In this document: positions 1 through 64,000 of the stretch, in pieces
Numbering within the stretch: position 1 is the stretch's first letter
Layout of the letters: every line of letters starts with the position of its first letter
Notes under the pieces: model-generated
The model's database searches: none
What the model saw: the letters and a program-made list of their open reading frames with translations, nothing else
Told to the model about the DNA's origin: nothing
Translations under genes and position numbers: made by a program
Assembly (NCBI GenBank): GCA_012845835.1
Contig: JABAKD010000003.1
Location: 2,600,212 to 2,664,211 of the forward strand
Length of the DNA: 64,000 nucleotides
Source: Undaria pinnatifida
Lineage: Eukaryota; Sar; Phaeophyceae; Laminariales; Alariaceae
Direction: 5' to 3'

Positions 1-290
1 TTCAAAATATAAAAAAATATAATACCCTCCAGCTACGAGATCGAAGAGTTCGTCGAAACTCATACATATTTGCAAGCTGTGTGTGATACTCCCATCGCGT
101 GTATTACTGAGGGTGTTCTCATTAAGGACATAGGTCGGCGACTCTCCTTAGAACTAGCTTGTGCCAGGGTCAACAGGATCAGGTTAATCAACCTGTGCAC
201 GGAAACTATAAAACCCATTTTTAAGGGGGACAAATCTGACGGCTGTGGAACGCACCAGTTTAAAATTGTATATCCCGTAGTCGTATGATC
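1..290 (+). repeat. Dispersed repeat family A, long copy
   Basis: The segment matches, in reverse orientation, the block at 60,925-61,200. Both carry the string around TTTGCAAGCTG.GTGTGATAC, then a GGACATAGGTCGGCGACT-like block, a GCCAGGGTCAACAGG-like block and an AACC.T.GAAACC tail. Shorter pieces occur near 4,390, 16,435, 38,875, 42,900-43,620, 49,235 and 53,810-54,090. No coding capacity or terminal repeats are seen. It is a non-autonomous dispersed element of unknown class. Confidence 0.7.
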
Positions 291-296
291 GGTTAG

Positions 297-610
297 GAGA
301 GGGGGGGGGGTAAAGGATGAGGGGGGATAGGTCGCATAGATGAATACCAGGTAGGAGCTTACTGCACGCGTGCTGCTAGTAGGCGGTGGGGGGGGCGGCG
401 GGGCGGGGGGGCGGGGAGGGGGGGGGTTAATTGAAATTTGAGGACCATTTAGATGAAGAGCTACTGCATGGTTGGCTCGAAAGGTAAAAAGATGGTATCA
501 CCTGCCAGGCAGTGTTCGTCACTCCGGCGGATTTTGATTTTTGGTGGGGCGGAGAGGGAGGGAGGGGGGAGGCGAGGGGGTGATTAAGGGGGGGGGGGGG
601 GAGGTGCATA
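297..610. repeat. G-rich low-complexity tract
   Basis: Several runs of 7-12 G with short A/C interruptions (300-310, 385-427, 541-605). No gene is visible. Such tracts could form quadruplexes, but nothing else marks a function. Confidence 0.7.
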
Positions 611-649
611 GGAGCAAAATATTGTACCTGCATGCATATGTACGCGTAC

Positions 650-975
650 TTTTTTTTTTTTCCTCATCCCATCCATTATCTTCGCTTTTTTTTTCTTTTT
701 CCCTTTCCCTAGAGGTAACTCAGATCCGAGGTCACAAGGCAAGCTCTTCTCCCCCCTCCCCACTACGGTACGCGCCTCCGTTTTTATCCCTAGAAAAACT
801 CAGCAATTTCTTCCCAAGTCAACTCCCATCGAATTATGCATGTATGACCCAGCGCACTCGGCAGTTAGTTGGTGTCACTAAAAAAAATAAATATAATGTC
901 CATATCGCGATTTGAACCCCTGACTCCACCCTTAGTAGTGTTCGAGGTTAACCACTGCCAGATACAGTAGTAGTA
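650..975 (-). mobile_element. Candidate tRNA-derived SINE
   Basis: Read on the minus strand, positions 960-905 look like a tRNA-type Pol III promoter: an A-box-like CTGGCAGTGGTTAACC and a B-box-like GGGGTTCAAATCGC. A body of about 230 bp follows and ends in an A-rich tail near 690-650. The body is repeated without the tRNA-like head at 40,770-41,010. Head plus body plus A-rich tail is SINE organisation. Target-site duplications were not found, so the call is tentative. Confidence 0.45.
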
Positions 976-3740
976 GACCACCCGGGCGACAAGTACTAGC
1001 AACGCAATTACGCCTCCAACAACGGGCACCAATTTGTTCAAATCTGCCGTAAAAAACTGCCATTAACTCCAGCTAAGAATTTTTAGTGAAATATTTCAAC
1101 GCAAACACTCGATTAACTCCAACTCAACTCCTTTGAAACTGCGCTCGCGCATGTTTCGTTGACACGTTGCCTTGTGCTTGGAATTAGATTCCGAAAAAAA
1201 TGGTATTAACAGCAACCCCATTGTATCAGAAAAATACCCCGACCGTACTCGACGCGAGTACGAGCAATAAAATAAATTGCGCTGCCTTCGTGCCGTATAG
1301 CAGTACCAGGTATTGTGGTACAACAGCAGAACACGCAAGCACGCGGTTGTTAGTGTGGAAGGAACTCTCTTACCTGCTCAATGGACAAGAGAAAAACACG
1401 CTCTACCCTGTAAGTAGTTGATGTTCACTGCTGGTCGAAGACACACAAGACGAACCACGACACCCCCTTCAACTTTGGAAGTTTGCAGAGGAAAGCACAG
1501 CTCAAACTTGAGCCACGAGACACTACTAGTAGTACGAGAGCTGGTCTGCGGGCTGCGCACTCTACATTGCAGCTGCGCGTGTGCAGTGCGGAGGGACGAA
1601 AAAGAAAAAATGAAAATGACGAAAACGCTGCAGCAGATCATGGAAACCCTTGCCTTTTCGATTTGGCGCGATGCTACTGCACTACTGGGTTGCTGCTGCT
1701 GCTGCTGCTGCCAGTGAACCCTGGACGTTGGACATTCCGCATCGAGGTAGTGGGGAGCTTATTTTGTGCACGACGGTGAGCTCAACGGTGTTATCTTCAG
1801 CGATCAACGTGCTAGTTGAAGGCGCGCAGGCCTGGGTTATGTTTGTCAATTCGCGGGCGAAAATGGTCTTCTTGTCAGCCATCTGTACTCTAATACGAGC
1901 TAAAAGTGTCGAAGTGTAAGTGCGCTGTGCGCTGTGCGCTGCGCTGTTCGTTGTGGGCTGTGCATCGCCTGTGGCTCTGGGGATTCAGAGCTGTGGAGCT
2001 GCTGAGGTGGTACCTTCTGAGTCGTAGAAGTACACCGTATCTTTCCGTTACCCCCCACACCTCTGCTTGACAGAGACTGCCGCTGTGGCGAGCAGTTTTA
2101 ACACTAGCGCGTGCTCGGTGCATACTAAAATGAAGATAATAGAATAGAAAAGACATGTCACCTGGTAAACCTTGTTCTATACGTAGTACGAGCTATTACC
2201 ATTAGACTACTATACTTGTACTTGTAGGGTACATATGATCCTGAACTGACTGCGCCCATGTTTTGTGGGGCAAACTATTTCGTAGTTAGTTTTTGGCGGG
2301 AGAAATGACTTGGGTTCACGTACCTGGTACAGTGTTGGATTTTTTTCCGTAGTACTTCGAAGTAGTAAATACAGCATGCCGGTGTACAGAAATAGTTAGG
2401 GCAGGACCCTGGTAGCTCTAACCAGTACAGCAGTATGTACTGATTGCGTGATATACCAGTACACTGGACCCGAGCAGTTCACTGGTGGTCATGGCGAAGC
2501 CGCGACCCCTGCCCTCCCCAGCTGGTGAGGGGGAGCCGCCGCAGGCGCCCCCGGATGCCCCGCTGTAGGCGTCCTGCCGGAGGCACGTTTTTGCGCGTTT
2601 TGCCTTCACTAGAGCTACAAAATACATATTTTCATGACCATGTTTCGAATGCAATTTGGTGGTAGATTTACTCTTAATAAGAAAAAAATGTAAGAAGAGC
2701 GAAAGCGAGCGAAGCGTATGATGAACTGGAGTGTGCGGGAATACGGGACATTGCATCACGCAGCCTTAAAGTAGATACCGAAAAGGTGGGACATGGGTTC
2801 AAAAATATGTTTGACGCGTGCCAAACCGAATCGCTCGTACAATTTGCGAAATCGCGGCCTCAGAGACGTAAATCTTCATGTACTCACTCATTTATATTTC
2901 ATATTTAATATTGTTCCAAACATGATGTTTACTCAGATTCTCCGCCGAAAACAAAAAAAGACAAAACATTCCGCGTCATCGAGTTCATGTTATAGGTTTC
3001 TTGATCTCTCCCCTCTCTAGCTGTTCTGCATGCCCTCTCTGTGCTCTTACGCCGTGAATATTTGAAGGGTTTTCGCTGTTTAATGAGGCGTTATTGTTGG
3101 ACGTACGCATCTAGTCAAATTACTGGCACCCTGGCATCCTCAGCCAGTACAGTAGTACGGCCAGCACAGCAGTACTACTGGCAGTACATACTGGACCAGG
3201 GCCCAGCCCCAAAAATAGTAGAACTGCTGTAGTTGCCACTATTATCCTTTTTCGGGCTTCAGATGGAAAACCTGACCAATAAAACTATCGTTTACAGCAT
3301 CGACAATTCGACGCAACGCGGGCTGCTTGGATATTGGTGATAAATTTCGCGTCCGAACTGAAATAATACAGCAAGATGTACGACATGATCCCGTTCGTGC
3401 TGCTGCGCGCTGACGGAGACGGTGGTTAACATCGCACTTGTCGTGTCTTTGGTCCCTATACCCGGGCTCCAAAGGGTTAATACTAGCGGTGTCTCTGTGG
3501 TAATTAGACGATTTGTCGTCGCTCGCCTGCAAGGGGCATGCATACAACGTATGCACCTGTATGTGTCGGAATGCAACCAGGGGATAAGAGAGGGGAGAGG
3601 TATGATATGATACGTGGCCATAATTTGTATCCTTTGCTGTTGTCGTGGTTTCTGTATACATGTACTATTAACTAGTGTAGTGTGCCCACAACATCGGCAA
3701 GTGTCGTTCAGTTTCCTCAGTGGGTGTCTTGTCGTTGAAG
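976..3740. other. Intergenic stretch, no gene seen
   Basis: No exon-like open frame with good splice sites was found. A short (TGC)n run lies at about 1,689-1,711. Two places (2,415-2,480 and 3,120-3,200) carry dense CAGTA/TACTG motifs that can pair with each other. The palindrome TACCWGGTA occurs at 1,304 and 2,321. Confidence 0.5.
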
Positions 3741-3754
3741 AGGTTTCAGCAGGG

Positions 3755-3940
3755 CATAGTAATAGTCCCTCTATAGCGCGGGTAAGTGCCAGCTGAAAAC
3801 ACCGGTACTACAGCGGCAACCGCCACTACTCCGCATACTGCCAGTGCCAGCTGTTCCCGTCTACGCCAAGCGAATTCACAGGCGCTGTGACGGACAATCG
3901 GCAGTACTCAACCTGCAGTATCGAGGGGCCACTACTGCTG
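3755..3940 (+). mobile_element. MITE, GTGCCGGT family, subfamily 1
   Basis: An element of about 185 bp whose left end resembles TAGTCCCTCTATAG.GC and whose right end is the rough inverted complement (ATCGAGGGGCCACTACTG). It aligns along its length with 45,482-45,658 and 59,922-60,090, including the internal TACGCCAAGCGA.TTCACAGGC block. No coding capacity, so it is a miniature inverted-repeat element. Confidence 0.6.
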
Positions 3941-4389
3941 TGCTCGATCCATCGGCAGACTGACTGCCATCCTAGCCTCCAGACGCACAGGTACCCTCAG
4001 TGTCATTGCGATCACGCGCTCCAGATATTCATAACATACATGAGTCGTGCCATTCGATGGCGGGCTCCTTACATAGACGAGTCGTGTCATTCTATCATAG
4101 ACTCCTTTCACACACATGGGTCCCGGATCGTTACTTACATCGCGGACTGCCCGCGGCAGGCCACCACCTACATCCGGAGACATGTCACTTAGAACAACAA
4201 GCCCTCGCATTACAATGTAAACCCCAGATCCCCGTAGACCAGTATCAAATCACCGGATACTGCACCACAAACAGACACCTTTCAGCCTAACAGAACTCGG
4301 GGGGATTTATGTGGGAATGGGTTTTCGGGCTCGTATTGTACCGGTATGATGCAAGATACGAGATGATACTTGAAAAAACAATCCAAACA

Positions 4390-5405
4390 CGTCAGCTGTG
4401 CGTGTTGTCCTCACATGAAACCGTTGTTTTGCTGTGAAATTGATACGTTTAGTGTGGATACTCATCTTTGCAGCTGCGTGATACACCTGCCGCTCGTTTG
4501 TCCGATGGATGTGTTGCCAGGGTGAACATTAACAGCCAATTATTGTTACAAAGTTCCCCTCTGGGATGTGGTGGCTTGAAGTCCCGGGGGTATCGCAAGT
4601 TGAAAAGGGGGGGGAAACTCTTGAAAACTAAAGAGAAAACAATTTATTAATAGCCACCTCGCAGGTTACCCGACAAATAACACCGACCAGCCCAAACAAG
4701 TTTATAGTGTAGCCTATACCAGTGCCATGTACTACGCACGGCCGCCTGAACTCTCGGGGGCTCTTTTGGCCTGGGTGAAGCAGGAGACGTGGAGCGGAGA
4801 TCTGGAGCGGAAATCTGAAACAACAATTTTGAAGCCGGAGATCTGGAGCCGCGCTGTCTGACCAAAATTCAGAAAAATATAAATGTCGTTCTGCATTCCA
4901 CCAGTACACGCAGTCAGTGTATTGATGCTGAGCCTTGCCGCAAGCGTTGGCGGCGGAAAATTTGTTTGCCCTGAAACCATCACAGCATCCGAGCTTAGCG
5001 CCGCCTCCGGCCGTGTCTTATCGGTGGGTTCGCGTCGTTTTGCTTGGGTGGTATTGTTACGAGTTGCTATTTTATACCAGGTGCAAGGCTGAGGTTCCCC
5101 TTCCGGATGTGGTTGGCTTTAAATCTCGGGGGTACCGCAAGAAATGGGAGAGGGGATCAGAGGTGTTCCTATGAGCTATAACCAGGGACAGTACAACTCC
5201 AAAAATAATCAACTATTGAAAACTTGAAGAAAGTAAGCGCGCAAGTAACCGGGCAAATGACGCCGCCCATAGGACGAATTGTTGTGTCAGGTACTAATAT
5301 ACAATAGCCAAGCTCTTGAAAACTAAAGAAAAGCCAACCTGCAAGCAACCAGACATGTAACGCCGACCGGCCCAAACGAGTCGATTTCGGGTTTATAGTT
5401 TCGTT
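4390..5405 (+). repeat. Family A fragment and family D copies
   Basis: A decayed family A piece lies at 4,393-4,500. Family D follows at 4,550-4,730, 5,090-5,260 and 5,305-5,400. It is recognised by GGATGTGGTTGGCTT, then CCCGGGGGTA.CGCAAG, then CTCTTGAAAACTAAAGA and a CGACCGGCCCAAACGAG-like end. Family D also occurs at 6,172-6,330 (reverse) and 56,842-57,002. No open frame is conserved between copies. Confidence 0.65.
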
Positions 5406-6171
5406 ATAGTAGAACCGTGCTCGATAGCTCGGTTCTTCCAGGAACGATACATCCTGTGTAGTGTAGTCGTGTGAATAACAATTGACCCAATGAGAACGCC
5501 AGACTCACTTTTTGGGAGACGCTAAGGGATTTTTGATTCATAATTCGTGCCCAGCGGCGAGCTCTACACCGATTCCTACCTGGTATACCGGTTTAACACC
5601 AGTAGCCTACGCTTAAGGTTGCTCAAGGTTGGCGTCGCAACAAGGTTTCAAGCCTTGCTCCGATTTCAGGAGGCGTTTATTGCTGGCCTGCCCATGCTTT
5701 ATGTACTCACGGTACCCAACGTCATTCCGTGTGACTGGTTACCGCAGCAGCCATGTCTTTTTACGCCAAACGTCTCTCTCTTCTTACTGCGAGTTTCTAA
5801 TTTACACCAAACGTTTCTTTTTTAAGATGGCTGAAGCCTGGTTTTGCGCCCGCCTACCGGAATAGACCGAAAATGACGAAACCAGGACGGGCGACTTTTG
5901 TGTTCGACCAATCACAACAACCCCCTGTCCGACTTCTCAACCAACGCACACACGTTGACGGCAGTAACAAGATACTTGCTGCGTGGTATTCTATCAATAG
6001 CGTCTGCTACACCATCCTCAAGGCCAGTATTTGACATGTAGATGAGATATGTCGTACCCGTTTTTCTTGCTCTTGAAGGGTAGAGATACTTTGTGATGCC
6101 AGCCGAGCCCTTTCCCCCTCCCCTCCTCGTGGTAGACTAAGGTAAGGTCGTTTGGGATGGCCGGTGTTGCT

Positions 6172-6330
6172 TGCTGGGTTACTTACGCGATGGATTCATG
6201 TGTTTTCTGTCGTTTTCAAGAGTGTCTCCTCCTTTCGGCTTGCGACACCCCCGGGATGTCAAGCCATCCGCATCACAAACGTGGAAGCTTGCACATGGAA
6301 AAATTCCAAGTAGTTCTTCAATAAATAATA
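6172..6330 (-). repeat. Family D dispersed repeat, reverse copy
   Basis: The minus strand carries GGCTTGACATCCCGGGGGTG followed by CGCAAG and CACTCTTGAAAACGAC, the family D core seen at 4,550 and 56,842. It lies about 150 bp upstream of the first coding exon, so it may sit in that gene's promoter or leader. Confidence 0.6.
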
Positions 6331-6484
6331 CGGGTGCTGTTCTAAACGGGTTAAGCCTCTTACAGCACAACTAACTGCCTGCCCGCCGACCTCATCCCCC
6401 GATCGCTTCGAAAACAAAACGCGCAGTATGTTGTAGTGGAGAAAAACGCCTCGCCGAATCGAGAACGGGTGGGAGGACTCGCTT

Positions 6485-9400
6485 ATGCTGTCGACCGAAA
6501 ACGGAAGGATGCCGGGAGCAGAGGATAGTGAAGCAGCCGCGGAAGAACCGGACAGATCGGCGCTGCCTGCGACACCCACATCTGCATCTGCTACCCCTGG
6601 TCCAACCGCTGATTCGGGTATCGATAAGAACAGCACGGCTGAGGGACAGCCAAAAACGCCCAACGGAGTAATGCACGACTCGTCAAGAGTGAGCACGAGT
6701 GCTGATAAGGCGGGGGTGCGGGCGGGGACGGGGATCGGGGTGGCGGTGGGGGTGGGGGTGGGGGGAGGGAAATGCCCGACCGCCGTTTCGGGTGCCAATG
6801 GGACCAGCACAGGAAACGAGAAACCAAGGCCTAATAGAGCACTGCACGACTCGTCAGGAGTCTGCACGAGTGTGGATAAAGCCGGGGCGGGGGTGGCGGT
6901 GGGGGTGGAGGTGGGGGCGGGGAAGAGTGGAGGCAGCGACGGCGACGGCAGCAGTGGAAGCAAGGAGAAGGGTAGCCCTAACGGAAGCGCCCTTAGCGGA
7001 GAGGAGGTGCGTTCCGTTGAGTCAGCGACGTCCGTCCCTTTAGGTGCTCACGTTTGGTTGGGTTTCCCCGTCGTTGAGCGTGACAGCAGTAGAAGCTAAT
7101 GTCCGAATAGGGGTACGGCGTGTGTGTAACGGTTGTTGTATTCCGCTCAAGAGGCGAGATTACGTCGAGAAATAGATTTTTGTGGCGTTGATTTCTTCAT
7201 GGTGAATATTCAAATCCGTATCTGAGGGAGAGGGAGACAATATAGTGTTTCGCGAAGACTCTGAAGCGTTGCCGCCGTATGTAGTCACGCGTTAGCACGT
7301 GCGTTGGAAGGTGGGGCGGGACGTACTCCAGTGCGTACGGTGCTTGAAATAACGCTGATATGACTCGTTCTTCTCCCTCATGTGATGCTGCGTGCTGCCG
7401 CCCGCGCGGTTGGCTCTTTGGAGCTGAGCTCCCTTGATATCAGTTTGTACCTGCAAGCGTGCATATGTGCCACGCTTTTCTATAGGACATTCGTGCCGGA
7501 AGAACGATGTTCTATTGTGCCTTGTCACATGGTTTCATCCCTACATGCTGGTTTCACGCCCACAGGACCGACCATGTAATCGATTGCGAACAGTAACATC
7601 ACATGTAACCGGTTGCGAACCGGCAGAGTAAGTGCCGCATTTTCCCATGTGTTGTTCTCTCTGTCTCGAACTCCTGTGGCCACATCCCCGCCTCACCTGG
7701 CAGCGGTGGCGAGACTCTTGGCCAACCGTTACAATTTTGCGACTCGTACTGCAACTCCCAGCTCTTGTTTGTTTTATGCTGCAGTACTGTGGTCCCGGCG
7801 TTCAAGTTTGTGATTGCTTTATTTTTTTCGTGTAAGTCATGCATTTTAGCCGTATCTGCTGGCCCGGCCCCCCTTCTTACGTCCCCACCCCACTCCTTTT
7901 ATTTTTATGCGCCAGGCAATCACAACGGGTGCTGGGACAAGTCAGAAAGTTTTCGCAAACACAATGGAGGCAAGGTCGAATATTAAACTTTCCTCGCAGG
8001 CAAACACGAGTGCAGGGACAGACCAGAGCGTTTCCGCAGTCACGGCAGTGGTTGCAGCGACAAAGCAGAGAGTCCCCTCGCAGGCAATCACAACGGGGGC
8101 AGGGAAAAAACATAAAGTTGGTACGAGCCCCAGCCGCGCGGAAGGGTGTCTGGAGGAACCGCGCCCGGGCCCGACTGATGTCGACGATGCCAGTAACGGT
8201 GGTGCTGGTCCGCACGACAACGATGGCGTTGTCAGCAACGCTGTTCGTGCCGTGGCTGGAAAAAACGCCGATGGTGACGCCCGTTGCCGGGGCCTTGCTG
8301 GAGGAGAGGCGTTGCGAGGCTCGAAGGGACAGGATGGAGGGAATGGGCTAAAGCGTCCGGGGGGTGTCGGTACAACTCGGGGGCGCTTGCCTGAAGGCTC
8401 GCCGACAGGCGTGCCAGAAGACTTGACAGAAGGCAAGCGAGATGGCAAGCCTGATGGCAAGTCAGATGGTAAGCCAGAAGGCAAGCCGGAAGACTCACCA
8501 GAAGGCTTGTTGGAAGGCAAGCCGTCAGAAGGCTTGCCAAAAGGCGGTGCCGTTGTGAAAGGAGGCGTTGCTTGCGGAAACCTCCGCCGCGGTGGAGATG
8601 GTGTAAGTGAGGAACAAACCCAGAACGAGGAGAAAAGCGTAGAAAGGGATTGCTCGGTCGCCGCGTCTGACCGCTCTGATGGGGAGGTGGAGACGACTAC
8701 AGTTGCGGTCGCCAATGGCAGTCACCGCGGAGAAGATAATAGGAATATGCAAGGCGCCGGCGAGGTCGCTGGTGATGGTGGGCGGCCTAGGAAGCAAACC
8801 GTTCGTCAAATTGATAGCGCCGATGTTAGCCGGAGAGAGGCACGCGTCGGTGGCAAGACCGCTGCAGACGCTGCTGGTGCTGGCGATGCTGTTGCTCCTG
8901 GTACTCCGAGTGTTGCGACGCGCAACGATAGCAAGGCTACGGTAGACGCTGATGACGGCGATGCTGTTGTCCTTGCTCCTCCCGGTGGTGCGACATGTGG
9001 CAGCAATGGTAGCAGTGCTGGTGCTCGCACAGCGGACTCCGGGGAAGAACCGGACGGGGAAGATGTTGCGAGCGGGGTTTCGAAGGAAGGAGGGGGGTCG
9101 AAAGAAGGGGCGGGGGCGGCAGGTACAAAGGACCAGGGTGATAGCAGCTGCACAGAAACCGACCCTGTGGAGACGGAAATCGAGGACAACGCCTCTGAAT
9201 GCCGACAAGGAGTCGGGGAAGCTGGAGATGTCGCAACAACCAAAGAAGCCAGAAACATAGGAGATGTCGGGAAAGTTGGAGATGTAAGAGAAGAAAAAAT
9301 CGGAGATGTCGGAGAGGGCGTCGGAGATGCGGGAAATGTCAACGAAGCTGGAGATATTGGGGGTGTCGCCGGAGACGCCGGGGATTCCGGAGATACCAGA

Positions 9401-10000
9401 GATACCGGAGATGTCGAAGATGTCCCAGAAATCGAGGAAGTCGGAACTAAGGCAGGCGACAAAGAGGAATCCATGGCATCGATGCCGTGCCCCAGCTGCC
9501 TGAAGGCGTTCCCGATGGACGAGTTGAATGCCCATGTTAACTCCTGTCTAGACGAGTCCCTTGCACGCCGTGCGCAGGAGGAAAGCGGGAGCGCGGGTAA
9601 GGGCCATGGATCCGGAAGCAGCCCGCGCGGTAAGTCTGGCCGCGGCTCCAAGGGTGTCGCCAAGAGCAACGGTGTTAGGTCTGGTGGCGGCACCAGTAGC
9701 AGCGGGAGTGGTGGTGGTGGTGGTGGTGGCGGTGGCGGTGGCGGGGGCGGTGGTGGTGGTGGCGTTGGCAGCGGTGGTAGTGGCGGCGACGGCGGTGGCG
9801 GCAGCGGTAGCGCTAGTGTCGAAGCGCCGGAAGGCGGCGTTGAGGACGGTGAGGCGTCTGAGGGGGAACAGGGCACGTGTCCGCTTTGCACGAAAGTCTT
9901 CCCTCTTTCGGAGCTCAATCATCACGCTAACCATTGCATGGACGACATGTCTTTGAAGGCGGAGGTGGAACAGAAGAAGGCGCTCCGGGCAAAGAGGTGA
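6485..10000 (+). CDS. UBZ4 zinc-finger protein, two exons (or 5' part of the DOT1-like gene)
   Basis: Exon 1 (6,485-7,006) ends at GAGGAG/GTGCGT. Exon 2 starts at 7,916 after TGCGCCAG. Both are phase 0, giving 868 residues if the TGA at 9,998 is used. Most of the protein is Gly/Ala/Asp-rich low complexity: a 57-residue repeat in exon 1, three 28-residue repeats at the start of exon 2, a DGKP/EGKP stretch, a GDVG stretch and a long poly-Gly linker. Near the C terminus are two C-x2-C-x11-H-x3-C fingers (around residues 698-720 and 829-848; CPSCLKAF and CPLCTKVF). This is the UBZ4/Rad18 pattern that binds ubiquitin in DNA-repair proteins. The final TGA overlaps a good donor (AAGAG/GTGAAT), so exon 2 may instead splice to 11,711. 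The start at 6,485 is the first in-frame ATG of exon 1; upstream exons cannot be excluded. Confidence 0.75.
6655..6935 (+). repeat. In-frame 171-bp repeat inside exon 1
   Basis: Two copies 171 bp (57 codons) apart both encode a HDSS.V.TS.DKAG core followed by an alternating Gly-Val stretch. The repeat keeps the reading frame. This is the same style of tandem growth seen at other exons in this window. Confidence 0.75.
7913..8125 (+). repeat. 84-bp repeat carrying the 3' splice site, three units
   Basis: Units begin at 7,913, 7,997 and 8,081, an exact 84-bp (28-codon) period. Each starts with CAG/GCAA, preceded by CGC or CTCG, then an AC.A.GGG.G.(A)GGGA block. The first CAG is the probable intron acceptor, so every unit carries an acceptor-like site at the same place. 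Using a downstream unit would remove 28 or 56 residues without a frameshift. Confidence 0.7.
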
Positions 10001-10036
10001 ATTGGTCTATGGCAGCAATTCGTCGAGCAATGCGCG

Positions 10037-10440
10037 ACGCGTGCTACGATTGGGGATAACACTTTTTTTTCACAAAACTTTTTACGAGCGACGGGGCTCC
10101 CTAGCTGAGGAAGTAGAGTAGACCACTGTCACTTAAGAATCTGGCAGCGAAGAGTTTCGGGCTCGAATGTTGGACTAAAAATAAAACCATGGCCTCTTTT
10201 GTACTGAAAATGGCGTGTAGGACGCACCCTGCCTATCGTAAGAATTCTAGCCTGGCCAGAAATACGAGATTGTTAACTGTTGTCGCATATTATACCCGAT
10301 ATCGTTGGAATATAATCTATAACCTGTTTTACAAGTGTGTTTTCTATTAGTTTTGGGTATTGTTATGTAGGCCATGGGGTTGTTTCTCGGGTTGTACTTC
10401 CGTTTTCCAAAGTCAATATTTTCGGTGAGGCATAGAGGTA
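10037..10440 (+). mobile_element. GTGCTACG-TIR MITE, interrupted copy
   Basis: The left end CGTGCTACGATTGGGG is followed by the CGACGGGGCTCC block. The central block GTAGGCCATGGGGTTG..TCTCGGGTTG reappears at 10,372, so about 250 bp of other sequence lies between the two parts. It is the same family as 33,709-33,953. No clear right terminus was found. Confidence 0.5.
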
Positions 10441-10984
10441 AAATGTGGAGCCTCTGAAAAGTTTGGTTGGCGAGCATTTTTGGGGTGTTTCGCAATCGAT
10501 GTTAGAGTATTGGCTGGTCGAGCAAGGGCTGTTTCCGACTTGGTTCAGCTTCCACAAAATGGTTGAAAGTCCGCGTGGCGCTAACCCTATAACCCCAATC
10601 CCAACCACCGGAGAGATTTCTCGGAATCGAAATGGCATGATTAGGTAGTGTGGACTATCAGCTGCTTTATCGGTTCCGGGTCAAGTCTTGAGTAAACCCT
10701 GCTGGATCAATGAGTGGTATGTATATCTGGCCCCGCTCCAGCGCTCCCCCCTCCCTCGCGAGGGTCTATTATCTTATGACTATGGCCATGCGTGATATGA
10801 GTAAACCCCCCCCCCCCCCCCCGCCTCACCACCGCCTCAGCCCCGTCCCTTTTGGGGCCCAGATATAGCGACCAAAAATATGACAAATGCGGTCTGACCG
10901 ACGATCTAGTGGGAGCACCCAGCAGTACGATTACTGTATCATGCCGCACGCGTGTTGGGGATCGCCTTGGGTTATACAGTACTG

Positions 10985-11293
10985 TAGTTCGGGCCGCCTG
11001 CTACGACAGAGGTACAGTACAGTACCTATTTTTGGTGAAAAAAACTTTCTGAGTGACAAACGGGGCTCCTTAACCCAATTTCGTCCGAAATTCCCAATTT
11101 CGTCTTCATTTTTGCGATCTGAGTGTTTTTTATACCTACGTGGATCATGGGATTGGTCATGGGATTGGTCATGGTGTTGCGCTTTCAGTTTTGCAAAAAA
11201 CTGGTTTTTGCCCTGGAGGGGTGTATAGCTCCTTAGGCGGTTAGGAGCCCCAGAAAAAAAAAAAGTTGCGCCTATACCGTAGCACGTGTCTCG
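10985..11293 (+). mobile_element. GTGCTACG-TIR MITE
   Basis: About 300 bp bounded by CTGCTACGACAGAGGTA on the left and CCGTAGCACGTG on the right, which are inverted complements. The interior shares ACGGGGCTCCTTAA and TAGGAGCCCCAGAAAAA with the other copies. No coding capacity. It lies between the UBZ exon and the next exon of the chain. Confidence 0.6.
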
Positions 11294-11687
11294 GTTTCAT
11301 GCACATCCTCAGCAGCCCGGGTTTTGATTTATTTCCTATGGCCGACGCTGTAATGGGCACTTTTTTTCGCCTTTTTTGTTCCGTTTGAAATCCCAAGCAT
11401 ATCGTCATTTTTTTTCAACATTTTTTTTCCCTGTGAAGAAAAATCCCCGTGGCCGAATTCTGTAGTCGGCCATTAGTTCGACTGTTTCTGCGTTTTTGAA
11501 ATCCCACGTGATCAATCTTGTAACTTCTTTTTTCTTGTTGCATTTTTTCCCTTTGAATTCCCTGGAGTAAAGGGCCAATGCTCCCGTCCTGACTACGACC
11601 CCATTTCTGCACACCTTCTCTCCCTATGGATTTCCTATTGTAAGGAGTTATTGCTGACGTCCTGACCACCTCCCTATTACTGCACTC

Positions 11688-14600
11688 ATGTGCTCGTCGC
11701 CCTGGCGCAGGGGTGCCCGCGCTGTGCTGACGCCTGAAAAAAACGGCGCAACTAGCGGGGGTGGCGTTATTCATGCACCCGGCCGACATTCGCCTGGGAA
11801 AGGAGGGAAACCCCGTGCCAAAGATGTGGGCGGGAGCTCCACCGAGGCGGGCGTGCTTGATGCTGGTGCACCTGCCGCCGGCAAGCGAAAGAGCAGAGGA
11901 GACGACCTGGAGGGTTGGGAGGGCGCGAGGAGGAAGGTGGCCGGCAAGGGGAAGGAGAGGGCTAAGGGGAAGGGGAAGGGCAGGCTCATGATTAGAGATT
12001 ATTCGGGGTGAGCGGGGGGAGCGGGTAGGTGTTTTTTCCAAGTGTGCGTAGTCGTGGAGCACCCACATGTCAACGGACTATGCTGTTATTGTCTACGTTT
12101 CTGATGTTTATGCTGTTGCCGACTAAGCTGCTGTTGTTTATGCTGGTGCTGTCTACGTTGCTGCTTTATTTGTTGTTATGTCTATGCTGCTTGTTCCCAT
12201 GCTGTTGCTGCCTGGTACTGTTATGTCTATGCTGGTGCTGGCTATATATGCCGCTATGCTGCTGCTTCTGTGGTCTATGGTGCTGCTGTGTTGCTTTTAC
12301 TGATATTTAAGCTGCGCCTGTCTGTGCTGCTACTAACTGTCTTGTGCTGCCGCTGTTTATGCTGCTGCTGTCTATACTGCTGCTGCCTGCATGATATGCT
12401 CATGTCTATGCTTTTAGTGTTTATGATGCTGCTGTCAATGCTCTTGCTGTCGATGCTGTTGCTTCCCATGCTTTTGCTGGCTGCCAATTGTATGCTGCTG
12501 CTGTTTATGCTGCTGATGCTTATACCGTTGCTGTGTATGCCGCTTTTGCTGTCTAAACTGCTGACTTCGTGTACTACTGCTGTCGATGCTGCTGTTGTTT
12601 ATACTGCTGTTGTCCGTGCTGCAGCTGCTGTCTATGCTGCTGCTGTCTCAAGTTATTGCTGTCTAATGCCTCTGTTTTCTGTGCTTCTGCTTTCCGTGCT
12701 GCCGCTATTGCTGCTGCGGCGTACAGGGATTCGTTTCAGTGTCCTCAGAAGATGAGGGGGTGCCGGATGGAAGGATGCGGGGCCATGAACTCATGGTGTA
12801 CGCAGCGGTGTTGCTACTGCAACATGAGACTATGGGTGCCGCTTAAAGGGTGAGAGTGAATTTTCGACAATCTAGGGTATTTAGTTGGCTGATGCGTGTT
12901 GTTCCGTTGATCTGCGCGTATCCTGTTGACCTTGCCAAGAAGAAAGAGAACACAAAATTGATTTATTTGTGAATATCTTGTAAAATTTGCACACGGGCAA
13001 CAAATTTACTCCAGCTTTTCGATTCGGCTGTTTTGTTATCTACATGGGAAGTAGTTATTCGATTCGTTTTTTGTTGTGCTTTATGCCAATGCTGGTTGCT
13101 TAAACCGCGACCGCTTAAACCGCGAATCGTCGCCGCAGCGCCAAATAAGGTGTACATATGCACCTCTTTCTACCTAGCTTTCCGATTATTTTTTTTTGTT
13201 TGCTGCTCCCTGCTTAATTAACCTTAACGTCTACTTGAACGATGATGTGTGCCTAAATCGCGAATCGTCGCCGCAGAGACAAACCGCTCCGTGTAGGAGA
13301 CGAGATAACATTCCTGGAAACGCCTTTTTCCGGGAAACCCGGCGAGAAGAAGATGCAGATGGGGTTTGTGAACGCGTTCCACGACTCAGGCGATGAGGTG
13401 GTCGTCGCTTGCACCTACAAAAAGCACCCAGGGTGAGCTGAGGCTCGCGCTAATTGCACATCCAATAATGACCACCTTGTGATTCCTGCATGTGTCACTG
13501 CCGCTGCAAGGAAAAGCTTTGAAAAGACGCTGGCTGTGCTTTGATGACCGGGCGGAGAAGTTTTGTGATGCCTGTGCTAATGAGTATGGACCGAAATCGC
13601 CCTTGACAAATTCCGGGGGATTCATATCTTAAAAGAGTAAAAACGCGCGACCGGAGTGTCACGCAGTTGCAAAGATGAATATCGACCGTTAAATTGACCG
13701 AACGCGCAGCTGACGTACTACTTGAAACATGAAACACATGGGTTATTGAAGAGGCAGATCATATGGTAGGCTGTGATGTTGCTCGGTCTTACCTGACGTA
13801 CAGCAAGAAGCACGCGACAGACAGAACTTTGAAAAATTGATGAGAACTATTAATAAGTTGTTTTTTCTTCGTACTTTGCACGAAACGTACGACAGGAAGC
13901 CCATTTTATACCTGACATCACTGTATTTACGGAGATCCATTGTTAGCAGGATTAATTGTCAAACAACGAAGGGGGCAAAAAAGCGCCCGGCTTTGTGTAA
14001 AAGCGCTTGGCTACAGTTTATTTCGTTGGCTGGGCTTTGCCAAGTATACAGAGCCTCGATCGAACACAGTTATAGCGTGGGAGAGCTCGCCGATAAAGTG
14101 GCGATGCTTCCCTTTTTCTTCATCCTGTTAACAATGGATCTCCGTAAAATAGTGTAAATTATGCTCTTCGTCGCATCATAAGGATTTGAGCTTGGCCCAA
14201 ATAAAGAAGAGTGTATTTACCCTGTAACCAATGGAAAAAAATGTTCCGCCTTAATTCCAAGTAGTTTGTTCCCAATGAGTGAGTGCAGTTTTGAAGGGGT
14301 CAAGTGGTGTCGCATTGTTGTTGTAGTTGTCTCGCATTAACTCTTGTCAAACATCTAGAGTCCGTGGTCACAAAGGTGCTGGATCCCTAGGAAGACCCGA
14401 AAAACCAAATGAAATCAAAATTCGTCCGGGAAACACTACGCTTTCCCGCCTAAAAACGCACGATACGAAGAATAAGGCGCACAAATGAATGATCCAATGT
14501 GCAAACTGAACTCACATGGCCGCGGGTATCCACTCAACTACGGCATAAAGTTCCCCCGTTCCCACAACTAACCAACTCGCGGCTACAAACTACAGCGGTT

Positions 14601-17600
14601 GGACTGCCTGCACCGTACGAACCGCACGGTAATCGTGAGCACAAACGAACGCGCCTGCTGTCTGGAATGCTGTCAAAGTGACGACCCGCGGGCATGCAGT
14701 GAAAGAAGAGCAATCGAACCAAAAACCACCATACAAATATCAATGATCGCCCCGTCTTCCCGGGTTATCTGACAGGTTGCAGCGCAGCTACGACGCCCTG
14801 AAAATTAAAAATTGCGGGGGGTCGTTCCCCATAAAGGGTATACAACTCTACCAACTCTACAAAAATCAGTGACGTAAGTAACATGTTGTACTACTGCCTC
14901 GAAAAAAAAACTAAAAAAAGACGATCGCTGCTCTCGTGGTGATGGTGTGCATGCGGGTCGTGGGTCTCCGTGTGCCATCCTCCCGCTGTGGTTCTCCATG
15001 GCCGCCTCATCGCCTTAGCTCACTCGGCCCGCTAATTCGCACTTGCTCTCGTTGACGCTCAATTCCAATCGGTTCCCTTCTCCCCCGTCCCAAAAAACAA
15101 AATGCTCCTCGCAGCTTGCGGTGCTGATCTGAAAAACAAAAGTTCTCGTTCAGGGAGAGTTCAGTCCGTCTCTTCCCCGCCCGTCGACGCTCAGTCACCC
15201 TCCTCCTCCGTCGTCGAACTCCTCCTGCCCGCGCAGTTCCCTCCACTCAAACCAAGACTGCGCCGTAGTGTGGCTCGTGGTCGCGTATTGTACGGTAACC
15301 CCTATTTGCCTTATCGGTGACTGCACACCCTGTTAGTCAAATTCCATCTTGCACGTCGGCCCAGACCCAACCCGATTCCAACCGTAACCCTAACCCTAAC
15401 CCTACCCCCAACCCCTTGGGGGGCTCGAGGTCTGCAAGGGCGGTCCCGCGGCTCGGCTGGAGGTTTCGTAGGCGTTTGTCCAAAACATAATCGCCCGGCC
15501 AAAAGTCAGGCCTCAACCAATCAGACCAAGGGTTTTCCGTCATTTTTTTGCATACCGATCATGTCAGTAGGTGCTGTCGTACTGTACAGGAGTTTTATTT
15601 GATGTTGCGAGGCTTTGCTAGACAACCCCAGGTATTTTAGGCCCTGATTCAGAGTTCCTTGAGTGGCGGCGCGTACTGTGCAGGAAGCTAGTAATGATGT
15701 TGCGCGGCGTTGTAATGACATACGACAGATATGTTAGTACCCCGATTAAGCTCGAGGAGGTTTTTCCGATGTATGGTGGTCTCGTGCTGTTCAGGAGTAT
15801 AACCTGTTGTGACGCGCGGCGTTGTTTGGCGTGCGTACTGCAGGTATGTCAGTGCTCCGATTGAGCTCAACGACGTTTTCCCGGTGTTGTCGGCCGACCG
15901 AAGGACATCACGATCATCGAGCTGCGCCAACGGCTCGAAGGTAAGCTCGCTGCTGACGCATACTCTATTAAAAGGAGTGCACCTCATCCATCTCAGGGTT
16001 TGCTGCGGGTCGGATAACACTTCTCGGTACGCCAGTCAGATCGGGTCGGGGCGACCCGGCCTGACCGGTGATATTTGAAAAGCTCCTGACCCAACCCGAC
16101 CCAACCCGTGATATTTCGAACACCTCCTGACCCGACCCGACTCGACCCACGAGTTACTTAAAACCTCCTGACCCGGCGGCCGGGCCAAGTCATGACCCGT
16201 GCCAAGCCCTGAAATTTTCCGAGGCTCCTCACGTTGGAGTTGAGGAGCTCTATTAACTACGAAGTAATATTCTACGTGCCTCTCCAGTAACTGTCTTCGA
16301 GAAACTGGCTCTAGGTTATCTACCTCACCATATATCTGACTGCGAAAAACTGTGAATTTGTAGCCCAATGAACGATCCGATGGCCTAGGTGTGACGATTG
16401 TTAAAAATATGTTATAAAAAATTGCAAAAACGTCGGCTGTGAGTACAAACGATTGAATGGTTAAAACTCAACTTTGCAAGCTGCGTGGTAGATGTATGTT
16501 ACATTTATGATGTCGTAAAATGCTGATGGTATATATCCCGATGATGTTGTGTAGGTGCTTCAGTGGAGGAGCCTCGAGTGTCAGCTTTTTTTTTTGGCCA
16601 AAAAGTGCTACGGTGGCCCCCCCCCCTCTAAAAGGCGGTCTGAATACAGCGGAATTCCGATATAAGGCGGTCAAAACCGTTTGGCGCGACTGGGGAATTG
16701 CACTCGTAGCAAGGCGGTTTCCCGATATATGGCGGTCAAAATCGCCTGGCGCGACCGGGGAATGGCACTCATAACCCGGAATGAATAAGGCGGCTTCCCC
16801 CGATAAGGCGGTCATGTTGCTCTCTATAGCACACCACCGGCTTCCTGGAGGACCTCTACTGTACCCCGATCGTAGCACGCGTGAACACTCGCGAAAATGC
16901 GGGCTTGTGCACACACATAAGACAGGCGACATGCCCAAGGGCGGGCTTGTCTTGGCCCACCAAGCGTTGCGTTTTGAAGTACCCGTTGTCTTTCTGTTGC
17001 GACTAGCGTATAGTAAAGGTGTGCAGGTGTATATTTGCACACCCGGTGTGCTATTGGGCGTGCCCCTCAGTACGGTAGTGCGCTGAACGTTCTAGCGCAT
17101 ACCCTTCCCCCCCCTCCCCGTCCTCCCCCCCAACCTCCCGACCGCTTCCTCGGGGCTACCTGTTATTCTTTTGGCGAAGGTTCGCAAGCGCAAGTCTGGC
17201 GGTGGACCGTTCACCACTCCAACCAAGCCGTCAACGTGGGGACGGGAAAAGTGCAGCCACGTCGCGAGCAAATCTCGGCCCAACTACAACGGGGGGCAGG
17301 TGCAAATGTTAGCAATCGCTGATATTGGATATATAGGATCGGTCGCCCCGGTGGCGTATCAGGTTATCCTAGAGCCTGGTATAGGTCAGTTTCGTGAGTT
17401 CGAGCCCCGCCAAGTGCATACTCGTATAAATTCGTTGGTATTTTTTCTTGTGCACAAGTTGAGTTGCGGAAAATTTCGAGAGCGTAAGTTAGCAACACTC
17501 GATGAAAAATCGACGAGCAGTGGAATTGCTGAACCCTAATCGCGATACAAGTTGAAGGCAAGAACGGGGGGGGAGAAGGGACAACACTTGTAACCACGGC

Positions 17601-20600
17601 TTGTCCAGAAGCTGGAAAGTACAAGTGTGAGAAATATATATATATGTATATAGGCAGGGTACAGTTTGGTACGTTAAGGAAACGCGTCGACTCGATATTC
17701 AGGCGGGTAGCGTTTGGCACTGTTAGAAAACGCTGGGCCTCGATATTAGGCGTGGTACGGTTTGATACTGTGGTATTCTCTCTCCGTTACGGATCACTCA
17801 ATGTAAGCATTGGATTGGATGAGGCCTCCTGCGTCGGCAGGAGGTCCTCGCCGGTGGATATATCACGCGCGCTGAGGGGGGGCTCGGTTAGGGTACCCTC
17901 AGCGCTGCAGTATTTCCCTGAAACGATCGCAACTTGTATAAGAATACTCAATGTAGGGTGGGTGGGACGGTCTTGAGTGTTTAACCCATTCCTCGTGTCT
18001 TACCGAGGGTTTTGCGGGGGCTGCGATACAAGTGACTGCACTCGACGCGGTTTTCAAGTAAATGTCATTAAAGGTGTGGTCAGAACCTCCCTCCCATAGT
18101 TTGTATTCATCTGATTGGATGACGATATCGCTGTTGGGAAATGCTGCGCCTCGATGCATATAGACGGGGTGCCGCCTGGTACTGTTACAAAACGGGCTGC
18201 TCACCTCGCCACGCCCCGCTTCCCTGATGAACGTCTCCGTTGACCTTGTTGCACAGTGCCGTGACTGCCACAAGGCTCGAAAGTATGCAAGACGCTTCGA
18301 GGCCGTGGTCCCAACTGACGCAGATCATTTGTGAGTCGTTTTGCTCTTGTACTATTTCGTCGTCGCTTCATTCGTACCACTCTCTCCAGAGTTCAAGTCC
18401 CGTTTCGGCCTTGGGGCAAACATGTTCTCGTGAACAAGTGGTTTTACTTGTTACGGGACTTGTATTTATTCAGGTCCTTTTCACGGGTTAGGTCGAGTCA
18501 AAGTAACCCGTCCCGACTCGCGACACTTGAAAAACTTCTGACCCGACCCGACTCATCCCGTGAGATTTGAAACACCTCTCGACCGGACTCCACTCGACCC
18601 GCGAGATTTTGATAACCTCCTGACATGATCGGCGGGTCGGGTCATGACCAGGGAAAAGCCCTGGTATTTTTGGCTGCCCCTGCAAGGCTTGTGTCTGGAC
18701 AGGGTGGTTTATTCGTTAGGATTAGTGAAGCCTCTCGCTGCGGCGTGAGACCATACCCGTGAGTTCTCAACGTCAAAACAAAACATTGTGATAATGCCGT
18801 TATTGCTTTGCGTCTCTTCTTTCTGCCAACTTTGGTTACCAAGCCAACGAAGTGGTGTCATCTGACGGCGGTCACATGTGAGTTCTATCCGCGAAAGAAA
18901 TGTATGATAGTAGCGCAACTGACGCCAATCACTGACTGTTTCTGTTCTCGATGCAATGCTTGAAACCTGCATGCCTGAATGCGCGATCTATGACGAGACC
19001 TCATTTCACGATACTGGGAGGGGGGGTAACAATAGTTCCGATGCGGCGGCGGCGAGGACCCGGGGATCGGCCGAACCCGTCCCCGGGATGTAGGAGTAGA
19101 GAGCTGATCGAGCTTCTCTTTTCCGAAACACGAAAAAAACAAAAACAAAGCCTGACTACTTCTCGTGCTCGTACTTGCTTAGCCTTTCTTTTCGCTCTGC
19201 CTTCCTTTCGCGCCCGCTGGTATAGTTTGGAGAAGTGTTTTCCAAGCCCATAGCACGTTATTGATTCCTCTTGTTCCAGTGTATCTATCCCCTCCTTTTT
19301 GGCCCTTTAGAACTGCAAATTTACCCACGCTGATTTCTAAAGCTGTGAGTCGGCCACACGTGACGACTATTAACTAATCGGTAGGTGCCGTTAGCCGACT
19401 AACTGACTGTCGTCGGCAAGTCGGCTGGCGAAGTCAACTGATGGCCAGCCGACTTGTCGACTTAGGTAAGTCAGGCGAGTGAATCGAGTGAATCGAGCCA
19501 ATTAGCTCCCCCTGGCGCCCGAAAGGGAAAGAAACGCGTCCCGCATTAAGCAATTCTTCCTTCCTACATGCATGGAAACGGGAAAAGTCGGATAGTCGGA
19601 GCACGTTCGGGAAACGACCAGCTATTAGTCCGCCTGATAACTAGTTGGTGACTTCAGTCGTGCTAACTCACAGAATTTAAACCGAGTCAAAGCTATAAAC
19701 TAATTTCGAGTGGTTTGTTTTAAGAAACGTGGTTTCAGTCCTGAGGGGGGGGGGTGTACTCAGTTTTTGCATGGCCGTAGTCGTATGACCATAGACCCTC
19801 GCATCCCTACTATGCTGGGACGGAGCACGTTGGGTTTTCACCATCCAGGCAGACATTGCTTGCACCAAGCGCGAAGCGCCGTGAGGTGTTCGGCGAGTCG
19901 CATGAAGGGTGAACTGCATCCTTCCAAGAACCGTTCGTAAGACGGGCTTCGGCACCTTGTGCTTACTTGCCTATGGATGACAGCGCCAATGACTTACTTT
20001 GTTCTCTGGTTTGGCCACTCCAGAGACAGCAATGCAGTGAGTGCTGGGGTGTTTAGATTCATGTAGACGCGTGCGGCGATAGAGACGGCACTTTTTGGCT
20101 ATTTTGTTTTTCTGGATGACGGGGCTTCTTAAGCCACAACTTTTTGAAGGCCATTCTTCAATTATATGATGAATGCTTTTTTATTACCTAGGCCATGGGT
20201 TCAACTTTTTGGTGGCCCGATCTGTGTACGGCACAGACACCTTATTATTTCAACTTTTTTGGTGGCCCTCCGATCTGAGTCCGACACAGACAACTTTTTT
20301 TGGTGGCCCGATCTGTGTCCAGCGCAGACACCGTATTATTTTAACTTGTTTTAGTGGCCCTCCGATCTGAGTCCGACACAGGCACTTGTTTTTTTACATA
20401 AGGTCACGGGGATCCCACAGGAACATTTTGGGTAGGAGCTCGTATGGAGACATTTCGCGTACATATGAAAGCCGCTTGAACATGGAGTATGGCATCTGCA
20501 AACAAGATCCTTACTTCGAAAGTTGAAAAAAAAAGGTGCAAAGATCAATTAACACAGAGCTTTTCAGGTGTTTGTACCCCTTTTTTGGACTCCACAACTT

Positions 20601-22323
20601 GGTATCCCTCACGGGAATGAAAATTTGTTTGCCTCTAGCTTTTTTCCTACGACAACAAGGAGTTATGTCATCCACCTGGCGAGCAGCAAGCTTTTGGTGA
20701 GAACCATTTTTTCATCGGTGATGTACCCATCGTGTTAGGCTCCCGCTCGTGAATTGAAATATTTGAGCGATTTCGGGAGCTTTCGGTGTTGCTGGTTCGC
20801 AAGTTCGAAATCACGAAAACACATCGTGAGTCGCTTCTGGCTGCCTACGGCTGCTGCCTGGCGCACCCGACGTCGTCATACACCCCACCAGGAGCGTCCC
20901 TCAATTTCACGGGCCGTGGTTGCTTGTGGGGAGCTGTAGCTGCCCGCTAGTGAAGTGCACACGTTCAGTTGGGGATCGTTTTTCGTCTCGTTTTGTGCAC
21001 CTCGAATTTCGATTACTGCAGCGCCTCAAAGTCTACGTGTGGACCTCTGCTGAGAACCAGAGGGAAACCGATCTGAGGAGACTCACAGCATCTGTGGATG
21101 AAGCACTCTTGACCCTGGTGTTGCCTACCCCTGAGCCGCGAACCAGCCGAAGTTCTAAACGCAGCGTGATAACCGAGCCATGCTTTCTACCGTTCCGATA
21201 CAACATCCAGATATTAGATTCACTGGAAAACCGGACACCAGGGGACGCTTGGGTGCCCCCGTGGTCTTAGTCGTCGGGTTACACTTTTTCAGTTTAGTGA
21301 AAAAAAAAATGGGTGAGGTACTGAGGTCCTCCGGTGAGTAGTGGCCTCAGAAAAAAAAAACGATGCTGCTTTACGGTACTATTAATAGCATGTATCTATA
21401 TGCCTCCTTCGCATTTTTTTTACTAGTCTAGTCATCGCTGAGGAGACGCTCTGCGTGTGCTCTCATACTCTCCAGGGGCCGACCAAAGAAGCTCACCTAT
21501 CTCTGCCTTTTTACGTGTATTGGTTGAATGCTTTGGTCAATGCGATTAAATGCGCCATTGGCTAGTCTTCGTCCCCCCGGTCGGCACGTTGGAGCTTTGG
21601 AACAACATCTAGAGCCTTTTGGCAGCCCCGCGTGTTGATGATGATGGTGATGTGTTCCCCAGGTGGAGGCGCCTTCAGCGGTATGTGCCCCACAAATCGT
21701 GCCAGATAAAGTACCTAATATATTTTAGTTTGTAGATTTTTTAGGCCGGTTTTTGTATTTGTGTGTTTTTTTTCGAATTAAATCGCGAGAGGGCATCAAC
21801 CCAACCCCAACCCCTAACCCTAACCCAGGCTCAGGCTTCGACCCGAGCGCGGCTTCGCCGCGCATTTTGAAAAAACTGAGAAAACACGTACGAACCGCGT
21901 CAACAATCGAAATGCACGTACTTTTTTTACTTTATCTGGCATGGTATGTGGGTTGAGAACATCGCAAAGGCTACTACTGCCCAGGTGCGGCAGTACTCGG
22001 TAGCGAAAGCGAAATAAATGTCGTAAAAAAAAAGGATTGTCCGTTGTTACTACGATTCTTCTGAAACAAACACATGTGATTTGATCCTGGGCAGATTCGA
22101 CGGAGGCTCGGAGAGTGGTCGCCCCTGCAACGCCCCTGGGTGCCTCAACGTCCAGAAGAGATGGGGCATCTGCTGGAAATGCTGGGGCAGGTGAGCAGGG
22201 TATGCGTTACGCTTGACACTGATTTAAACGTTGTTGTTGTCGTTGTTGGCGTTGGCGTTGGCGTTGGCGTTGGCGTTGGTGTTGGTGTTGGTGTTGGTTT
22301 TGGGTTGTTGTTGTTGTTGTTGG

Positions 22324-22401
<78 letters not shown>

Positions 22402-22416
22402 CTGCTGTTGTCGTGT

Positions 22417-22491
<75 letters not shown>

Positions 22492-25400
22492 CTGCATTTG
22501 TTGTCGACGCGTTACGCTGGGAAGTGAAAGTGCCGACCAAAAATATGGTGCTGTTTGTACTCGCGATTTCGGTGCGCTCTCGAATATATACGTGTTCACT
22601 TTAGTCCTGCCTCCTCCTGCTCTTGCCAGTTGGGGCGGAAGCTTGGGCAATGTTTCCGGATGGGTGCATCCCGACAGACGTTCGGGCCCCAAGATGTTGA
22701 AACCTACCTTGTTCCAGTCTTGGATCCATCTAATTTGATCCCGATTTTTGCGTTTTAATGCGCGCGTTGACTGCTACCTTAGCTCAGCACAAATTAATCC
22801 ACGTCGATAAATAACCACCTCGAATATTTATTTTATTTCATTGCATCCCCACCCCCCCACCGTATCAATCGCTTCACTTTCCGAAAGGTACCGGAAACGC
22901 GTGGCCTGGAAAACTGCACAAGCGCGCGAGAAGCGAACGGAGATCGAGGCGAACCCGCCGCTGTGCCGGGCTTGCGAGGTAACTCGATGCAGACGTACCT
23001 GGTACACCCGAAATCAGCGTATGATAGCGGGGATTTAGGTTCGACGACGGCCGACTGTCACGGTTTCGAGAGAAAAGAAAGTACTGACAAGAAGTTGAAC
23101 GCTGAGCGAGCGAGGTAACCCTTTGCAACGGGTACACCTGGTACACACGAGAAACAAGATTGCTATAGCGGGAAGTTATGTTGACTATTCGTTTCGAGTC
23201 AAGCTCGCTGATACGTGGTTGGACCCGCCTACCAGGTATGTGTGTAGTATACTCCTTGTCTGGGTCTCGGAGAATGTCGTGCGCTCTCGACTTTTTCTCA
23301 TCCATGGATTTACATTCTCGCACTCCCCCCTCCCATTCCCTGACTCGTTTTGTCTTGATGGCGTATTTACTATGTTTTGGGCTGTCTTGGTTCTCCAGGG
23401 GTTGCCTCAGGACAGCGTACATGCGGAGAGTATGAGGATGACCAATAGAACCCCGCCAGCTCGCAGTGGACGGCCCGCCGGAGTGTTGTCTTCCATAAGG
23501 TGAAGCTGTCCCTCGCGACACTGCATGATGCGTGCGCTCCGATTGGGATTCTTTGAATTTTCGCCCAGTAGTTTTGAAAGAAGACGCCCAGGATCATGGA
23601 AATGCGTCGCCTCCCTGCACGATGCGTGCGTTCCCTGTGAGAGCTTTTGTTCTGGCCTCGAGTGGTCTTGAAAAATGACACCCAGGGTAATGGAAACCCA
23701 TCCATGAAACCGAGTTGGTGTACTTTTTTGTGTACACTTGCTGTGAGAGTTGTTATTCGTGCCTCGAGCGGTGTTGAAAAAAGACACCCAGGGTCATGGA
23801 AGCCCGTCGCCTCACTGCACGATACGCTCACCTTGAGAGCTTTTGTTCTTGCCTTGAGTGGTGTTGAAAAGGACACCCAGGACGATGGAAACCCATCTAT
23901 GCAACCGAAGCTGCATTCTTATTGGTGCGATCCCTGTGAGATTGTATGTTCATGCGTCGAGTGGTTTCGAATAATGACATCCTGGGTGATGGTTTAACCC
24001 ATCAATGAATCCGAAATGCTACATTTTGTTGACACAGTTTCTTCAATATGTACTTTTCATTAGTGCGGAGTGAGTTGGGTGCGAGGTATTTGGTTGGACA
24101 AATGGCAAGCTGGCGGATACAGGAACACGTCGTCTCACGACCGTGATATATATGTTTTTTCGGAGCTGAACATGTCTATTTGTTGACAAATAATTGTTCG
24201 CTCCAGACTGGTTATCTGCATCTGCAAGCTGTTGCGCGAGGCCATCAATTGCTCGTCGCAGGTACCCAGCACCCGGCAGTGCTGTGTTGTGTTTGTCGCA
24301 TGTAGTTGGATTACTATACAGGTGCTTGCGGTTTAACGAAAAGGGTTGATTGAGTTTGTGTGCTGATACTATCGCCACGATGGGATTCGTGGGGGTCCCG
24401 TTCATAGCAGGTGTTCGGAATGTGACGGCGCCAGCGGGAACGGTCCTGAAAACCAGCTTCTCTTGTGCGATGGCCTGGGCTGCACGAATGCTACCCACAT
24501 GTTCTGCCTCGAGCCGATCGTGACCCAGGTGACGTGTGTGTACCGTGCGGTTGGTTTTTTGTGGGATTTTGTGGGTCTTGTCCTTGACTCGGGCCGCGGG
24601 TCGGGCCAGGAGATGTTGAAAATCTCGTGGGTGGATTCGGATCGGGTCAGGCGGCGTTCGAAATCTCATGGGGCGGGTCGGGTCGGGTCGTTTCGGGAGG
24701 TTTTCAAATGTCACGGGTCGGGACGGGTCACCTTGACCCGACCCGACCCGCCAGAAATGACATGACCCGTGAAAAGGCCTGCTTTTTTTTTGCCCTTCTA
24801 GGACTGCCCTCGCTTTTTTCCGGATCAAGTTCTTCAAATTGGCGTGTATTTGTTTTGTTTTTGTTGTTACTGTAGTAAAGGGGTTAGATCAATATCTTGT
24901 GCTGCACGTATGTTTTTAGGGACAGACTACGTTTTATCTGATACAAGGGCGCACGGCCAAGAAAAGCAAAATACTACCACGCTACCCGGAGGGGTGACTT
25001 TCCGGGTGGCTACCTCCACCGCACCTGATCCCGAGGGATCAACTCCGTTCGACATGCTCACGCCTCCGTGTACAACGGCAGCTTGCGCTGCTGGATGAAG
25101 TAGTAACGGTGACCACCGATAGGGACGGCTCGCGCTGCCGCTACCACGTGAACTGAAGGATACGCCAGCTAGCGCTGGATTGCGAATGCAATTGAGTTAA
25201 ATTGACACGAGGCATGTATTAAAATACGTGACAGTGCGGTGAGCTTGGGTTTTATGTTCCACATGCGCCGGAGGATAAAGAATAGGGGGGGGAAAAATTG
25301 CCGCACCCCCCAATAGGCCAGGTCAGGGTGAAAAACAAACCGGAGCGCTGTGTTCACAGGATGAACTAGGGAAATCGCACTTTTTTCATCCCCCCCCCCT

Positions 25401-28400
25401 ATTTTCCTGAGTTTCGGAACGCCGCCCCTGTCTGGCTCATTCTGACCTTGTGAGATGATTGTTTCCTGTAGAAAATGGGTTATCGGGGCCAGGTTTATAT
25501 CACATGTTGTCCAAAATGCCCACTTTTTTGGGAGGAAACATGCCTGGAATTTGTTTTTGAGGATTGTTTGCAGTGGCAGTAAAAGGGTAATCGGGACCAG
25601 GTTTGCGTCGCATGTTGTCCAATGTATTACGATTTCTTAATTTCACGAGCAGGGCTGACGAAATATCTCGTTTTGCGCTTCCCAGCGACTGAATCGTATA
25701 GAAACCTTGGGAGGAATCCCGGGTGTGCAGATATAAATTTGCACACTCGGTTTGCAAGCAGGCGTCACCGTCAGGCGACGCCCTCGTGGGTGGTCGTTTC
25801 TTGCTTATGGATAGTTGACCGTCACAAGGTCAGCTAAACGTCGCTGAAATATTTGCCGTCAATAAATGTGTCCTACTTTTCTCTTTTCAACCGCCTCCGA
25901 TCCCCCCACCCTCCCCAATTTCCCTTTTTATCGTCCTGTTCTGTGTGGTGGGGAAAACGAGGAGCAGGTGCCTCGGCTGCAGTGGTTTTGCGATCATTGC
26001 CGGATGTCTGAAAATGATGTGAAGACATCCAAGGGATGCGATGCCTGCGGAGACTCTGCGGATAACGACAACATCCTGCTTTGCGACGGTTGTGACGGTG
26101 AGCGAACCTTGAGCCCTTCGCATCCGCTTATGGTTCACAAAGAAGAGTACCAATCGCTTGAAGCTCGCGCAGTAAGACATTTTGTAGCTTTTTTTGAGCC
26201 CCGTATGACTTGTGTCTGCTTAACGGTGCCGTTGGATGGTATTACGACGTATGCACGCACGGTTTGCCCGCATCTCGTCTTGCGTATCCCTCCCGCCTCC
26301 TTGTCCTTCTTCAGCCCCGTCCCACTGCGACTGCCTACAGATCCCCTGGGGTGCTCCGTCTCGAAAGGATGCGTGGTCCAAGGCTAAGGCAAACGGCCAA
26401 TGAGTAACCTCACCCCCCCCCCCCCCCCCCCCCCCCCCCCCGCGAAACCGGGCGTGCTCCGTCTCGGCTTTGTTGAGATGCGAAGGCCTATGGTCTAAGG
26501 ATTACGATGCACGATATTGAATACCCCCCCCCCCCCCTCCTGTGCTCCGTCTCGCAAGGGGTGCGTGGTCAATGGTCAAATGACTAAGGCGAGCAACAAA
26601 TGAGTACCGCCCCCCCCCCCGCCCTCCCCGGCTTCCGCCTCGTTGTCGTTGTCCACAGCCCGATACCACTGCGGTTGCGACTGATGTCCCTCGGATGGTA
26701 TTCCGAAAGACGCAAATGCTTCATGGCTTGACTTCGTGGTCTGTTTTGTTTCTGTAGCTCTTCGCTAATGACTGACATGAAAAAAAATATGCATGCACGA
26801 TTAGCCGGCAATTCGTCTCACGTACCCCCCCCCCCGCCCTCCTCCCGCCTCCTCGTCCTTCTCCAGCCCCGTTCCACTTCGACTGCCTGCCAGTACCCTT
26901 GGACGGCATCCCAGAAGACGTTTGGTTTTGCCCTCGCTGCGTCGAGAGCCAAGCGATCCGCAATTCGCCTCACGATGGGATAACCGAACACGCATCGAAG
27001 GCCTACCGTCGCCGCGGCCCTCTGAAGCACTCGCGAGCGGGAGACAGGAAGGGAGAGAAACGCGAAAGAACCAACTCCGGCGCTGGTTGTGCTGGAGGGG
27101 AACCGGCGAAGAAACGGTCGGCCGTTGCGGCGAATGGAAAGGTGAGGGTTTTTGCTTCTTTCTACGCATCGTGGCATTTTTACTCGGGTTGATTTCCTGT
27201 CAGCAAATGTACCGGTACTAGGTATCGCTTTTCCGGGCAGAAAAAATGCGGGAAGGGCTTGACCCTTGACTAAACAACTTTACTTGTAGCCCGGGGGTTG
27301 TGCTCTGAGGAGTCAGTAGTCTAAAACGAAACCCCCTCTCCATGCGGGTTAGACGGTACCAGTGCGCACAATGATTATGGACCGAACTCGCCCTTGGTAC
27401 AATTGTCCTGTTCACACTGGCAGCATCCAGGGGAATCCCATATGTTCGACTTCCAAGAGGGCCCAATTGAAGAGTTGCGCATGTCCATGACACGCTCACG
27501 CTGTCGCCAAAGCCTTGCGCCAAATAGGTGTGAAATTACAGGTGCACGGAAAAGAGAACGAACAAGTGGTCCTTCCCTCTTGCTATCAAAGATCACTACA
27601 TCTGTAAACGCGCGCCGCCGGAGTATGACGCAGCTGAATATTAATATCGACCCTTAAATATATCGAACTCACGGTTGACATATTGGAAACAACTTTTATA
27701 GACCACGGTGAGCGAGAGACTCCGCGTATTGTTATAATGGGAAGTTTGGTTGACCCCCTTCGGCACGTAATAAAGGGAAGCAACGGTGAACCGGAAGGCG
27801 AACGAGAGACCCCGCGTACTGTCACAATGGAGATTGATTGGCCTCCTTTGGCACTTGAAAAATGGAAGCAACAGTAGTGAATCGGAAGGCGAGGGGGAGA
27901 CGCCGTGCATTGTCACAATGGAAATTGATTGACCCTCTTTGGGAACTAGAAAAAGGAGAAAAAGTGGCAAAAAGTGTGATTGACCCCCCTTTGGGGACGA
28001 AGAAAGGAAAAACATCTATTTAAAAACGTGACGACTGCAGCTTCGGAAGAGGGAATACGTAGATTTTGTCAAGGCGTTTTTCGCTGCGTAGTGGAGATAC
28101 ACGTATTTTTCACTTGAGAGGGGAAATTGACGACAATATATGATGGTAGGAGCTTCGGAAAAGGCAGTACCTATATTTTACTATTAACAGTTTCGGAAGA
28201 GGGAGTACCTAGATTTTACCAAGGCGTTTTTTGCTCCGTAATGGAGATACACGTATTTGCGGCTTGAAAGGAAGGGGAAAAGGGACGAAGAAAAATGACA
28301 GTAGCAACATCGGCAGAGGGGGTCCCAATTTTTCGTTTCATATCGTTTATTGCGGCGGCGGGGACGGAAAGAGATGGGGGATGAGGATAGAGAAACATGC

Positions 28401-31400
28401 GAGGGGATGACAGAGGTGCCACGCGTGCTCTTCTTTTTTTCAAAATGAGCAAAAATCTCACTCAAAACCGACTCTGCCTGGGATCTGCTTGATGCAGCTC
28501 TTGCGCATCATATCATAGCAATAAATATATACCAGGTACAGTAGGTAGCCCCCTGTAAGGGGCCAAAATGGGTCAATATCATCAAGCCCCTCATCTATTT
28601 CAATGCGGATAGCTACCTTGCTAGTGGCACAGAGTATCAGATAGTCCATCGTAGCCTATCGATTGCGCTATTGTTATCGTATCATTCGTACGAGTAGTCA
28701 TCTGGTATGCATAGCTCGTACCTTGTAGGACACAGCATGGCGTGCTTTTGTACACGACAGGTATTCACGAGTGAATACGCACGGTAAAGGTGGTCAGAGT
28801 ATCGGATTAGTTCGTTGTTAAGAAGAGGTACTAGTCTTTGGTACACAGTAGCACGAGGCGCTTCAGCGATACTAGTGCAAGGAGTGATGTGTACGTACGT
28901 ATCAGACGCACGTACCAGACACCCACGTATGATATCTATCCTCATTTGTCATCAGTTCTGCGGAGCTTGGAGCTTGGTCGCAACGTCAGACTAACCTCTG
29001 CTGAGTGCTTACCTCTCGTGCGAGATCTGGCATGACCCAGAGCTACCGCACACAGCTACAGGGGGCGTATCCCCTCTTGAGGTTATGAGCCTCGCCTCGC
29101 GTAAGCACTGAGACCTAGCTGCGCGGTCCCGGGGGCATGAGGCGCAGCGACCGAGACCACGCCCACTTGTGGAACCCGAGCTGCTACTTTTGCTGTCAGT
29201 TTCAAAAGTCAGAACCACCAGGACCACGACTACGAGCACGTACAACAAGGAAATGACCTGCAACGAGGGACGACAACAACACAAAGGCAAGAGCCACCTG
29301 GACCACGACCACGACCACATACAACAAGGAAGCGACCTGCTACGAGGGACGAGAACATCAGTTGCCTCCACCGGGCGGGACGATCAATAACATCTGGACC
29401 TGGCGTTACGAAGAACGACATCCATGGACGAATACGAAGAGCTGCCAGGAGCATCGGCATCATCTGTTGCTGAGCTGCTTCTAGGTGCAACAACGAGTAT
29501 GTGGATGGTTTATGAGTGAATCCTGTACCTGTTACATCCCGTATGAAAGCCGTTACGATCAACACCTCGTGCAACGGCGAACTTCTTCTGCTCTTACGAC
29601 GAACAACGTTCTGCTGTTCGCATACATAACACGTGAGCGAGTGGTCGAAATGTAGCTTGCGAGAACGAGTGGCCGATATCTAGTTGCTTTTGAGTACGTG
29701 GCTCGTCGCATCTCGATTGGGATTGCCGGTGGAGAAGGTTTGCTGGAATTGCCACACCCTTTATCGCTTTGGGCTGCTGGAACAACGATTCCGGAGAACC
29801 GGAAAAGCATCATTATCGTTAAGGACTGCAAAGTTGCTGAACGTCATCGTCGTTTTGGGCTGGACAGGCATGTTCGCTTCCGGGATTGCTTCATCGTCAC
29901 CATCTGGATCGGTGGAAAGGATATCCACACCATCCGGGGTCGCACCTACATAACAGCAAGACTTATGTGCTTCGTAGTACCGCACGTCTTCTTTGTACGG
30001 GGGGGCGGTCAGAAACGTGTCTAGGCTGCTAGACTATTTGAGCAACTGTTTATTTTTGTAGTAGAACCACACGTGCTCTTTGTACGGGGGGCGGTCAGAA
30101 ACGTGGTCCGCTGCTACGGTACGTACCTGGGTGTTACTTATATTTCTTTTTTTTAACAACAAACTGATGACTGAAATATTATTGCACGTTTTGCTTCTGT
30201 AGTTGATACTTATTGAGAAGATGCACTGGGCTGTACGAACATGGTTTTTCATTTTGTGTGTAAAACAAACCATGTGTTGATCGTTAACACAGCTGAACTC
30301 GTCTGGAATTCTTTCACATAAGGCCACTATTGACTGGCGTGGTACTTTTTTTAGAGTACGGAATACCGCCGTACCTAGTATGTCTGGTAAATGTATATTG
30401 ATACCCACGCAGGTTCCAAGGTTATGTGTGTGATATTTTCCGGTTTGCATGCTATTGACAGTCCATGCGTCAAACCCGTCCGTCACACCAGTCATTTGCC
30501 TTCACGTTGCCAGGTTTTGCTTGGTAGTTATTGTGTTAGAATGATTGATAATCCATCGAAACTGAATCACGGTAACGGTTAATGTTGTTTGGACGCGGCA
30601 AAGGAGTATTGGGATTTTGTGGCGACATTGCCAGTGATTCTCGAAAATATGCACACAAGTAGTCCAGACAAGTACTCTGACCAATTAACGAGCGTCAACA
30701 CTTTCTGACAAGCAGCGTGAACAAGGACACCAATAAGTTTCAATCAAGCGTACAATGTATCCAAGTTGTTGAGTATTCCTATTCTATAGTTGAACAAGTC
30801 AACTTACTTTATGTCGCTTCCATCGCGGGGTCGTATTGAGGATAAATTACCTTGCTACTGGTACACGTATCAGTTTGTACATCGTAGCCCTTCGATTGCG
30901 CTGTTAACCTATCATACGTAGTCATCTGGTATACGTAGCTCGTACCTGGTAGGACACAGCAGCATGATGTGCTGTTGTACACGACTGGTGTACACGAGTG
31001 GGTAGATACGTAAGTGTGTTCAGAGTATTGGATCAGTTTGTTGTTAAGGATAGGTACTAGTCTTTGGGACAGAGAAGCACGAGGCGCTTCAGCGATATCA
31101 GTGCAAGGAGTGATATTTACGTACGTATCACGCACACGTAACAGACACAGGCGTACCTCGTGGGGTCATAGGAATCTAGTAGATCCGATATCGCGGATAT
31201 GCGACACACTTGCGTTGTTTGAGGCATTCGCCCGAAATCTGAAAACAAGGTTCTGGTGTCGTTGAGTTTGTGTGTATTCTTGTCCTATCGAACAAGTAGT
31301 GTCTTGAGCTGTGATCTATCGCGCGAACACCATACACACTCTTGACACAACTCACCAGCACCACCTTTCTCTCTCCGTCTCTTCTGCGAGACCGCGCTAT

Positions 31401-34400
31401 TTACAGACACACCAGTGCCCTTGCGGCATCTTTTTGTCGTCAACTCTGCGGAGTTTGGAGTTTGATCGCAACGTCAAACTAACATATGCTGAATGCTTAC
31501 CTGTCGTGCGAGATCTGGCATGACCCAGAGCAACCAGACATAGCCACAGGGGCCGTATCCCCTCATGATATTTTGTCCCTGTTTTAGGACCTAAGGTCCC
31601 TTAAACTGGACCGTACCGTTTGAAGAGACCAAAAGTTCCTTAAAAGGGGCCATAACGACGGCATATTGAATCGGACAAAACAGGATGGCGCGAGGGTGGG
31701 TTTCTCCGCTGGTTGTAGAGGTATGGGGCGCTGTGATTGTCAGGCAACCGATACAGGACAGTGAGAAAAAGACACCACCTGGAGGCTCAGGTCGATTCCA
31801 TCGTGTTTTTTCCTCATTTTATTATTTCCGCTGCCCGGTGCACTTCTTCTCCCTCTCTGTAATTCACAACGGCGATCGCGATGTAGACAACCCTGACGTA
31901 TTTTCATTGACTGCCTCGTATCCCGTATGCCATACATTCACGCTACCTCGGTCCTATGTGTGAAGTTTTATGAACGTAGCCTCCTGTTTTTCTTATTGCC
32001 TACGCCGACATGACATAGTTTATGCAGCATTCAAACGCACCCACCTTTTTTTCTGCTCACGTCCTATACCCCCGCATGGCATCGTTTGTGCAGCTTTCTA
32101 ACGCGCCCCCCTCTTTTTTACTGACTGCCTGCCTCGCATGACATATTTCCCGCTACCTCAGCCCAGCTTTCTAACACGAACCCCCCTTTTTCTCGGACGG
32201 CCTACTTCTCCATGACATATTTTACGGTAAACTGTTAGTCCGACAAGGCTCAACCGCCCCCGGTCGATCCCAGACTCTGCGCTCGCGGCGAAAATTGCTT
32301 CCGCGGAAGCTCCCCGGTGAGCCGAAATCGCACGTTCTCTGCTGGTCGGCAGCGGGTTGGACCAGGGCGGAGAGGGGACTGTTTGGAGCACGCGGGGGTT
32401 TCCACGGCAGGTGGGTTTGTCGTGGCGGGGAATGGTATCTCTTCCGTCGAGCAGGAGATTCAGGAAAGCAAGTGGGAGTGCAAATCTGTGACGTGCGAGG
32501 GACGGGACAGCTTGTATCACAGTAGATGTTTGGAGCGGCAGAGGAATTGGGTAGCGGAGGAGGAAGTTGGAGGGGGGGCGGACGAGAAGAACGGTGTCAA
32601 AAAAATATCTTCGCCGGTTTCGGCTGCTGCTGCTGCGGCTGTTGCGGTTGCTGCTGCTGCGGTTGCGGCTGCTGCGGTGGCGCGAGAGAACCAGAAAGTC
32701 CCAGTTGCGGTGAGCGCTACAACGACGTCTTGCACAGCAGATGGAGAAGATGATGATGAAGTGCAGTACATTCCTTCTCCACACGCCAGCGGTATTTCTC
32801 CCGCCTGCGGCAAGACTGGTGACGCTTTTTTGCCGTCATCGCGAGCTCAAAGCTCGGAAACATCGGCGCAGCATCCTTCTGGCGCTCTCGGAGAGCGATT
32901 AGCCGCGGTTAACGAAGGAAAATCGTTGGTCGCTGGTGCCACCGGTGGTGGCGGTAGTGTTGGCGTTAGCCCCGGGATTGATAGCGGAACGGGCGTTCCT
33001 GCTAGCCTCCGGCAAGACTTCGAGATGGCAGTAAAGCAAGGCGATCACGGAGAGGCCGGAGAAGCTGCAGCAGCAGCGGACATGGGTGTAGATGCTGCAA
33101 AGGTGGAAGAGGAGGTGGCGGCGGGGGCTCCCGAACCAAGCGCTGGGGTGGCCATTCAGAGGAACGGGAGAAGGGGAAGGAAGAGGGAGGGTGGCCGATG
33201 GACTACTGACCTCTTGTGTCCGATGTGTTATGCGATTGTGGTGCCGGAAGAGAAGGTGGTGGAGGCTGCTCGAAGGTGGGTAGGTGCCAAAGCCATGCTA
33301 CGGTAGGGGTATTATTCTTTTTTTCAAATGGGGAGCTCTCAGTTATCGCATGAGAAGCTCTTACATTCTTCGCTTGAGCTCTCAGGATTAGCACATGAGG
33401 AGCTCCCAGATTCCTCACATGACACGCTTTCAGATTCTTCAAACGAGGTACCCTCACATTCTTAGCCTGAGGAGCTCTCAGGCTACTCACATGAGGGGTT
33501 CCGAGATTCCTTAGATGAAGAGCTCTTGGGTTCCTCGTGTGAGGAACTCTCAGATTTCTCATGTGAGGGCTCTCATGTTCCTCATGTGGGCAGCTCTCAT
33601 TTTGTTCACGTGAGGAACTCTCAGCTTTCTTGCATGAGCAGCTCTCTGGTTTATCGCGTCAGGAGCCCTCATGTTTTTCACGTGAGGAGCGCACAGATTC
33701 CTGACTCGTGCTACGATAGAGGTGCGAGCAATTTTCGTCTGAAATGTTTTCTGAACGACGGAGCCCCTTAATCCATGATCATTTGAATGCCATTCTTGTT
33801 TTGCAACTTGTTTGTTTTTTTAATACCTAAGCCATGGGTTTTGTCATCGGGTTGCACTTTGAGCTTACTAAAAATAGGGGGCGAGGTACTCTGTGGAGCT
33901 GGTCAAGGGATTAGGATCCTCAGAAAAAGGTGCTCATTTTCCGTAGCACGTGCCTCCTCGTAGGAGAAAGTTTCAGAGTGCTCCCGTGATAAGCTCTCAC
34001 GCCCTTCGCATGAACAGCTCTCAGATTACTCACATGAGGAGCGTTCAGATTCCTCGTGTGGGGAGCTCTCAAAATGCTCAGATAAGGAGTTCTCGGATTG
34101 TGAGGTCTCAGGTTTCTCGTGTGAGAGCTCTCAGGTTTTTAAAATGAGGGGTTCTAAGATGCCTCGCATAGGGAGCTCTCAGATCGCTCACATGAGAATC
34201 TCTCGGATTCCACAAGTGGGGAGCTCTCAGATTGATCACATGAGGGCTCTCAGGTTTATCACAAGGGGGGCCCTCAGATTCATCACGCGTGAGCTATCAG
34301 GTTTGTCACATGCGGAGCTCTCAGATGCCCTACAGGAGGAGCTCTCAGATTCCCCACAGGAGGACTTCTCAGATTCATCGTATGAGGAGCTCTCGTACAG

Positions 34401-37400
34401 CTCTCATACTTTTCACATGAGGAGCTCTTAAATTCCTCACATACGGAGCTATCATGAAGAAATTCGCACCCAACAAACTAGTGCAAAAGCACGAACCTTA
34501 GAATTGCACCATGCAGACTATCGATACCTGCTGTTTCTGTTTTGTTTGGCGTTGTTTTTTGTCGCGGTTCAGCAGACCATTAATGCGTGCTGTTTCTGTT
34601 TTGTTTCCGTTTATTTCTCGCCTTTTGATTCCCCCAGGAAAGTCCGTTACCAAGCTTTCAAGGCGGCTCTCGATAGATCCTTTCAGCGGGAGTTTGGGAG
34701 GACAAGGTCAGTTATTTTGGCTAAGCGCGACTAATATATCGCCCCCCCTCACCCCGAAAAGACTTGCTTATATGTGCACCCCCTCCGTGCGTGTGCGGAA
34801 TTTCATAGTCCTACAGTAAAATGTTTCTTCGGACGCTTTTGCAGCATGCGTAGTCGGCGAAAAAGTGTTTTGGACACGTGTGCAGTATTTGCAAATAGTA
34901 TCACGGCGCACACAGTCATGTAGACACGTATGCGGTATTCGTTGATAGTCTCGCGGTGAACAGTTCTTTGGGCAGGGATGCAGTACGAGTCCATCTCTCG
35001 TCTCACGGTGCACAACGTCATTTGGATACGTGTGCAGTTTTCGTCTACTCTCATTTTGGACAAAGTTATTTGAACAAGTGTGCAGTACGAGTGCATACCT
35101 AGTCTCACTATGAACGTCATAGTCTCACGGTGAACATCTCACGGTGGACATCATAGTTTCACAGTTAACAAAGTTATTCGGACAAGTGTGCAGTCTTCAT
35201 AAGTCTCACGGCGGCCAAAGTTATGTGTACAAGTTTGCAGAATTCTTGAATAGTCCCGCGTTAACCAAAGCTATTTGGTCAAGTGCACACATATCACAAC
35301 CTAGATCGTCGAAATCATCTGGGTCCTGTATCTGCCGTGATTAGATGTTGTACGGAATCTGTATACTTTTAAGCACAGATCTAACCCGGCAAACGTGTGC
35401 TATATAACGCAGATCGTACTGTTCCCGCCCGGCAACGTGAGCTAGACGGTACATATCTGCAGAGAGATCTAACCCGGGAAATATGTCCTAAGTCATGCAG
35501 ATCGTACGATTCCCGCCCGGCAACATAAGCTAGACGGTACAGATCTTCAGATCTTCCCTGAAATATCTAGCTTATCAAGTGGGAATAGGTGATCTGTTCG
35601 GCTTGTGGACAAGCGTGCAGTACGGGTCCTTATCTCATCTCGCGGTGAACAACTATCGTCTCCGTCGAACATGCAAATCAATGTCTTGAAATTGTATGAA
35701 TCGATTAGATTCCGCCACCCTCCCTATTCACATATTGTTTGCGCCAGTGTGCAGTTTTTCTATATACATCGTCTCGCGTTGAAAAATTACATTTTGGACA
35801 CGTGTGCAGTGTTCATAGTGTCACCTTGAACGTTATTGGGAGACGAGCAGTTTTCACATGCTTCGTGCTTCGTATTGTCCCTGTGAAACAAATGATCTTT
35901 GGTCACGTGTGCGGACCGAAATCGGTGATTTGACAAGGTACTGTATAGACGTGAAGAAACCAGAAATACTAGATTCCCCCTCTACGGTAGCTTATATCAA
36001 CTGCTGTAGTAGTCTTCATTCTATGGGTGCGCATGCTGCATGAGTACTACCGTTCACCGGCACAACGGAAGCGCGGCATCTTGCCTAAAATCGAGTCGAA
36101 AACTGAAGCTAGAAATGTGCGAAGCTGCTGTGCGGCATTGAGCGTACTGGGTACGTGTGTTCTCTAGTCTTGGCGTGAAAGCGCCTCACACGCGGCGTTC
36201 GCTCTATCATGCCTCTGACGCGCCTTATCGCTGTGCGCCCGGCGATTTTCCACCGCCCTACGTTGTGGTCGTACACAGAGAGTGCGTTGAGGCGGACCGA
36301 GCACTCGGACTGAGGGGCTCTATTAACACCAACGGGACTCAGGGTCTCATGTAAGTCGGATTCATGCTCTTGCATTTTTCGCAAACTTTCTGCCACACCC
36401 TACCTTCCTCACAGCCGATGACCTTGGCTACGATCTACGATGGTCATTATTCACTTTTAGGCTGCCCTATTTAGTACCAGGTACTTGTTGTTGCAACATT
36501 CAGTAAGCTCGTGTTTTGTTGAGTTTTGCGATATGCGCGGCCGCCGTAGAGTTTGTTACGCCGCGCCTGCAAAGTGTGTTGTAGTCCGTTGTTTTGTGAT
36601 GTACGGATCTACTCGCGAGAGTGACGTGGGCAAAAATGGGGGTACACTACTATACCTGGTATGTTATACTATATGTACAATACTATACACAAGCTTCCCC
36701 TTCGAGATGGGTTGACCTGATATCCCAGGAGCGTCATGAGTCGAAAAGGGGGAACACGTTACAATCATATGTACATGTATGAGCTACACGGCACGGCTGT
36801 TGCTGCTGCTGAATGCTTCGTATACCTAGTATGAAGATGAAGTCCGACTATGTGTGTTTGGCTACTGTTGCGTTGGACGTGTTAATTATGTACTGTTGTC
36901 GTGGCTCATCTGCTGCTGCTGTGCACCAGCCACACGCACATACACCGTGACTACTGGCACAAAGGCGAGCGCTTGGAGCACGGTTGCCGTTGTATTGCTG
37001 CTGCTGTACTGCTGTATACTGGTTTGTGGCTGCAAGGCTGAGCGGCTGCTTTTTCCAACAACCGAAAAACCCTCTTCTTGATAGTCTTGTGTGCCTATGA
37101 CAGCGCGCACTCCACGTACAGAAGCACACATATATACACCCAAAAGCACCGTCCGTGGCTGTCACTAAAGAGTGCTGCTGCTGCGTAGCAAACCGCAGAG
37201 AAGGTAAAAACAATTGAACTGATGATGTTGTACAGCGGGCGGGAGAGCAGAGCGAAAACACATGTGTGAGGGGAGCGGGGGCTACTTGAAACATATCCAA
37301 AAATTGTGGGGTGTTCCATGCACCTGCTCGTCTCAACCGAGCGGAGCATAACCCCTTTTGACAAAAAGAGCCAGTCCAGCAATGGTAAATGTTAAAAGCA

Positions 37401-40400
37401 CCGTCACGGAGCTCGACTAGGATCCAGACATGCGTCGTAATGTACCGACGACCCCCTTGCTTGCCCCGCAGCCGAAACCTTCGGCTGCCGCAGAAAAATT
37501 AAATTAGAAGTGCATATTTTACGTAGACATACTATACTACTATGACATACCGTAGCCTTATTTCCTGCTAGTCGGTTACCAACCAGCTTTCTGTACTCTT
37601 AGTTAGTATGCTTCGCTTCTCTAGTACCTGTCATGTCCTTGTTTCTCACCCGAGTGCGAGTTGGACCTTAACCCTACCCGATATATCAAATATGTATCCC
37701 CCAACCAAACACGCCTCCTATTTACAGTAGAGGCCCCCCAGTAAGGCGATGGTGTGCCGGAGCAATATGATCCGTTGGGTGATACGCGGACCTGCCTCTA
37801 TGCAAAGAGTCAGCTAGAAATTCGTAAAACTCAAATCTCACAGCCGTAGACTTTTACTCTAGGCCTCTCAATCGGCAGCGGCAGTGTCGTGCCGTCTGCT
37901 CGGTGCTTCTGCTATACTTGCTCAGCTAAGTACGAGAAGCTAGATGCACGCGAGGAGAGTGCGGACGCCTTTTTATTTCCTTGCTTCTGACCATAACAAG
38001 GTACGTACGTCCGTGGAGGAGTCATCCCGCGGTACATAGAGGTTGCAGTTTTGGGGTTAAAGGTTTGTTCTTATTTTTGGTCTTGTTCTAACAGGTTGAG
38101 CTCCTCAAGTGTGGACCCATCGGTTAGTATGGTATTATTTCGAGTACACTCGTTTTTTTACTGAGTTGGTCGGATTGCCCGAACGAATGTCTTCGAAGTC
38201 AGGTTTCGGGTGATGATGGTGAGGTATTGGGCAGCTCCTCAGAAAATTCTTGGAATCTGGTACACCTCTACCGTGGGATGAGTCACAACCGATGACTACT
38301 AGTGGTTAATTTTGTCGTATGCTAGTACGACTGATATCTCATTTGTTCTGCGAACTTGAAGAAATATATTGCTTTACTATGTGTATGTCACGGCAGGTAC
38401 GGGTCTATTTACGAAGAAGTGGTGGACTTCATGTTTCGAAAGTGTGGGCTGACGGCCGTCGACCGTTTCCTCGACATCGGCAGCGGGATTGGCCAGATCG
38501 TCACGCAGGCCGCTGCGTGGGCCGGCTGCCCCTCGGCGGTAAGTCCAGTTACACGCGTGTTATGGAGGTGGTTGTGTTGTATTACTTTTATCCGTGACGG
38601 ATCACTCACATGTAAGTGTTAGATTTGGGTGAGGCCTCCTGCGCCAGCAGGGGGTCCTCGCCCATGGGTAACCACGCGCGCTGAGGGTGCCCTCGGCCGA
38701 GATACCTTCAGCGCCGAAGCGTTTCCTGGGAATGGTCGCAATTTCTACAAGAATAGTCAACGTAGGTTGGGTGGGTGGGACTGTCTTTATCAGGTACTGG
38801 TAAGTATTTGGCTCGTTCCCCGCGTCTTATCGAGGTTTTGCACTACTTTTTTATAAAAAATAAAATTAGGCTTCAGCTGTATGATGGAGAATTTCGTTGA
38901 AACTCACCTTTGCAAGCCACATGTCCCCCTTTTTGTGTCGTTTCCGTTGAGTTGATTGGCTTACTTTGGTGCCTAGCCAACTTGTAGTGAGTAATCGGCG
39001 ACAAATAGCGAGCCAACTCACAGCCTTTCCCATCGCCAACTACTCAACTGGCCCCTACGCTTTTCACGCCTCTCTTCTTGTGTCACGTATTGTACAGGGC
39101 GTGGAAGTGGTCCCGAAACGACACGCCGTCGCAGTTCGTCTTCTGGAAGCGCTAAAGTTGGAGGCTAAAGTCGCACTGGACCCTGATACCTCGGAGGCTT
39201 TGCTGTACACCGACGCCCTCGCTCGTGCTAGGCTAATCGAGGTTGATATTTTTTTCTCCCGTACAACATCCATCAATCACCAAACACAATAACACCAACA
39301 CAACACATGTTGCAGTTTTTTGTATGTTTTTAAAAATATATTTCCCTATGTATGCCAGGCTTATCAAGGTGAAACATTATTCTCTTCAGAACATCTGCCA
39401 CCAAAACCAAGCACATCTCCCGCACAACAATCAACAAAAAAAGCAAACACAACTACCAAAACCGAAAACAACAGCATCTCCGGTACAACAACCACCCAAA
39501 ACAAACGCTCATGCCTCGGAGGCATTGCTGTACACCGATGCCCTCGCCCGCGCCCCGGACTGATGGAGGTGATGCGTGTTTCGTGGTACGTAGTGTTTTC
39601 TTATTAATTTGATTTGGGGCTTTAGGCGAAATATATTGATAATTTTTAGTTTTTCAACTTTTGGCAAACAAAAAAACTACCAAACGCGCGGTGATTCGGT
39701 TGCATCAGGGAGACTTCGTGGACAAGTGGGACGAGGTGAAGGATTGCACCGTGATCTACCTCAACAACACTGGGAAATGGTTCAAGGCCAAGGCGGTGAG
39801 CTTGTCGTGCCGACGACTCCGGTATAACACGCATGATATAACACACTCCTTGGGATAACCTGCAATATGTCACACCCCTTGGGACAACGCGCAACGTAGC
39901 ACACCACTGGGGTAACGCGGAAGATTGCACGCACCCTGGAATATAACCCGCAAGATAAAATACCACCTCGGATAGCCCCGCAAGATAGAGATCCCGGGAT
40001 AACGTGCAAGATAGCACTTCCCCTGAGACAACGCCCAAGGTAACTGATCTCCTGGGATAACGCGCAAGATAGCACACCCTCTAGAATAACACGTAAGATA
40101 TCACACCCCTTGGAATAACCCGCAACATAACACACCCCCTGGAATAACCTGCAACATAACACGCCACGTCGGGTAACCCGCATGGTAATACACCCCCGGC
40201 AAACGTGCAAGATAACACTTCCCCTGGGGTAGCGCGCAATATAACACACCTCCTTGGATAACCCGCAACATACCACACCCTCGGAGATAACGCGCTAGGT
40301 ACGCCTGGGATAACCCTCCACACAATACACGCAGGAGATAACTGACCTTCTGGGATAATGCGCAAGATAACACACTCCCGGGATAACACGTGAGACAACA

Positions 40401-43400
40401 GCCCGCCCTGGAATATCCCGCTACACACACCCTGGTATGACCCACACGATAACGCACTCCTGGGATAGCGCCCAACATAACTGACCTTTTCGGATAAGGC
40501 ACAAGATAACACACCCCCTGTGATGAATGTCCTAGCCGATTTTCTCCCAACAACGGGGTCTCACACGTCGAAAACGGAGAAGTTATGAAGCGTGCTACGG
40601 TCGGGGCGCACTTAGTTTGTTTGTGGCTCCGCACTGAGGAGCCCTGTAACTCACCCGAAAACCGGCTTTTGAGAACATATGCATGTGCAACCCGATAAAT
40701 GATCTTTCGACGTTAAGATACACAACGAGGATTTTGTTTTTGTTCTGCTCATGCCATCTTCACGCTTTTTCTTTCTCTTCTTCCCTCCCTTTTGCTCACC
40801 GTATCTAATATCTTCACACTTTTTTCTTTCTCTTTTTCCCTCCCTAGACGTAATTCAGATCCAGGGTCGCTAAGCAGGCTCCCATCCCCCCTCCCCACTA
40901 CGGTACGTGCCTTCTTCTTTATCCCCGAGAAGACTCCGGCCCTTTCTGCCCTCGTCGACTCGCGTCGAACGTTAATAGTATTAATAGTATTGGATTATGC
41001 AAATTTTATTACAATGACGTTGGGTAGCTCCTCAAGGAAGGAATCCCCGCCAGTTACCAAAAAAGTGTTACACAGTGGTGTGTACCTATTCAAGACGCTT
41101 TAAACCCTCTACAACTGGAAACCCGTTTTTGGGGCCAAGTTACTTGAAATTAGTGTAGGGAGGGGTTTTGGGGCTCTCAAGGGGTTAAGACCGTTCGGGA
41201 GATAAGACGAGGTAACCCAAAACTTGGGGTCCGTCTGTACTCCCCCTTCGTGAAGCGTGGCGTTTAGACGTCGAACGCGTGGAGTTTGTAAAAGCTCGCC
41301 AGTGTATTGTCGTCGATTGCATGACGTGTTTATGTTCTCCCCCCCTCCTGCTCCGAGGAAACCCAACGTTCTCCCACCCGGCACTGTAGGTATACGGGCG
41401 CAGTGCCTATACCCGAGGAAAGTTATATAAGGATAAACTATTATGATTGGCTTATTGACAGGAAAATTCGGCATACTCGCCAAGTGAAACACGAGTTTTG
41501 TAGGGATTTTATAAGGATAGACAATTATTATTGACGGTGATTGCACCGAGCTAGGCGCTGCGATTGCGGCGCTACTGTGGGACTTGCCCAAAGGTGGCCC
41601 ACCTCCACGGCGCACATCCGATATATGGAGACGCGCAGCTCAGACCCCCAGACAAACGACGCCGCGGCCGGCGGCCCAACGCCATGCTGGTGTAATGGTG
41701 CACCCGTGCTGTAGTGTGGCTAGTTGCGTGTATCGGGGCGTGCGCTCTGTCAATGTAACGAGGTGGGTAGAACAGTCAGGGACAACGAAGTTTGATAAAC
41801 GTCCCTCTTTTTGACACAGGTCATCAAGCACTTGCGTGTGGCTACTCCACAGCAGCAGCACCACCACCACTACCACCCCCAGCTTACAACAGCACCAGCA
41901 AGTAGCAGTTTCGTTCCCATGGACTCGGGCCCTCGCGGCTGCCAGCGGCAGCGGACTGGCGGAGTTCATTCAAAGTCACAAAGTAGCAGCAGCACTCCTT
42001 CGTGTACGTACGTGAAAATCCCCAAAGCCATCTAAAACCAAGGACTTTTCCGAGCCTTCGCCTGATCCACGAGACTTCGCAGGTTTTGTGTTTGCTTGCG
42101 TGTATACCCGCTCAGCGGAAGCACCAACACCATCACCATCACCACCAGACTACAACACCAGCAGGAGCCAGACTATTGCCCGTGGTCCCGGGCCTTTGCG
42201 CCTGCCACAGTAGCGGGTAACCCCTGTAGGCCGAGTTCAATCGAATCCACACAGCAGCACAGATTACGTGAACATCTCAACAACCAGCCTATAACCAAGT
42301 TATAACGAACTCTCCCCTGGAAAACACCGCGATAATTAATTCCTTAAAAAGGCTCCCCAGGTATAGGATCGGAGCCGATATGCGAGGGTCTATGGTCGTA
42401 GAGTGCCGCCATGCATGTATTGAGGACACACACCCGCCCCCCGCAAACGCCACTTGGTGTCGAACAGGGCGACCCAGCAAAAGCGAAGGACAGCTACGAG
42501 TCGAAGTTGGTTGGGCTCCTTCGAGATTTGGAGCACTCTGTGACGCTCATCACCATGGGCATGCTGCACTCCCCGCCTCAGGCTTGGTCGCAGACAGAGT
42601 GGACATTCGCGTGGTACGTATTTTACATGACATGTGCGCCTTTGAATTGCGTTGATATGGGTACCTTGATATTCATAATATGCTCCTTTTTTGTGACATT
42701 CGCGTGGTACGTGATTATTGCATGTCATATGCACCTCTGTATGACATGCACGTAGTACGTATTTGTTTTGTCACACCAGATATAAGCAATTTGCACTTTT
42801 GTAACGTTTACGAGGTATGTCTTCACATGTCTCCTGATATGCACATTTGCATGTAGTTCATATAATTCTTCGAAGTATGTATTTAATAAAAATATTTTAC
42901 GTCAGCCATGAGTTCGAAAATTTCGGGTGAATACTCATCTTAGCAAGCTGCGTTATTGGTACTTGTAATATACTACGTGGGTGAGTTTTTTCTTAATGGG
43001 AGGGGTCCTATTCTTTTGTTCCTTTCAAAAAAATGTATATACTGGTATATTAATATATAAAAAATATTTGAAGGACGTCAGCCGTGAGTTCGACGAATTT
43101 CGGGTGAATACTCATCTTTGCACGCTGCGTTGTTGGTACTTGTAATATACTATATGGGTGAGCTTTTTATTGGGAGGGTTTGTTTAATATATATATATAT
43201 AGACTATATATATGTTTTGTTTTTCTCCACCACAAAGGTTAGTGTTGGTATTTTTACTTGAGGTGAGGAATTTTTAACTAGATTTAACATGATATCTATT
43301 TATTAATTTATTACTGTAGTTTCCACTATACTGCTCTATCATATGCATGGTAGATGGTTTATTTTGTTTTTCTCCGCTTTAGTATCGGGAGGAGTACGAA

Positions 43401-46375
43401 TACAGAGTATTACTAGTTATCTAACATGTTAATATTAATACGGCGTTTGAGAATAAAAGTCGGCCTCCCCCCCAAAAAAAAGACTCTGTGGGACTCGAAC
43501 CCACGGTTCTAAATTGATACGCTGTCATTATAACATTTTATAAAAATAGTTTCAGGACGTCAGCTGTGAGGTCGACGAATTTCGGGTCAATACTCATCTT
43601 GTCAAGCTGCTTGTTGGTGCTTGTAATATACTGGTACTACGTGGGTTTTTTTTTTTTTAATGGGAGGGGTCCTATTCTTTGGTAAAAAAAATGTTTTTCT
43701 CCACCTTGATGATTTGTGTTGGTATTTTTACTTTAGGTGGGGTATTTTGAACTAGATCTAACATCATATCTATTTCATAAATTTATTTCTGTAGTTTCCA
43801 CTATGTTGCTCTATCATATGTATGGTGGATGGTTTGCGGATGGATGGCGTGGTTAGGGTTGTTGGTACTTGTGGTTAAGTGCGTAGATAAGTTTCTCTAC
43901 CTGGGGGTGGTCTTACTGTTTTGTTTTCGCACTATAATGGCGGATTTTGGTATACATCAGGAGTATGAAGACAGTAGTAGTGATCTAATAGATATAATGT
44001 AAAAGTCCCACCCTAAAAGTAAAAAATAAGAAGAAAAAAAACAGGAGTCTGTGAGACTCGAATCCACGGTTCCAAATTGATACGCTGTCACCCTAACATT
44101 TTACATGTAAGAGTCCCACCCTGAGAAAAAAAAAGTGTTTTCATGTGTCATGTTACCTTTGTACGACATTCACGTGCTACGCATCTCATACCAGGTATGC
44201 ACCTTTGTATCATAGGGCATGGGTTGCCGTTGTCGTGTTAGCGGAGCAGGCCTGCGCATTCGCGACTCTCGCTCTGTGTTGTCTGCCGCTGTATTTGAAC
44301 ATAATCCTGCGAGTGAATCACGTCTTTAGAGTTGCTGAACAGGCGACAAACCGGCTTGTGTATATCGTAGTGTGGACACAGGAATAAAAGCTACGCACGT
44401 ATTGCACTGGCAGCACACCTCGTGTTTTTTGTTTTTGCAAACAGACGGACGCGGTGGAGCAAAGCTGCCGCAGAGCTTTACGTACGTATTATGTTGCAGT
44501 GCGATATGGCAGAAGTTGCACGACACGCCATGCTGCGGTCGAGGGGGTTAGACTACACCCTTTTTTTGGTGTTCCACATACGGAGCTCTATGTCTTACCC
44601 CGAGCCCCGACTATCAAAACAATTGTATCTGCCACCCGGTGAAAAATTCCGTAGGTTGGGCAATGTTTACGTTACAGACGGAATTGCGAAAATAGTGGGA
44701 AGTCATTAGTCGAGGAGCTCGTCAATCGGAAAATATAGACCCAAATTATCCCCGCTACCGCACCATGGATCACCTGCCTCACCAAATATCGTTGGCCGAG
44801 TGGCGGGTATCTCACCCCGCACCGCTAACTTTTTGGCCCACACCATCGCGCTCTTTTCAATTTTCGTGCTCGTTTTTGTCGTTTCCGTGCTGCAGCACAC
44901 CAACTAAGCGGGTGGCTACGTACCACGTTGGCCAGCTGAAATTTCACGTGTACAAGGTGGGTGCGGGGGGTACGAGATGCCTTGGTAGGCTCGGCATTCT
45001 GCGCACCGGCCGCCTTTAGTATTTGTCGATGAATGGTTGGACGCCCATAGTTTATGCCGATCTTCCCCCATAAACTGCAAGCATATCCCACCTCACTATA
45101 TGTCCATCGTGACAAATTCCGAGGCGGTCGAGGTTAGAGTTAGGGGTTAAAGTCAAGCCTGCAGTACAGGTTCCTCTGTAGTGCCGGTCGGGTTGTGCCG
45201 GTCGAGTAGTGCCGGTTGTCCGCTATAGTGCCTGCGAAGTATCTTGGTACATTTGGAAACAATCAATCGTGGCAGCATGTAGAGTACTGCCGGTTGCCGC
45301 TTTGGTGCGGGTGTTTCCGATTGGCACGTACGGGCACTATGGAGGGACCACTACGGTGTTTCAACCACTTTGACGAAGCTGGGCCAAGGTCTATACGAGT
45401 ACTTCATCATCGTCACCGTCGCCATCACTGCCCCCCCCAAAACAGTCTTGAGGGGCGCGGGGGACCCAAGCCACGATACAGGTAGTGCAGTACTAGTCCC
45501 TCTACAGTGCCGATATGTGTCAGCCGGACATATCGGCAATATATCGGTGTCTGGCACTACTCTACGCGCTGCCACAATTGGTTGTTCCCGTATGTGCCAA
45601 GCGATTTCACAGGCATTATACCGGACAACCGGCACTATAGAAGGGCCTCTACTCTACCCCCTCATATTGATTCCGAGCAGCGTAACAAACAGTTCGAGGG
45701 CGGAACACTTTGTGAGACAGGAGACGAAGAAGGCTTCAGAATTGCAAAGCAATATGAATCGTACGAGTAGGGTAGCCAATCGCGCGAGTGACCCTGAGCC
45801 GGCGACTTGACGTACCCTAACATTGCTCCCCCTACCGTATCATGGTGGAGGAAACCCTACATGCTCCGTCCCGGCATTATAGGGATGCGAGGGTCATACC
45901 ACCACGGTCATACTGCACGACTACGGTCATGCATTAAATGAGTTCACCATGGCCTTGGTTGCAAGAGGCTTTGTAATTTGTAACTGCCTAGTGTACAAAA
46001 ACAAGCAGCAGCAACCGTAACCAACACCCCTCCTTGCCTGCGTGCTCGCCCCTCACTTTGCTGTGGGATCGGGGAAAGACTAGACGCGGGAACACAACCC
46101 TGTAAAGCTTTAATCCGGGTAGGTGGCATGCGATTAAAAACAATGATTACACACATGTGTATCGATAATACAATTGATAAGAGTGGTCTTACTACAGTCT
46201 TCCTTAGCCACCGTAAACATCACCTCTCCTTGCCTGCCTGCTCACGTTTTTTTTCGATCGGCGAAAGACTAACGCGGGAGCCTGGCGATGCTCGCACTGC
46301 GACGGACTCCTTGACAAGTGGGTGCAGGAATGTTCGTGCAAGAACCGCAAGGATCTGCGGCCGAGACGGGCGTAG
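11688..46375 (+). CDS. DOT1-type H3K79 methyltransferase with PHD fingers, multi-exon (overall span)
   Basis: Exons (approximate): 11,711-12,007; 12,727-12,849; 13,277-13,432; 22,095-22,190; 24,411-24,528; 25,968-26,097; 26,867-27,141; 32,248-33,275; 34,638-34,706; 38,397-38,538; 39,098-39,241; 39,709-39,795; 41,820-42,011; 42,468-42,613; 44,445-44,481; 46,268-46,375. Splice phases agree at every junction, with a doubt only at 42,613/44,445. Starting at the ATG at 11,688 the product is about 1,056 residues: Cys-rich modules, PHD1 (around 233-282), PHD2 (295-339), a split PHD-like finger, then the DOT1 core with SAM motif LDIGSGIGQ (797-805), GVEVVPKR (820-827), GDF (868-870) and VIYLNN (882-887). 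These match the DLGSGVGQ, GVEK, GDFL and VNN motifs of DOT1 enzymes, which methylate H3K79 on the nucleosome surface. If the UBZ exons join upstream, the protein is about 1,915 residues. Confidence 0.8.
11711..12007 (+). CDS. Exon: basic Gly/Lys-rich linker
   Basis: The acceptor is CCCTGGCGCAG/GGG and the donor TCGGG/GTGAGC; the exon runs phase 2 to phase 2. It encodes a KGKERAKGKGKG-type basic tract ending RLMIRDYSG, suited to DNA or nucleosome contact. If nothing splices in upstream, an in-frame ATG at 11,688 could start the protein here. Codon third positions are GC-rich, unlike the flanks. Confidence 0.7.
12080..12720 (+). repeat. TGCTG/TTTATGCTG minisatellite in an intron
   Basis: The intron 12,008-12,726 is almost entirely degenerate repeats of TGCTGCTGTCTATGC and TTTATGCTG units of about 12-18 bp. 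They run up to the acceptor of the next exon. Open frames here read as Leu/Met/Cys strings and are not genes. Confidence 0.8.
12727..12849 (+). CDS. Exon: Cys-rich zinc-binding module 1
   Basis: The acceptor is GCGTACAG/GGAT and the donor TTAAAGG/GTGAGA, phase 2 to 2. The 41 residues contain eight Cys, including a C-x4-C-x10-C-x2-C core (CRMEGC ... CCYC). A similar C-x4-C-x9-C-x2-C core is in the exon at 22,095. I do not recognise a named family. Together they look like small treble-clef or ribbon zinc modules ahead of the PHD fingers. Confidence 0.75.
13277..13432 (+). CDS. Exon: small beta-rich segment before the PHD fingers
   Basis: The acceptor is GTCGCCGCAG/AGAC and the donor CACCCAGG/GTGAGC, phase 2 to 2. 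The 52 residues (VGDEITFLETPFSGK ... GDEVVVACTYKKHPG) alternate hydrophobic and charged residues, as expected for a small barrel of Tudor or BAH type. No diagnostic motif allows a firm family call. It joins in phase to the exons on both sides. Confidence 0.7.
13560..13740 (+). repeat. Family E dispersed repeat
   Basis: The block with GAGTATGGACCGAAATCGCC, AAACGCGCG.CCGGAGT and ATATCGACCGTTAAATTGA is shared with 27,366-27,700 and, in part, with the right edge of the window (63,925-64,000). All copies point the same way. No coding capacity. Confidence 0.65.
13741..16030. other. Intron interior, little recognised
   Basis: No convincing exon. A telomere-like AACCCTAACCCTAACCC run lies near 15,381-15,405. 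A short open frame at 15,102-15,291 has plausible splice sites, but its phase does not fit the neighbouring exons, so it is not called. Confidence 0.5.
16037..16215 (+). repeat. GGGTCGGGTC-family repeat
   Basis: Several units of about 45 bp read CCTGACCCGACCCGA followed by CCCGTGATATTTGAAA. The outer ends (GGGTCGGG ... TCATGACCCGTG) can pair, giving a fold-back structure. Related copies lie at 18,484-18,665 (same strand) and 24,588-24,785 (opposite strand). Confidence 0.7.
17180..17299 (+). CDS. Possible extra exon (cassette) of the large gene
   Basis: The 120-bp segment lies between TTGGCGAAG and a GGGGCAG/GTGCAA donor and is open in more than one frame. The frame with GC-rich third positions reads VRKRKSGGGPFTT ..., a basic tail-like peptide, but that phase does not fit the neighbours. 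The phase-2 frame does fit but has poorer codon use. As the length is a multiple of three it could be skipped. Weak call. Confidence 0.3.
17339..17425 (+). other. tRNA-like sequence, possible SINE head
   Basis: It has an A-box-like GGTGGCGTATCAGGTTATCC and, 40 bp on, a B-box-like GAGTTCGAGCCCC, the spacing of an internal Pol III promoter. Acceptor-stem pairing is poor, so a functional tRNA gene is unlikely. A TA microsatellite follows at 17,634-17,653. Confidence 0.4.
17655..18015 (+). repeat. Short tandem units and family F repeat
   Basis: Three units of about 58 bp (TTTGG.AC.GTTA..AAACGC..) occupy 17,655-17,780. Family F then runs to 18,015, with ACGGATCACTCA.TGTAAG, GAGGCCTCCTGCG, CACGCGCGCTGAGGG and a GAATA.TCAA.GTAGG.TGGGTGGGAC block. 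The same block is at 38,597-38,840. Confidence 0.65.
18484..18665 (+). repeat. GGGTCGGGTC-family repeat, second copy
   Basis: Repeated CTGACCCGACCCGACTC and CCCGTGAGATTTGAAA units, flanked by AAAGTAACCCGTCCCG on the left and GGCGGGTCGGGTCATGACC on the right. Same orientation as 16,037. Confidence 0.7.
19337..19675 (+). mobile_element. hAT-like MITE, GCTGTGAGTCGG ends
   Basis: Left end AAGCTGTGAGTCGGCC and right end GTGCTAACTCACAG are imperfect inverted repeats. The interior shares CGGTAGGTGCCGTTA, GCCGACTTGTCGACT and GGATAGTCGG with 57,146-57,553. A relative with TAGGGCTG termini lies at 55,817-56,067. Such termini recall hAT elements, but target duplications are not clear. Confidence 0.5.
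20058..21375 (+). mobile_element. GTGCTACG-TIR MITE split by a nested insertion
   Basis: The left part (20,058-20,202) carries GATGACGGGGCTTCTTAAG, GGCCATTCTTCAATT and ACCTAGGCCATGGGTT. The family resumes at 21,271 with TCGTCGGGTTACACTTT and GGGTGAGGTACTGAG, ending at GCTTTACGG. The intact relative at 33,709 has these parts adjacent, so about 1.07 kb (20,203-21,270) has been inserted. The insert starts with tandem TTTTTGGTGGCCCGATCTG units; its remainder is unrecognised. Confidence 0.6.
21795..21825 (+). repeat. Interstitial telomere-like repeat
   Basis: AACCCC, AACCCCT and two AACCCT units in a row. It is short and lies inside an intron, so it is not a chromosome end. Confidence 0.6.
22095..22190 (+). 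CDS. Exon: Cys-rich zinc-binding module 2
   Basis: The acceptor is GATCCTGGGCAG/ATTC and the donor CTGGGGCAG/GTGAGC, phase 2 to 2. It encodes FDGGSESGRPCNAPGC followed by an RWGICWKCWG end: a C-x4-C-x9-C-x2-C module like that at 12,727. It joins in phase to the PHD1 exon, placing two Cys modules immediately before the PHD fingers. Confidence 0.75.
22226..22500 (+). repeat. GTT and TTGCTG microsatellite
   Basis: GTTGGC units, then about 30 GTT units, then TTGCTG units, directly after the previous exon's intron start. Open frames here read as poly-Val or poly-Leu (plus strand) and poly-Gln or poly-Thr (minus strand) and are artefacts of the repeat. Confidence 0.9.
23530..24010 (+). repeat. Minisatellite, unit about 90-105 bp, five copies
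   Basis: The string GACACCCAGGGTCATGGAA recurs at about 23,583, 23,678, 23,783, 23,872 and 23,977, separated by TGCACGAT..GCGT and GCTTTTGTTCT.GCCTCGAG blocks. It lies in the intron before the PHD1 exon. Confidence 0.8.
24411..24528 (+). CDS. Exon: PHD finger 1, first part
   Basis: The acceptor is TTCATAGCAG/GTGT and the donor GTGACCCAG/GTGACG, phase 2 to 0. It encodes CSECDGASGNG ... LLLCDGLGC..ATHMFCLEP: the first six zinc ligands of a PHD finger (C-x2-C, C-x4-C, H-x2-C). The last pair (WFCDHC) is at the start of the next exon. PHD fingers usually read the H3 N-terminal tail or its methylation state. Confidence 0.9.
24588..24785 (-). repeat. GGGTCGGGTC-family repeat, reverse copy
   Basis: The minus strand gives TTTTCACGGGTCATGTC, GGCGGGTCGGGTCGGGTC and CCCGTGACATTTGAAAACCT, matching the copies at 16,037 and 18,484. 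Confidence 0.7.
25968..26097 (+). CDS. Exon: end of PHD finger 1, start of PHD finger 2
   Basis: The acceptor is CGAGGAGCAG/GTGCC and the donor TGTGACG/GTGAGC, phase 0 to 1. It encodes VPRLQWFCDHC (last ligand pair of PHD1), then KGCDACGDSADNDN and ILLCDGCD (first four ligands of PHD2). The two fingers are thus a tandem pair with a linker of about 12 residues, an arrangement that often reads two features of one histone tail. Confidence 0.92.
26196..26712 (+). pseudogene. Three decayed copies of the PHD2 exon in the intron
   Basis: Copy a (26,196-26,250) keeps a CLTVPLDGI reading. Copy b (26,289-26,345) repeats the pyrimidine tract, the acceptor and the first coding bases (CAGCCCCGTCCCACTGCGAC). 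Copy c (26,625-26,712) keeps CACAGCCCGATACCACTGCG and the ATTCCGAAAGACG end. All resemble the real exon at 26,867. None keeps a full PHD half-finger. CTCCGTCTCG repeats and poly-C runs separate them. Confidence 0.7.
26410..26445 (+). repeat. Long poly-C tract
   Basis: About 29 consecutive C. Similar shorter runs at 26,524, 26,611 and 26,825 sit just upstream of the decayed or real PHD2 exon copies, so the C tract seems to have been copied with them. Confidence 0.8.
26867..27141 (+). CDS. Exon: end of PHD finger 2 plus basic linker
   Basis: The acceptor is CTTCTCCAG/CCCC and the donor AATGGAAAG/GTGAGG, phase 1 to 0. Joined to the previous exon it reads LLCDGCDAPFHFDCL and then PLDGIPEDVWFCPRC, a textbook PHD finger. 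A Lys/Arg-rich linker follows (GDRKGEKRERTNSG, PAKKRSAVAANGK), a likely nuclear localisation signal. Confidence 0.92.
27366..27700 (+). repeat. Family E dispersed repeat
   Basis: Shares GATTATGGACCGAACTCGCC, the AAACGCGCG..CGGAGTATGACGCAG block and ATATCGACCCTTAAAT with 13,560-13,740. The middle (about 27,400-27,595) is not shared, so one copy has gained or lost sequence. Confidence 0.6.
27700..28300 (+). repeat. Minisatellite (about 90 bp) and a 150-bp duplication
   Basis: GAGAGACTCCGCGTATTGT-like strings recur at 27,714, 27,802 and 27,894, each followed by TTGACC and CTTTGG blocks. Then GCTTCGGAAGAGGGA ... GGAGATACACGTATTT occurs at 28,035 and again at 28,187. Confidence 0.7.
28605..31565. 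mobile_element. Pair of long direct repeats, LTR-like candidate (fossil)
   Basis: Block 28,605-29,080 and block 30,838-31,565 are direct copies: GTAGTCATCTGGTAT, GAAGCACGAGGCGCTTCAGC and CGTGCGAGATCTGGCATGAC occur in both. The right block carries about 220 bp of extra sequence. About 1.75 kb lies between them. The layout fits a small non-autonomous LTR element, but no recognisable polymerase, primer site or clear target duplication was seen; a segmental duplication is equally possible. The element looks old and broken. Confidence 0.35.
29215..29360 (+). repeat. 77-bp tandem duplication
   Basis: CACGAC.ACGA.CAC.TACAACAAGGAA followed by GACCTGC.ACGAGGGACGA occurs twice, at 29,230 and 29,307. 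Confidence 0.7.
32248..33275 (+). CDS. Exon: long exon with split PHD-like finger
   Basis: The most likely acceptor is GTCCGACAAG/GCTC (phase 0) and the donor GCTCGAAG/GTGGGT (phase 2). The 342 residues start with a Cys pair (LCARGENC), then WECKSVTCEGRDSLYHSRCL, which has the C-x4-C and YH-x2-C of a PHD finger. A poly-Ala/Glu/Gly region of about 215 residues follows, and the exon ends with RWTTDLLCPMC, like the final W..C-x2-C of a PHD. It may fold as a third PHD finger with a giant loop. The weak pyrimidine tract makes the 5' boundary uncertain. The 3' boundary fits the DOT1 exon that follows. Confidence 0.75.
33330..34455 (+). repeat. 24-bp minisatellite, interrupted by a MITE
   Basis: Units of 24 bp such as GAGCTCTCAGATTCCTCACA (first 20 bases) fill 33,330-33,705 and 33,970-34,455. 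Each unit has two palindromes, GAGCTC and a CACATGAG-like element. A 24-bp period is eight codons, so long open frames (ELSDSPQE repeats) arise by chance. The array lies in the intron before the first DOT1 exon. Confidence 0.85.
33709..33953 (+). mobile_element. GTGCTACG-TIR MITE, best-preserved copy
   Basis: A 245-bp element from CGTGCTACGATAGAGG to TTTTCCGTAGCACG; the outer 9 bp are perfect inverted repeats. Internal landmarks are GACGGAGCCCCTTAA, GCCATGGGTTTTGTC and AGGATCCTCAGAAAAA. It sits inside the 24-bp minisatellite, which continues on both sides, so it inserted after the array formed. CATGCTACGGTAGGGG at 33,290 may be a remnant of another copy. Confidence 0.75.
34638..34706 (+). CDS. 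Exon: DOT1 N-lobe helix
   Basis: The acceptor is GATTCCCCCAG/GAAA and the donor AGGACAAG/GTCAGT, phase 2 to 2. It encodes KVRYQAFKAALDRSFQREFG. With the next exon it reads FGRTRYGSIYEE, equivalent to the PEVYGET region that precedes the SAM site in DOT1L. It is only 69 bp and is supported by phase match on both sides. Confidence 0.8.
34830..35930 (+). repeat. 50-bp minisatellite with an internal duplication
   Basis: GGACACGTGTGCAGTATT-like strings followed by GTCTCACGGTGAACA recur about every 50 bp in 34,830-35,300 and 35,590-35,930. Between them a unit with AGATCTAACCCGG, GCAGATCGTAC and CGCCCGGCAAC.T.AGCTAG is present twice (35,374 and 35,485). Confidence 0.8.
35931..38070. other. Intron interior, no exon seen
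   Basis: Nothing convincing on either strand. TACCWGGTA palindromes occur at 36,475 and 36,653, and CTGCTG-rich short stretches at 36,795-37,020. No repeat family covers the region. Confidence 0.5.
38070..38265 (+). repeat. Partial MITE (GTGCTACG family)
   Basis: CGGGTGATGATGGTGAGGTA and GCAGCTCCTCAGAAAA match the right half of the family; the left end is missing. It lies just upstream of the SAM-site exon. Confidence 0.4.
38397..38538 (+). CDS. Exon: DOT1 SAM-binding motif I
   Basis: The acceptor is TGTCACGGCAG/GTAC and the donor CCCTCGGCG/GTAAGT, phase 2 to 0. It encodes YGSIYEEVVDFMFRKCGL, then DRFLDIGSGIGQIVTQAAAW. Motif D-x-G-S-G-x-G-Q is the signature that separates DOT1 from other class I methyltransferases, and binds S-adenosylmethionine. 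The following A..AGC matches the AAATNC region of DOT1L. Confidence 0.95.
38597..38840 (+). repeat. Family F repeat, second copy
   Basis: Shares ACGGATCACTCACATGTAAG, GAGGCCTCCTGCG, CACGCGCGCTGAGGG and GCGTCTTATCGAGG with 17,780-18,015, same orientation. Confidence 0.65.
39098..39241 (+). CDS. Exon: DOT1 motif with ribose-binding Glu
   Basis: The acceptor is TATTGTACAG/GGCG and the donor AATCGAG/GTTGAT, phase 0 to 0. It encodes GVEVVPKRHAVAVRLLEALK; the GVE.....R motif matches GVEKADIPAKYAE of DOT1L, where the Glu contacts the ribose of SAM. The donor GTTGAT is weak. About 13 residues (DTSEALLYTDALA) have a decayed copy 320 bp downstream. Confidence 0.9.
39510..39568 (+). pseudogene. Decayed copy of the DOT1 exon 3' end
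   Basis: CCTCGGAGGCATTGCTGTAC, then ACCGATGCCCTCGCCCGCG, is nearly identical to 39,189-39,226. The copy has a better donor (GATGGAG/GTGATG) than the real exon, but the matching frame stops shortly after. It lies inside the intron. Confidence 0.75.
39709..39795 (+). CDS. Exon: DOT1 GDF and NN motifs
   Basis: The acceptor is GGTTGCATCAG/GGAG and the donor GCCAAGGCG/GTGAGC, phase 0 to 0. It encodes GDFVDKWDEVKDCTVIYLNN, then TGKWFKAKA. GDF contacts the adenine and the NN pair lines the lysine channel in DOT1 enzymes; DOT1L has VNNF where this protein has LNNT. An alternative acceptor at 39,650 would add IRLHQ upstream but breaks phase. Confidence 0.88.
39822..40522 (+). repeat. 33-bp minisatellite, about 20 copies
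   Basis: Units such as CTGGGATAACGCGCAAGATA followed by ACACACCCC repeat about every 33 bp. Because 33 bp is 11 codons, long minus-strand open frames (GVCYVAGYSRG-type repeats) appear; they have no splice or start context. It lies in a DOT1 intron. Confidence 0.9.
40770..41010 (-). repeat. SINE-body copy without tRNA head
   Basis: Matches 650-880: TCTTTTTCCCTCCCTAGACG, CCCCCCTCCCCACTACGGTA and TTATCCC.GA.AA.ACTC. The tRNA-like head found at 905-960 is missing here. Confidence 0.6.
41820..42011 (+). CDS. Exon: His/Gln-rich segment of the DOT1 core
   Basis: The acceptor is TTTTTGACACAG/GTCA, phase 0; the best phase-0 donor is ACGTAC/GTGAAA. It encodes VIKHLRVATPQQQ, a His-rich run and a Ser-rich end. 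VIKHLR would align with the helix after the NN motif of DOT1L. The His/Gln part is a lineage-specific insertion. A degenerate copy follows at 42,118. Alternative donors (GTACGT) overlap the end. Confidence 0.55.
42118..42215 (+). pseudogene. Decayed copy of the His/Gln-rich exon
   Basis: CACCAACACCATCACCATCA, ACTACAACACCAGCAGGAGC and CCCGGGCCTTTGCGCCTGCC parallel the exon at 41,820. Its own donor is out of phase with the next exon, so it is probably not used. Confidence 0.55.
42468..42613 (+). CDS. Exon: C-terminal part of the DOT1 domain
   Basis: The acceptor is GGTGTCGAACAG/GGCG and the donor TTCGCGTG/GTACGT, phase 0 to 2. It encodes ESKLVGLLRDLEHSVTLITM and QAWSQTEWTFAW. The VSW-x-GKPVSYYLH-like end of DOT1L is the likely counterpart. 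With the next exon at 44,445 this donor would create a TGA at the junction; GC/GTGGTA three bases earlier, or an acceptor at 44,382, would avoid it. Confidence 0.7.
42600..42830 (+). repeat. Tandem repeats resembling the exon's 5' splice site
   Basis: GACATTCGCGTGGTACGT followed by a T-rich run and CATGTGCACCTTTG recurs at 42,602, 42,698, 42,738 and, more decayed, at 42,800. Another pair lies at 44,140-44,215. The first copy contains the real exon end and donor, so the unit arose from that junction or the junction grew from the unit. Confidence 0.65.
42900..44130. repeat. Three large tandem units with tRNA-like ends
   Basis: Units start at about 42,900, 43,075 and 43,555 with a family A-like GTCAGC.GTGAG.TCGA and ACTCATCTT.G sequence. 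Units 2 and 3 share TTCTCCACC, TTGGTATTTTTACTT and TAGTTTCCACTAT, and end near a tRNA-like block (43,484-43,545 and 44,048-44,105). Unit 1 is short. Confidence 0.7.
43484..43545 (-). other. tRNA 3'-half-like sequence
   Basis: The minus strand reads CCGTGGGTTCGAGTCCCAC, a perfect T arm with the B-box GGTTCGAGTCC, followed by AGAGTC and a run of T like a Pol III terminator. No matching 5' acceptor strand was found, so it is a tRNA fragment or SINE part. A diverged twin is at 44,048-44,105. Confidence 0.45.
44445..44481 (+). CDS. Short exon of the DOT1-like gene
   Basis: The acceptor is TTTTTGCAAACAG/ACGG with a strong T-rich tract and the donor CTTTAC/GTACGT, phase 2 to 0. It encodes RTRWSKAAAELY. 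Its exit phase fits the last exon. The join to 42,613 is in doubt (see that exon). Confidence 0.45.
45160..45357 (-). mobile_element. MITE, GTGCCGGT family, subfamily 1
   Basis: Ends CAGTACAGGTTCCTCTGTAG and CACTATGGAGGGACCACTAC are inverted complements over about 25 bp. Internally GTGCCTGCGAAGTATCTTGG matches the reverse complement of the AAGCGATTTCACAGGC block of other copies. Confidence 0.7.
45482..45658 (+). mobile_element. MITE, GTGCCGGT family, subfamily 1
   Basis: From TAGTCCCTCTACAGTGCCG to CGGCACTATAGAAGGGCC; about 177 bp with inverted ends and the CCAAGCGATTTCACAGGC block. Confidence 0.7.
46268..46375 (+). CDS. Last exon: C-terminal Cys motif and stop
   Basis: The acceptor is ATCGGCGAAAG/ACTA in phase 0, and the exon ends in TAG at 46,373. 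It encodes GAWRCSHCDGLLDKW, then ECSCKNRKDLRPRRA: a C-x2-C-x10-C-x-C pattern and a basic tail. The frame shows high GC at third positions and its phase fits the short exon at 44,445. Moderate certainty. Confidence 0.55.
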   Translation, partial: TNAGAWRCSHCDGLLDKWVQECSCKNRKDLRPRRA

Positions 46376-48199
46376 CTAGCTAGGTTGATTTTAGATGCGT
46401 TAGTTTTTTTATGGTGAGCTATAAATGCAACAGCAACAAAAGTTGTTTTTTGCCACCCCGTTTACGAGGCTGCCATTAAGCCCGTCGTACGTGCGCTAGA
46501 GGGTTGTGGACGGGCGCATTGTACGATGCGTCTACCCAAAACATTTTCGGCCATATTTTTGAGTCTGAATCAGAAAGTTTTGTGTATTTTTCCCTCTCTG
46601 ACGTTGACGTTGTACTTTTTTTTCTGAAGGTTTTGTTGTTTTTTTCTCTGACTTTGTACTTTATAGGCGGATGCGAAGTGGGGGCACGGGCACGCGTCGT
46701 GGGGAGAGTTCTGCGCTTGAGAACGCATCGAAACCCCCCTTCGGCGCTTACCTGGTGTTGTGTTTTCAGAAACCTGTTGCTTGAGCAATCCATGCTTTGG
46801 TTGGTAGCGTTCAATTTGAATATTCGTATACCTTCCGTGGGAAGTCGTTCTTGAGATTGCATCGCGGCACGCGTAATGCGGCACTCGTTCTGCACGTGCC
46901 TCGTGTTTATGCTTGCAAGGAACTGTTACTTGAGCGGTCCGTGCTGTGGTGGTTAGCGTACGATGGGGGAGAGTCTCGTGCTTGAGAATGCTTCGCGGCA
47001 CTCGTTCTGGGCCCGCCTCTTCTTGTGCTGTTGCTTGAGCGATTTATGCCTGGGGGGTTAGCGTACAAGTGGAATAGATAACGTTTTCCCCCCTGTTCAT
47101 CGCACTGTTCGTCGACGGACGGTGCCGATATCAAAAAGCCTCTTGTGATACGCTGAGCGAGCGTGAGAAAATGGGGTCCGCGCTCGCGGTTTTCTGATTA
47201 GTCGTTTTTTTTCCAAAAAAAAAAAAAACTCCTAAAAACTAAATACCGTATGACACGATATAAGAGAATACTTGCCGCTGCGAGGAATTTCCGAGATTTT
47301 TTTTTTCGAAAGCAGGGGGGCGCACACTACAAAAAAATGGCGGCTTTGGAAGTAACTCGTCGAGACGTTTCCGTAGACGCAGCGCTCGCTTGACGTTTTA
47401 ACCCTCCCCGCTTTGATATCGAGAAAATTAGTTTGGACCTAGGGAGCGTGGTATCTTACGTGCTGCATGGTATCATAGGCTAATCAGAATACTGCGAGCG
47501 CGTAACCCGTCTCTCTGCTATCATTTGGCATTCCGCCGAATGCGCTCGTATCTTGTGCGTACGCATCAGTCCCGGAATTGTTTCTTGGATGGGATTTTTT
47601 CGTGACGGAGGTTGTCTTTACCCGAGGTGCCGCCACGGCGTACACAGGAAAGCGATATCTCCAAAACTAGTGCGTTCGTCTAAATAACGTATGATAGCTT
47701 CTGATGTGTGTAAATTGTAGTTATTTCACAAACCGTAGCGTGGATACGGAGGTTGCAGAGTTGCCTCTCAACGTGTTGAGCTACGTGTTTAGCTACAATG
47801 TACACATACATCTGGGATAGTTTACAAGCGATTGCAGTTGTAGGCCCCGCTGAAACTTTGAAAGGTTATTCGCGAATCGCTCCGTGTACGGCCCCCGAGT
47901 GCTTGTGAAGTGCAGCGCAGGGTAGGGTCACCCCTTTGCGTGAAGTTCTGGACAACCCTGATAGGCAGCTGCGGGTTAACCACGTAAAACTCGGCGCAGT
48001 ATCACGAAGGTTTGTGCAAACCCCTGCAAGTTATGTTCGCAGTACTTTACTAAGTATACTCTAGGTGAACTTTGGGTGGTTTTGATAATAGGTGGGTTGA
48101 AGCAGTAGTTCTGTTCGTGGTACCTGACTGTAAACTATAGGTGAGGTAATTGATGATATTGATAGCTCCCTTGGAACGGGTTGAAGCACATCTTATCTG
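46376..48199. other. Intergenic, probable 3' flank of the DOT1-like gene
   Basis: No gene is recognised. Near 46,840-47,050 a GTGCTTGAGAATGC and TTGCTTGAGC...CATGC motif recurs two or three times in a loose tandem. No named repeat family covers the rest. Confidence 0.5.
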
Positions 48200-48388
48200 C
48201 CAGCATCATATACAGCAGTAGCGCCGGTTGAGCAGTGCCGGTTGCCCTATGCGCCTGTGAAATCGCTTAGCACGGATGAGAGCAACCAGCAGTGGCAGCA
48301 TGCGGGGTAGCGCCGGTTGCTCCGACAGTGCCGCAAAAATCCGGCTGGCACATGCCGGCGGTATAGAGGAACCACTGCGGTATACAGT
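48200..48388 (-). mobile_element. MITE, GTGCCGGT family, subfamily 1
   Basis: From CAGCAGTAGCGCCGGTT to GGTATAGAGGAACCACTGC, about 189 bp. It abuts a subfamily 2 element on its right. Confidence 0.65.
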
Positions 48389-48585
48389 GGGAGGCTCCCA
48401 ACAGTGCCGGTTGAATAGTGCCACCGCCCTCTTTAGTGCCGGTGAACTCACTCGACATGACAGGAACTCTCTAAAGTAACTCTATGTAGGAGCCCTATTT
48501 CCAATAGTGCCGGTGCCTGGAATAGTGCTGGTATATTGGGCTGGCACGTGCCGGCGGTATCGGGAACCCCCACTGTGCGAAGGCG
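48388..48585 (+). mobile_element. MITE, GTGCCGGT family, subfamily 2
   Basis: Ends CAGTGGGAGGCTCCCAACAG and GGTATCGGGAACCCCCACTG form long inverted repeats. The interior (TATTTCCAATAGTGCCG, ATATTGGGCTGGCACGT) matches 59,036-59,216. Confidence 0.75.
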
Positions 48586-48629
48586 CCTCGACTGTTGTCG
48601 GAACGGGCATGGAGACCATATACGTCTGT

Positions 48630-49135
48630 TTACGTGACGGTCTACTTTAGTCCCGGCAAGGCCTCTTGAGACTAAATGTACTAGTTTTAGAATTAGTTCC
48701 TTGACGCCTGCAGGTTGATGGTCTAGTTTTGACCCGTCAAGGCCTCTTTATACTAAATATACTATTTTTAGTGTGGAGTTCCACGACGGCTGAAGGATGA
48801 CGGTCTAGATTTGTCCCGGCAAGACCTCCTTGGACTACATGTATACTAGTTTTGGTATGGGTTTACTTGACTGTAGGTTGATGGTCTAGTTTTTCCCGGC
48901 AAGACCTCCTTAGACTATACTAGTTCACTGTGTGGAGCTCCTTGACGGCTGTAGTTGACGTTTCGTATTTGGCCCGTCAAGGCCCCCTTCTAGACAAATA
49001 TACTAGATTCAGTGAGGGGAATTCGTTGACGGCTGTCCATCAAGGACATGACTGCCAGTCAACCGACACACACGGTGCTAAATATACTAGTTTTAGTGTG
49101 GGGAGTTCCTTGACAGCTGTCGTCAAGGAGCGATA
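48630..49135 (+). repeat. 80-bp minisatellite, six copies
   Basis: GACGGTCTAGTTTTGTCCCG followed by GCAAGGCCTC, ACTAAATATACTAGTTTTAG and TTCCTTGACGGCTGTA recurs at about 48,635, 48,717, 48,800, 48,878, 48,956 and 49,035. The period is 78-83 bp. Confidence 0.85.
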
Positions 49136-49224
49136 ATGCCGCCAATCATAGTCTTTGATCTTTGATGGAAACGTGTCGAGTGTCGAGTACTGCCGTAGTC
49201 TTGGCGTTCATTTTTTGGGCGGGG

Positions 49225-49315
49225 GGATGAAAATTGCGCTTCAGCTGTGAGATCGAGAAGTTCGCGGAAACTCATCTTTGCAAGCTGCGTGTGATACCTC
49301 GATCGCGCGTGTTTT
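49225..49315 (+). repeat. Family A fragment
   Basis: CAGCTGTGAGATCGAGAAGT and CATCTTTGCAAGCTGCGTG match the start of the copy at 1-290, without its right part. Confidence 0.65.
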
Positions 49316-52300
49316 TTTTTGTTGACTCTGCCAGGCTGTCAACACTTATCACTAGACAAGCAGCAAGAGGACAACCATCGAGTGGAAGGAAGGCTACGAG
49401 CGCTCACTTGTTTTCATAGTGCGTTGGGTTGAGTGGAGGTACTTATAGAACGGATGATGCAACTTTCGCGAGGAATATTATGGGGTCTTAGTGCGTTCGT
49501 TCGACGATGCTAATACTGTTGTAGCGTTTGCGGGTTGTGTCTCCATCGTTGTTGCAACACTTGCCAAGTATGGGTGCTCAAGATATTATGTCGCATCACT
49601 TTCCACGTATATTTGCTTCAATCCACGGGAAGGTTGCTTTGGTGATAGCACATATATTCAGATTGGTCGTGGGGGGCTAGGGGGTGGTCGAAGGGGGAGG
49701 GGGGGGGAGGTTTCGCTGGATTGCACGGATGTAAGAGTACCGTAATAGGTGATGCTTATTTTCGCTTCCCGCGGAACAGAAAAACACATGAGATTTATGC
49801 AGTAATACAATCGATGTTATGAGTTTAAGCTGCCGTGATAGGTGATGCTTGCTTACCCTGCGCTTCCCGCGAATCCAAATTCCATCTGTTTTTGACTTTC
49901 AAGTACCTGTTTTAGTCTCTTCCCTGCTTGGGATGTTAAAACATTCCAGAAAAACCCATGCGTCTATCCAACCTTACAATTCTCCAGGCTGAAAGACGGG
50001 AGTCTCCCAGACCAAAAAACTTTTGGTGGTCCTGTCGAAGCACATCGAAAGCAGAATCAAACATACATGTACTATTTTTCGACTGCATTTTTACATTGTA
50101 CTTTTAGGCTGCGCAATACATTGTGCTGCTTTTAGACTGCAAATAACCTTTTACTGTCTGGAATAGTCAGCTTGACCCAGAGTACTCTCGAGTACAGTAG
50201 GACTCCGGGGGTATGGGTCGCGTCAACGGGCCCCAAACACCGGTCTGTCCTCTTCCTGAATGCTTTTCCAGATTATTGGTTGCCAGGACCATAAGGGGAA
50301 TATAATGCAGGGTCGAAATATATACTGTTACTAATCAATAGTACAGTAGTATCACACCGCAAGGACGCGTATCATACAACAAGAGACTTGCAGCTGCAGT
50401 TCGCCGAGAAAGCACAAGCAAGCATAGGCCGAACGCTTCAGCGAAGGCGAGACCAAGTTAAGCGGCGTTGAGAGTCGAGAAGGAGACCTTGGTCTAAAAA
50501 GGAAAGAGACCATCATACTGCAATACGAGGGCGTTATTCGTGAGCAATGAGGGCATTACGAGGTACCATCCCAGATTGTTTTTTATATGCAACACAAAAA
50601 GGCGCAATGCACCACTGCCGAAATTACTTTTCAGTGCGAATGGTGGAACGGTTCTTCCGTGCTGAGTACTCGTACGGGACGCTCGCAGCTCGGGAAAAAA
50701 AAAACTCGACAATGTTCACGCGCTGCCGACTCAACCACAACTAGATACAAGCGGTACGAAAAACTGAAACTTCGTAAGGGTCAGAAAGGTGATCAAATAT
50801 GGCCAATGGAGTGAGCTGAAACTTCGTGAGGGTCAGTAAAGTGATCAAATATCGCCAATGGAGTGGATGTTTGCGTTGTGGGGTGATCAGGGCCGTTAAA
50901 AATCGAAACCCAAGAGAGGCATGCTACGAAAGGGGTGTAGCTCCATTTTTTCCCAAAGTTCCTCACTTGAGGACCTCGATACCTTGAGCACCCAAAGCTG
51001 ACTTTGAGAATTTTCAGAAAATGAAACCTTAAGCACGAGCCCGCGGCCTGCGTCTAGAGTCGAATGCTAGAAGTAGTGTATAATTCGTCGGTCGAGAAGT
51101 CCTGTCAATCAGATACCAGGTTTAGCTTTGGCCAAAACGTGGGACCCTTATTGCAGCACGCGTCGAGAATCGAAAATTCGAGGGAATTCCCCTGCAATCG
51201 AACTAAGCGGACACGAAATGAACAAACAAACGAACTTTTGGAATATCGGTCTAGATGATACCCTTGTCGGGGCTATGCCCTCTAAAAACGTTTAGTGGAA
51301 GGCCTTTACTATAACAAATAACATTGTTTAAAAATTGCAGAACATCATGGATGATGTAAAAGTATGGGATATGAAGTATTCCACTTAAGAAGATGGAATA
51401 TTAATAAAAGTATAGGAAGAAGTGGTTACACCAACCGTGGGAGGTGATGCCAGTGTACATATCCCATACTATCTGAGAAGAACTGGCTCGAAAATACTGG
51501 TGTATTATTAAATCCAGATATGAAAAAAGATAAAATCGATCCCAGATCTGTCATGGAATAAAGAGCCCATAATTTGGAGAGCCAGGACACACGCTCACTT
51601 TTCAATTTGGCACAACAATACCACGTAGAGCACCCTCCGTTAGGCGAAGGACGTAACACATATACCTGATACCGGTATGCCGTAATACCGGTCATTTGAT
51701 GACATCACTCCGGGAAAAAGCGACTACTACGCACTTTTTGGAGAACAGACAATTCAGGACAAGAGCGGGGCACTTTGTGCAGTGCAAAATTAAAATTGTC
51801 AAGAGCGTATAATAGAGGGTTAGACATCAGGCCTTAGATATTAAGTTAGCAACACAAGAACAACGGACACAAATATCGCTCCCGCAAGCGAGCCCTACTG
51901 CTACTCTCCTCCACCCCACCAATCCACACGCTGCTTCACGCGAATGCGCCAAGCTCTCAATCGACACGCCATCAACACCGGGTGTCGGGAGCGGAACGCC
52001 ACGATCTGCGCAAGGCACCGTCTGCCATTACTAAATGTCTCGCCCAAACATCGCACGTGGTGTTTTCAGAGGTTGAATCGAAATGGTTTCAGAGGTCAAC
52101 CCCTTTGCAAAGCCAGAAGTGGGCCAACTCTAGTTTCGAGGTATTTTGCAGCTGGTACTTTGGCCCCACTCATGATGTAAGCAGTTTGACGCCACTCAAT
52201 CAACAAACAGTTTGCCTGCGAAAAGTAGGTGCAGAATTGCACAAGGGTTAGAAAAGCCAACAATGCCTGCAGTAGTCGTATACAATCGACGCTAGCGCCC

Positions 52301-52568
52301 GCAGCACACTCGACATTGAAGACAAACCTCTGCAAGAACACGCGAATAGACTCGCGTGGGAACCCGAGGCAAACCCTGGCATTTATCGCAGTGCAATCAA
52401 TCCTGTTGCGGGGGTCGCGCTCTCTCGCTAGTAGGCCGATCCCTCGCCAGGAGCAAGGGAGTTGAACTCTCATCAGGAGGTGGGAAAATATCTCGTTAAC
52501 AAAAATCTTCCCAGGACGTGTGTCCGAGCGCGAAGTTCCATCGTAAGAGCAGCACCCATGCCGAGCCC
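49316..52568. other. Intergenic stretch downstream of nudC
   Basis: No gene with splice support. At 50,797-50,865 a GGTCAG.AAGGTGATCAAATA unit is duplicated. The open frame at 52,096-52,725 on the minus strand overlaps the nudC 3' end in another frame and is probably untranslated. Confidence 0.5.
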
Positions 52569-52607
52569 TCACGAAATCTTCGCTCGCGAAAAGTCCATCT
52601 CCGGGTG
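52569..52607 (-). CDS. nudC: nudC last exon
   Basis: After the acceptor GTCTCTTCCAG it encodes HPEMDFSRAKIS and a TGA. This is the conserved NudC terminus (HPEMDFSKAKFN in human). Only 39 bp long, it would be missed by most gene finders. Confidence 0.92.
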   Translation of the reverse strand, partial: HPEMDFSRAKIS

Positions 52608-55600
52608 CTGGAAGAGACAACAAGGCGTTTTCATAGTACGGCGACGGGCGAATAGGGGTAGCGGTGTTCAGTAACACAGGGAGGGGGGGCGGTCGGCAAA
52701 TACCGGGGCGTTCTGTACGCGACACGCCGCCGTGATATACCCACAGTTAGTGCCCGGTAATCCCTGTACAGCTGCACCCTCGGTTTGGGGTCAGCACACT
52801 CGAAATTATATGCATTGGAGTATGGTGCAAACAGCGACACCCCCTAACCCAGCAGCACGCGTTGCTTCGCGTGCCTGATGCTGTAATCGTCGTTTTCAAT
52901 TGTCACAGTCAATTGTCATTTTCAATCGTCATTTTTTTCCTCTGATTTCCAAAAGGGCAACAACGTACTAGCCCTATATCCCATTCGGGACCTATGAATA
53001 CCCATAAAATGAACGAAAGATGAGGTCTACCTTAGTGTGAGTGTGCTGCACAAGGTAAAAAGGCACAAGGTACCTCATGTTACGCGCCTGTGGTACGCTC
53101 CTTGCATTCGAATTCCGACTCGAAAAACACAATCCCCTAACCTATGATAGCCCGCGTTGCTTCACGTGGCTGATGCGGTAATAGTCGTTTTCGTTCGTCA
53201 GTTTCCCTCTCTGTAATGCCAAAAGGATTAATAGAACGCCACATACTCGGCACGGATGCTGGATGTGCTGGATGTCGAAGGGCCAAAATTACGGTACATT
53301 GTGAAGCACACCAACATGCGTACACACACCTGGGCCATGAACTTCCCGAGCATCTCCTGCTTGCTCATCTCGTCCGACGTGGGGAGGCCCTGAGCCTTTT
53401 GGCGCTGGTCAAACTGCAGGGAGGGAGAGTGGAACAAACCGTACAGCAGTGTCAGCACACTGAAACACATCACACCATGAACAAAACTGCGGCATAACTG
53501 ACAAGAGGCTGCGCTCTGTAATGGTGAGTACCTCATATAAAGGCAATCAGACGGGCGATGATAACTTTATTGGTGTACATCTCTTATAAAGGCAGTCAGC
53601 CGGGGCTATAAAAAACGTGTAAAGCATACGAGAGACCAAATACTATGGTTGACGGCACTCGTGCCCCTTGACTCACAGCCCCCACACCAAGATAGTACAG
53701 TTTTGTCAGGACGTGTAAGGACCGTTTGGTATTCATAACAATGTCCAAACGGTACTTGTGTATCTGGACATAGTAGTGGTGTATAATTCGTACCACGTCT
53801 AACGAAGCCTTGACGGGCCAGGGTCAACAGGATGGCTTTACAACAACTGGCGTGTTTTCAACTTTTGAAGAAGACTGTTCTTGTCGCCTTGTTGTATACT
53901 TCGATTTCCAAGGTAACAACTCGAACCGAAAACCAATCGAAGCTGAGCAAAATAATCGTGAAAGACGCAACTTCAGCGGGGGGATCGAGGATACCGTCAA
54001 AACTCATATTTGCAATCTGCGCGTGATGCTTCGATCGCGTGCCTCGTACGGGGTCCATGACCTCGTGAAGGGTGTATACATAGGTCGGGGATTCCCCTGG
54101 GTGGTAGTAACGGGCGCTCAACAACACGGTCATACAAAAACGGTCAGCCTATATCCTTCTCGACGACGTAGGTCAGTGACCCCCCTTGACGATATTGCCG
54201 GATGCTCAACAACACGACCTTACGAAGACGGTCAGCCTATATTCATTTCGATGAAAGAAGCATAACGACTAACGACATAACAAGACGACTGTAAAAAAAC
54301 GTATCTCACCATCATCTTCTCCACCGTCTTCCTGGTCTCGCCGTCAAGCTCTGACAGCTTGCTGTTCTCCGGCTGGACCTGCCATACGCCACACCCGATG
54401 CCGAAACATCGCACGAACGACAACACCGAAAAAACGGTTAATCTCTTTAGAACTGCAGCCAGGTTTTGGGAATAAAGTACTTGGATATGGTGTGGAATGT
54501 ATTTTGAAGTGGTAAAGGTTCAAGACAAAATCGGGGTCTAGAGTGCTTGGTCAAAATTCACCCCATTACAACTGCAGCTACATATATATTCCGAGGACAG
54601 ATTACTTCAAAATAGAGTTGAGAAGTCCTTGCAGTTTGTTGATTTTTCTACATTTCCATTTGTGCCGAAAAATTCGAACGATATATCGACAATTCGATAT
54701 TTCGATATAAACTTTTCAGCGCGATATATCGATTTTTTTCTGTCCGATTTATCGAAACTTCGTTATTTCGACATGTTGAAGGATTCGATACGATATCCAA
54801 CACTATGATAGTTCTGACCTTTGAGGTGTTGATCTCCGGGTCGCCCTTAACCACGCACTTCCACCACTCCATCTGGTTCTCCTGAGGCAAGAGAAACGCC
54901 GTATTACACACGTTAGGCAAGAAGTGACAAAGAGATCTGACGTACACCCATCACCTCCCCCTACTATCTGTCGGGGTTGCAAAGGGCTCGAATGTTCTTG
55001 GTGTCCCTACAGTAGAGCAGTCTGAGGCAAGGGCTTCGTCTCGGAGAGTGCTGACGACATCATATTGGAATATTTTAGTATATACCGAAGGACTGAGTTG
55101 AAGGCTGAACGTGTAGAGCTTCTATTAACAACAATTGGAACCCTAAAGTGTACCAGGTATACTCAAGTATGTAGTTAAACGCTCAGCGTGTAGAGCTTCT
55201 ATTAATAACAATTGGAACCCTAGGGTACTAGTCTATACTGAAGTATTTAGTTAACAGCTCAACGTGTACATCTTCTGTTAATAACAACAGCACCCCCAGT
55301 GCAAAAACTATCCCACACTACTTCCAAGTAGGTTGTCCGCCACAACGGGGGGCGTCGTTCCAAACAGGTGATTTCCGTTTTACTAATGAAAAACACGAAA
55401 ACAAACACTCTCCTACATCACTTCCAAGTAATTCCCCCCCCAAACTATGAGCCCCAAACTATGAGAGCATCATCAACCCTACCCTTTACCATCATCTTTT
55501 TTTTTATCAATGCAAAACACTTCGCCTGCACTAACTCAAAGTCGATTTATCACAACAAAAAAGTGGACACATCTCTAAAAGGCGAAAATCAGTACTCCAC

Positions 55601-58600
55601 GTGAGAATTGCAAGACTGCAGCGCGCTTCGATCTCGATCTGCATCCCTACCTTTTGCAGCGCGATGTTGATCTCCTTCCCGTCCTCGAGCGTCCAAAAGC
55701 TGTCGTCCACCTTTACCCTGTTGTACATTTCACCCTGCCAAGTCAATAAACGTGCCAATATTTTTCGCCCAAAAAGGTCAAACAAACAACATAATTCAGT
55801 TAAAAGGCAAACGCTCATCGGTAGGGCTGTGAGTCGGCTGGACTTTGCAGCGACCAGGTGAAAAAAATTGTCGTGTGGCGGCGTAAACGCCAACTAACTG
55901 ACTTGGTATCAATATAGTTATTACATAGCGATGAACCACAAACGCGTCAGACAGAGGCAAAAGACGCCGAGCTGCGCAGTTCACCGCACGCAATTAACTG
56001 CAATACCCAGTCAGCTAACAATTAGTCGGCGACATACATAGATAGTCAGCCAACTCAGCCCTAGCTATATCGAGCATCCCGTATCGTGAGCACGGCAGGC
56101 TTATATCCGTTATGCTAGGAACTCCTTTCGGCACAATAGGGCGTTTTTAATGGCAAAAGGTTGGGGGGGGGGGAGGTCAAGCGTACCGAACTAAATTGTG
56201 GGAGAACAGGGTAGCATATTTTTCTTAATATCCATCATCCACATCCAGCAAAAATAGTACAACCCAGGGGGGGGACAGCAGAACGGGCACAAGCGTGGTA
56301 AAGAAAATAATTTATCGTGAACTTATACTGCTAACTCCTGTCCCTACTTGCCGCATGCAGCCAAGCGTGCACATTCGCGGTCAGGCGCTCAAAAGTGGTC
56401 ATAGTATATTTTATCTTGTAGTTTCGCAACATCAACGCATAAAGCGTTACCTTTTCGGAGCTCAACTACAGCTACCAAGCGCGAAAAAGCGAAACACAAA
56501 GGACAGCACCTGACACACCGACATCGCAATAGCCAACTGAGAAGGATCGCCTTGACGACTATATACCATGGAAGTAGTACTTACTGTAGGCACGGCCACG
56601 GCTCCTCCTGAGGCGCTAGGTCTGCGTTGCTTCTAGTGGTATAATATAGTACTAGAAGGCAGGGCATAGAAGTACTCGTCGTGTAAATATTGTGCTGTTA
56701 TATATCACTCTGAACGAAAGAACACGGACAATTGGGGTACAAACGCAACGCCCAAAGGGTCCTGCCCGTTGTCACTGAGTGGTGGTAGTTATGCACATGG
56801 CATGAAATACATAGCAGCAGTACGCGTGTATGACAGTTGCCAATTTCCCCTTTGGGGTGTGGTTGGCTTCACATCCCGGGGGTGTTTAAGTTGAAAAAGG
56901 GGCAAAACAAAAACCTGTTGAAACCTTGCGAAAAAATAATTAGCCATCGCGCCAAGGAACACGGCAAGTAACACCGGCCAGCCTAAACGAGCTCATAGCT
57001 TAGTCTATTAGTTGGATGGTGAAGCAAGCCAGTCAACTGCTTTCGTCTTCCTCATGCAACACACACTGCCAGCCATAGGCGCACCAGTCAGGTGTAAAAA
57101 CGCGGAAATTGTGAAGCTGCCGCACGCCATCAAATGCAGTTATCATTAGAGCTGTGAGTCCGCAGGATTTCACGACCATCACGAATCGGCAGGTGCCGTT
57201 AACCAACGAACTGACTCTAGTCGGCAACGTCGGCGAACGAAGCTAGCTGACGACGAGCCGACTTGTCGACTAAAGCCAAGCGAGCTATTTAGTTCCCCCA
57301 GGCCCAAAGGGCCCCGCCCATAAAAAACAAATCTCGCATCCAAAATCCTTCCTGAAAGCATGGAAACCCAATACGTCGGATAGTCGGCACCTGTGGGAAA
57401 CGACTAAATTTTAGTCCGACTAGAAACTAGTTGAAACTAGTCGAAACTAGTTGGTGACTTGTCGTACCGACCCAAAGCTCTATTAATAGCAATAACTAGC
57501 CAGCTGGTAACTATTTGGCGACTTATAGTCATCCAACTCACAGCTAGTAAAAAGAAAGCTTTGGCTCACCATACTCCCCCTTACGTCTCGTGTGTCAATT
57601 TATCTCGGTTACAGCCGACACAACTGTGTTAACGTGGCAACGCAAGCGCAAGCAACAACCAAGGGCGGTCCCTCTAACCAGTAGAGCTCACCACTTGTTC
57701 GAGAAGCCTCTCCATTGGTCAAATACCGACATTTCGATATGTTTCATTGGTCAAATCACGCGCATACACTAACTCGTACTTGGCACCCCGATCCCACCCA
57801 GACCTGATCCCACTCGCACCAAAGCACTCCAAACTGATCCCGGGTATAAAAGAAGCCGCCGGGAGGGCCCATCAAGCACCCGCATCCCACGCCGACCGAA
57901 ATTGAGCGTCGGCAGCAGTAAATCGACGGTCGGCCACACAGCCAGCAAACGATTTATCGAACACTACTTTGGCAGGAAATATAAGGTTCTTCTGGCATTG
58001 GTATTCAGGAAAAAACGGGACTTATATTGAGGGACAGACAAGCAAGTGGTGAGGTTCCCTCTCTCTAACTCACGTCGACAAGAAGGGGCTGCCCCCGAAC
58101 CCCCACTCGCAGGCGCGACTTGGTGATGTCGCACACTACGTCGCGAGACTTGAGGCCCTCGGTGATAGGCACCACCACGCTCAGCTCCTGCAGAGTCTGC
58201 GTCCACTCGTACTTCTCCGTCTTCCCACCGTTTCCAATTGCTGCGCAAAGGGCGGGGGGGGCGGGGGGGTGGTGCGACCGCAAAGTTTGAACCTACATGT
58301 CAGACATGAATGTGCCAGGTGCAAGTTACAGAAAACCAAAGATGCACACACCACCACGCTCATTTCCTTCAGGGTCTGCGTCCACTCGTGCTTCTCCGTC
58401 CTCCCCTCTATACCAATTTGCTGCGCAAGAGGTATGATACGAACGAGGATGGCTTGTATCAATTTTAATATCACACTTCGAGGTATATAACTTTGAAGAA
58501 TGTTTGGACAGCGATGGCAGAAACAAATGTGCCAGACAGAAATGCAGCAACAATCACACCACCACGCTCAGCTCCAGTGTCTGCGTGCACTCGTGCTTCC

Positions 58601-61600
58601 TCGGCCCCCCACCGTTTGCTGAGCAGAGGCAAAACAACGTGGTACGAACATAAATTGTAACCCTCTCAAAATCGTCAAGACTTTACAGAATATTTGGACA
58701 GAAATGACAGCAATAAACGGGCCATACAGGAATGACAGAAGCAACTACACCACCACGGTCAGTTCCTGCAGAGTCTCCGCCCACTCGTACTTCTCCGTGG
58801 TAACAGAGAAATCAAAGAACAGTACACCTCCCCGCTGTCGAATGTTACGCTTGAACAGATTATTTACACGTGTTGAAGCTCATTGGTTTAGGTTCCACCG
58901 CATTTCCTCAGGTTGCACGTAGTTTCTGCAAGGTCTACGCTCACTCGTGCTTGTCCGCCCTCCCACCGTTACTGACTGCCTCGACGTCTAAAAAAACGAG
59001 TTGCGAAGATAGGCAAAAACAAAACGTTACGAAAACAGTGGGGGGGTTCCCAATAGTGCCACTGCTCTCTATAGTGCCTGCGGAATCGCTTGGCATGACT
59101 GGAACTGTACCGTAATTCTCTATAAGAAACCTATTTCCAGTAGTGCCGATGCCCTGGATAGTGCCGTATATTGGGCTGGCACGTACCGGCACTATCGGGA
59201 GACCCCCACCGCACAAGCAAAAAAAAACGAGCGCTAAGAATAAACGAAGTACAAGCGGGGCTTCGCCGCGGCGGGATGATGCCCACCGCTGGCTCCGCTT
59301 ATGTCCATAATGGTCGAGAGACGTAGACCCATCACTCAGTGTAAAATTTTATGGTCCCAACGACGACAGCACTGCCAAGAGGGGTACGCTCGTCGTGGTA
59401 ATACATGCCCGCTGTCGGCTCCGCGCATGCCCGCGGTATGATAGTCTAGAGACGATGTAGGCACATCAGCATAAAACCTCGGGGTCGAAACAACGACAGC
59501 ACTGCCACGTGGACTGTAGCACTGCCACGTGGACTGTACCCTCGTTGAAATAACGTAGGAGTGCAACAACAGCAGCAGCCGGGGCAGTAGACTATGTAAA
59601 CGTACAGCAACCGCCTGCTCCGCGTACGGCCGGAATTTTGGCCTCCATAGAACCCCACCCACGGTTTGCGGACACATTACTTCGTCTTAGTGTTGGATAG
59701 CTGGAGGCGTGCTCAAATACCGGTAGGACAGCGCAGACGGTAGGTGGTACGTCCGCGCTGATCGTGACAGCAGTAGTGGAGGAGCAGCCGACGTATCTGC
59801 TACAGATCGTAGCAGCAGCAAGCTGTACAGTACGTGTAAAACGAAGTACATCCCCATACGAAGCACATCCCGCCCTTATTCCGAACCCTCATACGGTTGT
59901 AATTACACTAGTGGTCCCTCTATAGTGCCGGTCTGTGCACTATAGAGGGAAATACCGGCACTATATCGGCAACCGGCACTGCCCCGCATACTGCAACAAC
60001 TGGGTGTTCCCATCTGCGCCAAGCGATTTCACAGGCACTACAGAGGGCAACCGGCAATACTCAACCGGCACCATAGACGGGTCTTTACTGCAGTTAATAT
60101 TATCTAGCATTTTCATGCCGTGCCATGGCGATGGCACTGCTATAGGCGTTTATAGCACTGTCATGGCAATGCCACGGGCACCCATGGCGATGTCCTGGGT
60201 GTCCATGGCAATGCCGTGGTGATGCCGTGGCGATGTCATGGGAGTCATGACATTTCATGGAAGCCCATCACATTTCATGGGCGCTCTTTGTGCCATATAG
60301 CAGTGATATGGCATTGTCATGGGCTTTCATGGCGTTGCGATAGGTTTTCATGGCATCGACTGCCGTGACATGAGCCATGAAAAACTTCATGGCATTATCG
60401 TGAAAATAACCCATGACCGTCCCATGGGAAATTCCACGGTACTTCCTTCACGCTGATATTGCCTATGGCACACCTCCCTCCAAACCTAACCCAAACCCAC
60501 CCCACCTATAATCGCATGTACGCGCAAGGTTTTTCAGGTGTGCACGAAAATTCAGCGATGTATGCATTGCAGGACTATCCCTAGCAACCCCGTGCCGACC
60601 CCGAGCCCCTCAAAAGGGTTGGTGTTAGGGCTAGGGTTACCAAAAAAATCACACCTAACTCTAACCCTAGGGGTGTATGTATGCAAAACCATGCGCGCAC
60701 CCCTACCCAAAATAATGTATTTATTACAATATACAAACCCTGATCCCACCCCGCATGATTCCGGGGCTGGGTTAGGGCTCAGGCTTCTGGTCGGGTTGGG
60801 ATCTGGGACCAGGTGTATCGGTGTACTTGTATTAAAGCCGTTTACATTTCAAGTATTGTAGGGGTCATGGCTTACGCACACCCCTAGGGGTGCATGCGAC
60901 TTACAGGATATACTTCGAAGTACATTATAATAATTATGATAAATTTGAAAATTGATGCACGCCTTCTACAGCCGTCAAAATTGTGTCCCCCTCAAAAACA
61001 GGTTCTAGGTTTCATGGTTCCCGCGCACAGATTGATCAACATCACCCTGTTGGCCCTGGTACAAGTTATAATCTGTGGTTCTCAAGGGGAGTCGCCGACT
61101 TATATCCTTAACGAGGACACATACCCAGTAACACGCGCGATCGGAGTATCACACACAGTTTGAGAAGATGAGTTTCGACGAAACATTTGATTTCACACCT
61201 GGAGCAAACGCATCGGCTGGAGGGTATTTTTATTGCTTATAATATATCTTACCGGGGTTAGGGTTGGATATGGGGTCGGGTTGGTCTGGGCACCACACGC
61301 GTCGTTTCGTGCCGACTGCACATAGGGAGCCGTCATACGTACACATATCACAAACGTATTTACGTGCAAATCTGAAAAAGCTTGCACGTATCACACTATA
61401 CGTGATTGTATACGGTAACTGGCCCAAAACCCCAACCCAAGTCAACGGCAGTTCATCCCTGTGGCATGGTGGTACCTTGGCATCGCCGTTGGCATGGCAT
61501 CATGGCGTGTACCATGGCGCGCACCATCGCAGTGCCAAAAAATAAAGGAGATAGGTACGTATGCATCTCAACATATTCCTGTAGATTCGTAATATCGAAC

Positions 61601-63509
61601 AGACGTGAGGTGTTAACTAGACGGTAATGGTCAAGGCGGCGATTCTATCAGATGGTACAAGAGCTTGCTGAAGTTTTCCAACAGCAGATAGACCAGTCAA
61701 TCAAGCATGCCAGTTAAGATCAGGTTCGGGCGCTGCGGGCAGCAGCGTTTGAAACATTGCCAACCGGGTACACTGTCGTCGAAAAATGAGCGCGTGAATG
61801 TGCTGTAGGTAAACGTAGTCCGGCCTCTTCTCATCACGCACCTGGTACATGCTTATCTACAGCATACACACGCTCACATTCTAACGAGTGTAATCGGTCG
61901 ATAATATTTGGGGCACTGCTGCCCGCGGCACCCGAAGCTGGTCTTTAACAGCATGATTGTCGACTTGTCTATGTGCAAGATCAGCTTCAGGCGCTGTGGG
62001 CAGCAGTGCTCAAACCGGTATCAACTTGGCACACTCCCGTTACGTTCTGTGGGTGAACGCGTACCCGGTATATCATACGTGCACCACTTTTGTTTTCATT
62101 TACTTTTTCCTGGGGTATTCTTCTACTTGAGGGTAACTAGAGCCTGTCCTGCGACCACGGACTTCATAAAGGCGGTGGTGAATACTTGGTGTGCAATACC
62201 TCTTGGGTGCTCACAGAGAGTACCGCAGCGGTGCCAGTGCGCGCCCAAACCTTGCGTTACAATAACAACGGCAGAGACTCGCGAGGAAGGGTGTCATCTT
62301 GGGCTACAACAAAGGGCGGAGACTCACGAGGGGGGCTATCGCCTTGCGCCACCATAAACGGCGGGGATTCAAGAGGAGGGGTGTCGCCTTGTGTCGGATA
62401 TTGAGCTTTAGCAGATTATCTATATCCGTTCATGCTCATTCGCTCCATTGCACGGCGTTTGGCTCAAATTGCGCCGCATGTATGTGCATCTGTGGTTTTA
62501 CCCACACACACGTTCTACCGCGCCCCTTGGAGCCGTCCTTTCTGTAATAAAATCTACACGAAGGTACCATACAGACCCACAATGTTTCGACACCTTGCTT
62601 GCCAACAACAAAAACGGTGAGACTCACCAGGAGGGCTGTCCTCGTGCTCTACAATAAACGGCGAAGACTCCACAGAAGAGATGTCGTCTTGCGCTACAGG
62701 ACATCGTCGTTGGCGATAATATACGGCGGAGACTCACGCGGAGGTGTGTCAATCAAAGGCGAATGCTCATAAGGAGGGGTGCAGTCTTGCCCTACAGTTA
62801 ACGGCCGAAAATCACGAAGAGAGAGGGGTCTTGGCATCGACAACATTATACGGCGGAAACTCCCGGGCCCGTAGCTCATGCGAAGGGGAGTCGTCTTGCG
62901 CTTCGACAAAAATGACATAGACTCACGAGGAGGGAGGCCAATAAACTGCGGACACTCACGGGGAGGGGCGTCGTCGTCGTCATCGTTGTCCTTGCCCTCG
63001 CCTTCACCACCCGTCGCTCCATCTCCCTCGCGCTTCTTTCCCCCGTCCTCTTCGCTCGCTACCGCCGATAACCCCCCGCCTGCAGCAACAGCCTCTACCG
63101 CCGACTTCATGTCTCCCGCGGCGACCCCCGTCCTAACGACGTTCGATGTGCCCAACTCCTGCAACCGAAAAAAAAGGGTAGGGGGATAGGTCCAACTCGG
63201 AAGGCTTACCATAGACCCCGGCCCCGTTTCACATACATCTCTGTGTCACACCACCAACTTCGACGACAGTTTCCTGCACAGCAGTAAAACAAATGCCACT
63301 ATACCAATCAGTTCTTCTATTTTATCCCCAAAACACGTCGCCAGACCGGCGCTACTATTCCGACTTACCATCGGTTTCTGGTCGACATCGAACGCTCCAT
63401 CCTTCCCGACCTCCACAACGTCTTCTGACCCCGGAGCATTCAGTCCCACGGCGGTCGAAGCGGCGCTAGCCTCCAGCTCGAGTTTTCTCTTTCGGTCCTC
63501 CTGCTCTGC
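52569..63509 (-). CDS. nudC: Nuclear migration protein NudC (5' end beyond window)
   Basis: Eight exons on the minus strand, in transcript order: 63,509-63,369; 63,158-62,960; 58,240-58,074; 55,734-55,651; 54,881-54,819; 54,378-54,310; 53,413-53,330; 52,607-52,569. All junctions are GT-AG and in phase, giving 281 visible residues. NudC binds dynein/dynactin and Hsp90, and helps nuclear movement, cytokinesis and folding of client proteins. Diagnostic parts are the acidic linker, the CS domain (YEWTQTLQELSVVVP ... LRVGVRGQPLLVDGE), WTLEDGKEINIALQK, MEWWKCVVKGDPEINTSK and the C-terminal signature ENSKLSELDGETR, QRQKAQGLPTSDE and HPEMDFSRAKIS. Human NudC has 331 residues, so the dimerising N terminus (roughly 80 residues or more) lies past 64,000. 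Introns are unusually long and repeat-rich for this gene. Confidence 0.95.
53330..53413 (-). CDS. nudC: nudC exon, C-terminal helix
   Basis: The acceptor is CTCCCTGCAG/TTTG and the donor GGCCCAG/GTGTGT, phase 0 to 0. It encodes FDQRQKAQGLPTSDEMSKQE and MLGKFMAQ, matching YDQRQKSMGLPTSDEQKKQE of human NudC. Confidence 0.95.
53800..54265 (+). repeat. Family A fragments and an 85-bp duplication
   Basis: GCCAGGGTCAACAGGAT (53,818) and ATCGAGGATACC, TTTGCAATCTGCGCGTGATG, ACATAGGTCGGGGATTCCCC (53,985-54,090) are family A parts in altered order. CTCAACAACACG.. and ACGGTCAGCCTATAT then occur twice (54,117 and 54,203). All lie in a nudC intron. Confidence 0.6.
54310..54378 (-). CDS. nudC: nudC exon, PENSKLSELD segment
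   Basis: The acceptor is GTATGGCAG/GTCC and the donor AAGATGATG/GTGAGA, phase 0 to 0. It encodes VQPENSKLSELDGETRKTVE and KMM, the most conserved stretch of the family. Confidence 0.95.
54655..54800. repeat. TTCGATATATCGA palindromic cluster
   Basis: Many overlapping ATATCGA and TTCGATA words, several of them perfect palindromes, lie within 150 bp just downstream of a nudC donor. The segment could form AT-rich hairpins. Confidence 0.75.
54819..54881 (-). CDS. nudC: nudC exon, end of CS domain
   Basis: The acceptor is CTTGCCTCAG/GAGA and the donor CCTCAAAG/GTCAGA, phase 0 to 0. It encodes ENQMEWWKCVVKGDPEINTS and K; human NudC has NKMEWWSRLVSSDPEINTKK. Confidence 0.95.
55090..55290 (+). repeat. 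Minisatellite, about 80 bp, three copies
   Basis: GCTCAACGTGTAGAGCTTCT, ATTAATAACAATTGGAACCC and ACTGAAGTATTTAGTT recur in order at 55,105, 55,188 and 55,258. Confidence 0.8.
55651..55734 (-). CDS. nudC: nudC exon, central CS strands
   Basis: The acceptor is GACTTGGCAG/GGTG and the donor CTGCAAAAG/GTAGGG, phase 0 to 0. It encodes GEMYNRVKVDDSFWTLEDGK and EINIALQK, matching GELYNEVKVEESSWLIEDGK in human. Confidence 0.95.
55817..56067 (+). mobile_element. hAT-like MITE with TAGGGCTG ends
   Basis: Ends TAGGGCTGTGAGTCGGCTGG and AGTCAGCCAACTCAGCCCTA are inverted repeats over about 20 bp. The interior shares little with 19,337 and 57,146 except AACTAACTGAC and ATTAGTCGGCGAC words. No 8-bp target duplication is evident. 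It sits in a nudC intron. Confidence 0.6.
56842..57002 (+). repeat. Family D dispersed repeat
   Basis: GGTGTGGTTGGCTTCACATC, CCCGGGGGTGT and AACACCGGCCAGCC match the copies near 4,550-5,400. Confidence 0.65.
57146..57553 (+). mobile_element. hAT-like MITE, GCTGTGAGTC ends
   Basis: From AGAGCTGTGAGTCCG to ATCCAACTCACAGCT, about 400 bp. It shares GGCAGGTGCCGTTAACC, GCCGACTTGTCGACTAA and GTCGGATAGTCGGCAC with 19,337-19,675. CTAGTTGAAA/CGAAACTAGTTG units near 57,425 are tandemly repeated. Confidence 0.6.
58074..58240 (-). CDS. nudC: nudC exon, start of CS domain
   Basis: The acceptor is CTTTGCGCAG/CAAT and the donor GTCGAC/GTGAGT, phase 1 to 0. It encodes IGNGGKTEKYEWTQTLQELS, then VVVPITEGLKSRDVVCDITK and RLRVGVRGQPLLVD. 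It is the only complete member of a five-copy exon array; the other four copies lie upstream in the transcript. Confidence 0.95.
58349..58975 (-). pseudogene. Four decayed copies of the nudC CS exon
   Basis: The first third of the CS exon is repeated at about 58,349-58,432 (KHEWTQTLKEMSVVV), 58,556-58,627, 58,748-58,805 (EKYEWAETLQELTVVV) and 58,913-58,975, at 165-207 bp spacing. Flanking intron words (TTTGGACAG..ATG.CAG..A) are repeated too, so the unit is exon plus intron. The copy at 58,349 still has TCTTGCGCAG before ATTGG, an acceptor-like site. None has the second half of the exon with a good donor, so they are probably not spliced in. Confidence 0.8.
59036..59216 (+). mobile_element. 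MITE, GTGCCGGT family, subfamily 2
   Basis: Ends CAGTGGGGGGGTTCCCAATA and CACTATCGGGAGACCCCCAC are inverted repeats. The interior matches 48,388-48,585. It lies in the nudC intron next to the CS exon copies. Confidence 0.75.
59250..59530 (+). repeat. About 130-bp duplication
   Basis: GATGCCCACCGCTGGCTCCG, GTCGAGAGACGTAG and AACGACGACAGCACTGCCA recur as CATGCCCGCTGTCGGCTCCG, GTCTAGAGACGATG and AACGACAGCACTGCCACGTG about 128 bp later. Confidence 0.7.
59922..60090 (+). mobile_element. MITE, GTGCCGGT family, subfamily 1
   Basis: From AGTGGTCCCTCTATAGTGCC to CGGCACCATAGACGGGTC, with the GCCAAGCGATTTCACAGGC block; about 170 bp. Confidence 0.7.
60110..60435. repeat. CATGGCATTGTCATGG-type short tandem array
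   Basis: Dense, irregular repetition of TCATGGCA, GCCATGGCGATG and CATTTCATGGG words. CATG and CCATGG palindromes are very frequent. Confidence 0.8.
60585..60850. repeat. Scattered telomere-like words
   Basis: GGTGTTAGGGCTAGGGTTAC, TCTAACCCTAGG and GGGTTAGGGCTCAGG occur within 270 bp on both strands; a further GGGGTTAGGGTTGG is at 61,256. They are intronic. Confidence 0.55.
60925..61200 (-). repeat. Family A dispersed repeat, long copy
   Basis: Reverse complement of the block at 1-290: CGATCGCGCGTGTTACTGGG, AAGTCGGCGACTCCCCTTGA and GACGGCTGTAGAAGG. The two copies bracket the window in opposite orientation. Confidence 0.75.
61725..62040 (+). repeat. Duplicated 60-bp block 250 bp apart
   Basis: AGATCAGGTTCGGGCGCTGC, GGGCAGCAGCGTTTGAAA at 61,728 and AGATCAGCTTCAGGCGCTGT, GGGCAGCAGTGCTCAAA at 61,977. 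Confidence 0.65.
62270..62960 (-). repeat. 45-bp minisatellite bearing GTGAGT-like donors
   Basis: On the minus strand, units CCTCCTCGTGAGTCTCCGCC followed by GTTTATTGTAGCGCAAGACG recur every 45 bp or so (62,276, 62,321, 62,366, then 62,625-62,958). The highest-coordinate unit contains the real nudC donor (CCTCCCC/GTGAGT). 45 bp is 15 codons. Confidence 0.8.
62960..63158 (-). CDS. nudC: nudC exon, acidic linker
   Basis: The acceptor is TTTTCGGTTGCAG/GAGT and the donor CCTCCCC/GTGAGT, phase 0 to 1. It encodes ELGTSNVVRTGVAAGDMKSA and a Gly/Glu-rich, poly-Asp end (KDNDDDDDAPP). Its split last codon joins the CS exon as PP-P-IGNG, like KPNLGNG of human NudC. Without splicing the frame would read on into the 45-bp minisatellite. 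Confidence 0.85.
63369..63509 (-). CDS. nudC: nudC exon, charged N-terminal region
   Basis: The acceptor is AATGATCCAG/GCAG and the donor AAACCGATG/GTAAGT, phase 0 to 0. It encodes AEQEDRKRKLELEASAASTA and ends DGAFDVDQKPM. The charged helix corresponds to the QEAERREKAERAA region of NudC. Exons upstream of it are outside the window. Confidence 0.82.
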
Positions 63510-63689
63510 CTGGATCATTTGAACGTCAGGAAGAGCGGATCGTTGGAAACGGTGGAAGAGCAAGGTTCTCGAAATGAGCCTGCTTTTCAATCGACGGGCA
63601 GAACTAATTGTTAACCAGCCATGGTTCCCTACCATGTAGCGCTAAGTGCCAACTCGTTGTTACAGCAGAAGCAGAGGAACGAAGCATTC

Positions 63690-63740
63690 TGCTCGAGTTT
63701 TCTCTTTCGGTCTTCCTGCTTTGCCTAGATCGTTGGAACG
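63690..63740 (-). pseudogene. Decayed partial copy of the nudC N-terminal exon
   Basis: The minus strand gives ATCTAG/GCAAAGCAGGAAGA then CCGAAAGAGAAAACTCGAGC, about 90 percent identical to the start of the exon at 63,509. The acceptor-like AG is kept. Homology stops after about 45 bp. Confidence 0.75.
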
Positions 63741-63924
63741 GGAGAGAGTGCAGAAATAGCAAAAGCGTGCCTTAGTCGGGTAGGTGGTTTCGCGGGTATG
63801 GTACCGGTAATGGGGCCAATACCAAGAGCATCAGACCACCCAGGTACATCATTCAACATATCATTTCTTGAGCAAATACTTGCCAAGATGAGTTTCGACT
63901 TTTGAATTGGTCGTGATTCACAGC

Positions 63925-64000
63925 TAGTTTCGACCCAGTTTCGACCCTTAAATTGATCGAATTCACCACTGAACATTTGAAATAATTTTGGAATATACCA
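63925..64000 (+). repeat. Family E dispersed repeat, edge copy
   Basis: TTTCGACCCTTAAATTGATC, GAATTCACCACTGAACATTT match 13,690 and 27,648. The copy runs off the window. Confidence 0.5.

What the first reader, a model, noticed from the sequence alone, without database searches (positions are those of the whole stretch)
24411..46375. DOT1-type methyltransferase fused to tandem PHD fingers and Cys modules
Phase-consistent exons join two canonical PHD fingers (24.4-27.1 kb), a stretched third finger and a DOT1 core with LDIGSGIGQ, GVEVVPKR, GDF and LNN motifs. Animal DOT1L and yeast Dot1 lack PHD fingers. A self-contained reader plus H3K79 writer would be a new arrangement, or one restricted to this lineage.
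Basis: partly seen in the sequence, partly recalled or inferred. Interest (0 to 1): 0.8.

Follow-up and report, generated by a model that had tools for sequence, protein, structure and literature searches.

The report
Algal PHD–PHD–DOT1 histone methyltransferase gene
A large intron-rich algal-type gene appears to join two histone-tail-reading zinc fingers to a DOT1-type histone methyltransferase in one protein, a reader-plus-writer arrangement that animal and yeast DOT1 are thought to lack and that may bear on how brown algae use H3K79 methylation to silence genes.

Summary
The core of the finding holds. Nine GT–AG exons on the + strand (24411–42613) join into one open frame of 643 residues. 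Pfam finds two PHD fingers (3.4e-19, two stretches) and a DOT1 domain (4.2e-13) in it; a later start for exon 9 extends the DOT1 match to 17–157 of 205 (4.2e-15). GSG, GVE, GDF and NN motifs are present; YGE of the solved DOT1 enzymes reads YGS. The stretched third finger, the terminal Cys exon and the end at 46375 are not confirmed; both gene ends are missing. PHD–DOT1 linkage across a 5.3-kb intron is likely, not proven. PHD1 is closest to the ATXR5 PHD and PHD2 to KDM5B PHD1, both readers of unmodified H3K4, but PHD2 keeps only 5 of 9 named contact residues. Preferred mechanism: the PHDs hold the H3 tail and place DOT1 on chromatin without H3K4 methylation. A 2026 paper already reports brown algal DOT1 subfamilies with novel domain associations: a new variant of a known kind.

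The parts
22888..22978 (+). candidate upstream exon (YRKRVAWKTAQAREKRTEIEANPPLCRACE)
   Evidence: AG/GT flanks, GC 0.66 against 0.48-0.49 around it; ends in phase 0, so needs a further exon before exon 1; 158 of 3787 stop-free null windows have as high a codon score. Adding it with the next candidate did not raise the PHD score (33.3 against 36 bits). Tentative
23204..23235 (+). candidate 32-nt exon between the upstream candidate and exon 1
   Evidence: one of two segments that passed a simple AG/GT and phase filter. Tentative
24411..24528 (+). exon 1: first part of PHD1 (CSECDG...LLLCDGLGCTNATHMFCLEPIVTQ)
   Evidence: acceptor cag, donor gtgacg; PHD1 Pfam 7.3e-09
25968..26097 (+). exon 2: end of PHD1 (25968-26000) and first part of PHD2 (26037-26097)
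   Evidence: phases fit on both sides; Pfam PHD, two stretches
26867..27141 (+). exon 3: end of PHD2 (to 26940) and a basic linker
   Evidence: donor gtgagg; GC 0.62 against 0.49 in the next intron; unspliced PHD half 8.9e-04, below cut-off
32455..33275 (+). exon 4: low-complexity linker with a Cys/His pattern at 32473-32529 and CPMC at 33217-33228 (possible third finger)
   Evidence: 355-aa open frame 32239-33303, longer than any + strand frame in 30 Markov-1 simulations of 64 kb (longest 251); first in-frame ATG at 33025; zinc-finger identity not supported; 5' boundary uncertain
34638..34706 (+). exon 5: lead-in to DOT1 (KVRYQAFKAALDRSFQREFGRT)
   Evidence: pyrimidine-rich acceptor, donor gtcagt, phase fits; not distinguished by codon score (2148 of 7033 null windows as high)
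38397..38538 (+). exon 6: DOT1, YGS loop and LDIGSGIGQ (SAM site)
   Evidence: Pfam DOT1 3.5e-09 unspliced; the DOT1 segment matches solved H3K79 methyltransferases, best 3.3e-06 (7k6p), then 3.7e-06 (1u2z) and 1.3e-04 (6jm9)
39098..39241 (+). exon 7: DOT1, GVEVVPKR
   Evidence: inside the Pfam stretch
39709..39795 (+). exon 8: DOT1, GDF and LNN
   Evidence: inside the Pfam stretch; 11 of 3936 null windows have as high a codon score
42468..42613 (+). exon 9: late DOT1 part; preferred start at 42489
   Evidence: with the later start Pfam DOT1 extends from profile position 131 to 157 and rises from 54.9 (no exon 9) to 56.3 bits; with the earlier start 53.7 bits and no extension; no H3K79-enzyme match of its own in the PDB

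Best explanation
This is part of one large, intron-rich nuclear gene, most likely of a brown alga. It encodes a protein with two tandem PHD fingers, a long low-complexity linker and a DOT1-type methyltransferase domain, and is probably a divergent paralogue of the expanded brown algal DOT1 family. Shown: the exons, the domain matches and the motifs. Inferred: that all exons are in one transcript. Most likely mechanism (inferred): the PHD fingers, above all PHD2, hold the N-terminus of H3 and so place the DOT1 domain on nucleosomes without H3K4 methylation, where it methylates H3K79. This would do in one protein what AF10 does for DOT1L in trans. It would fit the published depletion of H3K79me2 at the starts of expressed genes, where H3K4me3 lies.
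For: Nine exons in phase and one open frame. PHD 3.4e-19 and DOT1 4.2e-13 on the join. Motif order YG-GSG-GVE-GDF-NN. PHD1 best PDB match ATXR5 PHD 3.8e-09; PHD2 best match KDM5B PHD1 2.1e-11. The ATXR5 PHD recognises unmodified H3K4 (PMC7718874, passages); KDM5B PHD1 recognises H3K4me0 (PMC4225485, passages). Carried over the printed alignments, PHD2 keeps KDM5B L325, L326, D328, P347 and W351 (A1, R2 and part of the K4 contacts), and PHD1 keeps ATXR5 G31, L37, L39, C40 and P60. Neither PHD has an aromatic residue two before the zinc His, where I place the H3K4me3 cage Trp (Ala and Pro; placement from the recalled BPTF sequence). In brown algae H3K79me2 is depleted around the start sites of expressed genes in five of five species while H3K4me3 is enriched there (PMC13076208, section 7 part 1), and DOT1 is expanded with novel domain associations.
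Against: PHD2 keeps only 5 of the 9 KDM5B residues named as contacts: D308 (the K4 hydrogen bond) is Thr, Y310 is Lys, E321 is Asn, G349 is Asp. PHD1 keeps 5 of 7 testable ATXR5 contacts: D44, which contacts H3R2, is Thr and G62 is Leu; V23 lies outside the exon. So preference for unmodified K4 is not assured. YGE is YGS, so activity is uncertain. The 5.3-kb step from exon 3 to exon 4 is not backed by transcripts or relatives, and an in-frame ATG at 33025 could start a separate DOT1 gene. Codon usage gives little help. Anticorrelation of gene-body H3K79me2 with expression was less pronounced in three of the five algae. Organism not identified.
Confidence: 0.5

Rival explanations
1. Two neighbouring genes: a PHD protein ending after 27.1 kb and a separate DOT1 gene that starts downstream, for example at the in-frame ATG at 33025.
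For: 5.3-kb gap with no Pfam family above cut-off. The frame of exon 3 runs unspliced to a stop near 27190. ATGs in the exon-4 frame at 33025, 33082, 33223 and 33295. The 5' boundary of exon 4 can be chosen to fit.
Against: Exon 3 ends at a strong donor with a fall in GC from 0.62 to 0.49. The exon-4 frame is open for some 260 codons before its first ATG, which a start at 33025 would leave unexplained. Same strand.
Confidence: 0.25
2. The DOT1 domain is catalytically weak or dead and the protein acts as a chromatin reader or scaffold.
For: YGE to YGS, against YGE in 5 of 5 alignments printed. The 2026 paper describes a 'degenerated DOT1 domain' in one Ectocarpus member. The last 48 positions of the Pfam model are unmatched.
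Against: GSG, GVE, GDF and NN motifs all retained; Pfam score well above cut-off.
Confidence: 0.3
3. A decaying copy (pseudogene) with partly duplicated exons.
For: Partial direct copies of exon pieces lie in its introns: 62 nt at 84% of the exon-3 start region and 49 nt at 86% of exon 7.
Against: The nine used exons are open, in phase and keep the eight zinc ligands of both PHDs and four of five DOT1 motifs.
Confidence: 0.12

Closest known systems
Brown algal DOT1 subfamilies DOT1.1-DOT1.5 (Vigneau et al. 2026, PMC13076208)
   Same: DOT1 methyltransferase domain with added domains, in an expanded family
   Different: The text does not name PHD and the figure was not available; subfamily membership could not be tested
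Yeast Dot1 / human DOT1L
   Same: DOT1 core with GSG and G(V/C)E, matched by sequence (that 7k6p and 1u2z are yeast is recalled, 1nw3 is named DOT1L there)
   Different: No PHD in these (recalled); YGE is YGS here; best match E only 3.3e-06
AF10-DOT1L complex
   Same: PHD-containing reader tied to H3K79 methylation; AF10 is a weak match of PHD1 (3e-05)
   Different: Two proteins in animals; AF10 PZP reads unmodified H3K27; no zinc knuckle or extended PHD was recognised here
ATXR5 PHD and KDM5 PHD1
   Same: Nearest solved relatives of PHD1 and PHD2; chromatin enzymes carrying a PHD reader of unmodified H3K4
   Different: Other catalytic domains (SET for ATXR5, recalled; JmjC for KDM5); several contact residues differ here
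Phytophthora infestans DOT1-like PITG_00145 (PMC4030286)
   Same: Stramenopile DOT1
   Different: Listed with DOT1 as its only domain

Membership tests
DOT1 (PF08123) | Profile match above curated cut-off | tested here: met
   54.9-56.3 bits against 23
DOT1 (PF08123) | SAM and active-site motifs GSG, GVE, GDF, NN | tested here: met
   positions 48-138 of the typed segment, inside the Pfam stretch; that these motifs define the family is recalled
DOT1 (PF08123) | Loop YGE as in the solved DOT1 enzymes | tested here: not met
   YGS; YGE in 5 of 5 alignments printed; I do not know whether this Glu is essential
DOT1 (PF08123) | Methylation of nucleosomal H3K79 | not testable with these tools
   needs an enzyme assay
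PHD finger (PF00628) | Cys4-His-Cys3 in both fingers and profile match above cut-off | tested here: met
   69 bits for the join, two stretches; PHD1 alone 36 bits against 24. PHD1 has two extra residues between its third and fourth Cys
PHD finger, third | Cys4-His-Cys3 | tested here: inconclusive
   second half of a pattern only; no Pfam support and one PDB match at E 4.3; first Cys pair not found
H3K4me0-reading PHD (KDM5B PHD1 type) | Acidic contact to K4 (KDM5B D308) | tested here: not met
   Thr at that position of PHD2; the position lies four residues before the aligned part, so the placement is by count
H3K4me0-reading PHD (KDM5B PHD1 type) | The nine named H3 contacts D308, Y310, E321, L325, L326, D328, P347, G349, W351 | tested here: inconclusive
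   5 of 9 identical in PHD2 (L325, L326, D328, P347, W351); residue roles, letters
H3K4me0-reading PHD (ATXR5 type) | Named contacts V23, G31, L37, L39, C40, D44, P60, G62 | tested here: inconclusive
   5 of 7 testable identical in PHD1; D44 and G62 differ, V23 not testable
H3K4me3-reading PHD | Cage tryptophan | tested here: not met
   Ala in PHD1 and Pro in PHD2 two before the zinc His; role, placement from the recalled BPTF sequence
Brown algal DOT1.2-1.5 | Orthogroup placement | not testable with these tools
   no algal sequences held

The most novel reading that the evidence does not exclude
A self-targeting H3K79 writer: tandem PHD fingers in the same chain read H3 tails free of H3K4 methylation, so that H3K79 methylation spreads only where H3K4me3 is absent. 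It would be a cis-acting circuit that took over part of the silencing role of the lost Polycomb and DNA methylation systems in brown algae.
Probability: 0.22. Interest if true: 0.8.

Novelty: new variant of a known kind. Interest (0 to 1): 0.5.

Why it matters
The surveyed brown algae lack the PRC2-specific subunits and, apart from DNMT2-type tRNA methyltransferases, DNA methyltransferases, and H3K79me2 is linked to repression there, whereas in animals it goes with active genes. How DOT1 finds silent genes is open. A DOT1 with its own H3-tail readers gives a direct, testable answer: absence of H3K4 methylation licenses H3K79 methylation. It would also show reader and writer joined in one protein where animals use a separate adaptor.

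Tried and rejected
Relatives: one scan of viral contigs and one of genome contigs of bacterial and archaeal species with the DOT1 segment found none (14 and 71 stretches matched a pattern, none confirmed). This is expected for a eukaryotic gene. No genome is held for the window.

Third finger: Pfam, PDB and a search for a missing exon with a Cys pair gave no support. A possible exon at 41.82 kb (VIKHLRVATP...) was left out because splicing from exon 8 to the later start of exon 9 gave a longer DOT1 match; the version with that exon was not scored. N-terminal candidates 22888-22978 and 23204-23235 did not improve the PHD score. Codon usage as proof of exons was too weak (the null for exon 4 used 90-codon windows against its 273 codons). 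AF10-like PZP module: AF10 is only a weak match and no zinc knuckle was recognised.

Coverage of the Pfam frame scans: + strand 801-60202 (to E 1; to E 0.01; to E 0.05) and minus strand 54101-63997 only. Domains split by introns can be missed by them. Minus-strand genes elsewhere were not tested.

The draft also used the missing ATG before 33025 without saying that 33025 itself could be a start. For these I lowered the best explanation from 0.55 to 0.50 and the novel case from 0.25 to 0.22, and raised the two-gene rival from 0.22 to 0.25.

Full report
What is there. Stop-to-stop frames and three-frame views show short, GC-rich coding stretches between AG and GT on the + strand. Nine of them join in phase: 24411-24528, 25968-26097, 26867-27141, 32455-33275, 34638-34706, 38397-38538, 39098-39241, 39709-39795 and 42468-42613. 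The joined frame gives 643 residues without a stop; the other two frames have 22 and 16 stops. The eight introns are 467-5313 bases long with GC 0.41-0.58, against 0.52-0.63 for the nine exons.

Domains. Without any splicing, Pfam finds DOT1 in the 38.4-kb exon (3.5e-09, above the curated cut-off) and a PHD half in the 26.9-kb exon (8.9e-04, below cut-off). On the joined protein PHD scores 3.4e-19 in two stretches and DOT1 4.2e-13. DOT1 exons 5-8 alone score 54.9 bits over profile positions 17-131. Adding exon 9 from the acceptor before 42489 gives 56.3 bits over 17-157, while the earlier acceptor gave 53.7 bits and no extension. I therefore prefer 42489, although its acceptor has a weak pyrimidine tract; the gain is small. 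In the PDB the DOT1 segment matches H3K79 methyltransferases, best 7k6p (3.3e-06) and 1u2z (3.7e-06), recalled as yeast Dot1, then 6jm9 and others (from 1.3e-04), human DOT1L by recall. In the five alignments printed YG, the glycine-rich SAM loop and the acidic residue of GVE/GCE line up; the third residue of YGE is Glu in all five and Ser here. The part from GDF to the end of exon 9, and the part from GVE to that end, find no H3K79 enzyme on their own, only one weak unrelated hit each.

Is it one gene? For: same strand; no Pfam family above cut-off on the + strand from 801 to 60202 other than DOT1, and PHD on the join (several matches below cut-off); exon 3 closes at a donor and needs a partner downstream; the 355-aa frame that holds exon 4 is longer than the longest + strand frame in each of 30 simulations (longest 251); its first ATG is at 33025, so the part before that needs a partner upstream; exons 4, 5 and 6 fit each other with split Arg codons. 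Against: the simulation keeps only dinucleotide steps, and this window also holds long frames in low-complexity sequence on both strands, such as 340 and 370 residues on the minus strand at 8.5-9.9 kb and 225 residues antisense to exon 4. The ATG at 33025 could itself start a separate DOT1 gene. The 5' end of exon 4 was chosen among several acceptors, and no transcript or relative was available. Codon usage trained on six domain exons (each left out when scored) gave as high a score in 55 of 2170, 95 of 1703, 50 of 208, 39 of 210, 2148 of 7033, 91 of 1370, 156 of 1215, 11 of 3936 and 63 of 1215 stop-free null windows for exons 1 to 9: helpful for exons 1 and 8, not for exons 3, 4 and 5.

The third finger. 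Exon 4 carries C-x4-C-x7-H-x2-C and, about 230 residues on, C-x2-C. This could be the second half of a PHD stretched by a low-complexity insert. Pfam does not support it; the one PDB match is a PHD finger, but at E 4.3; no exon with the missing Cys pair passed a simple filter. I leave it open.

What the PHDs may read. PHD1 is closest to the ATXR5 PHD (3.8e-09) and PHD2 to KDM5B PHD1 (2.1e-11). Both known domains bind unmodified H3K4 (PMC7718874 and PMC4225485, passages seen). One search carries the residues named there over the printed alignments. PHD2 keeps L325, L326, D328, P347 and W351 and loses D308 (Thr), Y310 (Lys), E321 (Asn) and G349 (Asp): 5 of 9. PHD1 keeps G31, L37, L39, C40 and P60 and loses D44 (Thr) and G62 (Leu): 5 of 7 testable. 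Where I place the H3K4me3 cage Trp, PHD1 has Ala and PHD2 has Pro. So binding to the free H3 N-terminus by PHD2 is plausible, K4me3 reading unlikely, and strict K4me0 preference uncertain.

What is known. Vigneau et al. 2026 (PMC13076208; outline, section 6, section 7 part 1 and passages) report loss of PRC2-specific subunits and of DNMT1, 3 and 5 in brown algae, expansion of DOT1 into DOT1.1 and at least four further subfamilies with novel domain associations, a degenerated DOT1 domain in one Ectocarpus gene, and depletion of H3K79me2 around the start sites of expressed genes in five of five species, where H3K4me3 is enriched. The anticorrelation of gene-body H3K79me2 with transcript level was less pronounced in Undaria and the two Desmarestia species. 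The strings PHD, reader and zinc finger do not occur in its main text. Library searches: DOT1 with PHD finger and stramenopile (0 papers), with brown alga and H3K79 (5), with PHD, domain architecture and chromatin terms (69, 25 listed), with PHD and diatom (7), with PHD and dinoflagellate (2), with PHD finger and alga (8), and Ectocarpus with DOT1 (6). No title or abstract start listed names a PHD-DOT1 protein. Of these papers I looked at passages of seven: PMC13076208, PMC7784034, PMC13289920, PMC4751559, PMC4030286, PMC4822330 and PMC11057875; none of the passages names one. Most papers listed were not opened, and the library lacks most subscription journals. An oomycete DOT1 is listed with DOT1 as its only domain. 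In animals AF10, which has a PHD-zinc knuckle-PHD module, binds DOT1L (PMC8257627, passages).

Organism. No genome is held. Large introns, about 50% GC and a diversified DOT1 suggest a brown alga; this is inference. The spliced genes and the PHD and DOT1 domains show that the window is eukaryotic.

Verdict. A real PHD-PHD-DOT1 gene core, probably one gene, incomplete at both ends. It is a new variant within an already reported lineage-specific DOT1 expansion, with a testable reader-writer mechanism.

Noticed in passing
window 58217-58074 and 55740-55651, minus strand: Two pieces of a CS (p23/NudC-type) domain, profile 1-51 (4.3e-07) and 50-78 (0.0058, below cut-off), on the minus strand: probably a neighbouring co-chaperone-like gene split by an intron of about 2.3 kb.
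   Followed up: no
window 26289-26350 against 26841-26902; 39505-39553 against 39180-39228: Diverged partial copies of the exon-3 start region and of exon 7 lie in the adjacent introns (84% over 62 nt, 86% over 49 nt): decayed tandem exon duplications or alternative exons.
   Followed up: partly
window 7850-9997, + strand: A 716-residue open, low-complexity frame with no Pfam family above cut-off. It could be a long 5' exon of this or another gene.
   Followed up: partly
window 45207-45354 and 45490-45637: Inverted repeat with 148-nt arms, 75% complementary, 135 nt apart; looks like a small non-autonomous transposable element.
   Followed up: no
window 16052-16175, 18514-18624, 24597-24689: Minisatellite with a 41-bp unit rich in CGACCCGACCC or its complement appears at three places, one inside intron 1 of the gene.
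   Followed up: no
window 39838-40295: Degenerate 29-bp tandem array (about 16 copies) just after exon 8 inside the intron.
   Followed up: no
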